Source: Gillisia sp. Hel_I_86 | GTDB lineage: Bacteria > Bacteroidota > Bacteroidia > Flavobacteriales > Flavobacteriaceae | Direction of reading: 5' to 3' | Length of the DNA stretch: 64,000 nucleotides | NCBI RefSeq assembly: GCF_007827275.1 | Contig: NZ_VISE01000001.1 | Location: forward strand, 2,790,001 to 2,854,000 | Shown here: positions 1 to 64,000 of the stretch, one piece after another | How the letters are laid out: each line of letters starts with the position of its first letter | How positions within the stretch are numbered: the first letter of the stretch is position 1 | Position numbers and translations under genes: made by a program | The notes under the pieces: model-generated | The model's input: only the letters and a program-made list of their open reading frames with translations | The model's database searches: none | Told to the model about the DNA's origin: nothing

Positions 1-455
1 TAATCGACCATCTTTTTGGATCTATCATCACGCGTTCGTGTAGAATCACAAACCACTTCTCCCTCTTCCAAAATAGCTTTCTCCACGCCTTCTATATCCA
101 AATAATCTTTTTCTAAATAGCTGTTGAAATTGGCGTGGGACTGGTTGATTCCTTCATTTAAATAAGGATATTTAAAAGTGATTAGATAACAGTCTTCATC
201 TTTTAAAAATGATTTGGATAAAACGAGTTCTTTCAATTCCTCTTGGTCATCCTCTTTTTTAAGTATTGATTCTCTTTTGATTTTTAAAGATTGTTCTCTC
301 TGAAATTCAATTTCGTCCAAGCCGGTTATAGAGTCATTGCTTTTTGTATCGCGCTGTTTCTCTAATTGAATACGCTTGTATTCCATTTGCTTGGACGTCT
401 CTTTTTTACATGCCAATAAACTTATGCAGATTACCAGTATTATCAGGATTTTCAT
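1..455 (-). CDS. Lipoprotein, DUF4163/DUF3298-like, C-terminus outside window
   Basis: Reading the reverse strand from an ATG at 455 gives an open frame to the window edge. It begins MKILIILVICISLLACKK, a short hydrophobic signal followed by a lipobox (LLAC), so the protein is probably exported and lipidated at Cys16. A charged linker of about 60 residues follows. A segment near residues 90-110 (FKYPYLNEGINQSHANFN) resembles the start of the DUF4163/DUF3298 fold found in RsiV and PdaC relatives, which bind cell-wall ligands. The family call rests on this short match and is tentative; the lipoprotein call is firmer. The gene is cut by the left edge. Confidence 0.7.
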   Translation of the reverse strand, partial: MKILIILVICISLLACKKETSKQMEYKRIQLEKQRDTKSNDSITGLDEIEFQREQSLKIKRESILKKEDDQEELKELVLSKSFLKDEDCYLITFKYPYLNEGINQSHANFNSYLEKDYLDIEGVEKAILEEGEVVCDSTRTRDDRSKKMVD

Positions 456-605
456 AAAAGATGTATTTAATCTTTATTGAGGTTTAATTTCCCGAGGCCT
501 GCCCGTAATGTTTGGGTGGGCTTGTAAGGGGATTCTTGATTCTAAAAACGCCGTTAAAATTCTATGTACGTTTTTAGGTACTTATAAAATTCAAATTCTG
601 TTTAA

Positions 606-890
606 TCAATAAAGGCCATTTACTATGATTATTAGGCTGTTCACAACGACACTTAACAAGAGCAGGTCTAATATTAATTTTGGTTTTTGAATCGTAAGAA
701 TAGCAGCATTATGGGTATTGCATACAATTACTGTAATAACCACCATAAACTTATGCAGAAATCCATTGCCATGCATTAGGGAGGTCACTACAGCAATGGA
801 GCCTATACCCGTAGAGGCAATAATTCCTATAGAAGAATACCCGATTACGTTCTCAGAAAAGTCGATTTTCATTTTTGTGTAAAGTGTCAT
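606..890 (-). CDS. Small membrane protein of unknown function
   Basis: About 94 residues with two or three hydrophobic stretches (residues roughly 16-40, 46-60 and 70-92), so an inner-membrane protein is likely. The frame stays open upstream to a TTG at 917, but ATG codons at 890 and 872 are better starts; 890 is used here. It lies just downstream of the TerB-like gene on the same strand, with no terminator between, and so probably shares its TGA-N6-TCA-controlled promoter. No family recognised. Confidence 0.55.
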   Translation of the reverse strand: MTLYTKMKIDFSENVIGYSSIGIIASTGIGSIAVVTSLMHGNGFLHKFMVVITVIVCNTHNAAILTIQKPKLILDLLLLSVVVNSLIIIVNGLY

Positions 891-958
891 ATCGATTTTG
901 TTTAGTGATACCGGCAACTCGAAAGGCTGTCTTCTCTCGAAATATTAAAATAATCACT

Positions 959-1369
959 TTACTGATTTCCTTCAAATAATAATTTAAGTTTAGCAAGGAT
1001 CATAAGTTCTGCCTTGTTTTTTCCTGCAAATTCATTTGCAATTGCATTTGCGGTTTTTAAAATGAGCTGTTTTCGTTCTTTAGTGAATAATTTAGGGTGT
1101 TTTTCAAAATAGTCTTTAAAGCTCTCATAACATTCTTTCGCATCGGCTTGTTCATGGTCAAACCATTCAAAAACAATTTCAATTTGATAGGCTGCATTTG
1201 TACCAAATTCATCTTTGGAATTTTCCGGTTTTCGCCAATTGGATATAACAAGTTCACATAAGCGTTCATATTCCTGCTCCCTAACTACTTTATCTACTGC
1301 AGCAATGGCATAGAATAATTCCCCCAATTTTTGATAGAATATTAATTCTGGTTCTATAATTTTCTGCAT
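959..1369 (-). CDS. TerB-like (tellurite resistance B family) protein
   Basis: This 136-residue, probably all-helical, cytoplasmic protein has the features of the TerB-like fold: an N-terminal helix with FYAIAAVDKVVREQEYERL, where an acidic/basic turn follows the first helix, and a C-terminal KAELMILAKLKLLF helix. TerB proteins are linked to metal or envelope stress; the biochemical role is unclear. The gene is preceded by a perfect 16-bp palindrome (1419-1434) positioned exactly like the operators of the nearby stress genes, so it probably belongs to the same regulon. The small membrane protein downstream is probably in the same operon. Confidence 0.7.
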   Translation of the reverse strand: MQKIIEPELIFYQKLGELFYAIAAVDKVVREQEYERLCELVISNWRKPENSKDEFGTNAAYQIEIVFEWFDHEQADAKECYESFKDYFEKHPKLFTKERKQLILKTANAIANEFAGKNKAELMILAKLKLLFEGNQ

Positions 1370-1389
1370 GGTTAAAGGATTTTATTTTA

Positions 1390-1434
1390 TAAATTTACCA
1401 GCCTCTATGGATAGTAACAATGATAATTATCATT
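1390..1434 (-). promoter_or_regulatory. TGA-N6-TCA operator and -7 element for the TerB-like gene
   Basis: TGATAATTATCA lies at 1421-1432, inside a perfect 16-bp palindrome (1419-1434). On the minus strand TAAATTTA (1397 down to 1390) begins 23 bp beyond the operator edge, the same spacing as at seven other sites in this window. It points to the gene starting at 1369. The kinase gene on the other side (1648) has no such element at that distance. Confidence 0.75.
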
Positions 1435-1647
1435 AAGTACAATACCAGTGGAATATTGGACTCATTTTGACTTTCTGTTTGGAACCGGGAATTAAGGATT
1501 TTATTTATTAAAGAAGGCTTTATTGAGTAGCATAGCCATACCTACGGTACACTAAAAAGATGAGATTAAGGAGCAAAATGTAAAATTCGTAGGTAAAAGA
1601 AAAAGTCGAGAGGAGTTCATTATAATAATAATGGGTATTTTTGAATT

Positions 1648-2811
1648 ATGGAAGGTTTTAAACGGGAGAGTGATGTATTCAGGATTCTTTCTGAAGCAGT
1701 TTCAGAAGGTATTATTGTGGTTGACAAAGCCCAGCAAATTGTAACCACTAATAAAGCTGCCGATGCAATTTTTGGCTATGCAAAAAATGAGCTTATTGGA
1801 AAATCCTTGGATGTTTTAATTCCCATGAAGTACCGTCATTCACATCCTAAGCAGGTGAAGACTTTTTTAGAAGATAGCGATAAACGGCAAATGGGCCATG
1901 GGAGGGATCTATATGGGTTGCGGAAAGACGGCTCCCAATTTCCGGTAGAAGCAGGATTAAATCCTTTTAATATAAATGGGAACATGTATGTCATGGCATT
2001 TGTTATAGATATTACCGTGCGAAAAGAGGCAGAAAAGGAAATTAGGGACTTGAATGCCGATCTGGAAAAAAAGGTGGAAGAGAGAACCTATCAGTTAAAG
2101 GAAGCCCTGCATAAGGAAAAGGACCTAAATGAATTAAAAACAAAATTCCTTTCGTTGGTGTCTCATGAATTCAAGACCCCGTTGAGCGGTATTCTCACTT
2201 CATCTACCCTAATTGGTAAATATCCCAATACAGGGCAACAAGATAAGCGTGACAAGCATATTAAAACCATTCAAAATAAGGTTAAGTTCCTAAATAATAT
2301 AATTAATGATTTCTTGTCTATAGAGCGTTTGGAAAGTGGAAAGGTAAATTATAAATTCTCAACGTTTCCTTTGAGCAAGATCATAAACGAAGTGATTTAT
2401 GATGCCAATATGTTTCTTAAAGATGGGCAAAAAATTAATTATCCAGAAAATATTGATGGCATTTTTATAAGTTTTGACGAAAAAATCTTACAACTCATAA
2501 TGACAAATCTTTTAAATAATGCCGTTAAATATTCCTCAGAAAATTCCACTATAGATATTGAAGCTGTTCTTGATACTAAAAGGCTTAGTATTGTTGTAAA
2601 AGATGAAGGTATAGGAGTTCCTGTTAACGAGCAAAAGTATATATTCAATAGGTATTTTAGGGCAGAAAATGCTCTTTTAAACCAAGGTACGGGAATAGGG
2701 CTTAATATAGTTAAAAGCCACTTGGAAAACTTGGGAGGTACAATTACCTTTGTAAGTGAAGAAAATAAGGGTAGTACTTTTTCGATAACAATTCCAGTTT
2801 CCACAAATTAA
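1648..2811 (+). CDS. PAS-domain sensor histidine kinase, FixL-like
   Basis: 387 residues, with no membrane segment or signal peptide, so it should be a cytoplasmic sensor. Order: PAS domain (about 8-128), coiled-coil linker (130-158), HisKA dimerisation helix with the phospho-acceptor in SHEFKTPLSG (His173), and a HATPase_c domain with N box, DEGIGVP (G1) and GTGIGLNIV (G2) motifs. The PAS carries His66 in YRHSHP and Arg86 in GHGR, 20 residues apart, as for the heme-binding His and distal Arg of FixL. Related non-heme PAS domains can also carry both residues, so oxygen sensing is only a hypothesis. Six bases separate it from the response regulator gene; the two form an operon. A -7-like TATTTTTG (1636-1643) sits right before the ATG, so a very short or absent leader is possible. 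Confidence 0.92.
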   Translation: MEGFKRESDVFRILSEAVSEGIIVVDKAQQIVTTNKAADAIFGYAKNELIGKSLDVLIPMKYRHSHPKQVKTFLEDSDKRQMGHGRDLYGLRKDGSQFPVEAGLNPFNINGNMYVMAFVIDITVRKEAEKEIRDLNADLEKKVEERTYQLKEALHKEKDLNELKTKFLSLVSHEFKTPLSGILTSSTLIGKYPNTGQQDKRDKHIKTIQNKVKFLNNIINDFLSIERLESGKVNYKFSTFPLSKIINEVIYDANMFLKDGQKINYPENIDGIFISFDEKILQLIMTNLLNNAVKYSSENSTIDIEAVLDTKRLSIVVKDEGIGVPVNEQKYIFNRYFRAENALLNQGTGIGLNIVKSHLENLGGTITFVSEENKGSTFSITIPVSTN

Positions 2812-2817
2812 AGAGAT

Positions 2818-3873
2818 ATGAAAACAATTTTATTGATCGAGGACGATGCTGCTTTACGGGAAAATACTGCAGAGCTGTTGGAATTGTCCAATTACCAGGT
2901 TATTACTGCTTCAAATGGCCAAATTGGAATAGAAAAGGTCAATGAGCATATACCCGATCTTATTGTTTGTGATATCATGATGCCAGAAGTAGATGGTTAT
3001 GGGGTATTGGACCTGGTTTCTAAAGATCCTAAAACTTCCCACATCCCATTTATATTTCTTTCAGCAAAAACAGAGCACAAGGAAGTTCGTAAAGGGATGG
3101 ATCTTGGTGCAGACGATTATATTACCAAACCCTTTGAGGAGGATGAATTAATTAGCGCAATACAAAGCCGGTTGGCTAAAGCTGAAATATTAGCCCAAAC
3201 TTCAGATAACAGAGCTGTACAAGAGGATCAAAATGGAAATTCCACACTTAGGAACCTTAACGAGTTAAAGAATTTTTTTGATACCAAGGGTAATATTTTA
3301 AGCTTTAATAAAGGGGAGCTAATTTATAAGGAAGGAGAACGCTCCAATACTATTTACCTAATCCTGAAAGGAGTAGTTAAAAGTTATAAAATGGACGAGA
3401 AGGGCAAAGAATTAATTACGGCGCTTTATAAGGCAGATAATTTTTTAGGCTTTACGTCTTTTGCTGAGAGCATAACCTATCAAGAATCTGTAATGGCAGT
3501 AGAAGAGGTAAAACTTGCTGGAATATCCAAGAGCGACCTAAAGGAAATTTTGGGCAAAAATAATGAGGTGTCCATAGAGGTGTTAAACTTACTAACAGGT
3601 GATATTTCCGAGATTAAAGAGCAATTGTTACAAATGGCATATGGTTCGGTGCGCAAAAAAACAGCAAGAACCATTCTGCAGTTTGTTAAGATTCTCGATA
3701 AAAACCCGCAAGATACCATTAAAATCTCGCGGTACGATTTGGCAAGTGTAGCTGGTATTGCTACCGAAAGTTTAATACGAACCCTTTCTGGCTTTAAGAA
3801 AAAGGGCTTAATTGAAATTGAAGGCAGAAACATTAGAATACTCGACCTAGAAAAATTGAATGCAATAGAATAG
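2818..3873 (+). CDS. Response regulator fused to CRP/FNR-type cNMP-binding and HTH domains
   Basis: 351 residues. The receiver domain (1-120) has acidic pocket EDD (8-10), phospho-acceptor Asp52 in VCDIMMPE and Lys in ITKPF. Then follow a cyclic-nucleotide-binding-like beta barrel (about 148-265) and a CRP-type winged helix (about 275-345). The recognition helix reads TESLIR (316-321), matching RETVGR of CRP and VETISR of FNR; the Glu and Arg that read the TGA half-site are kept (Glu317, Arg321). The only cysteine is Cys51, so it is not an Fe-S FNR. It should act as a phosphorylation-controlled activator, i.e. FixJ and FixK functions in one chain. It is the best candidate for the TGA-N6-TCA sites at the promoters around it. 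Confidence 0.92.
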   Translation: MKTILLIEDDAALRENTAELLELSNYQVITASNGQIGIEKVNEHIPDLIVCDIMMPEVDGYGVLDLVSKDPKTSHIPFIFLSAKTEHKEVRKGMDLGADDYITKPFEEDELISAIQSRLAKAEILAQTSDNRAVQEDQNGNSTLRNLNELKNFFDTKGNILSFNKGELIYKEGERSNTIYLILKGVVKSYKMDEKGKELITALYKADNFLGFTSFAESITYQESVMAVEEVKLAGISKSDLKEILGKNNEVSIEVLNLLTGDISEIKEQLLQMAYGSVRKKTARTILQFVKILDKNPQDTIKISRYDLASVAGIATESLIRTLSGFKKKGLIEIEGRNIRILDLEKLNAIE

Positions 3874-3885
3874 ACTTTGGTTAAC

Positions 3886-3928
3886 TGACAATTATCATTC
3901 TTTTAATCACCAAACTAAAATATTTTAG
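3886..3928 (+). promoter_or_regulatory. TGA-N6-TCA operator and -7 element, universal stress gene at 3960
   Basis: TGACAATTATCA (3886-3897) is followed after exactly 23 bp by TATTTTAG (3921-3928), a weak form of the Bacteroidota -7 element. The coding start is 32 bp further on. Same geometry as the other sites of this set. Confidence 0.75.
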
Positions 3929-3959
3929 CTTTTTATCTATAAATACTATAAATACGAAA

Positions 3960-4796
3960 GTGAAAAATATTTTAATACCTACAGATTTTTCTGAGAATTC
4001 TTGGAACGCTATTATTTATGCATTTTCTTTTTTTCAAAAAGAAGAGGTTACATTTCATCTTATTCATTTTACTTTGCCAAGCGATAATTCTCATGGAGAA
4101 CACTCATTTGAAAATGAAACTTCATTAAATGAGTCCAACTCTAAAATGGAAAGTCCCAATTTTAAAAAATTATTAGATAAGATCAATCAATTTTTTCCTG
4201 AAAACCGAAGCCAAATTTTAACAGTTATTCGTAGTGCCAAAGTTATAGAAGGTATTCGCCTATATCTTATAAACGAAGATATAGATTTACTAATAATGGG
4301 CACCAAAGGCGCTTCCAATTACCATGAATTTCCTATTGGCAACCAAACCTTGGAGGTAATTACCAAAGTAAAATGCTCAATTCTTGTTATCCCGGAAAAA
4401 GCAATATTTAAAATCCCAATAAGCTTGGTGTTCCCTACAGATTTTAATATTGTCTATAAGAGTAAAATAATTAATTCACTTATAGATATAGTGAATATCC
4501 AAAATGCATCAATAAAAATTCTAAGGGTAGCTCAAAATCAAAAAAAACTAAATGACTATCAGGTTGAAAACAGGGATTATTTAAAGAAAAATTTAGATAA
4601 TGTTCCTTATAGTTTTCATGTTATCGACAATCCAAATCTGGAAAGAGGACTTCAGTTTTTTATAAATACAATGAAAGTGGATATGGTCGCCATGGTGGCA
4701 AAAAACATCAACTTTTCCCAAAGGCTTTTATTTAAACCATCCGTAACTCAGTTTAATTACCATAGGGAAATCCCTTTTTTGGTTTTGCATGAATAA
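3960..4796 (+). CDS. Universal stress protein, tandem UspA domains (paralogue 1)
   Basis: 278 residues, starting at a GTG (the conserved MKNILIPTDFS begins here). The first UspA domain ends with the ATP-binding loop GTKG-x9-GNQT (residues 114-130). The second half starts with LVFPTDFN, the remnant of the strand 1 motif, but lacks the glycine-rich loop, so only one nucleotide site per chain is expected. Cytoplasmic. It is the first of five consecutive usp genes and has its own promoter, which separates it from the kinase/regulator operon upstream and from the next usp gene (154 bp downstream). Confidence 0.9.
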   Translation: MKNILIPTDFSENSWNAIIYAFSFFQKEEVTFHLIHFTLPSDNSHGEHSFENETSLNESNSKMESPNFKKLLDKINQFFPENRSQILTVIRSAKVIEGIRLYLINEDIDLLIMGTKGASNYHEFPIGNQTLEVITKVKCSILVIPEKAIFKIPISLVFPTDFNIVYKSKIINSLIDIVNIQNASIKILRVAQNQKKLNDYQVENRDYLKKNLDNVPYSFHVIDNPNLERGLQFFINTMKVDMVAMVAKNINFSQRLLFKPSVTQFNYHREIPFLVLHE

Positions 4797-4885
4797 TTCA
4801 TAATTCTTGGGAACGAGTCTTATAAAAAATGCAGATACTTTCAAATTCTAATCACTTATTTACAGTTTATAATACATTGAATAGA

Positions 4886-4928
4886 TGATTCTTATCATTT
4901 TTTGTTTACAATCATTATTGTAGTTTTA
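4886..4928 (+). promoter_or_regulatory. TGA-N6-TCA operator and -7 element, usp operon at 4951
   Basis: TGATTCTTATCA (4886-4897) and, 23 bp downstream, TAGTTTTA (4921-4928). The start codon of the usp gene is at 4951. Confidence 0.72.
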
Positions 4929-4950
4929 AATACTATTTAAATCTAGTCTC

Positions 4951-5799
4951 ATGCGAAAAATACTAATACCCACAGATTTTTCTGAAAATGCTTTGAATGC
5001 CATAAAGTATGGACTGGAACTATTTAAATATGAGCTCTGTGAAATATACCTTATCCATGCATATTCAGATGAGGTGTACAATACAAAAGGCCTTCTGGTT
5101 CGTGCAGGGTTTGAGGAGCTGAAGCTGCAAACTTTCAGAAATTCCGAAAAAGAACTAGAAAAACTGGAGAAGGAAATCCTTTTATTTTCCCCAAACCCAA
5201 AACATCGGATAATTACACTTTCTAAATTCGAAATATTGGTAGATGCCGTAAATGATCTCGCCGATAAAGAAAATATAGATATAATTATTATGGGGACCAG
5301 AGGTAAATCCAATGATAAAAAATTAACCTTTGGGAGCAATACACTTCAAGTTGTTAAATATGTTAAATGCCCGGTCCTAGCGGTTCCCAATACTTTTAAA
5401 AATGGGGCACCTTCTAAAATCCTATTTCCTACAGATTACCTGCTGCCGTATAAGCGTAGAGAGATAAAACTTTTAAGCACCATGGCAAATAGTTTTGCTG
5501 CCCGTATTGTTTTTCTGCATATTTCCAAATTTGAACAAGCATCCTACAGGCAGCAGGATAATAAAACTTTTTTAGAGAGCTGTGTAGAAGATAATAAGAC
5601 CGAGTTTATGAACATTAAGGGGGGTGATCTTACCGCTACAATAAATAACCAAATAAAATCCAATGGAATCGATATGGTGGTTATGGTCAACTCAAGGCAC
5701 TCTTATCTAGAAAGCATGCTGTACACCTCTACCATCGATAAAATGGGACTTCATTTAGAGGTTCCATTTTTAATACTCCAAAATTTACAACGTTATTAA
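4951..5799 (+). CDS. Universal stress protein, tandem UspA domains (paralogue 2)
   Basis: 282 residues beginning MRKILIPTDFSENALNAI, the UspA strand 1/helix 1 signature. The ATP loop of the first domain reads GTRG-x9-GSN (about residues 114-128). The second domain begins KILFPTDYL and has no such loop. The next two usp genes follow after 10 and 12 bp, so 4951-7525 is one three-gene operon driven by the operator at 4886. Sequence divergence from its neighbours shows an old tandem duplication rather than a recent one. Confidence 0.9.
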   Translation: MRKILIPTDFSENALNAIKYGLELFKYELCEIYLIHAYSDEVYNTKGLLVRAGFEELKLQTFRNSEKELEKLEKEILLFSPNPKHRIITLSKFEILVDAVNDLADKENIDIIIMGTRGKSNDKKLTFGSNTLQVVKYVKCPVLAVPNTFKNGAPSKILFPTDYLLPYKRREIKLLSTMANSFAARIVFLHISKFEQASYRQQDNKTFLESCVEDNKTEFMNIKGGDLTATINNQIKSNGIDMVVMVNSRHSYLESMLYTSTIDKMGLHLEVPFLILQNLQRY

Positions 5800-5809
5800 A
5801 ATAATAGAT

Positions 5810-6664
5810 ATGAAACGTATTTTACTACCCACAGATTTTTCCGATACGGCATACAATGCGATGTGCTATGCAGTTCAACTTTTTGAGAAGGAGAAATGCG
5901 AGTTTACGCTGTTACATACTTATACTCCTGTTACCTATAATGTGGGAACCGTAGCAGATAGTTATTCTACATTCGAATTACTGGAAGTTTTGAAGTCGAC
6001 AGTGGGGCAAAACCTGGATAAAACCGAGGAGCTGTTAAAAGGGAAATTCAAGAACCCAAATCATACTTTTCAAAAAAAAGGCACTTACAATTTACTGATC
6101 AACGAAATGCAGGATCTAATTAAAGAGAAAAACATAGAGCTTATTGTGATGGGTACCACGGGAGCAACTGGGGCAAAAGAAATTTTTCTGGGCACCAACA
6201 CCATGTATACCATTAAAAATGTTAAATGTGCAGTAATCGCCGTGCCGGCAAATTTTAGTTATGAAGAACCAAAAGAGATCTTATTTCCAACCGATTTTAA
6301 ATTCTCCTACAAAAACAAGTACTTATCATTTATAAGGGACCTGTGCAAAACACATACATCTAAACTGCATATATTCAATGTTGTTAAAGAAGAAACCACA
6401 GCTTCTAAAAATGATATGATGATGGATTTCTTGGACAAATATTTCGAAGATAATTTTCATAGATTTCATATCGCTAAAAACAAAGATCTTCAAGAAGCGA
6501 TAGTGGCATTCGAGTTAAAGAACAAAATCAATTTATTAATTATGATTCATAACAAGCATTCCTTTTTTGAAAACTTGTTGTTCAAGCCTGTTATCAATAA
6601 AATAGTATTTCATACCCAAGTTCCTTTCTTGGTCATTCCTTCAGAAGAAAGAATGATGAATTAA
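5810..6664 (+). CDS. Universal stress protein, tandem UspA domains (paralogue 3)
   Basis: 284 residues beginning MKRILLPTDFSDTAYNAM. The nucleotide-binding loop of the first domain is GTTG-x9-GTN; the second domain starts EILFPTDFK and lacks the loop. Middle gene of the 4951-7525 usp operon, 10 bp after the previous stop and 12 bp before the next start. The role is inferred from the family: ATP-binding stress-survival proteins made when growth or respiration stops. Confidence 0.9.
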   Translation: MKRILLPTDFSDTAYNAMCYAVQLFEKEKCEFTLLHTYTPVTYNVGTVADSYSTFELLEVLKSTVGQNLDKTEELLKGKFKNPNHTFQKKGTYNLLINEMQDLIKEKNIELIVMGTTGATGAKEIFLGTNTMYTIKNVKCAVIAVPANFSYEEPKEILFPTDFKFSYKNKYLSFIRDLCKTHTSKLHIFNVVKEETTASKNDMMMDFLDKYFEDNFHRFHIAKNKDLQEAIVAFELKNKINLLIMIHNKHSFFENLLFKPVINKIVFHTQVPFLVIPSEERMMN

Positions 6665-6676
6665 AAGCTGATACCG

Positions 6677-7525
6677 ATGAAACATATACTAGTACCAACA
6701 GATTTTTCCCAGAATGCCTATAGTGCGCTGCACTATGCAACACAATTATTTAAAAATGAGACGGCGACATTTTATTTGGTGAATTCCTTTGAAGCCAATG
6801 TGATCGCCCAAACAAAAGGAATTCCAACAAGTAAGAGTGAAAAGATAATAGCGCGGCTAAATAATGAATCTCAAGATAAGGCCAAACAGGTAAGGCATAA
6901 AATAATTCTGGATACAGAAAACAAACTTCATAAGTTTGAAATTATTTCCACCTTTTTAGATTTCCAAAAAACCATAAACAATCTTATTAAATCCAAAGCA
7001 ATAGATTATGTAGTGATGGGGACCAAAGGAGCAACCGGGGCAAAGGATGTATTGTTTGGGAGCAATACGGTTAAAGCGATCAAAAAACTAAAAGGAGCAC
7101 CACTCTTAATGATCCCTAATGAAATGGAATATGTGGAGGTTAAAAGAATTGGATTTGCTACAGATTTTACCAGAAAATTCATGCCCGAGGAAATAGCTCC
7201 AATCATCCGGTTTGCGAAAAACCATAATGCGGTATTAAGGATAATATTCCTAGGGGAACAAGAGATAATTACCGAAACGCAGCGTGAAAACATACATGAG
7301 CTTAAAGAGATGCTTTACGAGATAGATTACAAGCTTTTTGAAGAAGGAGTATTATACAATAAAACAGATAGCTTATTACAATATGTTATGTTATATGATT
7401 TTAATATTTTGGCAATGGTACATTATAAGCACAGTTTCTTAAAAGACCTTTTAAGGGAACCTGTAATCAAGATGATGGGATTATATTCCAATCGTCCCTA
7501 TTTGGTGATTCCGGCAGCCAACTGA
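6677..7525 (+). CDS. Universal stress protein, tandem UspA domains (paralogue 4)
   Basis: 282 residues beginning MKHILVPTDFSQNAYSAL. First-domain loop GTKG-x9-GSN; second domain starts RIGFATDFT, more decayed than in its neighbours. Last gene of the three-gene usp operon. Its TGA stop codon (7523-7525) is also the first half-site of the next operator, so a regulator bound for the downstream gene sits at the very end of this one. Confidence 0.9.
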   Translation: MKHILVPTDFSQNAYSALHYATQLFKNETATFYLVNSFEANVIAQTKGIPTSKSEKIIARLNNESQDKAKQVRHKIILDTENKLHKFEIISTFLDFQKTINNLIKSKAIDYVVMGTKGATGAKDVLFGSNTVKAIKKLKGAPLLMIPNEMEYVEVKRIGFATDFTRKFMPEEIAPIIRFAKNHNAVLRIIFLGEQEIITETQRENIHELKEMLYEIDYKLFEEGVLYNKTDSLLQYVMLYDFNILAMVHYKHSFLKDLLREPVIKMMGLYSNRPYLVIPAAN

Positions 7526-7565
7526 TAATTATCATAGAAATCATGGTCTTTGCCTAGTACATTTA
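7523..7565 (+). promoter_or_regulatory. TGA-N6-TCA operator and -7 element, usp operon at 7590
   Basis: TGATAATTATCA (7523-7534) overlaps the stop codon of the preceding gene. TACATTTA (7558-7565) begins 23 bp beyond it. The -7 element overlaps the upstream candidate start ATG at 7566, which supports the later start at 7590. Confidence 0.75.
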
Positions 7566-7589
7566 ATGGTGGAATTTAAAATGCAAACG

Positions 7590-8441
7590 ATGAAAAAGAA
7601 AATTTTATTACCAACAGATTTTTCCCAGCATTCATGGAACACAATAGTTTATGCAAGTGAATTATTCAAAAATGAAGAATGTAATTTTTATTTGCTGAAT
7701 GCATTTAAATATGAGGTAGTTGATTTAGGAGTTAATACTCCAGCTAATTCAGAAGATCGTATCTATAATATGGCTAAATCCAAATCTGAAGCGCAATTAA
7801 AAAAACTCATAAAAATGCTTGCTATAAGGAATTCGGGGTATAATCACACCTATTCTACCCATGCGGTCAATAATAATCCAATAAACGCAATAAAAGAGTT
7901 TGTGGAAACCAAAGATATCGAGCTAATAATAGTAGGAAATAAAGGAGAGACGGACGCTTTGGATATAGTGTATGGAAGTAACGCTATCACTATTATGGAA
8001 AAAATTAGAAATTGTCCAGTCCTTGTAATTCCTAGTCATTTTGAATATAAGGATCCCAAAGAGATTGTGTTCCCAACAAGTTATAAGACTCATTATAAAA
8101 AACGGGAACTGGAATATCTTTTTGAAATTTCGAAAATAACCAATTCCCCCGTGAGAATTTTACATGTAAATAAATCAGCTTCCCTCGATGAAAAACAACT
8201 GGAAAAAAGAGCTTTGCTGGAAGAATATTTGGATGGAGTGGTATATACATTTCATTGGTTAGAACATGATAATGTACAAACAGGCTTGCATTTATTTGTA
8301 CAAAGCCGGGGCAGTGAAATGATTGTTTTTATAAATAAAAAACACGCTTTTTTTGATGTGCTCTTTTCCAAACCAATGGTAAAAGATCTTGGTCAACATG
8401 CGAAGGTTCCTGTTTTGGTTCTACACGATCTGCGCAATTAA
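7590..8441 (+). CDS. Universal stress protein, tandem UspA domains (paralogue 5)
   Basis: About 283 residues from MKKKILLPTDFSQHSWNT. ATGs at 7566 and 7581 are in frame, but the former lies directly at the -7 element, and all paralogues start at the M-K-x-I-L motif, so 7590 is preferred. The ATP loop GNKG-x9-GSN is present in the first domain (Asn replaces Thr after the first Gly). The second domain begins EIVFPTSYK and has no loop. It heads an operon with the release-factor-like gene (11 bp later) and the ATP-cone gene. Confidence 0.9.
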   Translation: MKKKILLPTDFSQHSWNTIVYASELFKNEECNFYLLNAFKYEVVDLGVNTPANSEDRIYNMAKSKSEAQLKKLIKMLAIRNSGYNHTYSTHAVNNNPINAIKEFVETKDIELIIVGNKGETDALDIVYGSNAITIMEKIRNCPVLVIPSHFEYKDPKEIVFPTSYKTHYKKRELEYLFEISKITNSPVRILHVNKSASLDEKQLEKRALLEEYLDGVVYTFHWLEHDNVQTGLHLFVQSRGSEMIVFINKKHAFFDVLFSKPMVKDLGQHAKVPVLVLHDLRN

Positions 8442-8452
8442 AATGATGAATT

Positions 8453-8860
8453 ATGAAAAGGGCAGGTATTTGGATAGACCGAAAAAAAGCAATTATTATT
8501 ACGCTGGAAAATAGGGGGACAAAAATAGAAAAAGTGGTCTCTAAAGTTGAAAATACAGATAGTGATTTTAGCGGATTAAAAGATTTCGACAAAAGCGGGG
8601 CGCTAGAAATAGTGAAAGATCGAAAAGTATTGGAGATTAAAAAGCATGCTATTAAAAATTACTTTAAGCAAATTGTTTCGTATTTAGAAGATTTGGATAG
8701 CATCGTAATTTATGGCCCGGCAGATATGCCCTTGATTTTTAACAAGGAGTTGGAAACAAATTATCCCAAACTACACAAGAACGTAATAGACGTCTTAAAA
8801 GCCGATAGTATGACTGAGAATCAAATAAAGGCAATGGTTTCCAATTATTACAAGGTTTAA
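8453..8860 (+). CDS. Small eRF1/host-attachment-like protein
   Basis: 135 residues, cytoplasmic. It starts MKRAGIWIDRKKAIII, a beta-hairpin like the opening of bacterial proteins related to archaeal/eukaryotic release factor 1 domains (baeRF group). A second strand reads LEDLDSIVIYGPADM, as in the nucleotide- or RNA-binding half of that fold. No catalytic GGQ motif is visible. Small proteins of this kind often accompany usp and hsp20 genes. It lies between a usp gene and the ATP-cone gene in one operon. Family placement is tentative; function unknown. Confidence 0.6.
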   Translation: MKRAGIWIDRKKAIIITLENRGTKIEKVVSKVENTDSDFSGLKDFDKSGALEIVKDRKVLEIKKHAIKNYFKQIVSYLEDLDSIVIYGPADMPLIFNKELETNYPKLHKNVIDVLKADSMTENQIKAMVSNYYKV

Positions 8861-8885
8861 CTGCATGTTTTTATAGAAACAACCC

Positions 8886-9731
8886 ATGGGCAATGAAGAA
8901 ATTTTTATAGAGAAATCTTCGGGCGAAGGAGAGAAGTTTTCAATTTCAAAACTGCATAATTCGTTAAAGAGGAGCGGGGCAGATAGGGCTACCATAAAGA
9001 AAATTATAGACGTTGTGAGCAATGAATTGTATCAAGGAATTTCCACAAAGGAAATTTATAATCGAGCCTTCGCATTATTAAAAAAGAACAAACCAATATA
9101 TGCCTCAAGATACAAGCTTAAAAATGCCATTTATGAACTTGGTCCCACGGGATTTCCTTTTGAAAAATTTATTGGTGCTTTACTTGAATTTTCTGGATAC
9201 TCCATAAAAATTGGTTCGATTTTACAAGGTAAATGTGTAACACATGAGGTAGATGTAATTGCAAAAAAGAAGGAAGAATACATCGTAGCAGAATGTAAAT
9301 TCCATAGCGATCGCAGCAAAAAGTGCGATGTGAAAGTCCCCCTCTATATCCATTCCAGATATCAAGACATCCTGGTAAATTATAAAAATTCCAAAAGCTG
9401 TCCTAATGAAGGTTGGGTAGTAACCAATACGCAGTTTACAAAAGATGCTTTAATTTACGGGAAGTGCAGTGGCTTGCATTTGTTAAGTTGGGATTATCCT
9501 CTGGACAATGGGATAAAGGATAGAATAGACCGGCTTAGATTATATCCTGTTACAGTCTCCACCCTTTTAACCATTAGAGAAAAACAATTCCTTTTAAGCA
9601 GGGATATAGTCTTGCTACGACAGCTTTTAAAGGATAAATTTTATTTGGACCATTTGGGCATTTCAGAAAAAAGAATAGAGAAGATTTTTAAAGAAATTAA
9701 TACGCTTTGTAACCATATGAAAATTCACTGA
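8886..9731 (+). CDS. ATP-cone domain fused to Mrr-like PD-(D/E)XK nuclease domain
   Basis: 281 residues. Residues about 5-90 form an ATP-cone (EGEKFSISKLHNSLKRSGA at its start), the nucleotide-sensing module best known from ribonucleotide reductase and NrdR. Residues about 95-190 look like a restriction-endonuclease-fold domain: FEKFIGALLEFSGY, then THEVDVIAKKKEEYIVAECK, giving the D...ExK catalytic arrangement (Asp in EVDVI, Glu-x-Lys in AECK). A helical tail of about 90 residues follows. This suggests a nuclease gated by ATP/dATP level; target unknown. Fourth-from-last component of a stress operon; its TGA stop overlaps the ATG of the decayed beta-CASP gene (ATGA), showing former translational coupling. 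Confidence 0.8.
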   Translation: MGNEEIFIEKSSGEGEKFSISKLHNSLKRSGADRATIKKIIDVVSNELYQGISTKEIYNRAFALLKKNKPIYASRYKLKNAIYELGPTGFPFEKFIGALLEFSGYSIKIGSILQGKCVTHEVDVIAKKKEEYIVAECKFHSDRSKKCDVKVPLYIHSRYQDILVNYKNSKSCPNEGWVVTNTQFTKDALIYGKCSGLHLLSWDYPLDNGIKDRIDRLRLYPVTVSTLLTIREKQFLLSRDIVLLRQLLKDKFYLDHLGISEKRIEKIFKEINTLCNHMKIH

Positions 9732-10375
9732 TGCCATCTATAAAAATTCATTTTTCAGGAGTGTATTGTACGCTAACTGGTTCGAAATTTTATTGAAATT
9801 GAGTGGGCACTATCTAAACTGATTGCAGATTTTTCAAGCACTCAAAGGGTTACGAATACAAAATTGGGAACCTTTCCCACTGAATGCTTTCACCATGGAT
9901 TGTGTGCAACCAACCCATGGGTATTTAGATATACCGGTATTTGCCAAAGTTGGTGAAGCAAAGGTATCGTGGGAAAGATCATTGAAACAGGATCCATCCT
10001 AGCCATCACTGAAATCATTTTGAGGGATAGTGCCAAAATTCATGAAGAAGGTAGAGAAAGAACAAATAAAGGGTTTTTTTTTAAGCCTAAAGAAAGAGTT
10101 TCGGTAAAGCTCATCGAACTAATTAATGAAACCATACACAATAGAGCGACGCTTGTTATTCTATTGTTTGCTTCGGAAAGATTACAAATCTTAATGTTCA
10201 TACTATGAAAACCCTACAACGAAAATCGCACTCCTCATATTTCAATTTTTATAGATGGTCCATTGAACAATAATGTAGTAGCTGTTTTTCAATAATTTCC
10301 GGGTTGGCACAAACTTCTGTTGGATGAATTTATTGCGATGCAAAAGCGAATGAATATCATAACATAATTACTGAC
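9731..10375 (+). pseudogene. Decayed MBL-fold beta-CASP ribonuclease-like gene
   Basis: No intact frame exists here, but three-frame reading recovers ordered fragments of one family, the metallo-beta-lactamase/beta-CASP RNA-processing proteins. They are: an N-terminus KIHFSGVYCTLTGSKF (9740s); DCVQPTHGYLD, a damaged HxHxDH motif (about 9900-9935); ITEIILRDSAKIHEEG (about 10000-10055); a strand matching the beta-CASP core (about 10150-10200); and ISIFIDGPLNNNVV then FPGWHKLLLDEF (about 10240-10335). Stops, frameshifts and deletions separate them, and the C-terminal third is missing. Its ATG overlaps the preceding stop, so it was once the last gene of the usp/ATP-cone operon. Confidence 0.75.
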
Positions 10376-10381
10376 TTCAAC

Positions 10382-10424
10382 TGATAATTATCATTGCATT
10401 TTCCTTTTTCCAATTGTACTTTCA
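10382..10424 (+). promoter_or_regulatory. TGA-N6-TCA operator and -7 element for hsp20
   Basis: TGATAATTATCA (10382-10393), then TACTTTCA (10417-10424) after 23 bp. The Hsp20 start codon is at 10460. This site remained intact although the gene upstream of it decayed. Confidence 0.75.
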
Positions 10425-10459
10425 AATGAAATTAATTATTAATCTTAAAAAACAATATT

Positions 10460-10879
10460 ATGTCTTTAGTAAAATTTAAAAGAAGGGGTTTTCCTTGGTT
10501 GGATAACGATAATTTTTTTGAAAACGATTTTATCGCTTCTTCAAGAAACCTTCCAGCAATGAATGTGAAAGATAATCCAAAAAACATTGAAATTGAAATG
10601 GCCGTCCCAGGATTTTCAAAAAAGGAGATGGAAGTATCATTAGAAAATGGTATCCTCCATGTTTCTGCAGAAAAGAGTAAAGAAGAGAAAACAGGAGACG
10701 AAGATTATACTCGAAAAGAGTTTGAATACAGCTCCTTTGACAGAAAACTGCAAATTCCACCTACGGTAGATCAAGGTAAAGAGGTAGTGGCCAGTTATAA
10801 AGATGGAATCCTTAAACTGAAACTCGCAAAAAAGAATTCGGTTATAGAGCACCCAAAGAAGGTCATTAAAATTTCTTAG
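10460..10879 (+). CDS. Hsp20/alpha-crystallin small heat shock protein
   Basis: 139 residues, a normal length for the family. An N-terminal arm (1-35) precedes the alpha-crystallin domain (about 36-130): IEIEMAVPGFSKKEMEVSLE opens it, followed by ENGILHVSAE and the end strand YKDGILKLKLAKK, which contains the conserved GIL/L-x-L signature. ATP-independent holdase that keeps unfolding proteins soluble in the cytoplasm. The C-terminal I-x-I anchor may be served by VIKIS. It has the TGA-N6-TCA promoter rather than an obvious heat-shock element, so control by the stress/energy regulon is likely. Confidence 0.95.
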   Translation: MSLVKFKRRGFPWLDNDNFFENDFIASSRNLPAMNVKDNPKNIEIEMAVPGFSKKEMEVSLENGILHVSAEKSKEEKTGDEDYTRKEFEYSSFDRKLQIPPTVDQGKEVVASYKDGILKLKLAKKNSVIEHPKKVIKIS

Positions 10880-10928
10880 TTATACCTGATAAATAGAATA
10901 TTTATATCCCCCCGTTAAAAAACACAAG

Positions 10929-11372
10929 ATGAACACTAACTCATATAAAATGAAATATAAAGAATGGCGTAATCCCAGTAGTTTACACGAAGAAACCATA
11001 AGATGCATCTCTGAACTTGAATTTATAGATGATGAAATTCAGTTTTTAAGTGATCTTATAAAAGAGTTTACACTAGAACTTATTTCCGGTAAAAATTTTG
11101 AAGAAAGCAAAGCCATTATAAATGATCTTAGCGCTTATAAAAAAGCGTTGAAACCTTTGCTTAAGGAAATTGAAATTCATAAAAACGACCTACAAACCCT
11201 TTTAGACGATATAGATATTCCAGATGAAGAAGATGACTACCAAATAGTTCATGACAAACTTATATCTGAAGCTAGGGCCTATAACTTAAAAGTAAGAAAG
11301 TTAAAAACTAAAATTTTTGGCCTTATAAAAGAAATCATGAAAGTTAGCAAACAAAAAAGATTGCTAAAATAG
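10929..11372 (+). CDS. Hypothetical helical protein
   Basis: 147 residues, charged and rich in Lys, Glu, Ile and Leu; most of it can be read as long amphipathic helices with coiled-coil character (30-75, 80-105, 115-147). No signal peptide. No family recognised. It follows hsp20 by 49 bp and ends one codon before the lipoprotein frame opens, so the three genes are probably co-transcribed. The context suggests a stress role without defining it. Confidence 0.65.
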   Translation: MNTNSYKMKYKEWRNPSSLHEETIRCISELEFIDDEIQFLSDLIKEFTLELISGKNFEESKAIINDLSAYKKALKPLLKEIEIHKNDLQTLLDDIDIPDEEDDYQIVHDKLISEARAYNLKVRKLKTKIFGLIKEIMKVSKQKRLLK

Positions 11373-11387
11373 TTGAACTCAGGATAT

Positions 11388-12044
11388 ATGAAAGCTGTAC
11401 CAATTCCCAGAAAAAATGAAGTTCATATAGTTGGAATTCTACTATGCTTTCTATTTATAAGTTGCTCCTCCACTAATTTAGTAGAACAATACACAAATCC
11501 AGCTCTACAAAATTTAAAAATCAAAAAAGTTTTGGTTATTGGAATGACCCCTGATATAGAGGTTCGAAGAATCTTTGAAAAAAAGGTAGCAGACGAATTC
11601 TATAAGCGGGATGTGATTGCCGTAGAGAGTATCGATTTTTTTGAAAAATCGTTTGCAGAAAACCAAAAATCCGAGGAGCAATTAAATCAAATTCAAGAAC
11701 AATTAATAGAAGCAAACTTTGATGCTGTTTTGTTGGCCAAAGTTACAGGACAAGAAGAAAAAGTGGGAGTGGCCCAAGCCTACAGGGATTTTTTAAGGGA
11801 TTTTAATTCTTTTACAGATTACTATTATTACAATCAGGAAATTTACGGAAGTCAGGAATCTGAAAATTATGTGCTTTACCACACAGAAACTGCACTTTAT
11901 TGTTTGTGTCCTGCAACCGAACGGCAAGTACTGTGGAAGGCAACTATAGATATCGTTGATACGGAACGTTTGGTTAAGAATATAAATGATTATATAAAAG
12001 TGCTATTTAAAAGTTTGAAGGATGGCCGGGTCCTTTTGAAATAA
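11388..12044 (+). CDS. Lipoprotein of unknown function
   Basis: 218 residues from ATG 11388; a TTG at 11373 would add five. The N-terminus has a basic start, a hydrophobic stretch (VGILLCFLFISC) and lipobox FISC, so export and lipidation are expected. The body begins KKVLVIGMTPDIEVRRIFE and continues with a helix rich in Glu and Gln, then strands near FDAVLLAKVTG. This looks like the outer-membrane-associated lipoproteins with a TolB-N-like or periplasmic-binding start, but no family is certain. Sits 15 bp after the helical protein gene, in the hsp20 transcription unit. Confidence 0.65.
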   Translation: MKAVPIPRKNEVHIVGILLCFLFISCSSTNLVEQYTNPALQNLKIKKVLVIGMTPDIEVRRIFEKKVADEFYKRDVIAVESIDFFEKSFAENQKSEEQLNQIQEQLIEANFDAVLLAKVTGQEEKVGVAQAYRDFLRDFNSFTDYYYYNQEIYGSQESENYVLYHTETALYCLCPATERQVLWKATIDIVDTERLVKNINDYIKVLFKSLKDGRVLLK

Positions 12045-12092
12045 CATTTGGTTATATCCATTTTTCATCCAACACGGCAGCTTCTCCTCTAG

Positions 12093-12106
12093 TCACCCAG
12101 TCCCGA
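12093..12106. repeat. Dispersed repeat fragment, TCACCCAGTCCCGA
   Basis: The 14-mer TCACCCAGTCCCGA occurs here and at 28540-28553, both in non-coding DNA. The surrounding 12045-12294 segment has no coding signal. It resembles the short extragenic repeats scattered through flavobacterial genomes. Confidence 0.45.
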
Positions 12107-12338
12107 CGCTACGGAAAGTTTCAGGGTCTCGTTTGGACTTACTGGATGCTGAACAATCCCAAGATAGGTAACAGTGTGACAAACCCCTGAATATAGATAG
12201 GTAATAGTAAGTACGGTACAAAAACGGACAATCAGTAAGATTTTTGAGTATCAATTAAGACTCAATTGATAAAAGCTACACAATCCTTTTTCATTGGTAT
12301 TATTTAATAACCTATTAGGAACACTACAAAATAGTATC

Positions 12339-13184
12339 TTAAGAATTCAATTTGTGCAGTATCAAAAGAGGGACACTGGATCCATAGCTCATTTTTGTTC
12401 TTTCGGAACCAAAAATAAAGCGTTCCAGAAAAGATTCTTTTTCATCAAGGAACATGGCATGAAGATCTATATGTAAAAGTTGTACAACAGTACTTATGAC
12501 CATCGCGGCTGGAATTCTATTAACAACAGAAAATTTGTAATTAATATCCTTAAAAAGTCTTTTGATTCTAGCATTGTCTTTTTTGACGCTTGTGGTAATG
12601 GGGTTGTTGTTTAGCTCTACCACATTCACTTTGGGTTCATGCCTCGCTATTATTTCCTTTAAAATTGAAATTCCAGCACTACTAAAATCTTCAGATCTAA
12701 AAGTTGAAAAAAGTATATTTTCTATTTTCGAGAATTTAAATTTTTCAGGAATAATTAATACCGGACATTGGATGTTTCTTATTACCCGTATGGTATTGCT
12801 GCCAAATACTATTTCCCTAGCATTTGTGGTCCCATTTGTACCCATTATAATAAGATCTATTTTATGGGAGGCTAAGGTTTCGTTTATAGCATTAACAAGA
12901 TTATCAAAATCAAAAATCGGTTTAAATGTATAGGCTTCGTGGAGAAATTGCAGTTTATATTTTTTGATCAATTTTTTCAACTGCTTCTTGTTATCATTTG
13001 CGATCGTTTCATAAATTGAAGCTTCCGGTGCTGCTGTTACCAAATCTGCAGATAGAAAATCTGAAGATTTTTGAACATTCAGAATATAGAAATTACAGCT
13101 ATTTCCTTTAAAGAATTCAAGCGCATACTCTATAGCATTCAAAGAGTTCTCAGAGAAATCTGTAGGTAATAGGATATTTTTCAT
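12339..13184 (-). CDS. Universal stress protein, tandem UspA domains (paralogue 6)
   Basis: 281 residues starting MKNILLPTDFSENSLNAI. First-domain ATP loop GTNG-x9-GSN (about 117-131), followed by CPVLIIPEKF, the usual last strand. The second domain begins NILFSTFRSE, clearly decayed, and has no loop. It is transcribed against the rest of the island and has its own operator at 13234, divergent from the WG-repeat/ATPase unit. Most similar by eye to paralogue 1. Confidence 0.9.
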   Translation of the reverse strand: MKNILLPTDFSENSLNAIEYALEFFKGNSCNFYILNVQKSSDFLSADLVTAAPEASIYETIANDNKKQLKKLIKKYKLQFLHEAYTFKPIFDFDNLVNAINETLASHKIDLIIMGTNGTTNAREIVFGSNTIRVIRNIQCPVLIIPEKFKFSKIENILFSTFRSEDFSSAGISILKEIIARHEPKVNVVELNNNPITTSVKKDNARIKRLFKDINYKFSVVNRIPAAMVISTVVQLLHIDLHAMFLDEKESFLERFIFGSERTKMSYGSSVPLLILHKLNS

Positions 13185-13202
13185 CGCAGTAGATTATAAG
13201 AA

Positions 13203-13245
13203 TAAAAGTAGGTGTAAACCAAGTATAAAAGAATGATAAAAGTCA
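13203..13245 (-). promoter_or_regulatory. TGA-N6-TCA operator and -7 element, usp gene at 13184
   Basis: TGATAAAAGTCA (13234-13245) keeps the TGA and TCA half-sites but has an imperfect centre. On the minus strand TACTTTTA (13210 down to 13203) begins 23 bp away and leads to the ATG at 13184. Confidence 0.7.
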
Positions 13246-13364
13246 TGTTAACCTTGGGTAGAGGGTATTATAAAAGCCTTGGAGGTGAAGGATCCCTAAT
13301 AATTTAAAATTCTTCTAAAAGCATAGCGAAGTTGAATGTTGACCTCTAGTTTTTCAATTAAAAG

Positions 13365-13407
13365 TGATCAATATCATTTAAAATGTGACGCGATGCTTTT
13401 AACTTTA
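13365..13407 (+). promoter_or_regulatory. TGA-N6-TCA operator and -7 element, WG-repeat/ATPase unit
   Basis: TGATCAATATCA (13365-13376) is followed after 23 bp by TAACTTTA (13400-13407). The start codon is at 13429. With the site at 13234 it makes a divergent promoter region in which each gene has its own operator. Confidence 0.73.
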
Positions 13408-13428
13408 GGAAAATAAAACACTTGCGTT

Positions 13429-14046
13429 ATGAGAACAACAGTATTTACTTTCGGGTTAATTATTTTAAGCTGTCTGGGTTTTGCTCAGGATATTAAAGAT
13501 TTAAATTTTATAGCTCCATTTAAGGAGGGCTTGGCGGCTGTTCAGAGGGATGGGGATTGGGGTTTTATAGATGAGTCTGGAGCTTTGGTGATAGATTTTA
13601 GAAAAGATGTGGTGATATTGCCTGTGGAGGAAGAAGGCAAATCAAAATTCCCCTATTTTAAAGAAGGGATGTGCCTTATCCAAAAAACAGTAAAAGACAT
13701 TCCTTTCTATGGTTTTATGGATACATCGGGAACAATTGTAATTGATCCCGTATATATAAATGCCACTAATTTTAAAGATGGCATGGCAATAGTAGGGGAG
13801 CTTACCAAAGAGAGCCTTGGTAGGAATGATCTTTTGGACAAAAGGGTCGTAAACTACAGTTTTTCAGAAATAGCTATAGACAAGTCTGGAAAGCTCTTAT
13901 ATTTTCTTACAGATCCCCAACACGTAACGTTGGATAAAAAATATTTAAGGAAACTTCCAAAGATCAAATCTACCGTGCTCAATGAAAAATTAATTGCTGT
14001 TCCAAGTAAAACAACAAAAAATTGGACGGTCATGAGACTACATTAA
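13429..14046 (+). CDS. Exported WG-repeat protein
   Basis: 205 residues with a cleavable signal peptide (TVFTFGLIILSCLGFAQ). Two or three WG repeats follow: FKEGLAAVQRDGDWGFIDES, then FKEGMCLIQK with YGFMDTSG, and FKDGMAIVGE. WG repeats form beta-propeller-like surfaces of unclear ligand, usually periplasmic in Bacteroidota. The gene carries the stress-type promoter and is followed by the ATPase gene after 102 bp without a clear terminator, so the pair may be one unit. Shorter than typical multi-repeat WG proteins. Confidence 0.8.
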   Translation: MRTTVFTFGLIILSCLGFAQDIKDLNFIAPFKEGLAAVQRDGDWGFIDESGALVIDFRKDVVILPVEEEGKSKFPYFKEGMCLIQKTVKDIPFYGFMDTSGTIVIDPVYINATNFKDGMAIVGELTKESLGRNDLLDKRVVNYSFSEIAIDKSGKLLYFLTDPQHVTLDKKYLRKLPKIKSTVLNEKLIAVPSKTTKNWTVMRLH

Positions 14047-14148
14047 TCCATGTTTTAACTTCCATACGTGTTGTTTTTCAGCGTTACTATTTCTCTGATT
14101 TTCAAAAACGTTTCACTAATTTTTATATTTTCAATATATTTTAACGAT

Positions 14149-16794
14149 ATGGGAAATGCTTATACACTTACTGTTGAATCCCTTTTAAAACAGTTGGAAG
14201 TAGATCCTTTGGAAGGATTAAGCGAGAAAGAAGTTGAAGATAGAACGAAGAAATATGGCGCCAATATTTTTAAAGTTAAAAAAGCTAAAAGTTGGGCTCT
14301 CATACTTTTAAACCAATTTTTAAATCCGATAGTTTATATACTGGTAGCAGCCACAATTTTAGCCTTTTTGTTTCAGGATTGGCTAGAAGGAATTGCGGTT
14401 ATAATAGTAATCCTCTTAAATGCTGTAATTGGATTTACTATGGAGCTAAAAGCAACCCGAATGATAGAGTCCTTGCAAAAAAGCGCTCAATTGTTGTCTA
14501 CAGTATTAAGAAATGGGAAGGTTCACAGTATTGCAGCCGCCAATTTGGTTCCAGGGGATGTGCTCATTCTCTCTCCGGGAACTATTGTAGGTGCAGATGC
14601 CCGTATTATCCATCAGGAGGGTATTGCCGTTACCGAATCGGCTCTAACAGGGGAAAGTGACCAAGTTACAAAATCAGAAAAAGCACTAGAGGTAGATACC
14701 CCTGTTTATAAAAGAAGCAATATGGTGTTTAAGGGCACCATCATAAATAAAGGGCATGCAAAGGCAATTGTAACTGCAACCGGGTCTCAAACAGAATTGG
14801 GTTCCATCAATAAATTAGTTCAAGAAGCAATTAAAGAAGATACCCCGCTGGGTAAACGATTAAATCGTTTAAGCCATAGGCTTATTTTTCTCACCATTTT
14901 CTTAATCATGATAATTATAATCATTGGTTATATAGAAGGGGAAGATTGGGAAATATTGATTAAAACCAGCATAGCACTTGCCGTTGCTGCAATTCCAGAA
15001 GGGTTGCCCATAGTCGCCACAATTACCCTTGCTCACGGTATGGTAAAATTATCCAAGCAAAGGGTAATTATAAAAAGACTAGAAGCCGTGCAAACCCTTG
15101 GCGAGATCACAATGATGTGTACAGATAAAACAGGAACCCTTACACTGGACAAAATGAATGTGGCACAAGTGGTTTTGGAAGACAAAACTATCATGGCATC
15201 GTCATTGAACCCTAACAGGGATGGAGAATCTTCCAAAAACTCGGGACTTTCATTTCTAAAATTTATTGAAGTGAGTATTCTGTGCAACAATGCCCTCGTT
15301 CAAGATGAAAATTCCAGTGGAGACTCCCTAGAGATTGCATTAATTGTTTTTGCTGAAGAGTTGGGACATAACGCACGAGATTTTAAGTCTAAATACCCAA
15401 AAGTCCATGAAATTCCATTTGATGAAAATGATAAATTCATGGCTACCTTAAATAAATATGGAGATACCTTTCAAATTTGTGTCAAGGGAGCACTGGAAAT
15501 CGTTTTGAATAGGTGCAGCTCGGGATTGGACGAAGATGGGGATAAGATCCAACTAGATAGGGGTAAGTGGCTTCAAGCGTCGGAAGAAATTGCAAGCCGG
15601 GGATTACGGGTATTAGGCTTTGCATATAAGGAAACTGAAAAAACCACTATAGAGGGACAAATTCATGATCTCATATTTATTGGGATCGTTGGGTTTTTGG
15701 ATCCTCCAAGATCTGATGTTCGACAAGCAATAGAAACCTATAAAAAAGCCGGTATAAAAGTAACCATGATCACAGGGGATCAATTGGCTACTGCGCAAAA
15801 GATTGCTGAAGAGATTAATTTATTGGTTCCAGGCGAGGATAATGAAAAGAAGGTTATTCATGGCGACATGATAAAGGATTTGGATAGTGCAGACCTGGAT
15901 TTTAAAAACAAACTGCTGCACGCAAATGTTTTTGCACGGATAATTCCAGAGCAAAAACTACAATTGGTAGCGTTTTTCCAAAAGAACAATCATGTAGTAG
16001 GAATGATGGGAGATGGAATCAACGACACTCCTGCGCTTCGAAAGGCCGATATAGGAATCGCCATGGGTATTCGAGGTACAGATGCGGCAAAAGAGGTGGC
16101 AGATGTAATCTTACTGGATGATAAATTTGCTTCAACAGAATTAACGATAAGGCAGGGAAGAACTATTTTTAGGAATATTAGGCAGTTCGTTGTGTATCTT
16201 TTATCCTGTAACCTGGCTGAAATACTTTCAGTAGTGATCGCTGCGCTCATAAATATTCCGCTACCTCTTCTACCCTTACAAATTCTTTATCTCAATCTAG
16301 TAACAGATACATTTCCGGCATTGGCCCTTGGAATGGGGAAAGGCGAAAAAGTGATCATGGAGCGACCTCCAAGAAATCCTCAAGAGCAAATTATCACTCC
16401 TTTGCTCTGGCGATCAGTAATAGTGTATGGGCTATGTGTTACGTTCATTGTGACGGGTGTTACTTTGTATACGCACTTTGTCTTAAAATTGCCAAGTAGC
16501 GTAGTAAATAATATTTCTTTTTATACCCTGGTGTGGACACAGTTACTTCATGTCTTTAATATTCCATCTCGTATTCATTCTTTTTTTAATAATGAAGTAG
16601 TGCACAATAAATGGGTTTGGGCGGCCATGGTACTCTCTGTACTTCTAGTTGTTATTGCTTATTTGATCCCTGCTGTTCGAGAGGCATTATCCCTTTTACC
16701 CTTAACTATAGAACAATATCTAATTGTATTTTTTGCAGGGATATCTTCGGTAGTGATAATCCAGGTGTTCAAGAGAATTGGAATTACAGAATAA
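14149..16794 (+). CDS. P-type cation-transporting ATPase, Ca2+-like (P2 type)
   Basis: 881 residues from ATG 14149 (MGNAYTLTVESLLKQ); an ATG at 14068 would add 27 hydrophobic residues absent from the family. Motifs: N-terminal cation-ATPase domain, TGES actuator loop (SALTGESDQ), phosphorylation site DKTGTLT with Asp326, MITGDQ, and MMGDGINDTPAL hinge. Membrane helix 4 has PEGLP and helix 6 NLVTDTFPALALG, both typical of Ca2+ or Na+ pumps of the SERCA/PMA-like group. It should use ATP to expel a cation across the inner membrane; the ion is not fixed by sequence. Probably shares the TGA-N6-TCA promoter at 13365. Such ATPases recur in usp/hsp20 clusters. Confidence 0.92.
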   Translation: MGNAYTLTVESLLKQLEVDPLEGLSEKEVEDRTKKYGANIFKVKKAKSWALILLNQFLNPIVYILVAATILAFLFQDWLEGIAVIIVILLNAVIGFTMELKATRMIESLQKSAQLLSTVLRNGKVHSIAAANLVPGDVLILSPGTIVGADARIIHQEGIAVTESALTGESDQVTKSEKALEVDTPVYKRSNMVFKGTIINKGHAKAIVTATGSQTELGSINKLVQEAIKEDTPLGKRLNRLSHRLIFLTIFLIMIIIIIGYIEGEDWEILIKTSIALAVAAIPEGLPIVATITLAHGMVKLSKQRVIIKRLEAVQTLGEITMMCTDKTGTLTLDKMNVAQVVLEDKTIMASSLNPNRDGESSKNSGLSFLKFIEVSILCNNALVQDENSSGDSLEIALIVFAEELGHNARDFKSKYPKVHEIPFDENDKFMATLNKYGDTFQICVKGALEIVLNRCSSGLDEDGDKIQLDRGKWLQASEEIASRGLRVLGFAYKETEKTTIEGQIHDLIFIGIVGFLDPPRSDVRQAIETYKKAGIKVTMITGDQLATAQKIAEEINLLVPGEDNEKKVIHGDMIKDLDSADLDFKNKLLHANVFARIIPEQKLQLVAFFQKNNHVVGMMGDGINDTPALRKADIGIAMGIRGTDAAKEVADVILLDDKFASTELTIRQGRTIFRNIRQFVVYLLSCNLAEILSVVIAALINIPLPLLPLQILYLNLVTDTFPALALGMGKGEKVIMERPPRNPQEQIITPLLWRSVIVYGLCVTFIVTGVTLYTHFVLKLPSSVVNNISFYTLVWTQLLHVFNIPSRIHSFFNNEVVHNKWVWAAMVLSVLLVVIAYLIPAVREALSLLPLTIEQYLIVFFAGISSVVIIQVFKRIGITE

Positions 16795-16850
16795 TTAGGA
16801 CTTCTTGGACTTTGAACAGACCATTTATTAACAGAAAAGCCATTAAAACA

Positions 16851-16893
16851 TGATGAGAATCATATAATTATTATGGCTGGACATCAATCTTTG
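16851..16893 (+). promoter_or_regulatory. TGA-N6-TCA operator and -7 element, CoA-transferase gene
   Basis: TGATGAGAATCA (16851-16862), part of ATGAT-N4-ATCAT, followed after 23 bp by AATCTTTG (16886-16893). The first base departs from TAnnTTTG but the TTTG half is perfect. Start codon at 16911. Confidence 0.68.
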
Positions 16894-16910
16894 CTGAAAA
16901 TAAATTAAAA

Positions 16911-18200
16911 ATGAACAAATTAAAAATTGTAACCGCAAAAGAAGCGGTATCCATAGTAAAGTCTAATGATCGGATATTTTTTCAGGGAGCTGCGATGACT
17001 CCAAATTTATTGATAGATATGCTAAGTGAAAGATATCAGGAATTGAATAATGTGGAAATCATTCAGATACATACCCATGGAGAAGCAAAATATACCCAGC
17101 ATCCCTATTGCAAGTCATTTAGACTGTACAGTTGTTTTGTAGGCCCTAATGTAAGGGCAGGGGTAGATACGAACACGGGGGATTATATCCCTGTTTTTTT
17201 AAGTGAAATACATTGGCTTTTTAGAAGGAATATCCTTCCCCTGGATGTGGCATTTATACAAGTTTCCCCACCAGATAAGCACGGGTATTGTTCTTTGGGA
17301 GTTTCAGTAGATATTACTTTGCCAGCAATACAAACGGCTAAAACCGTGGTAGCCCTTATGAACCCTCAAGTCCCAAGAACACATGGGGATGGGATCATTC
17401 ATATCAACCAAATTAATTTGGCCGTGGAAGTGGATGTTCCCATCCATGCATCTTTTTTAGAAAAGCCATCTCCAATAGAAACAACTATTGGTAAGCATGT
17501 TGCAGAATTGGTAGAGGATGGTGCAACTTTACAAATGGGAATAGGCAATATACCAAATGCTGTACTTAACAATCTTACCAACCATAAAAGATTGGGTATC
17601 CATACCGAATTGTTTAGCGATGGGATCTTGCCTTTAGTAGAACAAGGTATTATTACCGGGGAAGATAAGGAAATTAAAACAGGAAAGATTGTTACTTGTT
17701 TTGCAATGGGCACTCAAAAACTATATGATTTTATAGACGATAATCCCATAGTTCATTTTAAGGAAGCGGGCTATACAAATGATACAGCGATTATTAGGCA
17801 AAACCCCAAAGTTACAGCTATAAACAGTGCTATAGAAATAGATCTAACAGGGCAGGTGTGTGCCGATTCTATTGGCGCCTATCAATATTCCGGGGTAGGT
17901 GGGCAAATGGACTTTATTCGAGGAGCTTCCCTTTCCAAAAATGGAAAACCAATTATAGCGATGCCTTCAATAACGGCCAAAGGAATTTCAAAAATAACCC
18001 CTTTTCTTAAGCAAGGTGCAAGCGTTACAACTACAAGAGCACATGTTCATTACGTGGTTACAGAGTATGGCGTGGTAAATTTATTTGGCAAGAGCTTGGA
18101 ACAACGTGCCAAAGGCTTAATATCCATTGCACATCCAGACCATCGTGAATCCTTGGAAAAAGCGGCAAAAGAAAGATTTAATCCCTCATTGAGGGTTTAA
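16911..18200 (+). CDS. Acetyl-CoA hydrolase/CoA-transferase family protein
   Basis: 429 residues, normal for the family of acetate or 4-hydroxybutyrate CoA-transferases. The N-terminal half has FFQGAAMTPNLL and VSPPDKHGYCSLG. The C-terminal half has LQMGIGNIPNAVL, the catalytic-glutamate segment NSAIEIDLTGQV and the glycine-rich GVGGQMDFIRGA. It moves CoA between acetate (or another acid) and an acyl group in the cytoplasm. Under a stress/low-oxygen promoter it could help release acetate or save acyl-CoA energy. That last point is inference; substrate specificity cannot be read from the sequence. Confidence 0.92.
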   Translation: MNKLKIVTAKEAVSIVKSNDRIFFQGAAMTPNLLIDMLSERYQELNNVEIIQIHTHGEAKYTQHPYCKSFRLYSCFVGPNVRAGVDTNTGDYIPVFLSEIHWLFRRNILPLDVAFIQVSPPDKHGYCSLGVSVDITLPAIQTAKTVVALMNPQVPRTHGDGIIHINQINLAVEVDVPIHASFLEKPSPIETTIGKHVAELVEDGATLQMGIGNIPNAVLNNLTNHKRLGIHTELFSDGILPLVEQGIITGEDKEIKTGKIVTCFAMGTQKLYDFIDDNPIVHFKEAGYTNDTAIIRQNPKVTAINSAIEIDLTGQVCADSIGAYQYSGVGGQMDFIRGASLSKNGKPIIAMPSITAKGISKITPFLKQGASVTTTRAHVHYVVTEYGVVNLFGKSLEQRAKGLISIAHPDHRESLEKAAKERFNPSLRV

Positions 18201-18281
18201 AACCCACCTCCTCAGCTGGGCAGGTTGCCCGAAGGCCGATGGTCTTTAAAAATGAGATCTTCTTATTCCCAATACATAGGG

Positions 18282-18364
18282 AGGCTGCCTAAAAAGTCCT
18301 CTTTTCGCCAAACTGAGCCAATAGGTATCAAACAGCTTGATGCTATTTAACTTTTTAGACAGCC
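18282..18364. repeat. Inverted repeat with GAGGCTGnCTAAAAAGT ends
   Basis: GAGGCTGCCTAAAAAGTC (18282-18299) and its near-exact inverse ending AGACAGCCTC (18346-18364) enclose about 46 bp, followed by a T run. It can fold as a long hairpin terminator for the CoA-transferase gene. The ends also resemble terminal repeats of Bacteroidota insertion sequences, so a small non-autonomous element is an alternative. Confidence 0.5.
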
Positions 18365-18475
18365 TCTTTTTTTACTCGAGAATTATAGAATTCCTAAATT
18401 AATGACCAATATAAATCCCAATAGTATTGATTTCTCAAATTTAATCTTAATTTTAATCTTTCAGAATTGTAGTAT

Positions 18476-19108
18476 ATGACAAAGGAAATTAAAGATGCTT
18501 ATTCATTTGTTTTTGAAAAAGAATTGATACAGGAGATAGAGGAAGTAGGAACCTTAAAATCCTTTAAAGAAAACGAACGGATTATAGAAATAGGAGATAA
18601 TGTTTCTTCAATGCCTTTACTTATAGATGGAGCAATTAAAATTTTAAGGGAAGATAAAGATGGAGATGAGCTCCTTTTGTACTTTTTAGAGAGGGGGGAT
18701 ACTTGTGCCATGACACTTTCTTGCTGTCTTGGGCATACCACCAGTGAAATACGGGCAGTTGCAGAAATGGAAACTAGACTTATTATGATTCCTGTTGCAA
18801 AAATGGAGGAATGGACTTCGAAATACAAGACTTGGAGAAACTTTGTTTTTGAAAGCTATCATTCAAGGCTTTTAGAAATGCTGGACACTATAGATACCAT
18901 CGCATTTTTAAATATGGATGAGCGTTTGCTGAAGTATTTGAGGGACAAAGCAAAGATCAATCAAAATGAAACTGTACAAATTACCCATCAGCAAATTGCG
19001 TACGATTTGCATACTTCCCGAGTAGTTATTTCCAGGTTATTGAAAAAACTGGAGTTGAAAGGGAAGATCAGCTTGCAACGAAACAGCATTCAAATCATAG
19101 ATTTATAG
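18476..19108 (+). CDS. Crp/Fnr-family transcriptional regulator (sulfur genes)
   Basis: 210 residues. The effector domain (about 20-130) has GDTCAMTLSCCLG, with Cys77, Cys83 and Cys84 in the loop where CRP holds the nucleotide phosphate. The winged helix (about 150-205) has recognition helix TSRVVISRLLKKLE. Compared with CRP (RETVGR) the second residue Glu is Val183 here, so altered DNA specificity is expected. The gene lies 79 bp before tauE, with the palindrome GTAAC-N4-GTTAC between them, the same palindrome as at the other sulfur-gene promoters. Control of those genes, perhaps through its cysteines and sulfane sulfur, is an inference. No such site lies upstream of the regulator itself. 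Confidence 0.9.
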   Translation: MTKEIKDAYSFVFEKELIQEIEEVGTLKSFKENERIIEIGDNVSSMPLLIDGAIKILREDKDGDELLLYFLERGDTCAMTLSCCLGHTTSEIRAVAEMETRLIMIPVAKMEEWTSKYKTWRNFVFESYHSRLLEMLDTIDTIAFLNMDERLLKYLRDKAKINQNETVQITHQQIAYDLHTSRVVISRLLKKLELKGKISLQRNSIQIIDL

Positions 19109-19122
19109 ACCTAGGTTATAAT

Positions 19123-19166
19123 GTAACCAATGTTACTGTACACATATTATGAGAAGAATACTTTTG
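19123..19166 (+). promoter_or_regulatory. GTAAC-N4-GTTAC operator and -7 element for tauE unit
   Basis: GTAACCAATGTTAC (19123-19136) is a perfect 5-bp inverted repeat with a 4-bp spacer. TACTTTTG (19159-19166), a perfect TAnnTTTG, begins 22 bp after it. The coding start is at 19187. Confidence 0.8.
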
Positions 19167-19186
19167 CCTCAGTTTAAACTAAAAAA

Positions 19187-19987
19187 ATGGATGTTATAGA
19201 AATCCTTGGATATATTGGGGCATTAATAATAGGATTGGTACTTGGTTTAATTGGTGGTGGGGGATCTATACTTACGGTGCCTATTCTTGTATATTTGCTT
19301 GCTATTAATCCTGTAACTGCAACTGCTTACTCCTTGTTCGTGGTAGGTGCCACCTCCTTAATTGGTGCTATAAAGAACATTAAAAATAAGCAGGTGGATT
19401 TTAGGACGGCATTTGTATTTGCAGTGCCTGCGTTTATAGCTGTTTATGCAACCAGAATGTTTGTTGTTCCGGCGATTCCAGATACCTTGTTCAGTATTGC
19501 CGGCTTTGAAGTAACCAAGAATATTGGTATCATGCTTTTTTTTGCAATTATCATGGTTGTCTCTGCCATATCCATGATTCTTGATAAAAGTGGTGACAAT
19601 AATATAGAGGGTAAGGTTACTTACAATTATCCCCTTATAATTATTGAAGGAGTTGGTGTTGGACTGTTAACAGGTATTGTGGGAGCAGGCGGGGGCTTCC
19701 TTATAATCCCAGCTTTGGTTTTGTTCGCAAAGTTACCTATGAAAAAAGCGGTAGCTACTTCGCTTTTGATCATTGCAATTAAATCCCTTATTGGTTTTAT
19801 TGGAGATATTCAAAATATGGAAATAGATTGGATATTTCTACTGATCTTTACAGGATTGTCTATAATAGGTATCTTTGCAGGAATTTATTTAAGTAAATTT
19901 ATAAACGGTAAGAAATTAAAAAAATCTTTTGGCTGGTTTGTTCTGGTAATGGGAATATATATATTCTGGAAAGAATTGAGTAAATAA
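19187..19987 (+). CDS. Sulfite exporter TauE/SafE-family permease
   Basis: 266 residues with about eight hydrophobic segments. The N-terminal repeat has GLVLGLIGGGGSILTVPIL and the second repeat GLLTGIVGAGGGFLIIPAL, the duplicated glycine-rich motifs of TauE/SafE permeases. The family moves sulfite, thiosulfate or organosulfonates across the inner membrane. The neighbouring rhodanese (25 bp downstream) and the shared operator with persulfide dioxygenase fit export of sulfite or uptake of reduced sulfur; direction cannot be told from sequence. Confidence 0.92.
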   Translation: MDVIEILGYIGALIIGLVLGLIGGGGSILTVPILVYLLAINPVTATAYSLFVVGATSLIGAIKNIKNKQVDFRTAFVFAVPAFIAVYATRMFVVPAIPDTLFSIAGFEVTKNIGIMLFFAIIMVVSAISMILDKSGDNNIEGKVTYNYPLIIIEGVGVGLLTGIVGAGGGFLIIPALVLFAKLPMKKAVATSLLIIAIKSLIGFIGDIQNMEIDWIFLLIFTGLSIIGIFAGIYLSKFINGKKLKKSFGWFVLVMGIYIFWKELSK

Positions 19988-20012
19988 AAAGAATCAATTA
20001 AATAAAAAAGAT

Positions 20013-20393
20013 ATGTCTAAATTAAAAGTATTGATAATTATGGGATTTTTTGCATCCATCTTTGGGGTTAAAGCACAAACAAACAGCAATATCAAGGTGC
20101 TCGATATTACTGAATTCAAAGAACAAATAAATGATAAAAAGGTTGTTCTAGTAGATGTAAGAACTCCAAGAGAATTTAAGCAGGGCAACATTAAGAACTC
20201 GGTAAATATCGATTTTTTTGATCCCCAGTTTATCACTTCTTTTGATGGGTACAATAAAGAGGAGCCAATCTATATATATTGCCAAAGTGGAAATAGAAGC
20301 GGCAAAGCTTCAAAAAAGTTAGCTGAATTAGGGTTTACGAAGATTTATGACTTAAAAGGTGGATACTCGGGCTGGGAAGCAACGCAGAAATAA
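20013..20393 (+). CDS. Periplasmic rhodanese (thiosulfate sulfurtransferase-like)
   Basis: 126 residues with a signal peptide (LIIMGFFASIFGVKAQ), so it is exported. A single rhodanese domain follows: VVLVDVRTPREFKQGNI (CH2A region), then active-site loop YCQSGNRSG with the catalytic cysteine, and IYDLKGGYSGW at the end. It carries sulfane sulfur as a cysteine persulfide. It follows tauE after 25 bp and precedes the methyltransferase gene by 11 bp, so it sits in the unit controlled from 19123. Confidence 0.92.
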   Translation: MSKLKVLIIMGFFASIFGVKAQTNSNIKVLDITEFKEQINDKKVVLVDVRTPREFKQGNIKNSVNIDFFDPQFITSFDGYNKEEPIYIYCQSGNRSGKASKKLAELGFTKIYDLKGGYSGWEATQK

Positions 20394-20404
20394 ATAGACT
20401 GTTT

Positions 20405-21031
20405 ATGGATGAAGTGGAGTCAAAAAAAAAGCACTGGGAAACTGTTTATAAAACCAAAAAGTTAGAAGAAGTAAGTTGGTATCAACCGGTACCAGTAACT
20501 TCATTGGATTTTATAAAGGCTGCTGCTGTCTCCACAAAAGCTTCGATCATAGATATTGGTGGGGGCGATAGTTTTTTGGTAGACAACCTACTTTCTCAAG
20601 GATATACAAATATCACTGTTTTAGATATTTCTGCTACGGCCATAGAAAGGGCTAAAACCAGATTAGGCCAGAAATCCGATGAGGTAACCTGGATCCTATC
20701 AGACATTACTTCTTTTGAGCCAGAAGAAAAGTACGATATATGGCATGACAGGGCAGCCCTACATTTTTTAACTTCAGTAAGGGAGATAGATAAGTATAAG
20801 CAAATTCTCGAAAATTCCATTGCTGCAGATGGCAAGGTAATTATTGGAACATTTTCTGAGAATGGCCCCACCAAATGCAGTGGGATAGAAATAAAACAAT
20901 ATTCCCAGAGAGAGCTGTCCCAATTCCTTTCAGCTAATTTTCTTACGGTGGAATGCCAAAATGTAGATCATAGTACGCCTTTTAAAACTTCGCAGAGCTT
21001 TATATTTTGCTACTTTCAGAAGATAAAGTAA
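20405..21031 (+). CDS. Class I SAM-dependent methyltransferase
   Basis: 208 residues. Motif I is ASIIDIGGGDSFLVDNLL, with an acidic residue at the end of the next strand (ITVLDISATAIERA), then DITSFEPEEKYDIWHDRAALHFL. This is the arrangement of small methyltransferases with the WHDRA motif common in Flavobacteriaceae. N-terminal KKHWETVYKTKKLEEVSWYQ matches the same group. Substrate unknown; a thiol or sulfur-containing substrate would fit the position after the rhodanese gene (11 bp) but is not shown. Confidence 0.85.
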   Translation: MDEVESKKKHWETVYKTKKLEEVSWYQPVPVTSLDFIKAAAVSTKASIIDIGGGDSFLVDNLLSQGYTNITVLDISATAIERAKTRLGQKSDEVTWILSDITSFEPEEKYDIWHDRAALHFLTSVREIDKYKQILENSIAADGKVIIGTFSENGPTKCSGIEIKQYSQRELSQFLSANFLTVECQNVDHSTPFKTSQSFIFCYFQKIK

Positions 21032-21094
21032 ATCACTTTTATTTTCGTGGGGAACATTTCTATATCTTTCTATTTTTAAAATAGATACTATTTC

Positions 21095-22666
21095 ATGCTA
21101 TATAATTACGATTATATTATAATAGGAAGCGGTTTTGGCGGTTCTGTGAGCGCCTTGAGACTTTCTGAGAAGGGTTATAAAGTTTTGGTGATAGAGAAAG
21201 GAAAATGGTATAATTCGAAAGATTTTGCAAAAACCAATTGGAATCTTCGAAAATGGTTATGGATGCCACATTTTTGTTTTTTTGGCATCATGAAACTTAG
21301 TATTTTTAAACACATTGCGGTGATCTCAGGGACCGGCGTTGGAGGTGGTTCGCTGGTTTATGCCAATACATTGCCCATACCAAAATCTGCTTTTTTTAAT
21401 ACAGGGAGCTGGAAGGCCCTGGAAAAGTGGGAAGAAACATTAAAGCCCTTTTACCAAATAGCATTACAAATGCTGGGTGCAACCAAAAACCCCAAACTTT
21501 TTGATGCCGATCTTGCTTTGGAGTCAATTTCAAAAGACCTTGGAAAAGAACAAGTTTTCGAAAGACCCAAAGTAGCAGTTTATTTTGGAGAAAAAGGTAA
21601 AACCACAACCGACCCCTATTTTAAAGGTAAGGGCCCCGACAGAACTGGATGTATCTTTTGTGGCGCCTGCATGACGGGTTGTAGACATAACGCTAAAAAC
21701 ACATTGGATAAAAATTATTTGTATTTAGCCCAGAAATTGGGAGCAACTATTTTAGCTGAGAATAAAGTTTATGATGTGATCCCTTTAAATAATGATTCTA
21801 AATTAATTTCGGGATATGCAGTTCATGTAAAATCAAGCACCAAATTTATAGCTCCTAAAAAGAAATACACCGCAAAGGCTGTGATTTTTTCAGGAGGCGT
21901 TTTAGGTACCATAAAATTGCTTTTAAAATTGAAATTAAAATCGCTACCTGCTTTATCCAATAAATTAGGAGACGATATTAGAACAAATAATGAAACCCTA
22001 ATTAGTGTCTCTACTTTAGACAATACCAAAGATATGTCCAAGGGAGTGGCAATTGGAAGCTTATTGTATACAGACGCAAATAGCCATTTGGAGGTGGTTA
22101 GATATTCCAAAGGTTCGGGATTTTGGAAATTACTGCATCTCCCTTATGTAAGCAGGGGCAATCCAGGTATAAGAATCTTAAGAATCCTTAGTAAATTTAT
22201 CAGTGCTCCATTGAGCTACTTTAAAATTTATTTTTTAAATAGCTGGTCTAAAAGCACCAGCGTTTTACTTTTTATGCAAACCTTGGACAGTACCCTTAAA
22301 TTTAAAAGAAACCGACTTTTTGGAATGAGCACAACTATTGGTACGGGCACAACAAGTTCCTACATTCCGGAGTCTAAATTTCTGACTGAGAAATTCAGTG
22401 AAAAAGTGAATGGGAAAGCAACCTCTTTTGCTTTAGAGGCTTTAGGAGGAATTCCAACCACGGCCCACATTTTAGGAGGCGCGGTTATGGGGATAAATGC
22501 TGAAGAAGGGGTTATTAACAAGGATAATTTAGTCTATGGATACCCGAACATGTATATTATAGATGGATCTATGATCTCTGCAAACCCTGGTGTTAATCCA
22601 TCCCTTTCCATAACAGCAATAGCAGAAAGGGCGATGTCCAAAATACCTGATAAAATGAAGTCCTGA
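21095..22666 (+). CDS. GMC-family FAD-dependent oxidoreductase, cholesterol-oxidase-like
   Basis: 523 residues. The dinucleotide motif is IIIGSGFGGSVSALRL near the N-terminus, the FAD-contact region GTGVGGGSLVYAN follows, and the C-terminal GMC signature ends IIDGSMISANPGVNPSLSI. A cysteine-rich stretch, GCIFCGACMTGCRHN (about 185-199), is shared by the cholesterol-oxidase-like branch and could hold a metal or cluster. Cytoplasmic, possibly membrane-associated, oxidising an alcohol with FAD. It has its own 63-bp upstream space without the sulfur operator. Substrate unknown. Confidence 0.85.
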   Translation: MLYNYDYIIIGSGFGGSVSALRLSEKGYKVLVIEKGKWYNSKDFAKTNWNLRKWLWMPHFCFFGIMKLSIFKHIAVISGTGVGGGSLVYANTLPIPKSAFFNTGSWKALEKWEETLKPFYQIALQMLGATKNPKLFDADLALESISKDLGKEQVFERPKVAVYFGEKGKTTTDPYFKGKGPDRTGCIFCGACMTGCRHNAKNTLDKNYLYLAQKLGATILAENKVYDVIPLNNDSKLISGYAVHVKSSTKFIAPKKKYTAKAVIFSGGVLGTIKLLLKLKLKSLPALSNKLGDDIRTNNETLISVSTLDNTKDMSKGVAIGSLLYTDANSHLEVVRYSKGSGFWKLLHLPYVSRGNPGIRILRILSKFISAPLSYFKIYFLNSWSKSTSVLLFMQTLDSTLKFKRNRLFGMSTTIGTGTTSSYIPESKFLTEKFSEKVNGKATSFALEALGGIPTTAHILGGAVMGINAEEGVINKDNLVYGYPNMYIIDGSMISANPGVNPSLSITAIAERAMSKIPDKMKS

Positions 22667-22720
22667 TCCTTAATAATCCTAATAATAAAAGAAGCCATAT
22701 ATTTTTTTGAAATTTATAAC

Positions 22721-22734
22721 TGCATGTACAAGCA
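22721..22734. promoter_or_regulatory. Near-palindrome upstream of nitroreductase gene
   Basis: TGCATGTACAAGCA is a 14-bp near-perfect palindrome (one mismatched pair) centred about 30-45 bp before the candidate start codons at 22757-22772. It could be an operator; only one copy was seen, so support is weak. Confidence 0.3.
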
Positions 22735-22756
22735 TTAAATATAACCGGACTCAAAT

Positions 22757-23503
22757 ATGCCGATGATTATGGAAGAACAGGTAATTTTGAAACCTAAAAC
22801 CTCATATCTAAACATGAATAAAGAACAAAGCAAGCTCATCAACGGTTTCAAGCATACGTTGTACGAAACTCAATCTCTTTCCGAAAGAGAAATGATAAAA
22901 AGCAGCCAGGAGTATTTTGGGTTTCTGGATAAAAGGCGTTCTGTTCGGGATTTTTCAGAAAGAGTGGTGCCAAGACAAATTATTGAAAATATAATTAAGT
23001 CGGCATCTACGGCTCCTTCTGGAGCACATAAACAACCATGGACGTTTTGCGCCATCTCCAATCCGGAAATAAAATTCAAGATCAGGGAAGCTGCCGAGGT
23101 GGAAGAGCAAGAAAATTATTCTGGAAGAATGAGCGAAAACTGGCTCCAAGATCTCGCTCCTCTTGGGACAACGATGGAAAAGCCATTTTTGGAGGAAGCT
23201 CCGTGGCTGATTGCGGTTTTTAAAAGGGTATACGAAATTGAAGATGGTAAGAAGCACAATAATTATTACGTAAACGAATCGGTTGGGATCGCTTGTGGGA
23301 TGTTGATCGCTGCCATTCATAATGCCGGATTGGTAACTTTGACCCATACGCCAAGCCCCATGAATTTTTTGACCAAAGTGCTGGCAAGGCCAGAAAATGA
23401 AAGGCCATTTTTGTTGTTACCAGTTGGATACGCAAAAGAACCTGCCTATGTTCCAGAAATTCACAGGAAAACACTAGATGAAGTCGCTGTTTTCTATGGG
23501 TAG
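22757..23503 (+). CDS. Nitroreductase-family flavoprotein, iodotyrosine-deiodinase-like
   Basis: 248 residues. After a 55-residue leader, FLDKRRSVRDFS and the FMN-binding TAPSGAHKQPW mark the nitroreductase fold. PWLIAVF, a substrate-lid region (about 100-150) and GIACGMLIAAIHNAGL complete it, with LLLPVGYAKEPAYVP at the end. Lid length and order match the dehalogenase (iodotyrosine deiodinase/BluB-like) branch better than classical nitroreductases. An FMN enzyme of the cytoplasm, reducing an aromatic or halogenated substrate. ATGs at 22757, 22766 and 22772 are all possible starts. Confidence 0.88.
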   Translation: MPMIMEEQVILKPKTSYLNMNKEQSKLINGFKHTLYETQSLSEREMIKSSQEYFGFLDKRRSVRDFSERVVPRQIIENIIKSASTAPSGAHKQPWTFCAISNPEIKFKIREAAEVEEQENYSGRMSENWLQDLAPLGTTMEKPFLEEAPWLIAVFKRVYEIEDGKKHNNYYVNESVGIACGMLIAAIHNAGLVTLTHTPSPMNFLTKVLARPENERPFLLLPVGYAKEPAYVPEIHRKTLDEVAVFYG

Positions 23504-23793
23504 AATAATTAATTGGTTTCTATAAAAAACTATTTTTGTTGTCCGATAAAAATTTCGAGAATCTGAGAGATCCCATATGGGTAATGATTAGGAGCTGCTT
23601 TTTTATTTAAGAGCATGCTTTAGATACTATTTTGGCTATACTCGTTTTAAAAAACAATCAAATAAATTTCATATTGGTCATCAGTTAGTTACAATCAAGT
23701 CTTTCTTCTTGTCTCTAGCAGCCCCGACACTTCTTTTAATCTTTAATCGGACACTAATGATAAATAATAAACACTTACTTCATTTTAAGATCT
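23504..23793. other. Intergenic region without recognised gene
   Basis: This AT-rich stretch between the nitroreductase stop and the GTAAC operator has stops in all frames and no strong hairpin. I see nothing in it beyond the promoter at its right end. Confidence 0.6.
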
Positions 23794-23837
23794 GTAACAA
23801 TTGTTACCGGAACAACCCACTCAAATGTTTATTTTTG
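23794..23837 (+). promoter_or_regulatory. GTAAC-N4-GTTAC operator and -7 element, hydroxylase/persulfide dioxygenase unit
   Basis: GTAACAATTGTTAC (23794-23807) is a perfect 14-bp palindrome. TATTTTTG (23830-23837), a perfect TAnnTTTG, begins 22 bp after it, leaving a leader of roughly 15-20 bases before the TTG start at 23858. Confidence 0.82.
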
Positions 23838-23857
23838 CACGGTAAACATTAAAAAAG

Positions 23858-24736
23858 TTGGATAAATACTTAAAAATCATTCAAGATTCGTTTTCTGGAT
23901 ATTTTAATTACCTCGTTCAGGAAATAACCAATCCATCTTGGACCAACTATTTCTATTGGTTAATTGGGCTTTCATTGTTGGTCTGGGCCTTGGAGGTTTT
24001 AATTCCATGGAGGAAGCATCAATCCGCCTTTCGAAAAGGTTTTTGGCTAGATTCATTTTACATCCTATTTAATTTTTTCCTCTTTTCCCTCATAGGATAT
24101 AATGCTCTTTCCAATGTTGCTGTAGAACTCTTTAATGATTTCTTGGGCTTGTTTGGCATAGAAAATTTGGTAGCTGTTAATATTCAAAATTTATCTGTTG
24201 GGCTACAATTGCTTATTATGTTTGTTATTGCAGATTTCATTCAATGGAATGTGCACAGGCAATTACATAGAAGGCCTTGGCTATGGGAATTTCATAAAGT
24301 GCACCACAGTGTAAAGGAAATGGGTTTTGCCGCGCAATTCAGGTTTCATTTTATGGAAACCATTGTGTATAAAACAGTGCAATATGTACCTTTGGCAATG
24401 ATTGGCTTTGGGATCCAGGAATTCTTTGTAGTGCACATGTTCGCTGTATTTGTAGGTCATTTAAACCACGCGAACGTGGGATGGAGCTATGGCATCTTCG
24501 GTTATGTTTTCAATAATCCTAAAATGCATATTTGGCATCATTCAAAAGAATTGCCAAAAGAACATCCCTACGGAATGAACTTCGGGCTAACATTAAGTGT
24601 TTGGGATTATATTTTTGGCTCTGCCTATATTCCGAAGAGCGGAAAAAACATAGAAATAGGATTTAAGGGAGATGAAGATTTTCCTGAAGATTTTGGGAAC
24701 CAGTTGTTATTTCCTTTTAAACATCAAAATAAATAG
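23858..24736 (+). CDS. Sterol desaturase/fatty acid hydroxylase family membrane protein
   Basis: 292 residues from a TTG start set by the promoter position. Hydrophobic segments lie near 33-48, 62-90 and 115-135. The histidine clusters of the di-iron centre are HRQLHRRP, EFHKVHHS and, further on, HLNHANVG and MHIWHHSKE. It should be an inner-membrane O2-dependent hydroxylase or desaturase of a lipid. It is joined to the persulfide dioxygenase gene (26 bp) and lies behind the sulfur-type operator, an unexpected pairing of lipid and sulfur enzymes. Substrate unknown. Confidence 0.88.
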   Translation: MDKYLKIIQDSFSGYFNYLVQEITNPSWTNYFYWLIGLSLLVWALEVLIPWRKHQSAFRKGFWLDSFYILFNFFLFSLIGYNALSNVAVELFNDFLGLFGIENLVAVNIQNLSVGLQLLIMFVIADFIQWNVHRQLHRRPWLWEFHKVHHSVKEMGFAAQFRFHFMETIVYKTVQYVPLAMIGFGIQEFFVVHMFAVFVGHLNHANVGWSYGIFGYVFNNPKMHIWHHSKELPKEHPYGMNFGLTLSVWDYIFGSAYIPKSGKNIEIGFKGDEDFPEDFGNQLLFPFKHQNK

Positions 24737-24761
24737 TTACGAATCATAAAAACGCAGTAAA

Positions 24762-26099
24762 ATGAAAATAAAACAATTTAATGATGCTCCATTGGCACAT
24801 TATTCCTACGCAATTGTTAGTGAAGGTAAAATGGCACTTGTAGACCCAAGTAGGAACCCTATGCAGTATTATGAATATGCCGAAGAGGAAAATGCCAAAA
24901 TTGTTGCAGTTTTTGAAACGCATCCGCATGCAGATTTTGTAAGTAGCCATTTACAAATAAAGGAGCAAACGGGAGCTAAGATTTATGTGAGTAAATTATT
25001 GGGAGCCGATTATAAACATGAAACTTTTGATGATGGAGATACCCTGCAAATGGAAAATATAAAATTCAGCGCTATCAATACTCCAGGACATTCTCCAGAT
25101 AGCATTAGTATAGTTGCCGAGGCAGAAGGCAAAACAGCTGTTTTTACAGGAGACACCTTGTTTATTGGAGATGTGGGAAGACCAGATCTACGTGAAAGTG
25201 TTGGAAATATGACCGCTAAACGAGTAGAGTTGGCTAAAGACATGTACCACACCATGCAAAATAAATACAACCATCTACCTGATGTTACCTTGGTTTATCC
25301 TGCGCATGGTGCTGGTTCACTTTGTGGTAAGAACATGAGCACCGATTCTTTTAGCACTTTAGGAAATGAACGTTTAGGAAACTGGGCGTTTAAAAATCAA
25401 ACTGAAGAGAAATTCGTGGAAGAGATCTTGAAAGATCAACCATTTATACCTTCATACTTTGGATTTGATGTAGATCTTAACAAAGCCGGAGCACAAAATG
25501 TACAAGTCGCTAAAGCTGGAGTGAAGCTAGAACTGTTAGTATCCAAAATAGAAGTTGGAGTTACAGTTGTAGATACTCGAAGTGGAGAAGCATATAAGAA
25601 TGGACATTTAGCAAATTCTATTAATATCATGGCAACTACCCCAACTCAGAAATTTGAAACTTGGTTAGGTGCTATTATCGAGCCCAAAGAAGCTTTTTAT
25701 TTGGTAGTTGAAAGTATCTCACAGGTTGAAGAAATTTTAGAACGAATTGCCAAAATTGGATATGAAAAACAGCTGAAAAGAGTTATTACTTTATCTGAAG
25801 ATGTTTCTGGGAAGTCGGATAAACTCTATTTAGATGACTTCAAACAAAATCAGGATAACTATACCATCGTCGATATTAGGAATAATGCCGAAGTAGCGGA
25901 AGGAAAGATCTTTGAAGGTGCCATTGCCATTCCACTAAATGAACTGCGTGAGGCCGCTTCCAAAATACCTACTACAAAACCTATCGTGGTCCACTGTGCT
26001 GGAGGGTATCGTTCGGCAGCAGGAAGCAGCATATTGGAGAATGAACTTAAAAACGTTAAAGTCTTTGATCTTAGTGATGCCATTGAGGATTTTAGCTAA
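24762..26099 (+). CDS. Persulfide dioxygenase fused to two rhodanese domains
   Basis: 445 residues. The metallo-beta-lactamase domain (1-235) has THPHADFVSSH, TPGHSPDSI and FTGDTLFIGDVGRPDL, the iron-binding set of ETHE1-like persulfide dioxygenases. A first rhodanese domain (about 255-345) has no active-site cysteine and is probably inactive. The second (about 355-440) has VHCAGGYRSAA with the catalytic cysteine. The protein should oxidise glutathione or low-molecular-weight persulfide to sulfite with O2, with the rhodanese passing sulfane sulfur. The sulfite made could be exported by the TauE protein under the same operator. Second gene of its operon. Confidence 0.93.
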   Translation: MKIKQFNDAPLAHYSYAIVSEGKMALVDPSRNPMQYYEYAEEENAKIVAVFETHPHADFVSSHLQIKEQTGAKIYVSKLLGADYKHETFDDGDTLQMENIKFSAINTPGHSPDSISIVAEAEGKTAVFTGDTLFIGDVGRPDLRESVGNMTAKRVELAKDMYHTMQNKYNHLPDVTLVYPAHGAGSLCGKNMSTDSFSTLGNERLGNWAFKNQTEEKFVEEILKDQPFIPSYFGFDVDLNKAGAQNVQVAKAGVKLELLVSKIEVGVTVVDTRSGEAYKNGHLANSINIMATTPTQKFETWLGAIIEPKEAFYLVVESISQVEEILERIAKIGYEKQLKRVITLSEDVSGKSDKLYLDDFKQNQDNYTIVDIRNNAEVAEGKIFEGAIAIPLNELREAASKIPTTKPIVVHCAGGYRSAAGSSILENELKNVKVFDLSDAIEDFS

Positions 26100-26276
26100 T
26101 GTTGAAAAGATGGAATTATTCTGTTTTTAAACGTTTTCCACCCCCAATTAGAAACCATAAAAATCTTTCAAGTATTTATATTTGAGAGGTTTTTTCGTTT
26201 AAAAAAACCATAAGTTCCCTGCGCATTTTTCTATATTTACAACTTTCAATGACATTAGGTCGATAAATACCGCATA

Positions 26277-26762
26277 ATGGACAAAAAATATAAAGTTAAG
26301 GTGAACGATTCTTATGAGCATCGATTTAGCAATGAGGAAGTTCTTTCTTTGGATACCCAGAAAATTTCAGAATCCAAATACCATGTACTTCAAGATGGGA
26401 AATCATTTAATTCCGAGATCTTATATTCAAATTTCCTAAAAAAAACATATTCCATAAAGATCAATTCCAATACCTATCAAGTCGAGATCTCCAATGAGTT
26501 GGATCTCTTGATAGAGGATATGGGATTGGCCATTAGCGCTACCAAACAGGTGAATGATATCAAGGCGCCAATGCCGGGACTCATTTTGGATGTTTTGGTA
26601 GAACAAGGTGCTTCAGTAAGTGAAGGAGATTATTTGGTGGTTCTGGAGGCCATGAAAATGGAAAACACCTTGACAGCGCCAAGAGACGGGGTGGTAAAAT
26701 CTATTACAGTAACCAAAGGAGAGACAGTAGATAAAAATCAGTTGCTCATAGAAATGGAATAA
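26277..26762 (+). CDS. Biotin carboxyl carrier protein of an acyl-CoA carboxylase
   Basis: 161 residues. The biotinyl domain (about 90-161) includes IKAPMPGLILDVLVEQG and VVLEAMKMENTL, with biotin-bearing Lys127. The first 85 residues form a separate beta-rich domain, as in carrier subunits of propionyl-CoA or related carboxylases. Its partners follow: biotin carboxylase 69 bp downstream and the carboxyltransferase at 28626. Cytoplasmic enzyme complex. Confidence 0.93.
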   Translation: MDKKYKVKVNDSYEHRFSNEEVLSLDTQKISESKYHVLQDGKSFNSEILYSNFLKKTYSIKINSNTYQVEISNELDLLIEDMGLAISATKQVNDIKAPMPGLILDVLVEQGASVSEGDYLVVLEAMKMENTLTAPRDGVVKSITVTKGETVDKNQLLIEME

Positions 26763-26831
26763 TTTCTTCGGAAAGGGGGCAAATCAAAATTTTAATTGAT
26801 TGAAAGATCAGTTCATATACAATTTAGATAA

Positions 26832-28274
26832 ATGAAAAAAATATTAGTAGCCAATAGGGGAGAGATTGCCTTAAGGGTGATGAAAACAGCTAGAAAAATG
26901 GGAATTAAAACCCTTGCTGTTTTTTCTGTTGCAGATAGGAATGCCCCCCACGTAAAATATGCCGATGAGGCGGTATGTATTGGAGAAGCACCTTCTAACC
27001 AATCCTATTTAATGGGCAGCAATATTATTAAAGTAGCAAAAGAACATCAAGTAGATGCCATTCATCCTGGTTATGGTTTTTTAAGTGAGAATGCCGATTT
27101 CGCTGAGGAAGCAGAAAAGAACGGAATTACTTTTATTGGCCCCGGCTCAAAGGCAATAAGGGTTATGGGAAGTAAGCTCGCAGCAAAAGATGCAGTAAAA
27201 GCTTACGATATCCCTATGGTTCCAGGAATAGATGAAGCGATTACAGATGTAGAGAAGGCAAAAGGTATCGCCAGGGAAATTGGGTTCCCAATCTTAATAA
27301 AAGCTTCTGCCGGAGGTGGGGGAAAAGGAATGCGAGTTGTGGAAAAAGAATCTGAGCTTGCAGACCAAATGAAAAGGGCGATCAGCGAGGCAGAATCTGC
27401 TTTCGGGGATGGCTCGGTTTTTATAGAGAAATATGTGGGTTCTCCAAGACATATAGAAATTCAAGTATTGGCAGACACTCATGGCAATTATGTGCATCTT
27501 TTTGAGCGTGAATGCAGCATACAAAGGAGACACCAAAAAGTAGTAGAGGAAGCACCATCGGTAGTTTTAGATGAGAAGCTTAGAAAGGAAATGGGAGAAG
27601 CAGCAATTAAAGTTGCTCAGGCTTGTGATTATGTGGGTGCTGGTACCGTGGAATTTTTAATGGATGAAAACAGGAATTTCTATTTTTTGGAAATGAACAC
27701 CAGGCTCCAAGTAGAGCATCCTGTAACCGAATTTATTACAGGAATAGATCTGGTAGAACAACAGATAAAAGTTGCAAGGGGCGAAAAGTTAGCTTTTGGC
27801 CAGGAAGATCTAAAAATAAATGGACATGCCCTAGAATTACGGGTCTATGCAGAAGACCCTATGGCAGATTTTATGCCGAGTGTGGGAACATTGGAACGAT
27901 ATCGTACTCCAAAAGGAGAAGGGATTCGAATTGATGATGGTTTCGAGGAGGGCATGGAAGTTCCAATTTATTACGATCCTATGCTTGCAAAGCTCATTAC
28001 CTATGGGAAGACTAGGGAAGAAGCTATTCAGTTAATGATTTCGGCTATAGACCAATATGAAGTACAAGGAGTGCAAACAACACTTCCTTTTGGGAAATTC
28101 GTTTTTGAACATGAGGCTTTTAGAAGTGGGAATTTCGATACACATTTCGTGAAAAACTACTATTCGGCAGCAAAACTGGCAGATAGAACCGAAGAAGAAG
28201 CAAAGCTTGCAGGTTTGATAGCCCTAAAGCAATATTTAAAAGATCAACAAATAACAAGGTTACCGCACAATTAA
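26832..28274 (+). CDS. accC: Biotin carboxylase subunit of acyl-CoA carboxylase
   Basis: 480 residues, usual size. ATP-grasp enzyme with N-terminal ILVANRGEIALRVMKTA, ATP-binding loop KASAGGGGKGMR, and the HxxQ..ERECSIQRRHQK and EMNTRLQVEHPVTE active-site segments. It carboxylates biotin on the carrier protein with ATP and bicarbonate. The adjacent carboxyltransferase belongs to the propionyl/acyl type, so the complex probably makes methylmalonyl-CoA or a related product rather than serving only fatty acid synthesis. The gene symbol reflects family, not proven role. Confidence 0.92.
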   Translation: MKKILVANRGEIALRVMKTARKMGIKTLAVFSVADRNAPHVKYADEAVCIGEAPSNQSYLMGSNIIKVAKEHQVDAIHPGYGFLSENADFAEEAEKNGITFIGPGSKAIRVMGSKLAAKDAVKAYDIPMVPGIDEAITDVEKAKGIAREIGFPILIKASAGGGGKGMRVVEKESELADQMKRAISEAESAFGDGSVFIEKYVGSPRHIEIQVLADTHGNYVHLFERECSIQRRHQKVVEEAPSVVLDEKLRKEMGEAAIKVAQACDYVGAGTVEFLMDENRNFYFLEMNTRLQVEHPVTEFITGIDLVEQQIKVARGEKLAFGQEDLKINGHALELRVYAEDPMADFMPSVGTLERYRTPKGEGIRIDDGFEEGMEVPIYYDPMLAKLITYGKTREEAIQLMISAIDQYEVQGVQTTLPFGKFVFEHEAFRSGNFDTHFVKNYYSAAKLADRTEEEAKLAGLIALKQYLKDQQITRLPHN

Positions 28275-28625
28275 TTTCTACTTTATAGAGGTCAGTATGC
28301 ATGTTCATATTAAAATTATAATTTAGTAATAGGGATGTCAGGTTGAGCGGAGTCGAAACCTCCTTTTCCACTAAAAAGTTCTCGACTGCGCTCGAACAGA
28401 CAAAATGATATTTTTAATTGTTGGAAAACCGGAAAAACAAAGAATAAAAATAGTATAAAGTTATCTACTGATCTCTGTCTGTTTAAATTGAAATTTATGT
28501 CTGTTTTTAACCCAGCAAGCAGGCTTAATGATTATCTCGTCACCCAGTCCCGAATGTTGGGGACAACATGATGAAAAACTTGGTTATAACTAGTTGAAAA
28601 TAAAAAATAAAATCATAATAAAATC
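28275..28625. repeat. Intergenic region with dispersed repeats
   Basis: Between the biotin carboxylase and carboxyltransferase genes lies a non-coding stretch containing an imperfect inverted repeat with GAGCGGAGTCGAAACC (28345-28360) and TCGACTGCGCTCGAA (28382-28396). Relatives of this element are common in flavobacterial genomes and another lies at 58684. TCACCCAGTCCCGA at 28540-28553 matches 12093-12106. No gene seen. Confidence 0.6.
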
Positions 28626-30167
28626 ATGAGCCAGAATATAGAGATCCTAAACAATAAAATTGCTGAGGCCCATTTAGGGGGAGGCGAAAAACGCATTGCC
28701 AAACAACACGAAAAGAAAAAACTGACCGCTCGGGAACGCGTGGATTATTTTCTCGATGAGGGTTCTTTCGAAGAAATAGGAATTTTGGTCACCCACCGAA
28801 CCACAGATTTTGGGATGGAGAAACAACAATTCTATGGAGATGGAGTGGTTACTGGTTATGGAACTGTAAATGGCAGATTGGTCTATGTATTCGCTCAGGA
28901 TTTTACTGTTTTTGGGGGAGCGTTATCTGAAACCCATGCCGAAAAAATCTGTAAAGTGATGGATCATGCCATGAAAGTTGGAGCGCCTATTATCGGGTTG
29001 AATGATTCCGGAGGTGCCCGTATTCAAGAAGGAGTTCGTTCTCTAGGTGGATACGCCGATATTTTTTATAGAAATGTCCAAGCTTCAGGAGTGATTCCGC
29101 AAATTTCAGCAATTATGGGACCTTGTGCAGGGGGTGCTGTTTATTCTCCAGCAATGACAGATTTTACGGTGATGGTGGAAGGAAGCAGCTATATGTTTGT
29201 AACCGGCCCCAATGTTGTAAAAACCGTAACCAATGAAGAAGTGACTTCAGAAGAACTGGGTGGTGCAAGTACACATTCCACTAAATCTGGGGTTACCCAT
29301 TTAACTTCCAACAATGATATCGCTTGTTTGGAGGATATTAAAAATTTATTGAGTTATCTGCCTCAAAACAATAAGGAAACAACTGATAAACTTCCCTATG
29401 AATTAACAGATGAAATAAGAGGGGCGTTGGACGATATGATTCCTGATAGTGCCAATAAACCTTATGATATGCATGAGGTGATAAAAGGGATCATCGATGA
29501 GGATTCATTTTTTGAGATCCATAAAGATTATGCCGATAATATTATAGTTGGTTTTGCACGATTGGGAGGAAGAAGCATTGGAATTGTTGCCAACCAACCA
29601 ATGAGCTTGGCAGGTGTCCTGGATGTAGACTCATCTAAAAAAGCAGCCAGGTTTACGAGATTTTGTGATTGCTTTAATATCCCACTTTTGGTCTTGGTGG
29701 ATGTTCCAGGGTTCTTGCCGGGAACAGATCAGGAATGGAACGGGATCATCTTGCATGGCGCAAAGCTTTTATATGCATTAAGTGAAGCTACCGTGCCCAG
29801 AGTAACAGTGATCACAAGAAAAGCCTATGGGGGAGCTTATGATGTGATGAATTCCAAACACATTGGAGCCGATCTTAACTTTGCATGGCCAACAGCTGAA
29901 ATTGCGGTGATGGGTGCAAAAGGAGCTAGTGAGATCATCTTCAGAAAAGAGATCCAAGAAGCGGAAAACCCTGAATTAAAACTCTCTGAAAAGGAAGCAG
30001 AATATGCCGATAAATTTGCCAACCCCTTTGAAGCTGCAAAACGCGGGTTTATAGATGAGGTGATCATGCCAAGAGATACTAGAAAGAAATTGCTGAAAGC
30101 ATTCAGTATGCTTGAGAAAAAGTCGGTTTTAAGGATAGATCGAAAACACGGAAATATCCCATTATAA
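28626..30167 (+). CDS. Acyl-CoA carboxylase beta subunit (propionyl-CoA carboxylase type)
   Basis: 513 residues, family length. N-terminal crotonase-fold half: [20 protein letters not shown], the oxyanion segment [19 protein letters not shown] and [13 protein letters not shown]-terminal half: [32 protein letters not shown] and [11 protein letters not shown]. Moves the carboxyl from biotin to propionyl-CoA or a similar acyl-CoA. It starts 351 bp after the biotin carboxylase gene, separated by repeats, so it may have its own promoter. Confidence 0.94.
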
Positions 30168-30248
30168 TATTAACTATGGAACTGGTAGAGGGTGGGTCAA
30201 AATTAATGAGCCGTCTTGGGTTTTAAGTTTTTTCTATTCTTTTAGACA

Positions 30249-30292
30249 GTAATAAATGTTACTGCAACCAAATCTTAAAAATGAGTTCTTTG
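30249..30292 (+). promoter_or_regulatory. GTAAC-N4-GTTAC-like operator and -7 element, YeeE/YedE unit
   Basis: GTAATAAATGTTAC (30249-30262) differs from the perfect repeat at one base (T for C). GTTCTTTG (30285-30292) begins 22 bp after it; only the TTTG half matches the consensus, so the promoter is weaker in sequence than the other two. Start codon at 30315. Confidence 0.65.
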
Positions 30293-30314
30293 CAGCTCAA
30301 TGAAATTATAATCT

Positions 30315-30876
30315 ATGGAATGGATCTTTGAGCCTTGGCCTTGGTATGTGGCTGGGCCTTTAATAGCAGTGATCATGTTTCTCCTGATCTTTGTGGGGAA
30401 ACAGTTTGGAATGTCTTCTAGCCTTAGGACTATATGTACTTTGTGTGGTGCAGATAATGCATCCGATTATTTCAATTTCGATTGGAAAACGGAGCGATGG
30501 AATTTAACGGTGGTAGTTGGAGCTGTTATTGGAGGTTATATTGGATGGAGCTCACTTCTTGTCCAATGATGCTACTGTAGCTATAAATCCAGCAACAGTA
30601 GCCACACTTCAAGAATTAGGCTTTAATAGTGCAGGCAATGCTTATTTACCAGATGAGCTCTTTAGTTTAGATGCCCTATTCAATATAAAATCTTTAGGAA
30701 TCCTTTTAATTGGAGGTTTTCTTATTGGTTTTGGAGCTAGATATGCAAGTGGTTGTACGTCCGGACATGCAATTTATGGGTTAAGCAACTTGCAGTTACC
30801 TTCATTAATTGCGGTGATTGGATTTTTTATAGGTGGATTATTTATGATCCATGTTTTATTTCCCTTAATATTTTAG
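30315..30876 (+). pseudogene. YeeE/YedE-type sulfur transporter subunit, frameshifted
   Basis: The first 80 residues (MEWIFEPWPWYVAGPLIAV to VVGAVIGGYIG) and the sequence after it (AHFLSNDATVAINP to IGGLFMIHVLFPLIF, with GARYASGCTSGHAIYGLSN) together form one normal subunit of the YeeE/YedE thiosulfate/sulfur transporter family. They are in different frames. The break falls at TGGATGGA (30542-30549), a tandem duplication of 4 bp; removing one copy restores a single frame of about 185 codons. As read, translation stops at 30569. The cause could be a real mutation, phase variation or a sequencing/assembly error. Confidence 0.8.
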
Positions 30877-30877
30877 A

Positions 30878-31291
30878 ATGAGGACACTTGGGTATTTATT
30901 TATAGGAATCATTTTTGGAATTGTAATGTATAAATCTGAAGCCGCTTCCTGGTTTAGGATCTATGAAATGTTCCAGTTTCAGTCGTTTCATATGTACGGA
31001 ATTATAGGTTCAGCTTTAGTACTGGGAGTGCTAGGGGTGCAATTGATCAATAAAAACAATATAAACTCCTTCTTTGGAGAGCCTATAAAATTTGTTCCGA
31101 AGGAAAAAGGATTTACTAGATATATTGCTGGTGGAACTATCTTCGGATTAGGTTGGGCGTTGGCTGGATCTTGTCCTGGGCCAATTTATACACTTATTGG
31201 AGCTGGATATATCTCTATTATTGTTGTTCTAATAGGAGCTATTCTTGGTACATTTCTATATGGATTGCTTCAGAAGAAATTACCGCATTAA
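30878..31291 (+). CDS. YeeE/YedE-type sulfur transporter, second subunit
   Basis: 137 residues with four hydrophobic segments. GGTIFGLGWALAGSCPGPIYTLIGAG carries the conserved cysteine of YeeE/YedE transporters. It follows the first subunit with one base between and would form a two-part transporter with it. Intact here, although the partner gene is frameshifted. Its stop overlaps by four bases the stop of the TRIC gene on the other strand. Confidence 0.85.
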   Translation: MRTLGYLFIGIIFGIVMYKSEAASWFRIYEMFQFQSFHMYGIIGSALVLGVLGVQLINKNNINSFFGEPIKFVPKEKGFTRYIAGGTIFGLGWALAGSCPGPIYTLIGAGYISIIVVLIGAILGTFLYGLLQKKLPH

Positions 31292-31929
31292 ATATTAGGT
31301 GGTTTAATTTCAGAAGGATCCATGGTAAAGGAGGGAAGCGATATTTTAAACTTCACCACAACCAGCCGTATACTAATCACGATAAGCGAAGTGATTACGT
31401 AGATCACATCGTTATCTACATTTAAATTATACAATATCACATAACCTAAAGCTCCCACGATACAAGCGGTGGCATAAATTTCCTTTCTAAAGATCACTGG
31501 GATCTCATTACAGAGGATATCGCGAATTACACCCCCAAATGTACCTGTTATGGCACCCAGGGCTATCGAAATTATAGGATCCAGACCATTATTGATGCCT
31601 GCCTCTACACCGGTAATCGTAAAAACTCCCAATCCTATTGTATCAAAGAGAAATAGGGAAGTTTTTAGGTGGTTTATCCTATACCGGAAAACTATGGTAA
31701 GAAAAGTGGTCACACCTATTAAATAAATATAAAAACTGTTCTCCATCCACATTACAGGATTGTTCCCAATTAAAATATCTCGTACTGTCCCGCCACCAAT
31801 TGCAGTAACAAATGCAATTATAAAAATACCGAATAAATCAAGCTTTCTGGTCATAGCTGCTAAAGCACCAGAAATAGCAAAAGCTATGGTTCCTAAAACA
31901 TCGAACGTACTAAAAAGGGATATATCCAT
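31288..31929 (-). CDS. TRIC-type trimeric intracellular cation channel homologue
   Basis: About 213 residues from ATG 31929; a TTG at 31941 is less likely. Seven hydrophobic segments. Two related repeats each begin with a glycine motif: FVTAIGGGTVRDILIG and GAITGTFGGVIRDILCNE. These are the signature of the UPF0126/TRIC family, which forms trimeric K+-permeable channels in the inner membrane. Converges on the YeeE/YedE gene with overlapping stops. Confidence 0.9.
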   Translation of the reverse strand: MDISLFSTFDVLGTIAFAISGALAAMTRKLDLFGIFIIAFVTAIGGGTVRDILIGNNPVMWMENSFYIYLIGVTTFLTIVFRYRINHLKTSLFLFDTIGLGVFTITGVEAGINNGLDPIISIALGAITGTFGGVIRDILCNEIPVIFRKEIYATACIVGALGYVILYNLNVDNDVIYVITSLIVISIRLVVVKFKISLPSFTMDPSEIKPPNI

Positions 31930-32101
31930 AATTGGCGGCAAAGTTACTTTTTATAATACTATTTATGAGGTACAGGGATTAAATTACTATTTTAGGCTTG
32001 AGGAATTCATTTGAATTATAAACAAATAGTAAATCTTAATAACAAATCCTGTAAGTTTTTAACTAAACTACCTACTTTTACAGGACAAAATAAATATTGA
32101 A

Positions 32102-33082
32102 ATGTCAAATACAGTAGAAAGAATAAAATGTTTAATAATAGGTTCGGGACCTGCTGGTTATACAGCGGCTATTTATGCAGCTAGAGCAGACATGAAACCA
32201 ATTATGTACACTGGGATGGAACCAGGGGGGCAATTAACGACAACCACAGAAGTAGATAATTTCCCTGGATATCCAGAAGGCATAGATGGTCCGGCCATGA
32301 TGGTAGATCTTCAAAAACAGGCAGAGCGCTTTGGTACACAAGTAAGATTTGGAATGGTTACAGAGGTTCAGTTTAATGAAAAACCAGGAGGTATTCATAA
32401 AGCTTGTATAGATAATGCTACATGGGTAGAAGCCGAGACCGTTATTATTTCTACTGGGGCTACCGCAAAATATTTGGGATTGCCCAGTGAGCAACGCTTA
32501 CGCGGGGGAGGAGTTTCTGCCTGTGCCGTTTGTGATGGATTTTTCTATAAAAATCAGGATGTTGCCATAGTTGGTGGGGGGGATACCGCTGCTGAAGAGG
32601 CGACGTACCTTGCCAATATTTGTAATAAAGTGACCATGTTGGTGCGTAAAGATGAGATGAAAGCATCCAAGGCAATGCAACACAGAGTTACAAATACCAA
32701 AAATATAGACCTAAAATACAACACTCAAGTTGATGAAGTTTTAGGGGAACAAGTAGTTGAGGGACTTAGAATGCTGAATAACCAAACTGGCGAGAAAGAA
32801 GAAATTGCAATTACCGGGTTATTTATCGCTATTGGACACAAGCCAAATACCGAGATTTTTAAAGGTCAACTGGAGATGGACGATATGGGATATCTAATTA
32901 CCAAGGGAAAATCCACCAAGACCAATATGCCTGGTGTTTTTGCTTCTGGGGATGTTCAAGATAAAGAATATAGACAAGCTGTGACTGCGGCAGGAACTGG
33001 ATGTATGGCTGCCTTGGATGCAGAGCGTTACTTAAGTTCTATTGAAGAGATCAAAGAAAAGAAGGTAGGAGCTACTATATAA
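32102..33082 (+). CDS. trxB: Thioredoxin reductase
   Basis: 326 residues. FAD-binding GSGPAGYTAAIYAARA at the N-terminus, redox-active CAVC (Cys141, Cys144) followed by DGFF, NADPH-binding VGGGDTAAEEATYLA, and the C-terminal GVFASGDVQD FAD motif. Cytoplasmic flavoenzyme that reduces thioredoxin with NADPH. Single gene with a strong bidirectional terminator behind it. Confidence 0.96.
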   Translation: MSNTVERIKCLIIGSGPAGYTAAIYAARADMKPIMYTGMEPGGQLTTTTEVDNFPGYPEGIDGPAMMVDLQKQAERFGTQVRFGMVTEVQFNEKPGGIHKACIDNATWVEAETVIISTGATAKYLGLPSEQRLRGGGVSACAVCDGFFYKNQDVAIVGGGDTAAEEATYLANICNKVTMLVRKDEMKASKAMQHRVTNTKNIDLKYNTQVDEVLGEQVVEGLRMLNNQTGEKEEIAITGLFIAIGHKPNTEIFKGQLEMDDMGYLITKGKSTKTNMPGVFASGDVQDKEYRQAVTAAGTGCMAALDAERYLSSIEEIKEKKVGATI

Positions 33083-33100
33083 TTACAATTTATATTAAAC

Positions 33101-33132
33101 AATAAAGCCTCAACAAATGTTGAGGCTTTATT
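33101..33132. terminator. Bidirectional intrinsic terminator
   Basis: AATAAAGCCTCAAC and its inverse GTTGAGGCTTTATT form a 14-15 bp stem with a small loop. A and T runs flank both sides. It lies between the convergent trxB and the acidic lipoprotein gene and serves both. Confidence 0.85.
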
Positions 33133-33147
33133 GCTTTTAAGTCATGG

Positions 33148-33462
33148 CTAATTATCCCTTTTTATTTTTACTTCCCCATCATCAATTTTTATTTTCGATT
33201 CAGTTCCGTCTGCCCTGTCAACTTTTTTCTTGTATTCTCCATCGTCTTTCTTGATTTTAATTTCGTCGCCTTCAGAGGTTTCAATTTTTATCTTATCCCC
33301 GTCTTCACTTATTTCTACTTTATCATCGGCATTCAGGTTCATTTCTTCGCGAATTGCACTTTCATCATCCATATCATTTGCTTCACGATTTTCATCTCGG
33401 CAGGAAACCAATGCTATAGATAGCATGGTAAGGATCAAGCCATTTCTCAAAATATTTCTCAT
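33148..33462 (-). CDS. Small charged lipoprotein
   Basis: 104 residues. Signal with lipobox ALVSC (Cys at about 21), then an almost wholly charged, low-complexity body: repeats of Asp/Glu-Gly turns between I-K-I strands, for example DKIKIETSEGDEIKIKKDDG and SKIKIDDGEVKIKRD. The same I-K-I-D-x-x-G pattern ends the PspC protein encoded nearby (34575-36404), suggesting a shared beta-hairpin or beta-solenoid module on the envelope. Function unknown. Confidence 0.75.
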   Translation of the reverse strand: MRNILRNGLILTMLSIALVSCRDENREANDMDDESAIREEMNLNADDKVEISEDGDKIKIETSEGDEIKIKKDDGEYKKKVDRADGTESKIKIDDGEVKIKRDN

Positions 33463-33527
33463 TTTATTGTTATTTAGGGATTAATAGCTGTAAACATACT
33501 CTAATTTCAAGAATGTCTGTCTGTTAT

Positions 33528-34349
33528 TTAATTTTTTTTAGAAAGTACGGCTTTTTGTGAAAATTCCACTAAATCTATTTTGGGCGTGTTATAAAGATCC
33601 ACTTCGCTTTTATCTTTTGCTGAAAGCTTTAAGGTTTTGGAAACATTTATACTGTTTTTAGAATTCCCTGTAGCAAACACTTCCGCAGTTTCAGATGTTA
33701 GTTTTTCAGCATCAAATTTAGAAGATTTTGCTGCGCTAAGGTATAGTTCTTCAATAGACCCTTTTAATTTTGCTGAAGAATCATCTAGTGCGTTTACAGT
33801 TAATAAAGTGGATTTTAAAGACCCTTCCAAGTCACTGGATTCGTTTAATTCAAGAGAAATTTCTTCAGAAGTTATTTCAACATCAACTTTGGCTTTCCCC
33901 GAATTGTTTAATTTGAAAGTGTTGGTGGTAGCCGAGAATTCACTTTTTGATCTTCCTTTGGCTATAAATTCAAAATCATGCAAATAGAATTCCTCAAGGG
34001 CCTCAAATTCTACTTTTCCATCTACTGTGATCTTGGTCAAGGTATCTGCAAAAGTGATTTTTAATTTTTGGGATTTGCTGTTTGAGATTTTCGTTGATGG
34101 TTTTATGTAAAGTACATTGTTCACAACTTCAATCTGGATTAGGTCATGCAAATTATCATCGGCTTCAACCTCCACCATAAAGCGGTTCCCATTTAAAAGC
34201 CCCACTTTAAATTCCCCATCCAATTCTATAGCTGTAAATGAATTGATTTCGGTTTGCTCTGTGGTAACATTTCGGCTTCCCTTTACACTTTTTTGTGCCT
34301 GAGAATTTAACCCGATTAATAGAAAAGCAATAAATATATATTTATGCAT
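33528..34349 (-). CDS. Head-GIN domain (DUF2807) exported protein
   Basis: About 273 residues from MHKYIFIAFLLIGLNSQAQ, a signal peptide; the frame is open further upstream but the signal fixes the start at 34349. The body is a beta-helix: EINSFTAIELDGEFKVGLLNG, followed by VDGKVEFEAL, FIAKGRSKSEF, LNNSGKAKVDVEI and SSAKLKGSIEEL. These short strand repeats typify putative auto-transporter adhesin/head-GIN domains of Bacteroidota. Exported. It belongs to the PadR-PspC group and may report on or shape the envelope; function unproven. Confidence 0.88.
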   Translation of the reverse strand: MHKYIFIAFLLIGLNSQAQKSVKGSRNVTTEQTEINSFTAIELDGEFKVGLLNGNRFMVEVEADDNLHDLIQIEVVNNVLYIKPSTKISNSKSQKLKITFADTLTKITVDGKVEFEALEEFYLHDFEFIAKGRSKSEFSATTNTFKLNNSGKAKVDVEITSEEISLELNESSDLEGSLKSTLLTVNALDDSSAKLKGSIEELYLSAAKSSKFDAEKLTSETAEVFATGNSKNSINVSKTLKLSAKDKSEVDLYNTPKIDLVEFSQKAVLSKKN

Positions 34350-34410
34350 ATATGAATGATTAAAATTCAAACAAATATAGAAAAAGCCCCCATTTATTGG
34401 AGGCTTATTT

Positions 34411-34572
34411 TTAGCTCGGTACACAAGACTTTTTACATCTAATTAACATATCCATTTTTTGATATTGAAATTGTTCCAGATGATTGGAGTCTACAGATAT
34501 TTTTTCTTCGGTTGGTTCTCCGGGGAAAATGGATAAAACCAAAATGATTATAAGTTTAATTAATGCTATCAT
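34411..34572 (-). CDS. Small 53-residue protein behind PspC gene
   Basis: An ATG at 34572 lies two bases past the PspC stop codon and opens a 53-codon frame. It reads MIALIKLIIILVLSIFP then a charged tail with EKISVDSNHLEQFQYQ and two cysteines near the end (RCKKSC). One hydrophobic helix near the N-terminus suggests a small membrane or secreted peptide. Coupling to the upstream gene supports it being real; no family recognised. Confidence 0.5.
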   Translation of the reverse strand: MIALIKLIIILVLSIFPGEPTEEKISVDSNHLEQFQYQKMDMLIRCKKSCVPS

Positions 34573-34574
34573 GA

Positions 34575-36404
34575 CTAGTTCTTTTTAATTTCTATTCCGT
34601 TTTCATCAATCTTAATTTTCTTGTCATTGTTTTTATTTATTTGAACCCCATCCGAGTTAATTCGAACCTTCACGTTATCGTCGTCACTAAATTTGCTGGA
34701 TTCTTCCCAGTTATCTTTTTTCTTGTTATTGATCTGTACCCCATCAGAATTTATACGAACATTAATTTCATCGTCATCAAACGAATCTGATTCGTCCCAG
34801 TTATCATCATTGTCCCAAGAGCCATCGCTGGAATCGATACTTTCTATTGGGCAGGTTTCGCAAATGGTACCATTCTCAATTACTTTTACAAAGTGCTCTT
34901 CTTGGTCGTACTTTAAAATTCCACCGGCGTAATCTGAATATCTATAATAGTCCCCAACATTATCATCTACAAATAACACACTTCCTTCAGGTACATAGAC
35001 AGTTACTTTAACTTCTTGATCCCTATAGTATTCATCTAAATTAGAGGTTAGGTAAGAGTCCAAATAGAGCTTGTTGCCATCTAAATTAGTGTTGTAGCTA
35101 ATATTTTTCGCTCTGTCCTTAGCATCTTTATAGTCGCTTCCATCTGCGGTTTTAATGATTTCGATTCTACCAATAGAATCTTTTGTAGATTTTACTACCA
35201 CATTTATATCTGTGATATACATGATCTTAGTGTCATTGTCATCATACTTGATCTCTAAACCCCTTCTTCGGGTATTGGAAGAATACTCTGGATTAGATCT
35301 CATTGATAAGTACAAGGTGTCCTGTGGCGTGATCGGTAATTTTTCGGTAATTACAATTTCTCCATCGAATGCTCTTAAGGTGGCTTGTTTAACTCCCAAG
35401 AATGCCAATCCAATTACAGATAACAACCATAATCCCAGTAATACCATTTTTGCCAGCGTACCAATAGATTTTAGTTTTCTTACCATGATTTTCAATCCTA
35501 GGATAAAAAGGAAGAAAAATGGGATTCCAACGGCAAAGAATGTAAGGAGGGAGATCACCCAAATTGGTGCGCCTATGGCGGCCATTTCAATATAATCTGT
35601 CCAAGGTGCTTCTACAATACCAAATGTTCCTACAGTAAACAGGCCTATAAATAAAGCTATAAGGGTAGATCCTGCAATTAATAGGATTAATAAACCTATA
35701 AATTTTACGAAGACGTTTAGTATGGCAAGAATAGCAGAACTAATCCCGGTAGCAGCAGAACTGGCTCCAGATTTCACTTGTCTGCCATATTTGTCAAAAT
35801 CGGCATTGCGAACTTTTCCTGCAACATCATCAAAACCTTCCTTGATCTTGCGTTCTATATTGGAGATATTAACCTCTTCTCCACGCATGGAAAGTTTATC
35901 TGCCGTGGTTTTAGCTTCAGGAACAAAAATCCATAGTGCTATATAAATAAGTACAAATGCACCACTGGATGCGATGGTTAAAATAACCCATAACAAACGT
36001 ACCCAAAGGGCTTGTATTCCTAAATAGTGACCTAATCCTGAAGATACTCCGCCAACATACGAGTTTTCGGTATCCCTAAATAGTTGTTTTCCAGTAGTAG
36101 AAGATTTAGTATAACTAGGTTCGTCCTCGAAGATCTCGTCGTCCAACATATAATCTTCTGGTTGTCCCATTGTAGCTATTACTGCTTCTACTTCGGTAGT
36201 TCCTATTACCTGCTTTTTATCTTTTATTTTTTCATTAAAAAGTTCAGCAATACGAGCTTCAATATCCGCAATTATCTCTTCCTTGCCTTGCGTGTTCGTA
36301 AGCGAGCGTTTAATTGCTTCTAGATAATGCTGTAGTTTAGCGTATGCATCTTCATCAATATGAAAGAAAATGCCGGCAAGGTTAATATTTACTGTCTTAT
36401 TCAT
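34575..36404 (-). CDS. PspC-domain membrane protein with extended C-terminal region
   Basis: 609 residues. An N-terminal cytoplasmic part (1-105) resembles the HAAS/sensor-like helices. The PspC domain follows (about 105-165: DTENSYVGGVSSGLGHYLGI, then a membrane helix). Four or so further membrane segments lie near 225-345, then a large predicted exported beta-rich region. The tail repeats VRINSDGVQIN twice and ends IKIDENGIEIKKN. PspC proteins sense envelope stress. Its gene overlaps the end of the PadR regulator gene by eight bases, so both are expressed together. Confidence 0.88.
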   Translation of the reverse strand: MNKTVNINLAGIFFHIDEDAYAKLQHYLEAIKRSLTNTQGKEEIIADIEARIAELFNEKIKDKKQVIGTTEVEAVIATMGQPEDYMLDDEIFEDEPSYTKSSTTGKQLFRDTENSYVGGVSSGLGHYLGIQALWVRLLWVILTIASSGAFVLIYIALWIFVPEAKTTADKLSMRGEEVNISNIERKIKEGFDDVAGKVRNADFDKYGRQVKSGASSAATGISSAILAILNVFVKFIGLLILLIAGSTLIALFIGLFTVGTFGIVEAPWTDYIEMAAIGAPIWVISLLTFFAVGIPFFFLFILGLKIMVRKLKSIGTLAKMVLLGLWLLSVIGLAFLGVKQATLRAFDGEIVITEKLPITPQDTLYLSMRSNPEYSSNTRRRGLEIKYDDNDTKIMYITDINVVVKSTKDSIGRIEIIKTADGSDYKDAKDRAKNISYNTNLDGNKLYLDSYLTSNLDEYYRDQEVKVTVYVPEGSVLFVDDNVGDYYRYSDYAGGILKYDQEEHFVKVIENGTICETCPIESIDSSDGSWDNDDNWDESDSFDDDEINVRINSDGVQINNKKKDNWEESSKFSDDDNVKVRINSDGVQINKNNDKKIKIDENGIEIKKN

Positions 36405-36741
36405 GATTCTTGTTTTTTTGAGTGGTTACAACTTTTACAGCGGTTTGTAGTTCGTTCCAAGTATGGGTGAGTTCTGTTAAAAATAATTGGCCGGTATCTG
36501 TTAAGCCATAATATTTTCTTGGTGGCCCACTGGTAGATTCCTCCCAGCGATAGCTTAGTAATCCAGCATTTTTAAGCCGGGTAAGCAAAGGATAAATTGT
36601 TCCTTCCACCACTAATAATTTTGCGTCCTTAAGGGTGTCCAAGATCTCTGCCACGTAGGCATCGTTATCTCGCAACACCGACAGAATGCAATACTCCAGC
36701 ACTCCTTTACGCATTTGTGCTTTGGTGTTTTCAATCTTCAT
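36397..36741 (-). CDS. PadR-family transcriptional regulator
   Basis: 114 residues, a winged-helix domain typical of short PadR proteins: MRKGVLEYCILSVLRDNDAYV at the start, KLLVVEGTIYPLLTRLKNAGLL for the recognition helix, and SGPPRKYYGLTDTG for the wing. Binds DNA as a dimer and probably represses its own operon. The gene overlaps those on both sides (4 bp with DUF4870, 8 bp with PspC), so 34411-37262 is one operon. Confidence 0.93.
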   Translation of the reverse strand: MKIENTKAQMRKGVLEYCILSVLRDNDAYVAEILDTLKDAKLLVVEGTIYPLLTRLKNAGLLSYRWEESTSGPPRKYYGLTDTGQLFLTELTHTWNELQTAVKVVTTQKNKNHE

Positions 36742-37262
36742 AGCGTTTGGTTTTGAATGTTGTTAAACTGTTCATTTTTTGATTGATGGTCACCAACCTG
36801 AGTTGGCTTAATAAAATTGATGGTTAAAGGGTATTTATATAATTGTCCCTCACTTGCTTTGATGGTAGCAAGAATTACGGCTACAATATCCAGTATAAAC
36901 AACCCCAAAAATAATAGACCCATAATTGTAGCGAACACGAGCAGGGAAATTAAATTTCGTGGATGTCCTGTGCTTATAAAGTCGTCAGAAATAATAAATG
37001 GATCGTCTAAATTAAAGTGGACTCCCCAAAAAATAACTCCTGCTATTGCTATACATACCAATAGTATAAAATACAGGAACATACTTATTTGAAAATTTAG
37101 AGCTTGTTTTCCATGATGATCCACAAATGGATCTTTTTGTTTTGCATTCCAAAATATTAAGGGAAGGATAAAATTCCCTAGCGGAATAAAATATTTGCTA
37201 AACGTAGAGAGATGAATAAAAGCTGCTACTGTTTTGTCTGGATTTGATGATGTGGTTTCCAT
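36738..37262 (-). CDS. DUF4870-type membrane protein
   Basis: 174 residues. FIHLSTFSKYFIPLGNFILP and FVDHHGKQALNFQISMF are the conserved segments of DUF4870 (Tic20-like) proteins, followed by hydrophobic segments near 60-85 and 105-140. Inner-membrane protein, function unknown. First gene of the PadR/PspC operon. Confidence 0.88.
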   Translation of the reverse strand: METTSSNPDKTVAAFIHLSTFSKYFIPLGNFILPLIFWNAKQKDPFVDHHGKQALNFQISMFLYFILLVCIAIAGVIFWGVHFNLDDPFIISDDFISTGHPRNLISLLVFATIMGLLFLGLFILDIVAVILATIKASEGQLYKYPLTINFIKPTQVGDHQSKNEQFNNIQNQTL

Positions 37263-37407
37263 AGTTGATTGATTTTCTTATACAAATATATATCTTTAAG
37301 ATGGTATTATGCAAAACAAAGTACTGTATGGTATAAATTTTAAGAAAAGTTTAACATTTAGAGGTTAAATATATTTTAGATACTTTTATAAAAAATTACA
37401 CCTTAAA

Positions 37408-37872
37408 ATGAAAATGACTCCCGGAAAACTTAATAAATTTTTAATGCTGAAATTACCAAGCGCATGGCTGTGTGGAGTGAGGGTAAAGGATCTTAACCAA
37501 GAAGGCTGTACGGTAAGAGTTCGGCATAAATGGATCAACCAAAACCCATTTAATTCGATGTATTTCGCAGTGCAAGCTATGGCTGCCGAATTAAGTACCG
37601 GAGCTATGGTTATAGCACAAATAAAAGATAGCGGGCAAAAAATTTCTATGTTAGTGGCACAAAACAAAGCCAGTTTTACTAAAAAAGCCACTGGTAAGTT
37701 AGAATTCACTTGTAATGATGGGCATTTAATATCTGAAGCAATTCAGGAAACCATCAAAACAGGAGAAGGACAAATTTTCTGGATGAAATCTGTTGGTTTA
37801 AATGAAGATGGGGCAGCAGTGTCTACATTCGAATTTGAGTGGACGGTTCGAATAAAACAGAAAAAGCAATAA
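37408..37872 (+). CDS. DUF4442 hotdog-fold protein (thioesterase-like)
   Basis: 154 residues. TPGKLNKFLMLKLPSAWL at the start, HKWINQNPFNSMYFAVQAMAAE around the long hotdog helix, and a closing strand FEFEWTVRIKQ. DUF4442 proteins are hotdog-fold relatives of acyl-CoA thioesterases; substrate unknown. Cytoplasmic. Single gene, divergent from the PadR operon. Confidence 0.85.
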   Translation: MKMTPGKLNKFLMLKLPSAWLCGVRVKDLNQEGCTVRVRHKWINQNPFNSMYFAVQAMAAELSTGAMVIAQIKDSGQKISMLVAQNKASFTKKATGKLEFTCNDGHLISEAIQETIKTGEGQIFWMKSVGLNEDGAAVSTFEFEWTVRIKQKKQ

Positions 37873-38396
37873 TTTTTCTATAATATTTTAGATATTTTAT
37901 AAGGAATTGACATATTTAAAAAGTAAGTCAATGGTACTTGTTCCAGCGTCTAAGGATCTTAAAAAAAATAATATCCTCTATTCCTTTAAACAGTTTGAAG
38001 TTAGAGTATACAATTATCATTCTGAATATGATTTAACGAATTGATGGAAATTAATGGAATGGTTATTTTAAGTAAAGATCCCTCCTCCCGTCGGGATGAC
38101 AATATAAAATGTTTGTCATTCTGAAGGGAACGTAGTGTACTGAAGAATCTCCTAAAAAAAATAATCATTAAACTTTCCTAATAGGGCAACTCGTGTATTA
38201 CAAATTTAAAGGATGTTTTGGAACAGGGTGACGAGATGGTCATGTATTTGCTAAAAGGGATTGGAAAACGTTTGCATAATTCTGCAATTGAACACTTTTC
38301 TGCAATTTATGGCATTCAACCCATTTTTACATATTTCCACCTATTTTTTGTAACGTTTACATTGTTTTACTTACCTATTTCTATAAATAAGTAATT
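37873..38396. other. Intergenic region with a dispersed repeat
   Basis: Contains no convincing gene. Around 38078-38153 the sequence CCTCCCGTCGGGATGAC followed by TGTCATTCTGAAGGGAACG and TGAAGAATCTCC is a dispersed element of a type widespread in Flavobacteriaceae; a related copy lies at 62130. The last 50 bases are AT-rich and probably hold the promoter of the next gene. Confidence 0.6.
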
Positions 38397-39197
38397 ATGA
38401 ATGCACACGAAATAGATTATCAGATATTTGGAGAAGAAATGCAATATGTGGAATTGGAGTTAGATCCTAATGAAGCAGTAATTGCCGAAGCCGGTAACTT
38501 TATGATGATGGATAGTGGGATTAAGATGAACACTATTTTTGGGGATGGCTCTAAGCAAAATGAAGGGTTTCTCGGAAAAGTACTTGGCGCAGGGAAAAGA
38601 CTGCTTACAGGAGAAAGTTTATTCATGACCATTTTTTCCAACGAAGTTTCTGGAAAGAAGAAGGTGAGTTTTGCATCGCCTTATCCTGGAAAAATACTCC
38701 CTTTGGATCTTAGTATATATGGAGGAAAATTCATTTGCCAGAAAGATGCTTTCTTATGCGCTGCCAAAGGAGTTTCTATTGGAATCGAATTTAGCAGAAA
38801 ATTAGGGAGAGGTTTCTTTGGTGGAGAAGGCTTTATTATGCAAAAAGTAGAAGGGGATGGAATGGCCTTTGTACATGCCGGTGGCACTATGGCTCGTAAG
38901 GAATTGGGAGTTGGTGAAAAATTATGTGTGGATACAGGTTGTATCATCGGTTTTACGCAAGACGTTAATTACGATATCGAATTTGTAGGGGGTATCAAAA
39001 ACACCATTTTTGGTGGCGAAGGATTGTTTTTTGCAACCTTAACAGGGCCTGGAGTAGTATATGTTCAATCTTTACCATTTAGTAGATTAGCGAATAGGGT
39101 ACTGCAAGCTGCTCCTCAAGGAGGTGGGAAAGATAAAGGGGAAGGAAGTATTTTAGGAGGTATAGGAGATGTTTTAAGTGGAGATAATAGGTTTTAA
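38397..39197 (+). CDS. TIGR00266/AIM24-family protein
   Basis: 266 residues. MNAHEIDYQIFGEEMQYVEL and LDPNEAVIAEAGNFMMMDSG open the family's beta-sandwich; GAGKRLLTGESLFMTIF and HAGGTMARKELGVGEKLCVD are further conserved parts. It ends in a glycine-rich tail. Related to mitochondrial AIM24 and tryptophan-RNA-binding-like beta-rolls. Cytoplasmic or membrane-associated; function unknown. Confidence 0.92.
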   Translation: MNAHEIDYQIFGEEMQYVELELDPNEAVIAEAGNFMMMDSGIKMNTIFGDGSKQNEGFLGKVLGAGKRLLTGESLFMTIFSNEVSGKKKVSFASPYPGKILPLDLSIYGGKFICQKDAFLCAAKGVSIGIEFSRKLGRGFFGGEGFIMQKVEGDGMAFVHAGGTMARKELGVGEKLCVDTGCIIGFTQDVNYDIEFVGGIKNTIFGGEGLFFATLTGPGVVYVQSLPFSRLANRVLQAAPQGGGKDKGEGSILGGIGDVLSGDNRF

Positions 39198-39233
39198 ATT
39201 TAAATAAAGTGCCTCATGGCAGGCATCGGGGTA

Positions 39234-39256
39234 TTAAACCCTAAATGAGGGTTTAA
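39234..39256 (+). terminator. Hairpin after TIGR00266 gene
   Basis: TTAAACCCT and AGGGTTTAA form a perfect 9-bp stem with a 5-base loop, 37 bp after the stop. The T run after it is short, so it is a weak terminator. Confidence 0.5.
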
Positions 39257-39380
39257 ATTTCGGAATCGAATTGCATTATTGATGAATTATTACTATCTTG
39301 AAGAGGATTTATAAAACCTGCCTATAGTATAATTCTACTTTTACTTAAATTAAATCAACAACTTAAAACAGTATAAAAAT

Positions 39381-39575
39381 ATGGCGAGAGCGATGTTTGA
39401 ATACACCAAAACAATTCTTCATAAAGTAAGTTTTGATGCGGTGTTGTTCTGTAAAGAAGTTAAGAAAGCAATCCAACGACTTCTTCCTCATGAAATAGAG
39501 GAATTAAAAATTTGGATACTTTCTTTAACTCGACAGAATCCCGAGCTAAATCAATGTCTAATATATCTAAACTAA
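39381..39575 (+). CDS. Small conserved-looking protein, 64 residues
   Basis: MARAMFEYTKTILHKVSFDAVLFCKEVKKAIQRLLPHEIEELKIW: a helical, mildly basic protein without signal or membrane segment. It has a proper leader and is followed directly by a strong terminator, as expected of a real gene. I recall similar short proteins in other Flavobacteriaceae but cannot name a function. Confidence 0.7.
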   Translation: MARAMFEYTKTILHKVSFDAVLFCKEVKKAIQRLLPHEIEELKIWILSLTRQNPELNQCLIYLN

Positions 39576-39602
39576 AAGATCGGCCATTGGCCGATCTTTT
39601 AG
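39572..39602. terminator. Bidirectional intrinsic terminator
   Basis: CTAAAAGATCGGCC and GGCCGATCTTTTAG form a 14-bp stem with a 3-base loop between the convergent 64-residue gene and oxyR. Its edges overlap both stop codons. Confidence 0.9.
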
Positions 39603-40555
39603 TTTAGAACATTCTTTCTATTGTTCAAAGGGCTTATGATTTTTACATTTTGGAAAGCGATAGCTCCTTTTATAACACCTGCTATCGTAGTGCGAAGTGC
39701 TTCTATAATATGCATTTTTAATTCGCTTTTGGTGTAAATTAAACTCACTTCCCTTGCTGGTACAGGTTCTTCAAACATTTTTAGTTTCTTGCGCTCTTTC
39801 TCTCCTAGATCCATGGTGTGCAAATAGGGCAGCAACGTCATTCCTAAACCTTCATTTGCCAATTTTATAAGGGTTTCGAAACTCCCACTTTCTAATTGGA
39901 AATGGTCCCCATCGTAGTTTCTGGAGACTTTACATAGATTAATAATGCCATCTTTAAAACAATGCCCATCTTCTAAAAGCAAAATATCGTCTATATCTAA
40001 ATTCTCAACATTTAGGTTATTATCTGCGGCCAATCGATGTCCTTCTGGGACATACCCAACAAAAGGCTCATAATATAACACCTGTTCTTTGATGCCATCC
40101 AATTCTAAAGGAGTTGCAGCAATAGCGGCGTCTAAATGTCCTTCATTCAAGCGTTCGATAATTGCTTCTGTATTTAATTCTTCAATCTTTAATTTAACCT
40201 TTGGGTATTTCTTGATAAAATTGTTAAGGAACATCGGCAACAGGGTTGGCATTATGGTGGGTATAATTCCTAATCTAAAGGCACCTCCAATAAAACCCTT
40301 TTCTTGATCTACAATATCCTGAATACGATCGCTCTCATTAACAATATTTCGAGCCTGGTTTACAATTTTTCTTCCGGTTTCGGTTAATTGGATAGGTTTC
40401 TTGGTACGGTCGAAGATTTTAACCCCAAGTTCGTCTTCCAGTTTTTGGATTTGCATACTCAAGGTAGGTTGGGTCACAAAAACCTTTTGTGCTGCCTTGG
40501 TAAAATTTTGGTGTTCTGCAACTGCAAGAACATATTGAAGCTGAGTTATAGTCAT
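39599..40555 (-). CDS. oxyR: LysR-family hydrogen peroxide sensor OxyR
   Basis: 318 residues. The N-terminal LysR helix-turn-helix (1-60) reads MTITQLQYVLAVAEHQNFTKA. The effector domain keeps Cys199 in LLEDGHCF and Cys208 in INLC, the pair that forms the peroxide-sensing disulfide, at the same positions as in Escherichia coli. It should activate peroxide-defence genes when oxidised. It faces away from the gene for the DUF2141 protein and no catalase gene is near. Confidence 0.94.
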   Translation of the reverse strand: MTITQLQYVLAVAEHQNFTKAAQKVFVTQPTLSMQIQKLEDELGVKIFDRTKKPIQLTETGRKIVNQARNIVNESDRIQDIVDQEKGFIGGAFRLGIIPTIMPTLLPMFLNNFIKKYPKVKLKIEELNTEAIIERLNEGHLDAAIAATPLELDGIKEQVLYYEPFVGYVPEGHRLAADNNLNVENLDIDDILLLEDGHCFKDGIINLCKVSRNYDGDHFQLESGSFETLIKLANEGLGMTLLPYLHTMDLGEKERKKLKMFEEPVPAREVSLIYTKSELKMHIIEALRTTIAGVIKGAIAFQNVKIISPLNNRKNVLN

Positions 40556-40628
40556 AAAATAGTAGAATTAATACAAAAACAAAGGTATTGATTTTTTCTA
40601 TTACAACTAATAATTCAGCTTCAGTTAT

Positions 40629-41060
40629 CTATAGTTGGTTTGTCAGCTTTAAAGTCATATTTAGGGACTCATCTGCAAGTTCAAATTTTGCATCTTCCCA
40701 AATCGGAGGCCCATAATCATTGATGTTGTTATTGGAAATCCCATAAGGTTCTAATGGCATACCCGTTGGCTCAAAATCCATTTGTGAGTTGTCGTTTTTA
40801 TCATGGAAACAAGATATCGCATAGGTTCCCGGGGGCAGGTCCTTAAATATTGCACTTGCAATTCCATCTACAATTTCACTCTTAGCCCGAAATTCTGGTG
40901 CCTTTTTCATAAACGTATTTTCAGAATAAACCCCGAAAAAAATGGTTCCTTTATCGCTTTTTATATTTTCTACACTCACTGAAATTTCTGGGGAAGCATT
41001 GGTTTGTGCATAAAATAGTTGACTTAAAAATAACGCGATCAATACAGCAATGGTTTTCAT
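40629..41060 (-). CDS. DUF2141 exported protein
   Basis: 143 residues with signal peptide (IAVLIALFLSQLFYAQ). The body has KSDKGTIFFGVYSE, FKDLPPGTYAISCFHDKNDN and MPLEPYGISNN, the signature of the DUF2141 beta-sandwich family. Periplasmic; function unknown. Single gene. Confidence 0.9.
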   Translation of the reverse strand: MKTIAVLIALFLSQLFYAQTNASPEISVSVENIKSDKGTIFFGVYSENTFMKKAPEFRAKSEIVDGIASAIFKDLPPGTYAISCFHDKNDNSQMDFEPTGMPLEPYGISNNNINDYGPPIWEDAKFELADESLNMTLKLTNQL

Positions 41061-41184
41061 AATTTAAAGTTTTTAATAATTTATAGGATCAAATGTAACC
41101 CCAACCCTCATTTTATAAATATTAAACTTACCCAATTGTATAGATTTAAAGATGAATTGAATTTTAAGTTATAACAGCTTGTCC

Positions 41185-41925
41185 TTATTTTAAGATCTCT
41201 ACAGTCATCGGGATATTAATTAATGGCCATTCTCCTTCTCCAATGGGTTGTTCTGCAATTTTATCTACTATCTCCATTCCTTTTATCACCCTTCCATATA
41301 CGGTATGATCATTATCTAAATGATGAGCCCCCCTCTTGCTTTGGACAATAAAGAACTCAAATGGGGAAGAAGCTTTACTCACATTTTGTTCGGCATATTT
41401 AGCCGCTGCAAATGCACCTCGGGTATGTTTGTGTCCCGCTTCAAATTCACTTGGAATTAAATAAGAGCCCATGTTGTTTCTTTTAATACTTGTCTCTTTA
41501 TTGTCTGAATTCCCTCCTTGAATTACAAACCCATTGGCAACCCTATGAAAAAACGTACCATTGAAATATCCTTCTTTTATCAATAAGATCATATTCGCCC
41601 TGTGCAGTGGTGTGTCATTATATAGCAATATATCAATATCACCAAAGCTCGTGGTTATCCTTACTTTGTTCTCTGGGTTCTTCTTCCCATATTCCGTTAA
41701 AAAAGGAATCAATTTCTCCTGAACAAGCATTGGTTCGTCATGAAGAAATAATTCCCCTTCCTTTTTTTTTGGTGTATCGGTTATTTTTTCTGAAGAGTCC
41801 TTTACCTTTGTAATAGTCTTGGCTGAAGGTGTTTTTACAGTATTGCTCCTTGATTTTTGTGTATCTTCACAACTTGCAAAAAAAAGGATCAGGGAAACGA
41901 AAAGGAAAGAAAGTAGACGTGTCAT
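41185..41925 (-). CDS. Cyclophilin-type peptidyl-prolyl isomerase, lipoprotein
   Basis: 246 residues. Signal with lipobox FFASC (about residue 19), a linker of about 60 residues, then a cyclophilin domain: FGDIDILLYNDTPLHRANM, FHRVANGFVIQGG, FEFFIVQSKRG and VYGRVIKGMEIVDKI. It should catalyse proline cis-trans isomerisation in the periplasm, anchored to a membrane. Its ATG overlaps the ATG of the NUDIX gene on the opposite strand (CATG). Confidence 0.92.
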   Translation of the reverse strand: MTRLLSFLFVSLILFFASCEDTQKSRSNTVKTPSAKTITKVKDSSEKITDTPKKKEGELFLHDEPMLVQEKLIPFLTEYGKKNPENKVRITTSFGDIDILLYNDTPLHRANMILLIKEGYFNGTFFHRVANGFVIQGGNSDNKETSIKRNNMGSYLIPSEFEAGHKHTRGAFAAAKYAEQNVSKASSPFEFFIVQSKRGAHHLDNDHTVYGRVIKGMEIVDKIAEQPIGEGEWPLINIPMTVEILK

Positions 41926-42565
41926 GAATTTTACTGAATTTACATATAAGATCTCAAATTTAAAGAATTTAGAACTTCCAGGCGTGGAGGCTCAACATAA
42001 ATTGGCTCCGTTATTAAGATTAAAGGAATTGGCCCGTACAGATATTAATGCCAAGAAGCCCAGTAAGGCTGGGGTAATGGCAGTATTTTATCCCAATAAA
42101 GATGAAATTACCAATCTCGTTTTAATTTTAAGAAAGACCTATAAAGGAGTTCATTCCAATCAGGTTGGGTTTCCAGGGGGGCGTGTAGAGAATTTCGACA
42201 AAAATTTAAAATATACCGCATTGCGGGAAACAGAAGAGGAAGTTGGTATTCCCCAATCTGAGGTGCGGGTATTAAAGAAATTAACCAAGTTATATATCCC
42301 ACCAAGTAATTTTTGGGTACATCCATATGTGGGGCTTATAGATAGAACTCCTGAACTTGTTCCACAGGAATCTGAAGTTGAAAAAATATTGGAAGTAGAC
42401 TTGGAAGATTTTATGGATGAAAGAAATTTGATTTCTCAAGAATTAAGTACTTCTTATGCGAAAAATATACAAGTTCCTGCATTTTCGTTGAACGGTCATG
42501 TGGTTTGGGGAGCAACCGCAATGATGCTTAGTGAATTAAAGGATTTATTGAAGCTTAGTCTTTAA
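41924..42565 (+). CDS. NUDIX hydrolase, CoA-pyrophosphatase type
   Basis: 213 residues from ATG 41924; an upstream start would extend into the cyclophilin gene with sequence foreign to the family. The Nudix box is GGRVEN-x5-YTALRETEEEVGI, preceded by NLVLILRKTYKGVHSNQVGFPGG, the UPF0035/CoA-pyrophosphatase motif. It should cleave CoA or acyl-CoA to phosphopantetheine and 3',5'-ADP with Mg2+. Start codons of this gene and the cyclophilin gene overlap by two bases. Confidence 0.93.
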   Translation: MNFTEFTYKISNLKNLELPGVEAQHKLAPLLRLKELARTDINAKKPSKAGVMAVFYPNKDEITNLVLILRKTYKGVHSNQVGFPGGRVENFDKNLKYTALRETEEEVGIPQSEVRVLKKLTKLYIPPSNFWVHPYVGLIDRTPELVPQESEVEKILEVDLEDFMDERNLISQELSTSYAKNIQVPAFSLNGHVVWGATAMMLSELKDLLKLSL

Positions 42566-42628
42566 TCTTTATTAGTACCTTTGGCTTCTTTTAAGATAAT
42601 ATTAACAAATCAAGATCATTAGGACTAT

Positions 42629-43432
42629 ATGGGGTTGTTTTCTAAAAATCCATTCGGACATTATCTATATATTAAAAAGTGGTTGATTCGTATTTTTGGC
42701 GTTTTATCACACAGACGTTATAGAGGTTTTAATGAGCTTCATATAGAAGGTTCCGAAATCATTAAAAACCTTCCAAACACTAACGTGCTATTTGTCTCTA
42801 ACCACCAGACCTATTTTGCCGATGTTACAGCGATGTTCCATGTTTTTAATGCAAGTTTAAGCGGGAGAGTGGACTCTATAAAAAATGTTGGCTATATATG
42901 GCAGCCCAAACTCAATTTATACTATGTGGCTGCGAAAGAAACGATGCAAGCTGGACTGCTTACAAGAATTATGGCCTATGCGGGAGCCATTACTGTAGAA
43001 AGAACTTGGCGCTCTAAAGGGCAGGATATAAAAAGAGAAGTAAACATAGAAGATACCGATAATATTGGGGTCGCCTTAAAAGATGGCTGGGTGATCACTT
43101 TTCCACAAGGAACAACCAAACCTTTTAAACCCATTAGAAAAGGAACTGCACATATTATTATGCAGCATAAGCCCATTGTTATTCCTATTGTTATAGATGG
43201 TTTTAGAAGATCTTTCGATAAAAAAGGAATCCGACTCAAAAAAAGGGGCATTCTTCAAAGTTTTCAGATAAAACCAGCTTTAGATTTCGATTACGAAAAT
43301 GATTCTATAGATGATATTGTAGAGAAGTTGGAATATGCCATAGAGCAGCATTCTTCTTTTCTAAAAGTTATCCCACAGGAAGAACTGGACGATATGGAGA
43401 AATTGAACGAAAAAAGAAAGTGGGAATATTAA
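42629..43432 (+). CDS. 1-acyl-glycerol-3-phosphate acyltransferase (PlsC-like)
   Basis: 267 residues. The acyltransferase motif is NHQTYFAD (H-x4-D), followed by VGYIWQPKLNLYYVAAKETM and FPQGTTKP (motif III region). Catalyses acyl transfer to lysophosphatidate or a similar acceptor at the inner membrane. Follows the NUDIX gene by 63 bp. Confidence 0.88.
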   Translation: MGLFSKNPFGHYLYIKKWLIRIFGVLSHRRYRGFNELHIEGSEIIKNLPNTNVLFVSNHQTYFADVTAMFHVFNASLSGRVDSIKNVGYIWQPKLNLYYVAAKETMQAGLLTRIMAYAGAITVERTWRSKGQDIKREVNIEDTDNIGVALKDGWVITFPQGTTKPFKPIRKGTAHIIMQHKPIVIPIVIDGFRRSFDKKGIRLKKRGILQSFQIKPALDFDYENDSIDDIVEKLEYAIEQHSSFLKVIPQEELDDMEKLNEKRKWEY

Positions 43433-43481
43433 TGGTTTCAAGATTCAAGATTCAAAGCAAAACTTAAGTTAAACAGGAATA

Positions 43482-43545
43482 GAGTGAAAGAGTGAAAGAG
43501 TGAAAGAGTGAAAGAATGAAAGAGGAAAAGAGGAAAAGAGTGAAA
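43482..43545. repeat. Eight-copy tandem octamer array
   Basis: Eight consecutive 8-bp units, consensus GAGTGAAA. Units 1-4 and 8 are exact, unit 5 is GAATGAAA, and units 6-7 are GAGGAAAA. It lies between the acyltransferase and the hydroxylase genes. The flanks match a shorter, single-unit copy near 47405-47445, so the array has expanded within a dispersed repeat. Likely variable in length between strains. Confidence 0.85.
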
Positions 43546-43597
43546 AATTTCAGTATCTTTCACTCACTACTAAATAGGGAAATGAATTTCAGAAGTA

Positions 43598-44518
43598 TCA
43601 ATTATTTACTTTAAGGGCTTTTTGCATTTCCTTGACCGTTTGGGTACTTCCGTCGTGGCTCCAGCCAGGAGGGCCAAACACATACATAAATTTATGCCTC
43701 CAGTTCTTTGTTTTTTTGGTATCCTCCCAAATATTTTGGTATTCATGCGTTAGGATCACCCATAAATTATATGAATTGGGTGGTGTAGAAACCCCATATT
43801 CAATGTCAATTGAAGTATCCATCTCTTTCCATGTACCAAAAATTCTGTCGAAAACATTCAAAAAACCTCCATGGTTTTTATCCATGTATTCCAGATTTTT
43901 CGCATGATGTACCTGGTGCATTGTGTGGGTGTTAACAAAATTTTCTATAATTCCCATTTTAGGAACATATTTAGTGTGCAACTGGAATTGCCATAAGGCT
44001 TCAATTCCAAGGCATACCACCAGCATTTCAGGTGGAAAACCTATTATGACTATCCACATGTAAAAAAAAGGTTTGTAGAGAATTGTGAACCAACCATTGC
44101 GAACCGCTGTTCCAAGATTAAAATTATCAGAGGAATGATGCACTATATGAGCTGCCCAAAAAAACCGTATCATATGATTTTGCCGATGAAACCAATAATA
44201 TGTAAAATCGTCCAAAAACATACATAAAAGCCAGAGATACCAAGCATACCCGAAGGATTGCCACCCCATAATATTAGTCCTTACGCCTTCAATAACCGGG
44301 TTAAAAAATTCGTAAACAAAATTAAATATAAGAATGATGGAAACTGTTTTTATCAATGCCCCTATTACCGCAGAGCCAATACCCATAGAAAGGCTTGAAA
44401 GGAGGTCTTTCCAATTATACAGGTCTTTGTTTTCATGGGTTTTACTGTAAGTTAGTTCTATTAGGATAAGTCCTAAAAAAACGGGGACCCCATAAACCAG
44501 GGGGTTTGTAAATTCCAT
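43598..44518 (-). CDS. Sterol desaturase/fatty acid hydroxylase family membrane protein
   Basis: 306 residues with membrane segments near 8-22, 45-72 and 88-106. Histidine clusters for a di-iron site: WFHRQNHMI, HIVHHSSDNFN and HTMHQVHHAKN. Inner-membrane lipid hydroxylase or desaturase, substrate unknown. It is a distant relative of the 23858 gene but has no sulfur operator. Single gene. Confidence 0.9.
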   Translation of the reverse strand: MEFTNPLVYGVPVFLGLILIELTYSKTHENKDLYNWKDLLSSLSMGIGSAVIGALIKTVSIILIFNFVYEFFNPVIEGVRTNIMGWQSFGYAWYLWLLCMFLDDFTYYWFHRQNHMIRFFWAAHIVHHSSDNFNLGTAVRNGWFTILYKPFFYMWIVIIGFPPEMLVVCLGIEALWQFQLHTKYVPKMGIIENFVNTHTMHQVHHAKNLEYMDKNHGGFLNVFDRIFGTWKEMDTSIDIEYGVSTPPNSYNLWVILTHEYQNIWEDTKKTKNWRHKFMYVFGPPGWSHDGSTQTVKEMQKALKVNN

Positions 44519-44666
44519 TTTTATGAATTTTTAATATTAGAGCGCAAAACCGATTTTTTGCAAAAGTATAGTATTTCAAGGTCTTTAAAGCACAAACGGT
44601 TTAAAACCTCAAATAAAAGAGGGCCATGAAACAATAATTAAAAAGGAGTAAGCCCCAAGATCAGGA

Positions 44667-45302
44667 TTACAGTTCCAACTTTTTTAATTCTACATAATTT
44701 CTCTTCAGCCTTTTAAGTAATATCCCATAAAGCAAGCGGTAGAACAACCAGATTAAGCCAAGAAATGTGCCTAAAACCACTATGCTCACACCAATAAATT
44801 TCATCCAATCCATCGCTTCAAAAGAATATTTTGAGATATTCCCCACATCAGGATTTGAATGATTTAAAATCATGTAAGTGAAAATCCCCACAATTAAAAC
44901 CCCAGTAGAAATCAACACATAGGCGATATAGTATTTTACCGTTTTTCGGGTCTTTAAAATATTCTTCATTAACGTGGAGGCATCATCTGTAGTAGAGATT
45001 CTTTTGTAATTTCTATAAAACCTATAGATAAAATAAAAGGTAATGGCATAGCTCGCTACATATAAAACAGTAACCACCTCGGAAAGATCATTCTTTTCGA
45101 TCTGCTCCCAATATTGATCTCCAGAGAAAACAATATTTACAATAGTACCAGCTAATAATTCTATAAGGCTTATATAAAAAATCCATTTTACGATAGAATG
45201 GGAACGTTTCCAAATCATTTTATAGATCTGGTCATAGGAAAGTTTGGGATAATTCCCTTGCTGCCTGCTCCAATCTTTTTTTAATAAATCTAATTCATCC
45301 AT
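44667..45302 (-). CDS. Membrane protein encoded with ECF sigma factor
   Basis: 211 residues. A charged N-terminal part (MDELDLLKKDWSRQQGNYP) precedes four hydrophobic segments (about 37-58, 75-95, 125-148, 170-200). It starts four bases after the sigma factor stop, which suggests a membrane-bound partner or anti-sigma factor, although it lacks a recognised anti-sigma motif. Function inferred from position only. Confidence 0.75.
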   Translation of the reverse strand: MDELDLLKKDWSRQQGNYPKLSYDQIYKMIWKRSHSIVKWIFYISLIELLAGTIVNIVFSGDQYWEQIEKNDLSEVVTVLYVASYAITFYFIYRFYRNYKRISTTDDASTLMKNILKTRKTVKYYIAYVLISTGVLIVGIFTYMILNHSNPDVGNISKYSFEAMDWMKFIGVSIVVLGTFLGLIWLFYRLLYGILLKRLKRNYVELKKLEL

Positions 45303-45306
45303 ACGC

Positions 45307-45801
45307 TTACGGATTTAATATTTTTTTTAGCTTTGTTTTAACCCTGTTCATCTTAACTCGTGCATTCACTTCGCTAATACCCATTGTTTCAGATATTTCC
45401 TTGTAATTTTTATCTTCCAGATATAGAAACACCAAGGCTTTGTCTATATCATTTAATTCTTTTAAAGCATTGTACATCAGCGATAATCGTTGCTCAGTCT
45501 CATCATCATATTCATCTACTTTTATTCGGAAATGCACCGAATCGTAATCCTGAGTCTGAATTCCACGCTTTTTCTTACGATATAAAGTGATGGCAGTGTT
45601 CAATGCCACGCGATACATCCAAGTACTAAATTTTGCATCTCCCCTAAATTTAGGATATGCCTTCCAAAGCTGTATGGTTATCTCCTGAAACAAATCATTG
45701 TGAGAAGCTTGGTCATTGGTATAAATCCTACATATCTTGTGCACAATATTTTGGTCTCTCTCCAAATTGCTTACAAATTGATGTTCTAATTCTTTATTCA
45801 C
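45307..45801 (-). CDS. ECF-type RNA polymerase sigma factor (module 1)
   Basis: 164 residues. Region 2: HDLFQEITIQLWKAYPKFRG and FSTWMYRVALNTAI. Region 4: LYLEDKNYKEISETMGISEVNARVKMNRVK. It should direct RNA polymerase to a stress-type promoter set. Co-transcribed with the four-helix membrane protein downstream. Confidence 0.93.
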   Translation of the reverse strand: MNKELEHQFVSNLERDQNIVHKICRIYTNDQASHNDLFQEITIQLWKAYPKFRGDAKFSTWMYRVALNTAITLYRKKKRGIQTQDYDSVHFRIKVDEYDDETEQRLSLMYNALKELNDIDKALVFLYLEDKNYKEISETMGISEVNARVKMNRVKTKLKKILNP

Positions 45802-45991
45802 AGAAGCGGTTTACAAATGGTTAGTCTTCGATTGTCGTACAGTGTTACATCTTGGAGGGTGAAATCCAAACTGTTTAATAGGATTTATTTAAAAGCCAAA
45901 TTATTCTTATTTTCGAAGATATATAAATTGATGAATAATACTGAAGTCTAAACAAGAATTCTATGATTCAAAATAAATCCCAGATTGATAA

Positions 45992-47296
45992 ATGAATATA
46001 CCAAAAACTGAGCTACCTCGCGTAGTAATTATAGGAGGGGGCTTTGGCGGAATTTCCTTAGTTAAAAACCTTTTAAAGCAGAAAGTGCAAACCGTATTAA
46101 TAGATAGACATAACTACCATACGTTTCAGCCATTATTGTATCAGGTTTCTACTTCTGGATTAGAGCCGGGTTCCATTGCCTATCCATTGCGGAAAATAAT
46201 TAGATCCAGTAATAGGGGTTTTTTTAGAATGGCAGAGGTGTCCAATATAGATCCTGAAAAGCAGATGATCCAGTCCAACATTGGGGAGTTGCACTACGAT
46301 TACCTGGTTATTGCCACAGGTTCTAAAACCAATTTTTTCGGCAATGATAGTATCGAAGAAAATGGCATGTGGATGAAAACGGTGCCCCATGCATTAAATA
46401 TTAGAAGCCTTATTTTGGAAAATTTGGAACAGGCTGTAATTACCGCAGATCCAGTAGAACGCAGGGCGCTATTAAACTTTGTGCTGGCCGGTGCCGGACC
46501 AACGGGAGTGGAGCTAAGTGGAGCGATTTCAGAATTAAGAAACCATATTGTCCCTAAAGATTTTCCAGATCTAGATCCTTCAGAAATGGAAATCCATCTT
46601 ATTGAAGGCAGGGAAAGGGTATTGCCCCCCATGAGTGAGAAATCTTCCAGAAAAGCTGCGAAATTTTTGGAGGAGCTGGGAGTCCAAATCCATTTAAACA
46701 CACAAGTAAAGTCTTATGATGGGAGAGAGGTATTAACAAATACTTCCTTAAAATTTGATACCTATACATTTATTTGGAGCGCTGGGGTAACAGGAGCTCC
46801 CGTAAAAGGATTAGACGCTTCGGCACTAATAGAGAAAGCCAATAGATATGAAGTTAATCGATTTAACCAGATAAATGGGTACAAAAACATATTTGCAGTT
46901 GGCGATATTGCCGTTATGGAAAGCGAGGAATATCCCAAAGGGCATCCCATGGTTGCCCAACCAGCTATTCAGCAAGGGAAACATTTAGGTAAAAACTTCA
47001 AAAAATTATTAAATAATAAAAAACTAGAGCCTTTTAAGTATTTTGATAAAGGCACAATGGCAACTGTTGGGAGAAACCGGGCTGTTGTGGAACTTGGAAA
47101 ATTTAATTTTGGAGGTTTCTTTGCTTGGTTCGTTTGGATGTTTATCCACCTTTGGTTTTTAATTGGGTTTAGAAATAGATTGGTAACTTTCTTTAATTGG
47201 GTGTATAATTATGTGAATTTCGATAAAGCAGCTAGACTTATAATTAGGCCATTTAAAGAAAATCAAAAGCAATCCAAATCAGATAAAGCATTGTAA
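45992..47296 (+). CDS. ndh: Type II NADH dehydrogenase (NDH-2)
   Basis: 434 residues. FAD motif VIIGGGFGGISLVKNLL, quinone-side motif LLYQVSTSGLEP, NADH motif FVLAGAGPTGVELSGAI, and AVGDIAVME near the C-terminus. The hydrophobic C-terminal region (about 370-400: FGGFFAWFVWMFIHLWFL) anchors it in the membrane. It passes electrons from NADH to quinone without proton pumping. Single gene ended by the terminator at 47342. Confidence 0.93.
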   Translation: MNIPKTELPRVVIIGGGFGGISLVKNLLKQKVQTVLIDRHNYHTFQPLLYQVSTSGLEPGSIAYPLRKIIRSSNRGFFRMAEVSNIDPEKQMIQSNIGELHYDYLVIATGSKTNFFGNDSIEENGMWMKTVPHALNIRSLILENLEQAVITADPVERRALLNFVLAGAGPTGVELSGAISELRNHIVPKDFPDLDPSEMEIHLIEGRERVLPPMSEKSSRKAAKFLEELGVQIHLNTQVKSYDGREVLTNTSLKFDTYTFIWSAGVTGAPVKGLDASALIEKANRYEVNRFNQINGYKNIFAVGDIAVMESEEYPKGHPMVAQPAIQQGKHLGKNFKKLLNNKKLEPFKYFDKGTMATVGRNRAVVELGKFNFGGFFAWFVWMFIHLWFLIGFRNRLVTFFNWVYNYVNFDKAARLIIRPFKENQKQSKSDKAL

Positions 47297-47341
47297 AAGT
47301 ATTTCTTATAAGTTTTGCTGCATCGTGTATTGATATAACAA

Positions 47342-47377
47342 AAAAATCAGCTTCAGTTTTAACTGAAGCTGATTTTT
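47342..47377. terminator. Intrinsic terminator after ndh
   Basis: AAAAATCAGCTTCAGTT and its inverse AACTGAAGCTGATTTTT form a 17-bp stem with a 2-base centre, flanked by A and T runs. Confidence 0.88.
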
Positions 47378-47404
47378 AAGTTTAGAAACTTGAGTTTTCG
47401 GAGT

Positions 47405-47445
47405 AAACTCAAGTTAAATAGGAAAAGAGTAAAAAAGTCAAAAAT
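47405..47445. repeat. Second copy of the dispersed repeat that holds the octamer array
   Basis: ACTCAAGTTAAATAGGAAAA, then GAGTAAAA and GTCAAAAATTTT, closely match the flanks of the array at 43465-43555 (ACTTAAGTTAAACAGGAATA ... GTGAAAAATTT). Only about one octamer is present here. Confidence 0.55.
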
Positions 47446-47562
47446 TTTGGATCTTCCCATTTTGCATACGGCTGTTGATCAAGGTTTTGAAAGTATGTAG
47501 ATTATGACTTTTTGTGGTTTTAAAATTAAAGCTGCTTTCTGGGGACTCAAACTTCAAAAAAT

Positions 47563-47997
47563 TCATCTGTTCTTGGTAATCTCCTTGTTATAATCTGATG
47601 CTAAAGATATTTTTTGTTTTTCGGTAAGTGCTTTTCCAGCCATCTGAAAAACTTCTTGCTCTTCTTCGTCCAAGTGGTGCGTAACTTTATGTTCCAGATC
47701 CTTTGCAATTTTCAACCAGTTGGAAGCACTCATTTCGGTATCTTCCAATTGTTCAATTAGTTCATCCATTTCATGGTGTTCTGCAACACTATGCCTTGCT
47801 TTCTGCTGCGTAAGGTCTTTTTTTATCAAGGGAACATAAAAATGTCTTTCTTCGGCATCTGCATGTATTTTAAGCTCGTGCCTTAATTGCTCGAAGATTT
47901 TTTTTCTTTCTTGGGTATCCCCGTGTGTAGATACAAGTTTTTTTACAAGATTTCTTTGGATTTCATGTTCTTGCCTTAAAGCTTCAAAAATATTCAT
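47563..47997 (-). CDS. Hemerythrin-domain protein
   Basis: 144 residues, a four-helix bundle. Putative di-iron ligands: His in RQEHEIQ, HELKIHADAEERHF, EHHEMDEL and HHLDEEE. Bacterial HHE-domain proteins bind O2, NO or iron. The gene has no TGA-N6-TCA site in front. Role in sensing or storage unknown. Confidence 0.9.
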   Translation of the reverse strand: MNIFEALRQEHEIQRNLVKKLVSTHGDTQERKKIFEQLRHELKIHADAEERHFYVPLIKKDLTQQKARHSVAEHHEMDELIEQLEDTEMSASNWLKIAKDLEHKVTHHLDEEEQEVFQMAGKALTEKQKISLASDYNKEITKNR

Positions 47998-48205
47998 AAT
48001 TTGGGTTAGATTGTGTTAAGGTTTGAAGATATAAATTATAGCGTTAAGGTTTTTTAAAAACACAAATTAATAATTAAATAGGTCGATATTTTGATGCTCT
48101 TTTATACAATTCAACCTAAAATTACCACAGTTCGGTCTATAAACCTTTATTCTAAAGGATGTTTTAAGGATATTTGAATTGTCAAAATAAAACAAGAGCA
48201 AAAAG

Positions 48206-49534
48206 ATGTATAAAATTGTTTACAAGATACTTAAGGTAAGTATCATGATCACTATTATAATAGGCTTTTTGGATATTGTATTTAGCCCATCCACTACCTT
48301 GGATGATCTGTTAAGTGTTACTAATTTGGGTCTTTATTTCTTCTATAGTTTTGTGCTTTCCAGTGTAAATGGTCTTTTCTTTTATTTTATGAACCAAAGA
48401 ATTAATTGGGAGGGAAAAGGAGTCCAAAGAGTTGTGATTGGGGTTGTAGGGAGTATGGTTTTGACCTTAATTGCCTTTTTTATTTCTCGAATGATTCACC
48501 TGGTTTATTTCGAGAGCAGATATAATTTAGATGAATTTTTGGAAAATGAGCGCATAGGGAATTATTTATTTCCGTTACTCTTTACTGCTATTGTTTCTCT
48601 TAGTTTTCACCTATTTTATTTTTATAAAGCATTGCAGGAGAGAAGGGTTGCTGAACAAAAAATAATTGCCGGAACTGCTTCGGCAAAATTCGATGCCTTA
48701 AAGAATCAATTAGATCCACACTTTTTATTCAATAGTTTAAATGTTTTGACTTCCCTTATTGAAGAAAACCCAATCGCTGCTCAAAAATTCACCACCTCTT
48801 TATCCAAAACCTATAGGTATGTTTTGGAGCAAAAGAACAAGGATCTTGTGGAACTTTCTGAAGAGATAAAATTCGCCAAAACGTATATAAATCTACTTAA
48901 AATGAGGTTTGAAGATGGGATTAATTGTAGTATTCCCTTAAAGTTGAATTTGGCCGAGGCTAAAGTAGTGCCTTTATCCTTACAACTGTTACTGGAAAAT
49001 GCAGTGAAGCATAACAGGGTTTCTCCACAACAACCCTTACATATCGAGATTTTTGAAGATAAGAATGAATTGGTGGTGAGGAACAACCTTCAGGAAAAAG
49101 AAATATTAGGAAAGGGGAGCAAGGTTGGCTTGATCAATATTCAGCAACGATATGGATTGCTAACTAGACGAATAGTTCAAATAAATAAATCTAAAAATTA
49201 TTTCGAAGTACGATTGCCATTATTAACCAAAAAGATTGCGGTTATGAAAAGAGAAGTAACATGGGACAAGAACAATACCTACCTAAGAGCCAAGGATAAG
49301 GTAAAAAAGTTAAGGGGATTCTACGGTAATTTAACTTCCTATTGCATAGTAATCCCTGCCTTAGCGGTTTTTAATTGGCTCACAAAAAGTGATTTTCCTT
49401 GGGTGATCTTTCCTGCAATAGGTTGGGGGATAGGCTTGCTTTTTCATGCCATGGATGTTTTTGGGTATAACCCTATCCTTGGGAGGGACTGGGAGGATAA
49501 AAAGATAAAAGAATATATGAAACGCAATCAATAA
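48206..49534 (+). CDS. LytS-like histidine kinase with C-terminal 2TM domain
   Basis: 442 residues. Four membrane segments (about 10-28, 45-65, 78-95, 112-135), then a HisKA-type kinase of the LytS class with His172 in LDPHFLFNSLN, ATP-binding LLENAVKHN and KGSKVGLINIQQRYG. The last 90 residues form a 2TM domain (NLTSYCIVIPALAVFNWL, then FPAIGWGIGLLFHAMDVFG). Membrane sensor kinase; partner regulator 315 bp downstream. The same 2TM domain is encoded alone by the next gene, five bases later. Confidence 0.92.
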   Translation: MYKIVYKILKVSIMITIIIGFLDIVFSPSTTLDDLLSVTNLGLYFFYSFVLSSVNGLFFYFMNQRINWEGKGVQRVVIGVVGSMVLTLIAFFISRMIHLVYFESRYNLDEFLENERIGNYLFPLLFTAIVSLSFHLFYFYKALQERRVAEQKIIAGTASAKFDALKNQLDPHFLFNSLNVLTSLIEENPIAAQKFTTSLSKTYRYVLEQKNKDLVELSEEIKFAKTYINLLKMRFEDGINCSIPLKLNLAEAKVVPLSLQLLLENAVKHNRVSPQQPLHIEIFEDKNELVVRNNLQEKEILGKGSKVGLINIQQRYGLLTRRIVQINKSKNYFEVRLPLLTKKIAVMKREVTWDKNNTYLRAKDKVKKLRGFYGNLTSYCIVIPALAVFNWLTKSDFPWVIFPAIGWGIGLLFHAMDVFGYNPILGRDWEDKKIKEYMKRNQ

Positions 49535-49539
49535 AGAAA

Positions 49540-49833
49540 ATGGAAAATTCAGAAAACACTTATCAAAGGGCAAAAGAACGGGTAGACGAATTAAAAAAAT
49601 TCTATAACCACCTTTTTTCCTATATCGTTGTAAACATCTTTCTTGCCGCAGTGAACTATTATTCCAACCAATGGGAATATCCATGGTTTTTATGGGTAAC
49701 CGCTGGCTGGGGAATAGGGCTGGTCTTTGATGCGCTAAAGGCTTATCAAATAAACCCGATGTTCAACAAAGATTGGGAAGAACGCAAAATAAAATCTTTT
49801 ATGGAAGAAGAGGAAAAACAAAAATGGGAATAG
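49540..49833 (+). CDS. Stand-alone 2TM-domain protein
   Basis: 97 residues: YQRAKERVDELKKFYNHLFS, two membrane helices and GWGIGLVFDALKAYQINPMF, ending in an acidic tail. It mirrors the C-terminal domain of the kinase before it (ELKKFYNHLFSY versus KLRGFYGNLTSY; PMFNKDWEERKIK versus PILGRDWEDKKIK). It may pair with the kinase or compete for partners. Co-transcribed with kinase and regulator. Confidence 0.88.
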   Translation: MENSENTYQRAKERVDELKKFYNHLFSYIVVNIFLAAVNYYSNQWEYPWFLWVTAGWGIGLVFDALKAYQINPMFNKDWEERKIKSFMEEEEKQKWE

Positions 49834-49849
49834 AATTTAAATCAATGGG

Positions 49850-50605
49850 ATGCAAGTAGCAATTATAGAAGACGAAAAGCCATCTGCTAGAAGACTCAAT
49901 AGAATGTTAAGCCTTTTGGATCTAGAAGTAGTTACAATGCTTCATAGTGTGGCAGAGGCTGTTGCATGGTTTCAGAATAATGAGCATCCAGAGCTCATCT
50001 TTTTAGATATTCAACTTAGTGACGGTTTGTCTTTTGAGATTTTTGAAAATGTTGAAATTAAAAGCGCCATCATATTTACTACTGCTTATGATGAATATGC
50101 ATTAAAGGCCTTCAAGTTAAATAGTGTGGATTATTTATTGAAACCTATAGATGATGAAGAGTTGAAGGAGGCAGTGGATAAATTTAGTGCGAATAGGCTT
50201 AAGCAAAAACCCGCTTTTATAAGAGCAGAAGACATTCAGAAAATGTTTCGGCAATCTTATAAAAATGAATATAAAAAGCGATTTGCCTTACAGGTAGGGC
50301 AGCATTTAAAGATTGTTGAAATACATGATGTTTGTTGCTTTTATTCAGAAAATAAAGGCACGTACTTGCACACCAATAGTGATAGAAGCTATTTATTGGA
50401 TCTTAGTTTGGAAAAATTAGAGAAGGATCTGGATCCCGAGAAATTCTTTAGGATCAGTAGAAAATTTATAGTGAACCTTAATGCGATAAAAGATATTGTA
50501 AGTTATTCTAATTTGCGCTTAGAGGTAAAGTTGGATTGTTTTAACAAACATCAGTTAATTGTAAGCAGGGAGCGAGTGAAGCTCTTTAAGGAATGGCTTG
50601 AATAA
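49850..50605 (+). CDS. LytTR-family response regulator
   Basis: 251 residues. Receiver domain with ED at 7-8, phospho-acceptor Asp53 in LIFLDIQLSDG and Lys in LLKPIDDEE; LytTR DNA-binding domain (about 140-250) with FRISRKFIVNLNAI. Target of the LytS-like kinase. Seventeen bp separate it from the 2TM gene, so the three genes form one operon. Confidence 0.93.
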   Translation: MQVAIIEDEKPSARRLNRMLSLLDLEVVTMLHSVAEAVAWFQNNEHPELIFLDIQLSDGLSFEIFENVEIKSAIIFTTAYDEYALKAFKLNSVDYLLKPIDDEELKEAVDKFSANRLKQKPAFIRAEDIQKMFRQSYKNEYKKRFALQVGQHLKIVEIHDVCCFYSENKGTYLHTNSDRSYLLDLSLEKLEKDLDPEKFFRISRKFIVNLNAIKDIVSYSNLRLEVKLDCFNKHQLIVSRERVKLFKEWLE

Positions 50606-50954
50606 CAACACCACAATGTTAAAAATTTCAACATTTAAAACCATGTCTTATTTATTCTCGTAAGTATGGTAGAAGAGAGTTATTAAGAGCAGCGCAATGA
50701 ATGTGATTTTACCCTACTAAAAACTTTTATTGCCCTAATGATGAAGTTTTAAAAGCCTACTGCATTTTAAATTCTGCCCTTAGAATAATTGTTTTCGATT
50801 TTTTTGGTTGGTTAGTGAAGAGTTTGTTTCTTAACAGAGCAGGCTCTTTACATTTATGCAAGTTTAAAAAATTTCGATAAAAATAAAATCACCTTTAAGA
50901 TCACAGCATATCGTGAATTTAAAGGTAATTTTCTTTTTAAAAAGAATGTGATCT
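50606..50954. other. Intergenic region
   Basis: No gene seen. Near 50887-50933 the inverted repeat ATCACCTTTAA ... TTTAAAGGTAATTTT may act as a terminator between the converging LytTR and anti-sigma genes. Confidence 0.5.
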
Positions 50955-51746
50955 CTAGGAAGAAACAACTCCCAAGGCATACAATTGTTCCATCGTTGGC
51001 GTTTTACTACCTCGAGCAGGTTCTAATGTAATTCCGAAAGCTTCAGAAGGGTTTGTGTTTTCCAGAGGGAATATTTTATTTTCGTCTTCCTCATAAGTGT
51101 CCAAAATACCTATGCTTGTTGGTGTTAATGGTTCCAACTGTAAAGACCATACTTGATAAACCATCCCTCTTGGAGGCTCTGGTAGGTCTTTTACATCTAT
51201 ATACGTGGTATTTGTGGTTTTATCCCAATAAGCAGCAGCGTAAGCATCTGGAGCAACAGCTTGACCTGCTAAAGGCACTTTTATAATATCCTTATCCCTA
51301 ATTATAGAAAGTAACTCTTTGGTTTTCTCTGCATCTAATCGAGCTTCTGCAATTTGAGTCTCCATTTGAGCTTTTTCTCCTTGTAAAGCCTGTAGATCTT
51401 GTCTTAGTTTCTGGTTTTTATTGAACATCAAGAACAGTCCAATTAAGAATATTAAACTGGCAGCCCATCCAATATACATAGGGATATTAGATCTGCCACT
51501 TTTCATTGTTACCACTTTTGGATTGTGGGAAAGTTTTTGTTTAATACGCTGAATTAATTTATCGGCATCTGCAGGTGCAACAGCGGCAGATAATTGAATA
51601 AGGGCTTCTTCAATTTCCTCTACTTCAGATTCTACTTCCGGGAATTGTTTTAAAATTCGCGTTACCTCTCTACTTTCTGGTTCAGAAAGTGCACCATAAA
51701 CATATAGTTCAAGAATGCCCGATGATATATAATTATTAATATCCAT
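50955..51746 (-). CDS. Anti-sigma factor, RskA-like
   Basis: 263 residues. The N-terminal zinc-free anti-sigma region includes SGILELYVYGALSEPESREV; a single membrane helix lies near 92-108 (GWAASLIFLIGLFLMF), followed by a coiled coil (112-150). The exported RskA domain has YAAAYWDKTTNTTYIDVKDLPEPP. It should hold the ECF sigma factor at the membrane. Its gene starts three bp after the sigma gene ends. Confidence 0.92.
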   Translation of the reverse strand: MDINNYISSGILELYVYGALSEPESREVTRILKQFPEVESEVEEIEEALIQLSAAVAPADADKLIQRIKQKLSHNPKVVTMKSGRSNIPMYIGWAASLIFLIGLFLMFNKNQKLRQDLQALQGEKAQMETQIAEARLDAEKTKELLSIIRDKDIIKVPLAGQAVAPDAYAAAYWDKTTNTTYIDVKDLPEPPRGMVYQVWSLQLEPLTPTSIGILDTYEEDENKIFPLENTNPSEAFGITLEPARGSKTPTMEQLYALGVVSS

Positions 51747-51748
51747 TA

Positions 51749-52276
51749 TTATAATACTTTAGATCGTAATTCATCTATACACGCCCTGTTCTTTGTTTTG
51801 ACAGTTCCAAGGGGCATTTGAAGTTCTTCTGAAGTTTCCTTTTGAGTATAGCCTTTAAAAAACAACAAGTCTATTAAGCTCTTACAAATAGGTGCTAGGA
51901 CATCGATGTATTTTTGTAAACCAATAGCATCGATTTTTCCGAAGAAGTTCGTTGTAGACTCCAATATATCTACGAAATTATCACTCTTTAGGTTTAACTT
52001 TTTATTTTTGAAATCTTTAGACCTAATTTTATCTATAGAAGCATTCCTTGCAATGTTCAAGACCCATGTAAAGAATCGGCCTTTATCGGGGTTATAGCTT
52101 GAAGCATTGTTCCATATTTTTATAAAAACATCTTGTAAAATTTCTTCTGAAACAGCGGTGTCTTTAATTATGTTATATATAATTCCATAGGTACTATGGG
52201 AATAAAGTTCATAAATGCGCTCAAAGGCTTTTTGGTTGCCAGCTTGGAGTTCTTCAATTAACTTATCTTGTTGCAT
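51749..52276 (-). CDS. ECF-type RNA polymerase sigma factor (module 2)
   Basis: 175 residues. Region 2: AVSEEILQDVFIKIWNNASS and FFTWVLNIARNASIDKIR. Region 4: GYTQKETSEELQMPLGTVKTKNR. This is the SigK-like group paired with RskA anti-sigma factors. The gene overlaps nothing but abuts its anti-sigma partner. Confidence 0.93.
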   Translation of the reverse strand: MQQDKLIEELQAGNQKAFERIYELYSHSTYGIIYNIIKDTAVSEEILQDVFIKIWNNASSYNPDKGRFFTWVLNIARNASIDKIRSKDFKNKKLNLKSDNFVDILESTTNFFGKIDAIGLQKYIDVLAPICKSLIDLLFFKGYTQKETSEELQMPLGTVKTKNRACIDELRSKVL

Positions 52277-52324
52277 AGGTTTGAAATTATGCTTAAAAAT
52301 AGAACATTATTCTATTTAAAATAG

Positions 52325-52350
52325 AAAAAGCAACCCGAAGGTTGCTTTTA
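52325..52350. terminator. Intrinsic terminator
   Basis: AAAAAGCAACC, loop CGAA, GGTTGCTTTTA: a stable hairpin with flanking A and T runs between the sigma factor gene and the superoxide dismutase gene. On the minus strand it ends the SOD transcript. Confidence 0.85.
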
Positions 52351-52372
52351 TTATAATATCCTTAAAAAAGTA

Positions 52373-52954
52373 TTACATCTTAATGGTACCACATCCAACT
52401 CTTGTTCCGGCAGCACCAGAGGGTTGAGAGGTAAAATCGTCTACGCCATCATGAACTATGACAGCCTTTCCAACGATGTTCTTAGTGTCATCGTCACAAC
52501 CAATACACCATTTATCCGTAGTCATGGTAATAGTACCATTTCCATTTCCATCTACTTTAAAATTTCCGATATCACCTCTATGGTATCCTGAGGCATCACC
52601 CCATTTTCCATGTTGTTCAAATGTTGGGTTCCAGTGTCCTCCTGCAGACGATCCATCTTTTGCCGAGCAATCTGCACTTTCATGAATATGGATGGCATGC
52701 ATGCCTTCAGCTAAACCATCTATAATCGCGGTCATGGTAACCTCACCGTTTTCTTCAGTAAAAACAACATTTCCCGATAGTTTACTATCGCTTTTAGGTT
52801 CCAAAGTAATTTTTACTTTTTTGACTTCAACTTCTTTTTCCTGAGTCATTTCGGTGTCGGAAGTTTTTTTATCGTCTTTTTCTTTTTTGTCATTTTTACA
52901 TCCAATAATCAAAAGGGATGCACAAAATAAAAGTGTTAAGCTAATACGTTTCAT
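52373..52954 (-). CDS. sodC: Cu/Zn superoxide dismutase, lipoprotein
   Basis: 193 residues. Lipobox LIIGC (Cys19), a charged linker, then the SodC domain with metal ligands: HAIHIHESADC, GGHWNP, HRGDIGNF and VIVHDGVDD. Dismutates superoxide outside the cytoplasm, probably on a membrane. An extra CIGCDD pair (about residues 155-160) is unusual. Terminated at 52325. Confidence 0.95.
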   Translation of the reverse strand: MKRISLTLLFCASLLIIGCKNDKKEKDDKKTSDTEMTQEKEVEVKKVKITLEPKSDSKLSGNVVFTEENGEVTMTAIIDGLAEGMHAIHIHESADCSAKDGSSAGGHWNPTFEQHGKWGDASGYHRGDIGNFKVDGNGNGTITMTTDKWCIGCDDDTKNIVGKAVIVHDGVDDFTSQPSGAAGTRVGCGTIKM

Positions 52955-53075
52955 AATTTATATGGATTGGTTTTACATTGAACTCATCTAAAGTACTTGT
53001 ATAATAAGGAATCTCCAAAGATTTAAGGATTGCTTAACATAGATTTATGGTCACCAAAACATGCTTTAAGGTTGT

Positions 53076-54293
53076 TTACTTTGGATCTACCAAGCTTGTA
53101 ATAATTTGGGTTTCAGAATGTAATGTTTTATGTACGGGACATTTATTAGCGATCTCTAATAATCGATTTCGCTGCTTTTCATCCAAATCTCCTTTAATTA
53201 TAAGCTCTCGTTTAAAAGTGTCTATTTTGGTTCCAGCTTCTTCACATTTTTCACAATCCAGGGCATGCTCTCTGCCATAATTAACCTGTGTATCTACAGA
53301 GTCTACGATCCAGCCTTTTCTTTTGGCATACATCTGGATGGTCATAGAAGTACAAGCTGCTAAACCAGCTGATACATATTCATATGGATTGGGCCCAAAA
53401 TCGTTTCCCCCAACATGCTCCGGTTCATCGGCTATTAGATTGTGCCTTCCAGCTTTTATTTGTGTAGTAAAACCTTCTGGGCCTAAATGTGCAACGACGT
53501 CCAAATTGGTTTTTAAGTTTTTTTGCTCGGGGATATCAATATACCTATAAGCCCAGCTGCCTATAATATCACCAGCATAACTAGAATCCATTTTATTGGA
53601 TAACAAATGATCTCCTCCATCCAAAGAAATGAAACTTTTGGGATGCTTTGCTGCAATGTAAATTTCTTCGGCATTTTTAATGCCCACTATCCTATCCTGT
53701 GGGGAATGGAGAATTAATAAAGATTTATTTAATTTTGAAATAATATCTGGAAGATCGTTGTTTTCGAGATCGTCTAAGAATTGCTTTTTTATATTGAATT
53801 TTCTGCCCCCAATATTCACTTCAGCGATTCCATTTTTCTGAATATCTTCTACATCATTTTTCAATAGATTTTTCACATGGCCAATATGGGATGGCGCTCC
53901 AATAGTTGCAACCGCTGTTACCGATGGCAATAAGGTAGCTGCTAACAGCACCGCTGCACCGCCTAGGGAATGTCCAATAAGCAATGAGGGCGCTTTATAA
54001 TTTTCTTCTAAATAACCAGCGGCCTCGATTAGATCTTCTACATTTCCAGAAAAATTGGAATCAGCAAATTCTCCTTCGCTTTCGCCCAATCCGGTAAAAT
54101 CGAACCTAAGAACCCCAAAACCTTTAGTTATTAATGCTTTACTTATATTCCTTACCGCTAAAAAGTTTTTGTTGCATGTAAAGCAATGCGCGAACAATAC
54201 AAAGTTGTGTGGATTTCTGTTCTCGGGCAACTCAATACTACCTTTTAAATCGAAACCTTCTTTATTTTTGAATGTAATTTTTAACGTGCTCAT
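53076..54293 (-). CDS. Alpha/beta hydrolase fused to OsmC domain
   Basis: 405 residues. Hydrolase domain (1-245) with nucleophile elbow GHSLGGA and later catalytic Asp/His near SPQDRIVG and DGGDHLL. OsmC domain (about 262-400) with peroxide-reactive cysteines in GLAACTSMT and ANKCPVHKTL. The fusion is known in Bacteroidota. OsmC reduces organic peroxides; the hydrolase may supply or clear an ester substrate. Cytoplasmic. Single gene. Confidence 0.93.
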   Translation of the reverse strand: MSTLKITFKNKEGFDLKGSIELPENRNPHNFVLFAHCFTCNKNFLAVRNISKALITKGFGVLRFDFTGLGESEGEFADSNFSGNVEDLIEAAGYLEENYKAPSLLIGHSLGGAAVLLAATLLPSVTAVATIGAPSHIGHVKNLLKNDVEDIQKNGIAEVNIGGRKFNIKKQFLDDLENNDLPDIISKLNKSLLILHSPQDRIVGIKNAEEIYIAAKHPKSFISLDGGDHLLSNKMDSSYAGDIIGSWAYRYIDIPEQKNLKTNLDVVAHLGPEGFTTQIKAGRHNLIADEPEHVGGNDFGPNPYEYVSAGLAACTSMTIQMYAKRKGWIVDSVDTQVNYGREHALDCEKCEEAGTKIDTFKRELIIKGDLDEKQRNRLLEIANKCPVHKTLHSETQIITSLVDPK

Positions 54294-54401
54294 TGTTCTT
54301 TTGAATTTTAAGTGTTTTAAAAATAATTCTATTTCGTGCGATTGAAATTAGCGATATATAGAGCGAACCCTATATCCAATAATAAGATCAATCTGCTTGA
54401 T

Positions 54402-55298
54402 TTAAGCCGGGACAAAATCTTTAGGTACTGCAATTCTCAATTTCTTATCGGCTATTCTCACCTCTACTTTTTTTCTTTTCCCTATGAACTCTCCATCTAT
54501 TTGGAAGGCTACGGGCTTTTTACAAGTGATTATAGCTTCTTCTATAGAGATGGCTTCCACGAAATTGGAATCCATTTCGGTATTTTTAAATAAAGTTTTT
54601 ATAATGTGAAATAAACTTATTCTTTTAAAAATAATGACTTCAAACTTCCCATCATTCAATTTTCCATGTGGATTTATATTCGCTCCAGTTCCAAATTTAT
54701 TGGCATTGGCAATAGCTAAGAGCACTCCTTTCTTTACATATCGATGGTCCATAGCTTCAATAGTAAATTTATAAGGATAATTGGATTTGAACAATGTAGG
54801 GAAAGATTGAAGGAAATACCCAAACATCCCCCTAAAATTGGAATGTTCGTAATGTCTTATGAGTTCTGCGTTTATACCAAGATCCGAAATATGTAAACAC
54901 ATTTCCCCATTGAGTTCCAAAGTATCCACCGTGAAAGTTTTAGATCCTGTAGCAACTTCAATTTGATCTTTAAGATTATCTGGAAGGTCCAAATTAATTG
55001 CAAAACCATTAGCAGAACCTGCAGGTAAAATCCCAAGGGTAAGATCGAAATCTTTAAGGACTTTTGCAACAAGCTGAATTGTTCCATCTCCACCTGCAAC
55101 CAATATGCGCTCTGGTTTATGCGTGTTAATCAAATTCTTAATCGCACTTTCATCATCTTCTCCTCCTTGGGTTTCGTAAACCTCAAGTTTTATGTTTTTC
55201 TTATTTAGTTCTATTTCAACTGTTTCAATAAGATTTGCTTTATCGAAAGCTCCTGAAATTGGATTTACGACCAGTAAAATTTGATTATTTGATTCCAT
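54402..55298 (-). CDS. Diacylglycerol/lipid kinase family protein (YegS/DagK-like)
   Basis: 298 residues. LLVVNPISGAFDKA opens the fold, ILVAGGDGTIQLVAKVL is the GGDGT nucleotide loop, and LGILPAGSANGFAINL and the DGKFEVIIF segment follow. Phosphorylates a lipid head group with ATP at the membrane. Divergent from the App1-like gene. Confidence 0.93.
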   Translation of the reverse strand: MESNNQILLVVNPISGAFDKANLIETVEIELNKKNIKLEVYETQGGEDDESAIKNLINTHKPERILVAGGDGTIQLVAKVLKDFDLTLGILPAGSANGFAINLDLPDNLKDQIEVATGSKTFTVDTLELNGEMCLHISDLGINAELIRHYEHSNFRGMFGYFLQSFPTLFKSNYPYKFTIEAMDHRYVKKGVLLAIANANKFGTGANINPHGKLNDGKFEVIIFKRISLFHIIKTLFKNTEMDSNFVEAISIEEAIITCKKPVAFQIDGEFIGKRKKVEVRIADKKLRIAVPKDFVPA

Positions 55299-55361
55299 GT
55301 ACCGTAGATTGTTGCTAAAATTAGCTATTTTGGAAGTAATCTATCGTTAATAAAATCTCAA

Positions 55362-56330
55362 TTGACAAAAATCGACTTAAAATTATATCGTGGATACATA
55401 AACGATCAAGAACTGGTAGTTTTTGGCCACGTGTTTAAATCCTGGGCTCCAGATAAATACCGGATAGATAGACGCGGAATTAAACATGCGGTGTCTATCA
55501 TGCACATGTTCAATATAAAACCCATGTCCAATATTCGGGTGACACTAGAATTTCAAGGTTTGCAGGTTCAAACAAAAACGTTGGATGATGGGTATTTCAG
55601 GTTTAATATTCCTTTTGATGAAGAACTGGCAAGTGGTTGGCATGAATATCAGGTTTCCTGCCAATTCAATGGTTTTGGTATTGTGGATACCGGGGAGATA
55701 TTGAAGCCCTTTGAAAGCAAGTACGGAATAATATCTGATATAGATGATACGTTTCTCATTTCTTACAGCGGTAATTTTTTTAAGAAGCTATATGTCATGT
55801 TGCTTAAAAATATCAATAAAAGAAAAATATTTGAAGATGTGGTGCCACATTATAAGGCACTAAGTTCTTATGGGCAGGAAAACGAACAGGCTTTCAATTC
55901 CTTTTTTTACGTGTCTAGTAGCGAATGGAATTTATACGATTTCATCAATGAATTTGCTAAAAGACATGAGTTGCCCAAAGCAGTTATAAAATTGAAAAAG
56001 ATAAAAACAGGAATTTCAGATTTCCTAATGACGGGGAGGGGGGGACACGATCATAAATTCGAAAAGATCAAGGATATTATCTCATTTTACCCAAACCTAA
56101 AATATGTGCTTATTGGTGATGATTCCCAGAAAGATCCTTATATCTATGAGCGCATCTGTAAAATATTCCCTTTAAATATAAATGCAGTATATATTCGAAA
56201 GACCAAAAAGGTTAAAAAGAAGACTGTTGCAATTGTTCTAAATAATATTAAGGATATGGGAGTAAGTACCTGTTACTTTATTAATAGCGAAAAAGCGATT
56301 GAGCATTCAAAAAAAATTAATATCATCTAA
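55362..56330 (+). CDS. App1-like phosphatase (DUF2183)
   Basis: 322 residues from a TTG start. An N-terminal beta-rich domain (1-115) precedes the catalytic domain with YGIISDIDDTFLIS (DxDxT), FFYVSSSEWNLYDFI and YVLIGDDSQKDPYIYE. App1-type proteins are HAD-like phosphatidate phosphatases; the neighbour on the other strand is a lipid kinase, which fits. Cytoplasmic. Confidence 0.88.
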   Translation: MTKIDLKLYRGYINDQELVVFGHVFKSWAPDKYRIDRRGIKHAVSIMHMFNIKPMSNIRVTLEFQGLQVQTKTLDDGYFRFNIPFDEELASGWHEYQVSCQFNGFGIVDTGEILKPFESKYGIISDIDDTFLISYSGNFFKKLYVMLLKNINKRKIFEDVVPHYKALSSYGQENEQAFNSFFYVSSSEWNLYDFINEFAKRHELPKAVIKLKKIKTGISDFLMTGRGGHDHKFEKIKDIISFYPNLKYVLIGDDSQKDPYIYERICKIFPLNINAVYIRKTKKVKKKTVAIVLNNIKDMGVSTCYFINSEKAIEHSKKINII

Positions 56331-56411
56331 TTTTTGGGAAATATCTCAGGGTATTAATACAGATAAATTAGAATCCCGGTATCTTTGTTTTTATTCCTTA
56401 AAATTCATGAC

Positions 56412-58541
56412 TTGGAGTTAATATCATATATAAAAGCTAAAATCGCTGTTCCCGAAAAATCAATTCTAAATACAGTTTCCTTATTAAAAGAAGATGCTAC
56501 CATTCCTTTTATTGCGCGTTATAGAAAAGAGGTAACTGGAAATTTGGATGAAGTTCAAATTGAAAAAATCGCAGCGCTTTTAAAATCTTATTCTGAATTA
56601 GAACACCGTAAAAAATCGATCATTAAAGCTATTGAAGATCAATATGTAATGACAGATTCCTTGCTGTCCAAGATTCAGCATTCCACTTCGATGGTGGAAT
56701 TAGAAGATCTTTACCTTCCTTTTAAAAAGAAACGAAGAACAAAAGCGGAAGTTGCTAGAGAAGCAGGCTTGGAACCGCTGGCGAAGATAGTAATGTCCCA
56801 AAAAGGAGGCGATTTAGAGCAAGTGGCGAAGAGGTTTTTGTCACAAGAGATAAAATCTACGGCTGATGCTTTGGACGGCGCTCAACATATAATTGCAGAG
56901 TGGGTAAGTGAAAATCCTTATGTTCGCCAAAAGCTTAGAAGATTGTTTCAGAATAGTGCAGATATAGCTTCAAGTGTGGTTAAATCTGAAAAAGAAAACC
57001 CAATCGCTCAAAAATATAAGCAATATTTTGGCTGGAACGAACCTCTAAAAAGAATTCCTTCCCATAGATTATTAGCAATTCTTAGAGCCGAAAGTGAGGG
57101 GATAGTTAAAGTTAAGATTGAGGTAGAAAAAAAGGAAGCTTTAAGGTTAATAGATAAGGTGCTTCAGGTTAAAAATTCTTCAGCTTCAAAATATATTAAA
57201 GAGGCATTTGAAGATTCTTACAAACGACTTTTAAAACCCTCCTTTTCCAATGAAGTTTTATCTGAAGCAAAAAATAAAGCAGATGAAGAAGCTATACAGG
57301 TTTTTGCTGAAAATTTAGAACAACTTTTATTGGCGCCACCCCTTGGTAATAAAAGGATTTTAGCCTTGGATCCCGGGTACAAGTCTGGTTGCAAGTTGGT
57401 GTGTTTAGATGCAAACGGAATGCTGCTTCATAATGAAACTATTTATCCGCATTCTCCCCAAAAAGAAATGATCCTTGCCATTAAGAAAATAAGATCTCTG
57501 GTGAACGCCTATAATATTGAAGCGATCTCCATTGGAAATGGTACCGCTTCAAGGGAAACAGAAGAATTCATTAAGAAAGTGCCATTTAATAAAGAGATCT
57601 CTGTATATGTGGTTAATGAGGCAGGGGCTTCAATTTATTCAGCATCTAAAATTGCAAGGGATGAATTTACAAATTATGATATCACCGTTCGAGGCGCAGT
57701 TTCAATAGGGAGAAGATTGATTGATCCCTTGGCAGAATTAGTGAAAATCGATGCGAAATCTATTGGAGTAGGGCAGTACCAGCATGATGTAGATCAAACC
57801 AAATTAAAGAGCAAATTGGATTTAGTGGTCATGAATTGTGTGAACCGAATCGGTATCAACGTAAACTCTGCCAGTAAAGAATTGTTATCCTATGTTTCCG
57901 GAATTGGACCGGTACTAGCTGAAAACATCATTTCTTATAGATCAAATAAAGGAAGTATTAAGAGTAGGGAAGAATTGTTAAAAGTTCCTAGATTAGGAGC
58001 CAAAGCATACGAGCAATCTGCTGGGTTTTTAAGGATCAAAAATTCTAAAAATCCATTGGATGATTCTGCTGTTCACCCGGAGAGATATGAGTTGGTCAAT
58101 AAAATGGCAAAGGATCGGGGAACTGCGATAAGCGAAATAATAGGTAATAAGGAAGTGCTTCAAAAAATATCATTGGATAATTATGTTCAAGAAGACCTCG
58201 GGCTTCCAACATTAAAAGATATTATTAAGGAGCTGGAAAAGCCAGGCTTAGATCCCAGAAGTAAGATCAAGGTTTTTCAGTTTGATGAGCATGTAAATAG
58301 TATCAACGACCTAAAAACAGGAATGAAATTACCAGGTATCGTTAATAATATCACCAATTTTGGATGTTTCGTGGATATCGGGATTAAAGAAAGTGGTCTT
58401 GTCCATATATCTAAACTGGCAAATGAATATATAAATGATGTAAATTCTGTGGTGAAATTAGGGCAACATTTAATGGTCACTGTTTTGGAAGTAGATCTGG
58501 ATTTAAAACGTATTCAGCTTTCACTTATCAAATTATTTTGA
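56412..58541 (+). CDS. tex: Tex-family transcription accessory protein
   Basis: About 709 residues from a TTG at 56412 (LELISYIKAKIAVPEKS); a TTG at 56385 would add nine residues. Domains in order: Tex N-terminal helices with TIPFIARYRKEVTGNLDEVQ, YqgF/RuvX-like nuclease fold with LALDPGYKSGCK, tandem helix-hairpin-helix (YVSGIGPVLAENIISYRS), and C-terminal S1 RNA-binding domain (GIVNNITNFGCFVDIG). Nucleic-acid-binding protein of the cytoplasm that acts on transcription. Ends 457 bp before the next gene. Confidence 0.93.
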   Translation: MELISYIKAKIAVPEKSILNTVSLLKEDATIPFIARYRKEVTGNLDEVQIEKIAALLKSYSELEHRKKSIIKAIEDQYVMTDSLLSKIQHSTSMVELEDLYLPFKKKRRTKAEVAREAGLEPLAKIVMSQKGGDLEQVAKRFLSQEIKSTADALDGAQHIIAEWVSENPYVRQKLRRLFQNSADIASSVVKSEKENPIAQKYKQYFGWNEPLKRIPSHRLLAILRAESEGIVKVKIEVEKKEALRLIDKVLQVKNSSASKYIKEAFEDSYKRLLKPSFSNEVLSEAKNKADEEAIQVFAENLEQLLLAPPLGNKRILALDPGYKSGCKLVCLDANGMLLHNETIYPHSPQKEMILAIKKIRSLVNAYNIEAISIGNGTASRETEEFIKKVPFNKEISVYVVNEAGASIYSASKIARDEFTNYDITVRGAVSIGRRLIDPLAELVKIDAKSIGVGQYQHDVDQTKLKSKLDLVVMNCVNRIGINVNSASKELLSYVSGIGPVLAENIISYRSNKGSIKSREELLKVPRLGAKAYEQSAGFLRIKNSKNPLDDSAVHPERYELVNKMAKDRGTAISEIIGNKEVLQKISLDNYVQEDLGLPTLKDIIKELEKPGLDPRSKIKVFQFDEHVNSINDLKTGMKLPGIVNNITNFGCFVDIGIKESGLVHISKLANEYINDVNSVVKLGQHLMVTVLEVDLDLKRIQLSLIKLF

Positions 58542-58998
58542 TCTTACGCGATGACATCCAAATAATCGCTATTTCAAGTTCTATCAACCTACATTAATTC
58601 CATGTCTTGGGTAGATACCTCCATTATTTTAATTTTTATTGTATATCCGTAATATGCCTAAAAGGCATAATGGAACTAAAAATGTCATATCGAGCGCAGT
58701 CGAGACGTCTTTGTTTAACCCTTCGACTCCGCCCAGGGAGACAAAAGCTATTTTTAGGTGTGTAAACGGATAAGCATAATTTTTATAAGCTTCTGGTGAT
58801 CAAATCGTAATTATTCTTAAATTTTTATTAAATTAGGGATCTTAAAAAGATATTCTTTTCTAAAATAGTTCCAATACCATATTTTCATGGAGATCTAAAT
58901 CTTAAATTTTGTGTGTTTTTTATCATTTTTTAAATAGGTGGAACAATATTAATTTTAGCTAAAAGGGAATAAATTATCAATCTGAAAACCACGTTTAT
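58542..58998. other. Intergenic region with dispersed repeat
   Basis: No gene seen. An element with ATCGAGCGCAGTCGAGACG (58689-58707) and CCTTCGACTCCGCCCAGG (58720-58737) resembles the one at 28335-28400. The rest is AT-rich. The promoter of the TldD-like gene must lie near the right end. Confidence 0.6.
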
Positions 58999-60639
58999 AT
59001 GAAACGAAGAAGTTTTGTTCAACTAGCGGGTTTAGGTGCAGGTGCAATCATGATGCCTTCACTTTTGCTCGGAAACTCTATACCGGTAGAGGCCTTGTTA
59101 GATCCCGGAATGGATTTGATCACCAAGAAACTAATGGCCGATACGGCTTTAAATACTGCGAGGGGCTTGGGAGCAACTTATGCAGATGCCAGAATAGGCA
59201 GGTACCTTAATCAATATGTATTTACGAGGGAAGATAAGGTACAGAATGTGGTAAATACCGAATCTTTTGGGATTGGTATTCGTGTAATCGCTAATGGAAC
59301 TTGGGGTTTTGCCTCAACTAATAGTGTGACTGAAGATGGAATTAAAAAAGCAACGGAACAAGCGGTGGCAATTGCAAAAGCGAATTCTAAAATTCAAAAG
59401 GATCCTGTAAAACTGGCTCCGGTAGAATCCTATGGAGAGGTTTCTTGGAAAACCCCGATCAAAAAAGATTTTAAGGAAGTACCCGTTTCAGAAAAAGTAG
59501 AACTTTTGCTTGGAGCCAATGCTGCGGCAATGGATAACGGAGCAAACTATGTGAATTCTGCCCTTTTTATGGTGAATGAGCAAAAATATTTCGCTTCCAC
59601 AGAAGGTTCTTATATAGATCAGGATATCCACCGTATTTGGCCAACCTTTGGGGTAACGGCTATAGATCCTGCTGCAGGGAAATTTAAATCCAGGCAAGCA
59701 ATGAGTGCGCCCATGGGGATGGGATATGAATATATGGACGGACTTGCTTCAGAAAAACTGGAAGGTCCCGAAGGTTTAAAATTATATAGAAACAGCTACG
59801 ATATAGTAGAAGATGCCACTCTTGCTGCTAAACAAGCAAAAGCAATGCTTACAGCAAAATCTGTAGATGCCGGGAAATATGATCTTGTATTGGAACCTAA
59901 CCACCTAGGCTTAACTATTCATGAGTCTGTTGGTCATCCATTAGAATTGGATAGGGTACTTGGGTACGAAGCAAATTATGCAGGAACCAGTTTTGCAACC
60001 TTGGATAAATGGAAATCTGGCGACTTTAAATATGGTAGCGACCTTGTAAACTTAGTAGCCGATAAAACAATGCCGGGATCACTTGGCAATGTGGGCTACG
60101 ATGATGAAGGGGTGAAAACAAAACAATGGGATTTGGTAAGAAACGGAGTGCTTAAAAATTATCAAGCAATTCGTGATCAGGTTCATATGATAGATCAAAA
60201 TGAATCTCATGGATGTTGTTATGCGCAGTCTTGGAACGATGTACAATTTCAGCGTATGCCGAATGTATCCTTGGAAGCCGGAAAAGAAAAATATTCTATT
60301 AACGATATGATCAAGGATGTGGAAAAAGGAATTTATATCGCCGGTAGGGGATCATACTCAATAGATCAGCAGCGATATAACTTCCAGTTTGGTGGCACAG
60401 TGTTCTACGAGATCAAAAATGGAGAGATTGTAGGGATGCTGGATGATGTAGCGTATCAATCCAATACTCAGGAATTCTGGAATTCTTGTACAAAGATTTG
60501 TGATGAGAGTGATTATCGCATTTTTGGATCTTTTTTCGATGGGAAAGGCCAACCTTCACAGGTGAGCGCGGTATCCCATGGTAGTTCTACTTCCAGGTTT
60601 AACGATGTTAACGTAATAAATACTGGTAGAAGCATTTAA
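58999..60639 (+). CDS. TldD-family metalloprotease with Tat-type leader
   Basis: 546 residues. MKRRSFVQLAGLGAGAIMM is a twin-arginine-like leader, so export is possible, unlike classic cytoplasmic TldD. The catalytic motif HESVGH (His308, His312) follows LTIHE, and the C-terminal TldD domain reaches RIFGSFFDGKGQPSQ. TldD/TldE act as a heterodimeric peptidase; the partner gene follows after 32 bp. Confidence 0.9.
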   Translation: MKRRSFVQLAGLGAGAIMMPSLLLGNSIPVEALLDPGMDLITKKLMADTALNTARGLGATYADARIGRYLNQYVFTREDKVQNVVNTESFGIGIRVIANGTWGFASTNSVTEDGIKKATEQAVAIAKANSKIQKDPVKLAPVESYGEVSWKTPIKKDFKEVPVSEKVELLLGANAAAMDNGANYVNSALFMVNEQKYFASTEGSYIDQDIHRIWPTFGVTAIDPAAGKFKSRQAMSAPMGMGYEYMDGLASEKLEGPEGLKLYRNSYDIVEDATLAAKQAKAMLTAKSVDAGKYDLVLEPNHLGLTIHESVGHPLELDRVLGYEANYAGTSFATLDKWKSGDFKYGSDLVNLVADKTMPGSLGNVGYDDEGVKTKQWDLVRNGVLKNYQAIRDQVHMIDQNESHGCCYAQSWNDVQFQRMPNVSLEAGKEKYSINDMIKDVEKGIYIAGRGSYSIDQQRYNFQFGGTVFYEIKNGEIVGMLDDVAYQSNTQEFWNSCTKICDESDYRIFGSFFDGKGQPSQVSAVSHGSSTSRFNDVNVINTGRSI

Positions 60640-60671
60640 TCTATTGTTTTACTCTAAAGAATAACAACATT

Positions 60672-61985
60672 ATGGCAATATATACAAAAGAAGAGGCTCG
60701 GAAGATCATGGAAAAAGCGTTAAGCTTTTCCAAGGCCGATGCTTGCGAAATAAATATGGGAGGCAGCGAAAGCGGAAACATCCGGTATGCTAGAAATACA
60801 GTTTCTACCTCTGGGCATAGATCCAATCAAACCTTGGTAATTCAGTCCAGCTTCGGAAAAAAATCTGGAACTGCAACTATTGATGAGTTTGATGATGCGT
60901 CTCTGGAGAAAGTAGTGAGAAGAGCTGAGGAATTAGCCCAGCTATCACCAGAGAACCCTGAATTCATGGCACCGCTGGGGGCACAAACCTATGATGAACC
61001 TGTGAGTTATGTAGAAGCAACCGCAAAGATCACTCCAGAATTTAGGGCCGAAGTGGCCAATAAAAGTATTGCTCCAGCAGCAGCAAAAGATGTGACTGCA
61101 GCAGGATTCTTAAACGATTCGGCTGGGTTTAATGCGATCCTGAATTCAAATGGCTTGTTTGCGTATAATAAGGCGACCAGTATGGATTTCACGGTAACCA
61201 TGAGAACCAATGACGGTACCGGATCTGGATGGGTAACCAGGGATTACAATGATATTAGAAAGTTCGATGCCGCCGAGGCTTCTAAAGTGGCCATAGATAA
61301 GGCAATTATGTCTATGGAAGCAAAAGCAATAGAACCTGGTAAGTATACTGTAATTCTAGAGCCTGCAGCGGCTGGTGATCTTTTAGGAAATATGGGCAGG
61401 GCATTGGACGCTCGAACTGCAGATGAAGGTAGAAGTTTTATGTCTAAAGAAGGTGGTACCAAATTAGGAGATAAGATTGTGGATGAGCGGGTAAATATCT
61501 ATTCAGATCCTTTACATCCCGATGTTCCTACTGCTACATGGAATGGAGATGGTCAAGCCCTAAAGAAAACTAAATGGATTGAGAACGGAGTGGTTAAAAA
61601 CCTAGCGTATAGCCGTTATTGGGCAGAGCAAAAAGGGGTAGATGCGGTACCTTATCCTTCCAATATTATTATGGAAGGTGGAACTGCTAGTTTGGAAGAC
61701 CTTATTCGGGATACCAAAAAGGGAATTTTAGTTACAAGGCTTTGGTATATTAGAAGTGTAGATCCACAAACTTTGCTATTTACAGGACTTACCAGAGACG
61801 GTACTTTTTATATTGAAAATGGAAAGATCAAGTATCCGGTAAAGAACTTCAGATTCAATGAAAGCCCTATTATTATGCTGAATAATTTAGAGACTCTTGG
61901 AAAACAAGTAAGAGTAGATGGAAACTTAATCCCTTATATGAAGGTGAGAGATTTCACATTCACTAGTTTATCTGATGCGGTATAA
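60672..61985 (+). CDS. TldE/PmbA-like partner protein
   Basis: 437 residues. N-terminal EARKIMEKALSFSKADACEI and body NMGRALDARTADEGRSFM belong to the TldD/PmbA fold. The HExxH motif is replaced by AAAGDLLGN, so this is the non-catalytic subunit, which pairs with the Tat-led TldD homologue. No signal peptide is present, so the complex either forms in the cytoplasm or the Tat leader serves piggy-back export. Confidence 0.9.
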   Translation: MAIYTKEEARKIMEKALSFSKADACEINMGGSESGNIRYARNTVSTSGHRSNQTLVIQSSFGKKSGTATIDEFDDASLEKVVRRAEELAQLSPENPEFMAPLGAQTYDEPVSYVEATAKITPEFRAEVANKSIAPAAAKDVTAAGFLNDSAGFNAILNSNGLFAYNKATSMDFTVTMRTNDGTGSGWVTRDYNDIRKFDAAEASKVAIDKAIMSMEAKAIEPGKYTVILEPAAAGDLLGNMGRALDARTADEGRSFMSKEGGTKLGDKIVDERVNIYSDPLHPDVPTATWNGDGQALKKTKWIENGVVKNLAYSRYWAEQKGVDAVPYPSNIIMEGGTASLEDLIRDTKKGILVTRLWYIRSVDPQTLLFTGLTRDGTFYIENGKIKYPVKNFRFNESPIIMLNNLETLGKQVRVDGNLIPYMKVRDFTFTSLSDAV

Positions 61986-62004
61986 TTGAAAATAAGAATA
62001 TTTT

Positions 62005-62043
62005 AAACTGGTTGTTTTGAACTTTTCAAAACAACCAGTTTTT
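62005..62043 (+). terminator. Intrinsic terminator after TldD/TldE operon
   Basis: AAACTGGTTGTTTTGAA and TTCAAAACAACCAGTTT form a 17-bp stem with a 3-base loop and a T run. Confidence 0.9.
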
Positions 62044-62127
62044 CTTTTATAAGATTCAAATCAACAAAGTTAGTTCGAACTAAAAAAATTTGGAAAACTA
62101 TTGGTTTTTTTTTAATCCAAAATGCTG

Positions 62128-62225
62128 TCATTCCGAACGAAGAATGAGGAGGAATCTCATTCTGTAGACATTTCTCGTCGCTCTTACTTCTTCCGATAGC
62201 TATCGGAACTGTCGCAAGGACAAAC
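62128..62225. repeat. Dispersed repeat with CCGATAGCTATCGG palindrome
   Basis: TGTCATTCCGAACGAAGAAT and GGAATCTC form part of a flavobacterial dispersed element. The 18-bp perfect palindrome TTCCGATAGCTATCGGAA lies at 62191-62208. The rest of the 378-bp intergenic space (61986-62363) holds only the terminator and an AT-rich promoter region. Confidence 0.6.
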
Positions 62226-62363
62226 AATATTAAATCAATGATATTATTAGAAAAAGCAACCAATTTTATGTTCAACTAAGGAATTATGAATTTTTAAGAG
62301 TATTAAAGTTAAGAGCTAGTTACTTTTATTGTTATATTACTTTTATAATCATCACATAATATC

Positions 62364-62984
62364 TTGAACAATAAATTTTTCTTCACAAGATTACAATACG
62401 AATCCGGAGACTGGGATGTAGACCAGCGTATGCCTTCTAATCTGCTAAATTCTTTGGTAGAATACACCACTTTGGAGGTAGATATTAAGGAAAATATTGT
62501 TCCGCTTAGCAGTGACGAGATTTTTAAATGTCCTTTTTGTTATATCTCTGGTCATAAATTGGTGCAATTCACCAAAAAAGAGCGAGAGAATTTCGAAAAA
62601 TACATCAGGAATGGAGGCTTCGTATTTGCAGACGATTGCAACCATGATATTGATGGCCTTTTTGCAAAATCCTTCGAACGCCAAATGGAAGATATCTTTG
62701 GACCAAAAGAACTAAAAAAGATTCCGAACAATCACGAATTGTATAATATTTTTTTTGAATTTGAAGATGGCCCACCAACCACCTCGCAAGAGTTAAATGG
62801 ATGGGGAGACGATCTGGTTCATGAATATTTGAAGGCCATAGAGATAAATGGAAGAATTGGAGTGCTTTATAGCAATAAGGATTATGGCTGCGAATGGGAT
62901 TACGATTTTAGAAACAAACGTTGGTATAAAATAGATAACACTCGTTTTGGAGTGAACATAGTGATGTACGCACTTACATCCTAA
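62364..62984 (+). CDS. DUF4159-domain protein
   Basis: 206 residues from a TTG start. FFFTRLQYESGDWDVDQRMP opens the DUF4159 domain; RNGGFVFADDCNHDIDG and YSNKDYGCEWDYDF are its other conserved parts. Glutamine-amidotransferase-like fold, probably non-catalytic. It lies 10 bp before the MoxR ATPase gene, the usual order in Bacteroidota clusters with DUF58 and VWA proteins. No signal peptide, so cytoplasmic. Confidence 0.85.
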   Translation: MNNKFFFTRLQYESGDWDVDQRMPSNLLNSLVEYTTLEVDIKENIVPLSSDEIFKCPFCYISGHKLVQFTKKERENFEKYIRNGGFVFADDCNHDIDGLFAKSFERQMEDIFGPKELKKIPNNHELYNIFFEFEDGPPTTSQELNGWGDDLVHEYLKAIEINGRIGVLYSNKDYGCEWDYDFRNKRWYKIDNTRFGVNIVMYALTS

Positions 62985-62994
62985 AATAGTATTT

Positions 62995-64000
62995 ATGGAA
63001 AAAGATTTGGTAGAAATAGCGCAAGAAGTGAAAGATCTCGCTGGAAAACTGAAGGATTTAAAGTCAGAAATAGGAAAGGTAATTATTGGACAGGAAGAAA
63101 CTGTCGAACAATTGCTTATTACCTTTTTGGCAGGTGGTCATGCCCTTTTAGAAGGGGTTCCCGGATTGGCTAAAACCTTGATGATCCGTACGCTTGCACA
63201 GGCAGTAGCTCTTGATTTTAGAAGGATTCAATTTACTCCAGATTTGATGCCTTCAGATATTATAGGTACAGAGATCCTGGAAGAAGATCACAGCACAGGG
63301 AAGAAATTTTTCAAATTCAATAAAGGTCCTATTTTCGCCAATATCATCCTTGCAGATGAAATCAACAGAACCCCTCCCAAAACTCAGGCAGCTCTTTTAG
63401 AAGCCATGCAGGAGTTTGAAGTTACTTACTCAGGAAAGACCTACGAGCTGGATAGGCCATTTTTTATCCTGGCTACCCAAAACCCTATAGAACAATCGGG
63501 AACTTTCCCATTGCCGGAAGCACAACAAGATCGGTTTCTGTTTTATATAAAAATCGGATATCCAAACGAGGCAGAAGAGACTTCAATCCTAAAAAACACC
63601 ACGGGGACTAAAAAGGAAAAACTTAATAAAGTGATCACCGGGGAAGAGATCCAAAGATTGCAATATTTGGTACGGGAAGTGCCAATAAGCGATGATCTCA
63701 TTAATTTTGTAAGCCAAGTAACCAGGGCAACCCGACCGGAAACCACGGAGAATAGCTATGTAAAAGAATGGGTGAATTGGGGCGCAGGACCTAGAGCGGG
63801 TCAGGCTATGATCCTAACCGCTAAAGCGCGTGCACTTATAAACGGAAGATTGTCGGTTACTTTAGAAGATCTTAAACACGTGGCTTTGCCGGTTCTAAGG
63901 CATCGAATTATTGTAAATTTTAGGGCAGAGGCGGAAGGAATTACGGCCGATGAGGTTACCCGAGAATTGCTAAAAACCGCTAGCACACATTTAAAGTCCA
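62995..64000 (+). CDS. MoxR-family AAA+ ATPase, C-terminus outside window
   Basis: At least 335 residues, from ATG 62995 and open to the window end. Motifs: GQEETVEQLL, Walker A GVPGLAKT, Walker B IILADEINR, sensor 1 LATQNP and lid WGAGPRAGQAM. MoxR ATPases act as chaperones that assemble metal- or cofactor-containing complexes, typically with VWA and DUF58 partners. Directly preceded by the DUF4159 gene. The end of the gene lies beyond the right edge. Confidence 0.95.
   Translation, partial: MEKDLVEIAQEVKDLAGKLKDLKSEIGKVIIGQEETVEQLLITFLAGGHALLEGVPGLAKTLMIRTLAQAVALDFRRIQFTPDLMPSDIIGTEILEEDHSTGKKFFKFNKGPIFANIILADEINRTPPKTQAALLEAMQEFEVTYSGKTYELDRPFFILATQNPIEQSGTFPLPEAQQDRFLFYIKIGYPNEAEETSILKNTTGTKKEKLNKVITGEEIQRLQYLVREVPISDDLINFVSQVTRATRPETTENSYVKEWVNWGAGPRAGQAMILTAKARALINGRLSVTLEDLKHVALPVLRHRIIVNFRAEAEGITADEVTRELLKTASTHLKS

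Follow-up and report, generated by a model that had tools for sequence, protein, structure and literature searches.

The closest described systems are FNR, FixLJ-FixK of the Alphaproteobacteria, and DosR/DevR of mycobacteria together with OsdR of Streptomyces. FNR carries N-terminal cysteines that hold a [4Fe-4S] cluster and a recognition helix of the form E-x-x-S-R, and its operator consensus is TTGAT-N4-ATCAA. At the class II promoters of E. coli, CRP or FNR is centred at -41.5, the classical position of an activator. In the FixJ-FixK cascade, a separate FixJ drives the transcription of a separate fixK. For the Caulobacterales, FixLJ-FixK has been proposed to have replaced the lost FnrN (PMC4999443, in the part cited here). 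The regulons of DosR and OsdR list Usp, heat-shock proteins, nitroreductase, pyruvate phosphate dikinase and alcohol dehydrogenase (PMC5069765, likewise in part).

The locus considered here lies in a window of 64 kb, that is, the whole stretch of DNA that was analysed. It holds the kinase HK1, directly followed by REC-CRP1, one 351-aa protein composed of a receiver, a cNMP-binding fold and an HTH_Crp_2 output. The arrangement resembles FixLJ-FixK in that a FixL-related PAS kinase would feed a Crp/FNR-type regulator without Fe-S cysteines, and in the targets cco, nuo and hemN. Unlike FixLJ-FixK, it has neither FixJ nor a separate FixK, and the regulon is centred on Usp genes. The receiver and the CRP/FNR module form one protein, and phosphorylation would therefore act directly on the activator. 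The logic seems nearest to that of FixL-FixJ-FixK with FixJ and FixK merged. With FNR, the system shares the TGAT-N4-ATCA core, the class II position, low-oxygen targets and the CRP/FNR fold, and the recognition helix is common with the stand-alone FNR-like proteins of its relatives. REC-CRP1 differs from FNR in that it has no N-terminal cysteine set (C51 is the sole Cys) and begins with a receiver, and the outer operator bases differ as well.

The likeness to DosR/DevR and OsdR consists of an oxygen-sensing (here putative) kinase system amid a Usp-rich regulon, as far as the cited part of PMC5069765 describes it. Usp, Hsp20, PEP synthase and Zn alcohol dehydrogenase genes are found near sites here, and a hibernation factor is found in 17 of the 79 REC-CRP1 loci compared. 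The clustering is of the DosR type too: six Usp genes cluster in the window, and 169 of the 341 sites in the 79 loci precede a Usp gene. Unlike DosR, the regulator is of the Crp type, with HTH_Crp_2 as its output, and both operator and phylum differ; the heme-binding domain of DosT/DevS is a GAF domain, while HK1 has a PAS domain. Judged by its sequence, the system is a member of neither FixL-FixJ-FixK nor DosR/OsdR, as it lacks defining features of each. Among the titles and abstract beginnings retrieved from the open-licence PubMed Central literature, no description of such a system was found.

Table 1. Operators, -7 elements and genes of the cluster, in window coordinates.
Feature	Position	Strand	Remark
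136-aa protein, family without a name	959..1369	-	relatives follow 44 of the 341 spacing-23 sites in 79 loci
-7 element TAAATTTA	1390..1397	-	23 bp from operator 1421
Operator TGATAATTATCA	1421..1432	-	upstream of the 136-aa gene 959-1369
HK1: PAS (heme-PAS-like, His66) + HisKA + HATPase	1648..2811	+	
REC-CRP1: receiver + cNMP-binding-like domain + Crp HTH	2818..3873	+	candidate regulator of the operators
Operator TGACAATTATCA	3886..3897	+	before Usp 3960
-7-like element TATTTTAG	3921..3928	+	4/5 match
Usp	3960..4796	+	
Operator TGATTCTTATCA	4886..4897	+	before Usp operon 4951-7525
-7 element TAGTTTTA	4921..4928	+	serves Usp operon 4951-7525
Three Usp genes (4951, 5810, 6677)	4951..7525	+	operon
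Operator TGATAATTATCA	7523..7534	+	before Usp 7566; overlaps the preceding Usp stop
-7 element TACATTTA	7558..7565	+	serves Usp 7566
Usp; 135-aa protein; protein weakly matching Mrr_cat (E 3e-5)	7566..9731	+	
Operator TGATAATTATCA	10382..10393	+	before Hsp20
-7-like element TACTTTCA	10417..10424	+	4/5 match
Hsp20	10460..10879	+	
Usp	12339..13184	-	
-7 element TACTTTTA	13203..13210	-	serves Usp 12339-13184
Operator TGACTTTTATCA (minus-strand reading)	13234..13245	-	before Usp 12339-13184
Operator TGATCAATATCA	13365..13376	+	before WG protein and P-type ATPase
-7 element TAACTTTA	13400..13407	+	serves WG protein and P-type ATPase
WG-repeat protein	13429..14046	+	
Calcium-type P-type ATPase	14068..16794	+	scanned from 14146
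Operator TGATGAGAATCA	16851..16862	+	before CoA-transferase; weakest site
-7-like element AATCTTTG	16886..16893	+	4/5 match
Acetyl-CoA hydrolase/CoA-transferase family protein	16911..18200	+	

An earlier, sequence-only reading of this DNA had placed TGA-N6-TCA palindromes at 1421, 3886, 4886, 7523, 10382, 13234, 13365 and 16851, and had put a -7-like element at a distance of exactly 23 bp from every operator. All eight palindromes are present, and at an offset of 23 in the direction of the gene each is followed by a match to TA..TTT in four or all five of its fixed positions. The match is complete at five sites (1421, 4886, 7523, 13234, 13365) and extends to four of five positions at 3886, 10382 and 16851; the last is the weakest in the window, its -7 element and its core both being weak. 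At the remaining 42 offsets between 3 and 45, a -7-like match is found on average at 0.33 and at most at one of the eight sites. The bare palindrome occurs 24 times in the window against 20.9 expected, which is chance level. The non-random signal is thus the spacing to the -7 element together with the position upstream of genes, not the frequency of the palindrome. A relaxed scan of the window yielded no additional one-mismatch operators with a strict -7 element. The target genes named in the same reading (six Usp, Hsp20, the WG protein with the P-type ATPase, and the CoA-transferase) were recovered. Its label "TerB-like" for the 136-aa protein had to be dropped, since neither Pfam nor NCBIfam gives a significant family match.

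We regard the following mechanism as probable. The eight window sites would be class II operators of a single regulator, REC-CRP1, and the cytoplasmic kinase HK1 would hold a heme-binding PAS domain. Upon a drop in oxygen, HK1 would phosphorylate Asp52 of the REC-CRP1 receiver, and the phosphorylated dimer would bind TGAT-N4-ATCA centred at -41.5. There, it would contact RNA polymerase with the housekeeping sigma factor of the Bacteroidota and activate promoters with a -7 element TAnnTTT(A/G) and a weak -33 region. The regulon would serve micro-oxic survival, with Usp, Hsp20, the P-type ATPase and the CoA-transferase as targets in the window; outside it, the targets would be the cbb3 oxidase, nuo, pyruvate:ferredoxin oxidoreductase, a cytochrome c and a peroxiredoxin. 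REC-CRP1 would perform the role of FNR. If this holds true, operator, spacing, promoter and regulator form a legible low-oxygen code for the Flavobacteriaceae, which are abundant in sea and soil, and the members of the regulon become predictable from sequence in many genomes. The system would be an independent way of connecting oxygen to survival genes, beside FNR, FixLJ-FixK and DosR, and a natural example of the exchange of a regulator class at an unchanged promoter position.

The proposed sensor is the PAS domain of HK1. Its best PDB matches are EcDosP (5.7e-17) and FixL (1.3e-16); a blue-light photoreceptor with a non-heme PAS scores 3.5e-6. His66 aligns with the heme His of DosP and FixL; 69 of 70 relatives have it, whereas positions 60, 61, 63-65 and 67 vary. 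R86, 20 residues past the His, matches the distal Arg of FixL and is kept in 55 of the 70. The His is present in all 14 type-1 kinases compared, in three of them in an extra N-terminal PAS. These features suggest that the HK1 PAS domain binds heme and oxygen. HK1 does not reach the cut-off of the NCBIfam FixL equivalog (99.6 bits; cut-off 850). For HK2, the kinase of a second pair in this genome, a role in heme sensing was rejected: no His is aligned in its first PAS domain here, although two of the four other type-2 kinases have one.

The pathway may also run as proposed on a signal other than oxygen, such as NO, CO, the redox state or another ligand. More than one gas can act on heme-PAS domains, only the 55 relatives mentioned have the distal Arg, and some type-1 kinases carry extra PAS domains (626-629 aa). 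We nevertheless consider such a signal unlikely, because the nearest solved PAS domains are oxygen sensors and the regulon of the genome has the content of an oxygen-limitation response (cbb3 oxidase, nuo, pyruvate:ferredoxin oxidoreductase).

REC-CRP1 appears to be the best candidate for the regulator of the operators, and the HK1/REC-CRP1 pair is likely responsible for the response. An HK gene adjoins the REC-CRP gene in all 20 loci inspected and, by script, in 70 of 70 loci with a full gene. FNR structures are the closest in the PDB to the CRP part of REC-CRP1 (1.3e-14). Compared with the E-x-x-S-R helix of FNR, E and R are found in all 22 REC-CRP rows, which therefore read E-x-x-x-R, and Ser is replaced by Ile in types 1 and 2. 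The geometry is conserved around REC-CRP1 orthologues. In stretches of about 20 kb from 13 other genomes, 40 operator/-7 pairs have a spacing of 23 and no other spacing exceeds 3. A larger set of 79 loci (of 80; the genomes include Gramella, Zunongwangia, Aquimarina, Maribacter, Arenibacter and Winogradskyella) holds 341 intergenic pairs at spacing 23, while no other spacing has more than 18, and every locus contains at least one intergenic spacing-23 site. Besides the Usp genes, sites are followed by S30AE ribosome-hibernation-type proteins in the 17 loci already mentioned, by ccoNO in 10, and by thioredoxin-like and DnaJ-like proteins, both named by eye, in 7 and 6.

The spacing does not belong to REC-CRP carriers alone. 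Genomes of the same family have on average 21.1 spacing-23 sites with REC-CRP and 11.1 without it (17 genomes), and in family f5 the figures are 6.8 for carriers and 6.9 for non-carriers. Over the other families of the class, the mean is 5.8 against 0.7 in the control, with 6.1 in 26 REC-CRP carriers and 5.2 in 11 non-carriers. Of 296 genomes sampled across the phylum, 43 encode a full REC-CRP (E 1e-45). Spacing 23 is best seen as the phylum's general class II geometry for activators of the Crp/FNR kind, employed in this case by REC-CRP1. Being common to these activators, the spacing does not identify the regulator. The site count was accordingly abandoned as proof that REC-CRP is the regulator, the association being partial in the own family and f5 showing no difference.

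Other Crp-family proteins of the genome therefore have to be weighed. One of them belongs to the second pair, HK2/REC-CRP2. The recognition helix of REC-CRP2 (ATETAIR) is nearly identical to that of REC-CRP1 (ATESLIR), and spacing 23 is also found in the REC-CRP2 region. The operator cores, TGATATATATCA-like at type-1 loci and TGACCTAGGTCA-like at type-2 loci, differ in the GC content of their four central bases (p 2.6e-4). Judging from these cores, the second REC-CRP uses spacing 23 with an operator core of its own. The cores of the window sites are AT-rich, like those at REC-CRP1 loci. Profiles built from 341 type-1 and 29 type-2 sites score all eight window sites as type 1, the one at 16851 only just, and give type-1 scores also before ccoNO, nuoA and pyruvate:ferredoxin oxidoreductase. 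Type-2 scores are obtained by the sites beside REC-CRP2 and those in the PEP synthase/ADH cluster, and the hemN site is ambiguous (-0.8). Single assignments are soft, because the profiles classify only 86% and 83% of their own training sites correctly. Beside REC-CRP2, a perfect direct repeat of 300 bp (L060:5227-5526 and 7193-7492, at about 3828.2 and 3830.2 kb of the own genome, 1966 bp from start to start) flanks a 518-aa ORF resembling a transposase gene; each copy contains type-2 operators.

A second candidate is a 200-aa Crp-like protein (G000:C1:3761813). Its helix PESLSR has the form E-x-x-x-R, which contradicts the idea that this helix is exclusive to the REC-CRPs in the genome, but the protein has no PF13545 match above the cut-off. 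The geometry also exists in genomes without REC-CRP, among which a stand-alone FNR (helix TATESCIR) is found. On the other hand, sites cluster by REC-CRP1 in 79 of 79 loci, and a second REC-CRP is absent (E 1e-25) from seven of the eight FNR-less genomes described below. It is thus rather doubtful that REC-CRP2, the 200-aa protein or an unrecognised member of the family is the regulator, with REC-CRP1 as a co-regulator at most.

REC-CRP1 as regulator also agrees with the distribution of FNR. The stand-alone FNR-like protein of the relatives has N-terminal cysteines. By a criterion of at least 44% identity and an E-value of 1e-60 or better, 8 of the 14 REC-CRP1 carriers among 40 genomes of the own family, the present genome being one of the eight, yielded no FNR orthologue, compared with 0 of the other 26. 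The association is significant when phylogeny is ignored (Fisher 3.9e-5 across the 40 genomes), and one genus, g2, is dominant; once it is left out, the figures for missing FNR are 8 of 14 with REC-CRP1 and 0 of 4 without (p 0.09). The eight FNR-less genomes still have 15.9 spacing-23 sites on average (0.9 in the control), and in two of them, G072 and G206, such a site precedes ccoNO. The sites kept in these genomes must therefore have a regulator other than FNR. G072 and G206 hold another Crp-like protein of 244 aa (34% identity), and this protein, or the 200-aa protein in the present genome, may act as the regulator. As no FNR orthologue was found in the present genome, REC-CRP1 or its paralogue REC-CRP2 would have to replace FNR here. 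The exchange would be of the same kind as that from FnrN to FixLJ-FixK in the Caulobacterales, as proposed in the cited part of PMC4999443. We lean slightly towards a broader reading, in which a route specific to the Bacteroidota arose by fusion of the receiver of a heme-PAS system to an FNR-type activator. This phosphorylation-switched substitute would have displaced Fe-S FNR in several flavobacterial lineages, would run a DosR-like regulon through operators at -41.5, and would have given rise by duplication to two systems that share the spacing and differ in their operator cores.

The -7 element of F. johnsoniae promoters reads T-12 A-11 .. T-8 T-7 T-6 G-5, with a near-invariant G at -5 and a -33 element that is far less evident (PMC6847099, in the part cited). 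In this register, the 23-bp spacer extends from -35 to -13, and the operator occupies -47 to -36. The class II position claimed in the sequence-only reading is thereby borne out, the operator centre falling at exactly -41.5 when spacing and T-12 register are combined (PMC6847099, with the same restriction). Base -5 is A in 30 of 40 spacing-23 promoters of the 13-genome set and in 184 of 341 of the 79-locus set. The base directly past the TCA of the operator is T in 93% of 40 sites; the base preceding TGA is C in 20, A in 17, T in 2 and G in 1. The inner TGAT-N4-ATCA, noted in that reading as FNR/FixK half-sites, resembles FNR operators, while C or A and T stand in the outer positions that the FNR consensus fills with T...A. 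A third operator flavour, roughly TGAYYYRRRTCATAAACCAAGGC, was noticed by eye with spacing 23 at G000:C1:4168514 and in G039, G236, G072, G290 and G411.

The centre at -41.5 is shared with the E. coli class II promoters of CRP and FNR, unlike which the promoters here are TAnnTTTG-type -7 promoters read by a polymerase with a Bacteroidota sigma factor. A dimer bound at this position could block the -33 region, so that the operators would mainly serve repression. This seems improbable, since -41.5 is the classical activator position, and the weak -33 regions and the frequent A instead of G at -5 suggest dependence on an activator.

Activation by REC-CRP1 would extend well beyond the window. The whole genome (one contig, 4.245 Mb) was scanned with the pattern TGAYNNNNRTCA-N{8,38}-TANNTTT. 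Spacing 23 accounts for 23 of 63 operator/-7 pairs, and the mean for the remaining 30 spacings is 1.33 (Poisson 8e-21); this excess settles the earlier concern about a chance spacing. Because 18 of these 23 pairs fall outside the window, the peak is independently confirmed. A search with the gap fixed gives 24 sites and none for the reversed-pattern control; the difference of one is due to site 3100182, which has two -7 matches and was entered once, at spacing 21. The sequence-only reading had spoken of an eight-promoter regulon; the common regulator implied by it agrees with the spacing genome-wide and in relatives, and the size does not, in view of the 24 strict sites. An arrangement by chance in AT-rich intergenic DNA can be dismissed: although TGA-N6-TCA alone occurs at chance level, it is ruled out by the spacing-23 peaks in the histograms of the window, the genome, the 13 genomes and the 79 loci, and reversed-pattern controls yield 0-6 per genome in the family.

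At 15 of the 18 strict sites outside the window, an ORF on the same strand starts no more than 250 bp from the -7 match; the other three have no plausible gene within 250 bp. By family search, the candidate targets outside the window include hemN (oxygen-independent coproporphyrinogen oxidase), the cbb3 oxidase genes ccoNO, Usp, nuoA, 2-oxoacid:acceptor oxidoreductase, ferredoxin, pyruvate:ferredoxin oxidoreductase, cytochrome c, an MlaE permease, peroxiredoxin, PEP synthase, Zn alcohol dehydrogenase and a VIT-family protein. This set largely resembles the gene content of a low-oxygen regulon.

Some further features of the window were noted. A nitroreductase-family gene lies near the cluster (22757-23503) and has no spacing-23 operator in the relaxed scan of the window; such genes also occur in DosR/OsdR regulons. 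About 600 bp without an ORF of at least 90 aa (9760-10380) separate the Mrr-like gene from the Hsp20 operator; they may be what is left of a mobile element. At 18476-19108 and, in similar form, at G000:C1:4236264, small regulators of the Crp type are encoded whose helix reads SRVVISR; a TauE-like and an FTR1-like gene (by eye) lie beside them, and a third fragment of this regulator sequence is located at the start of the contig.
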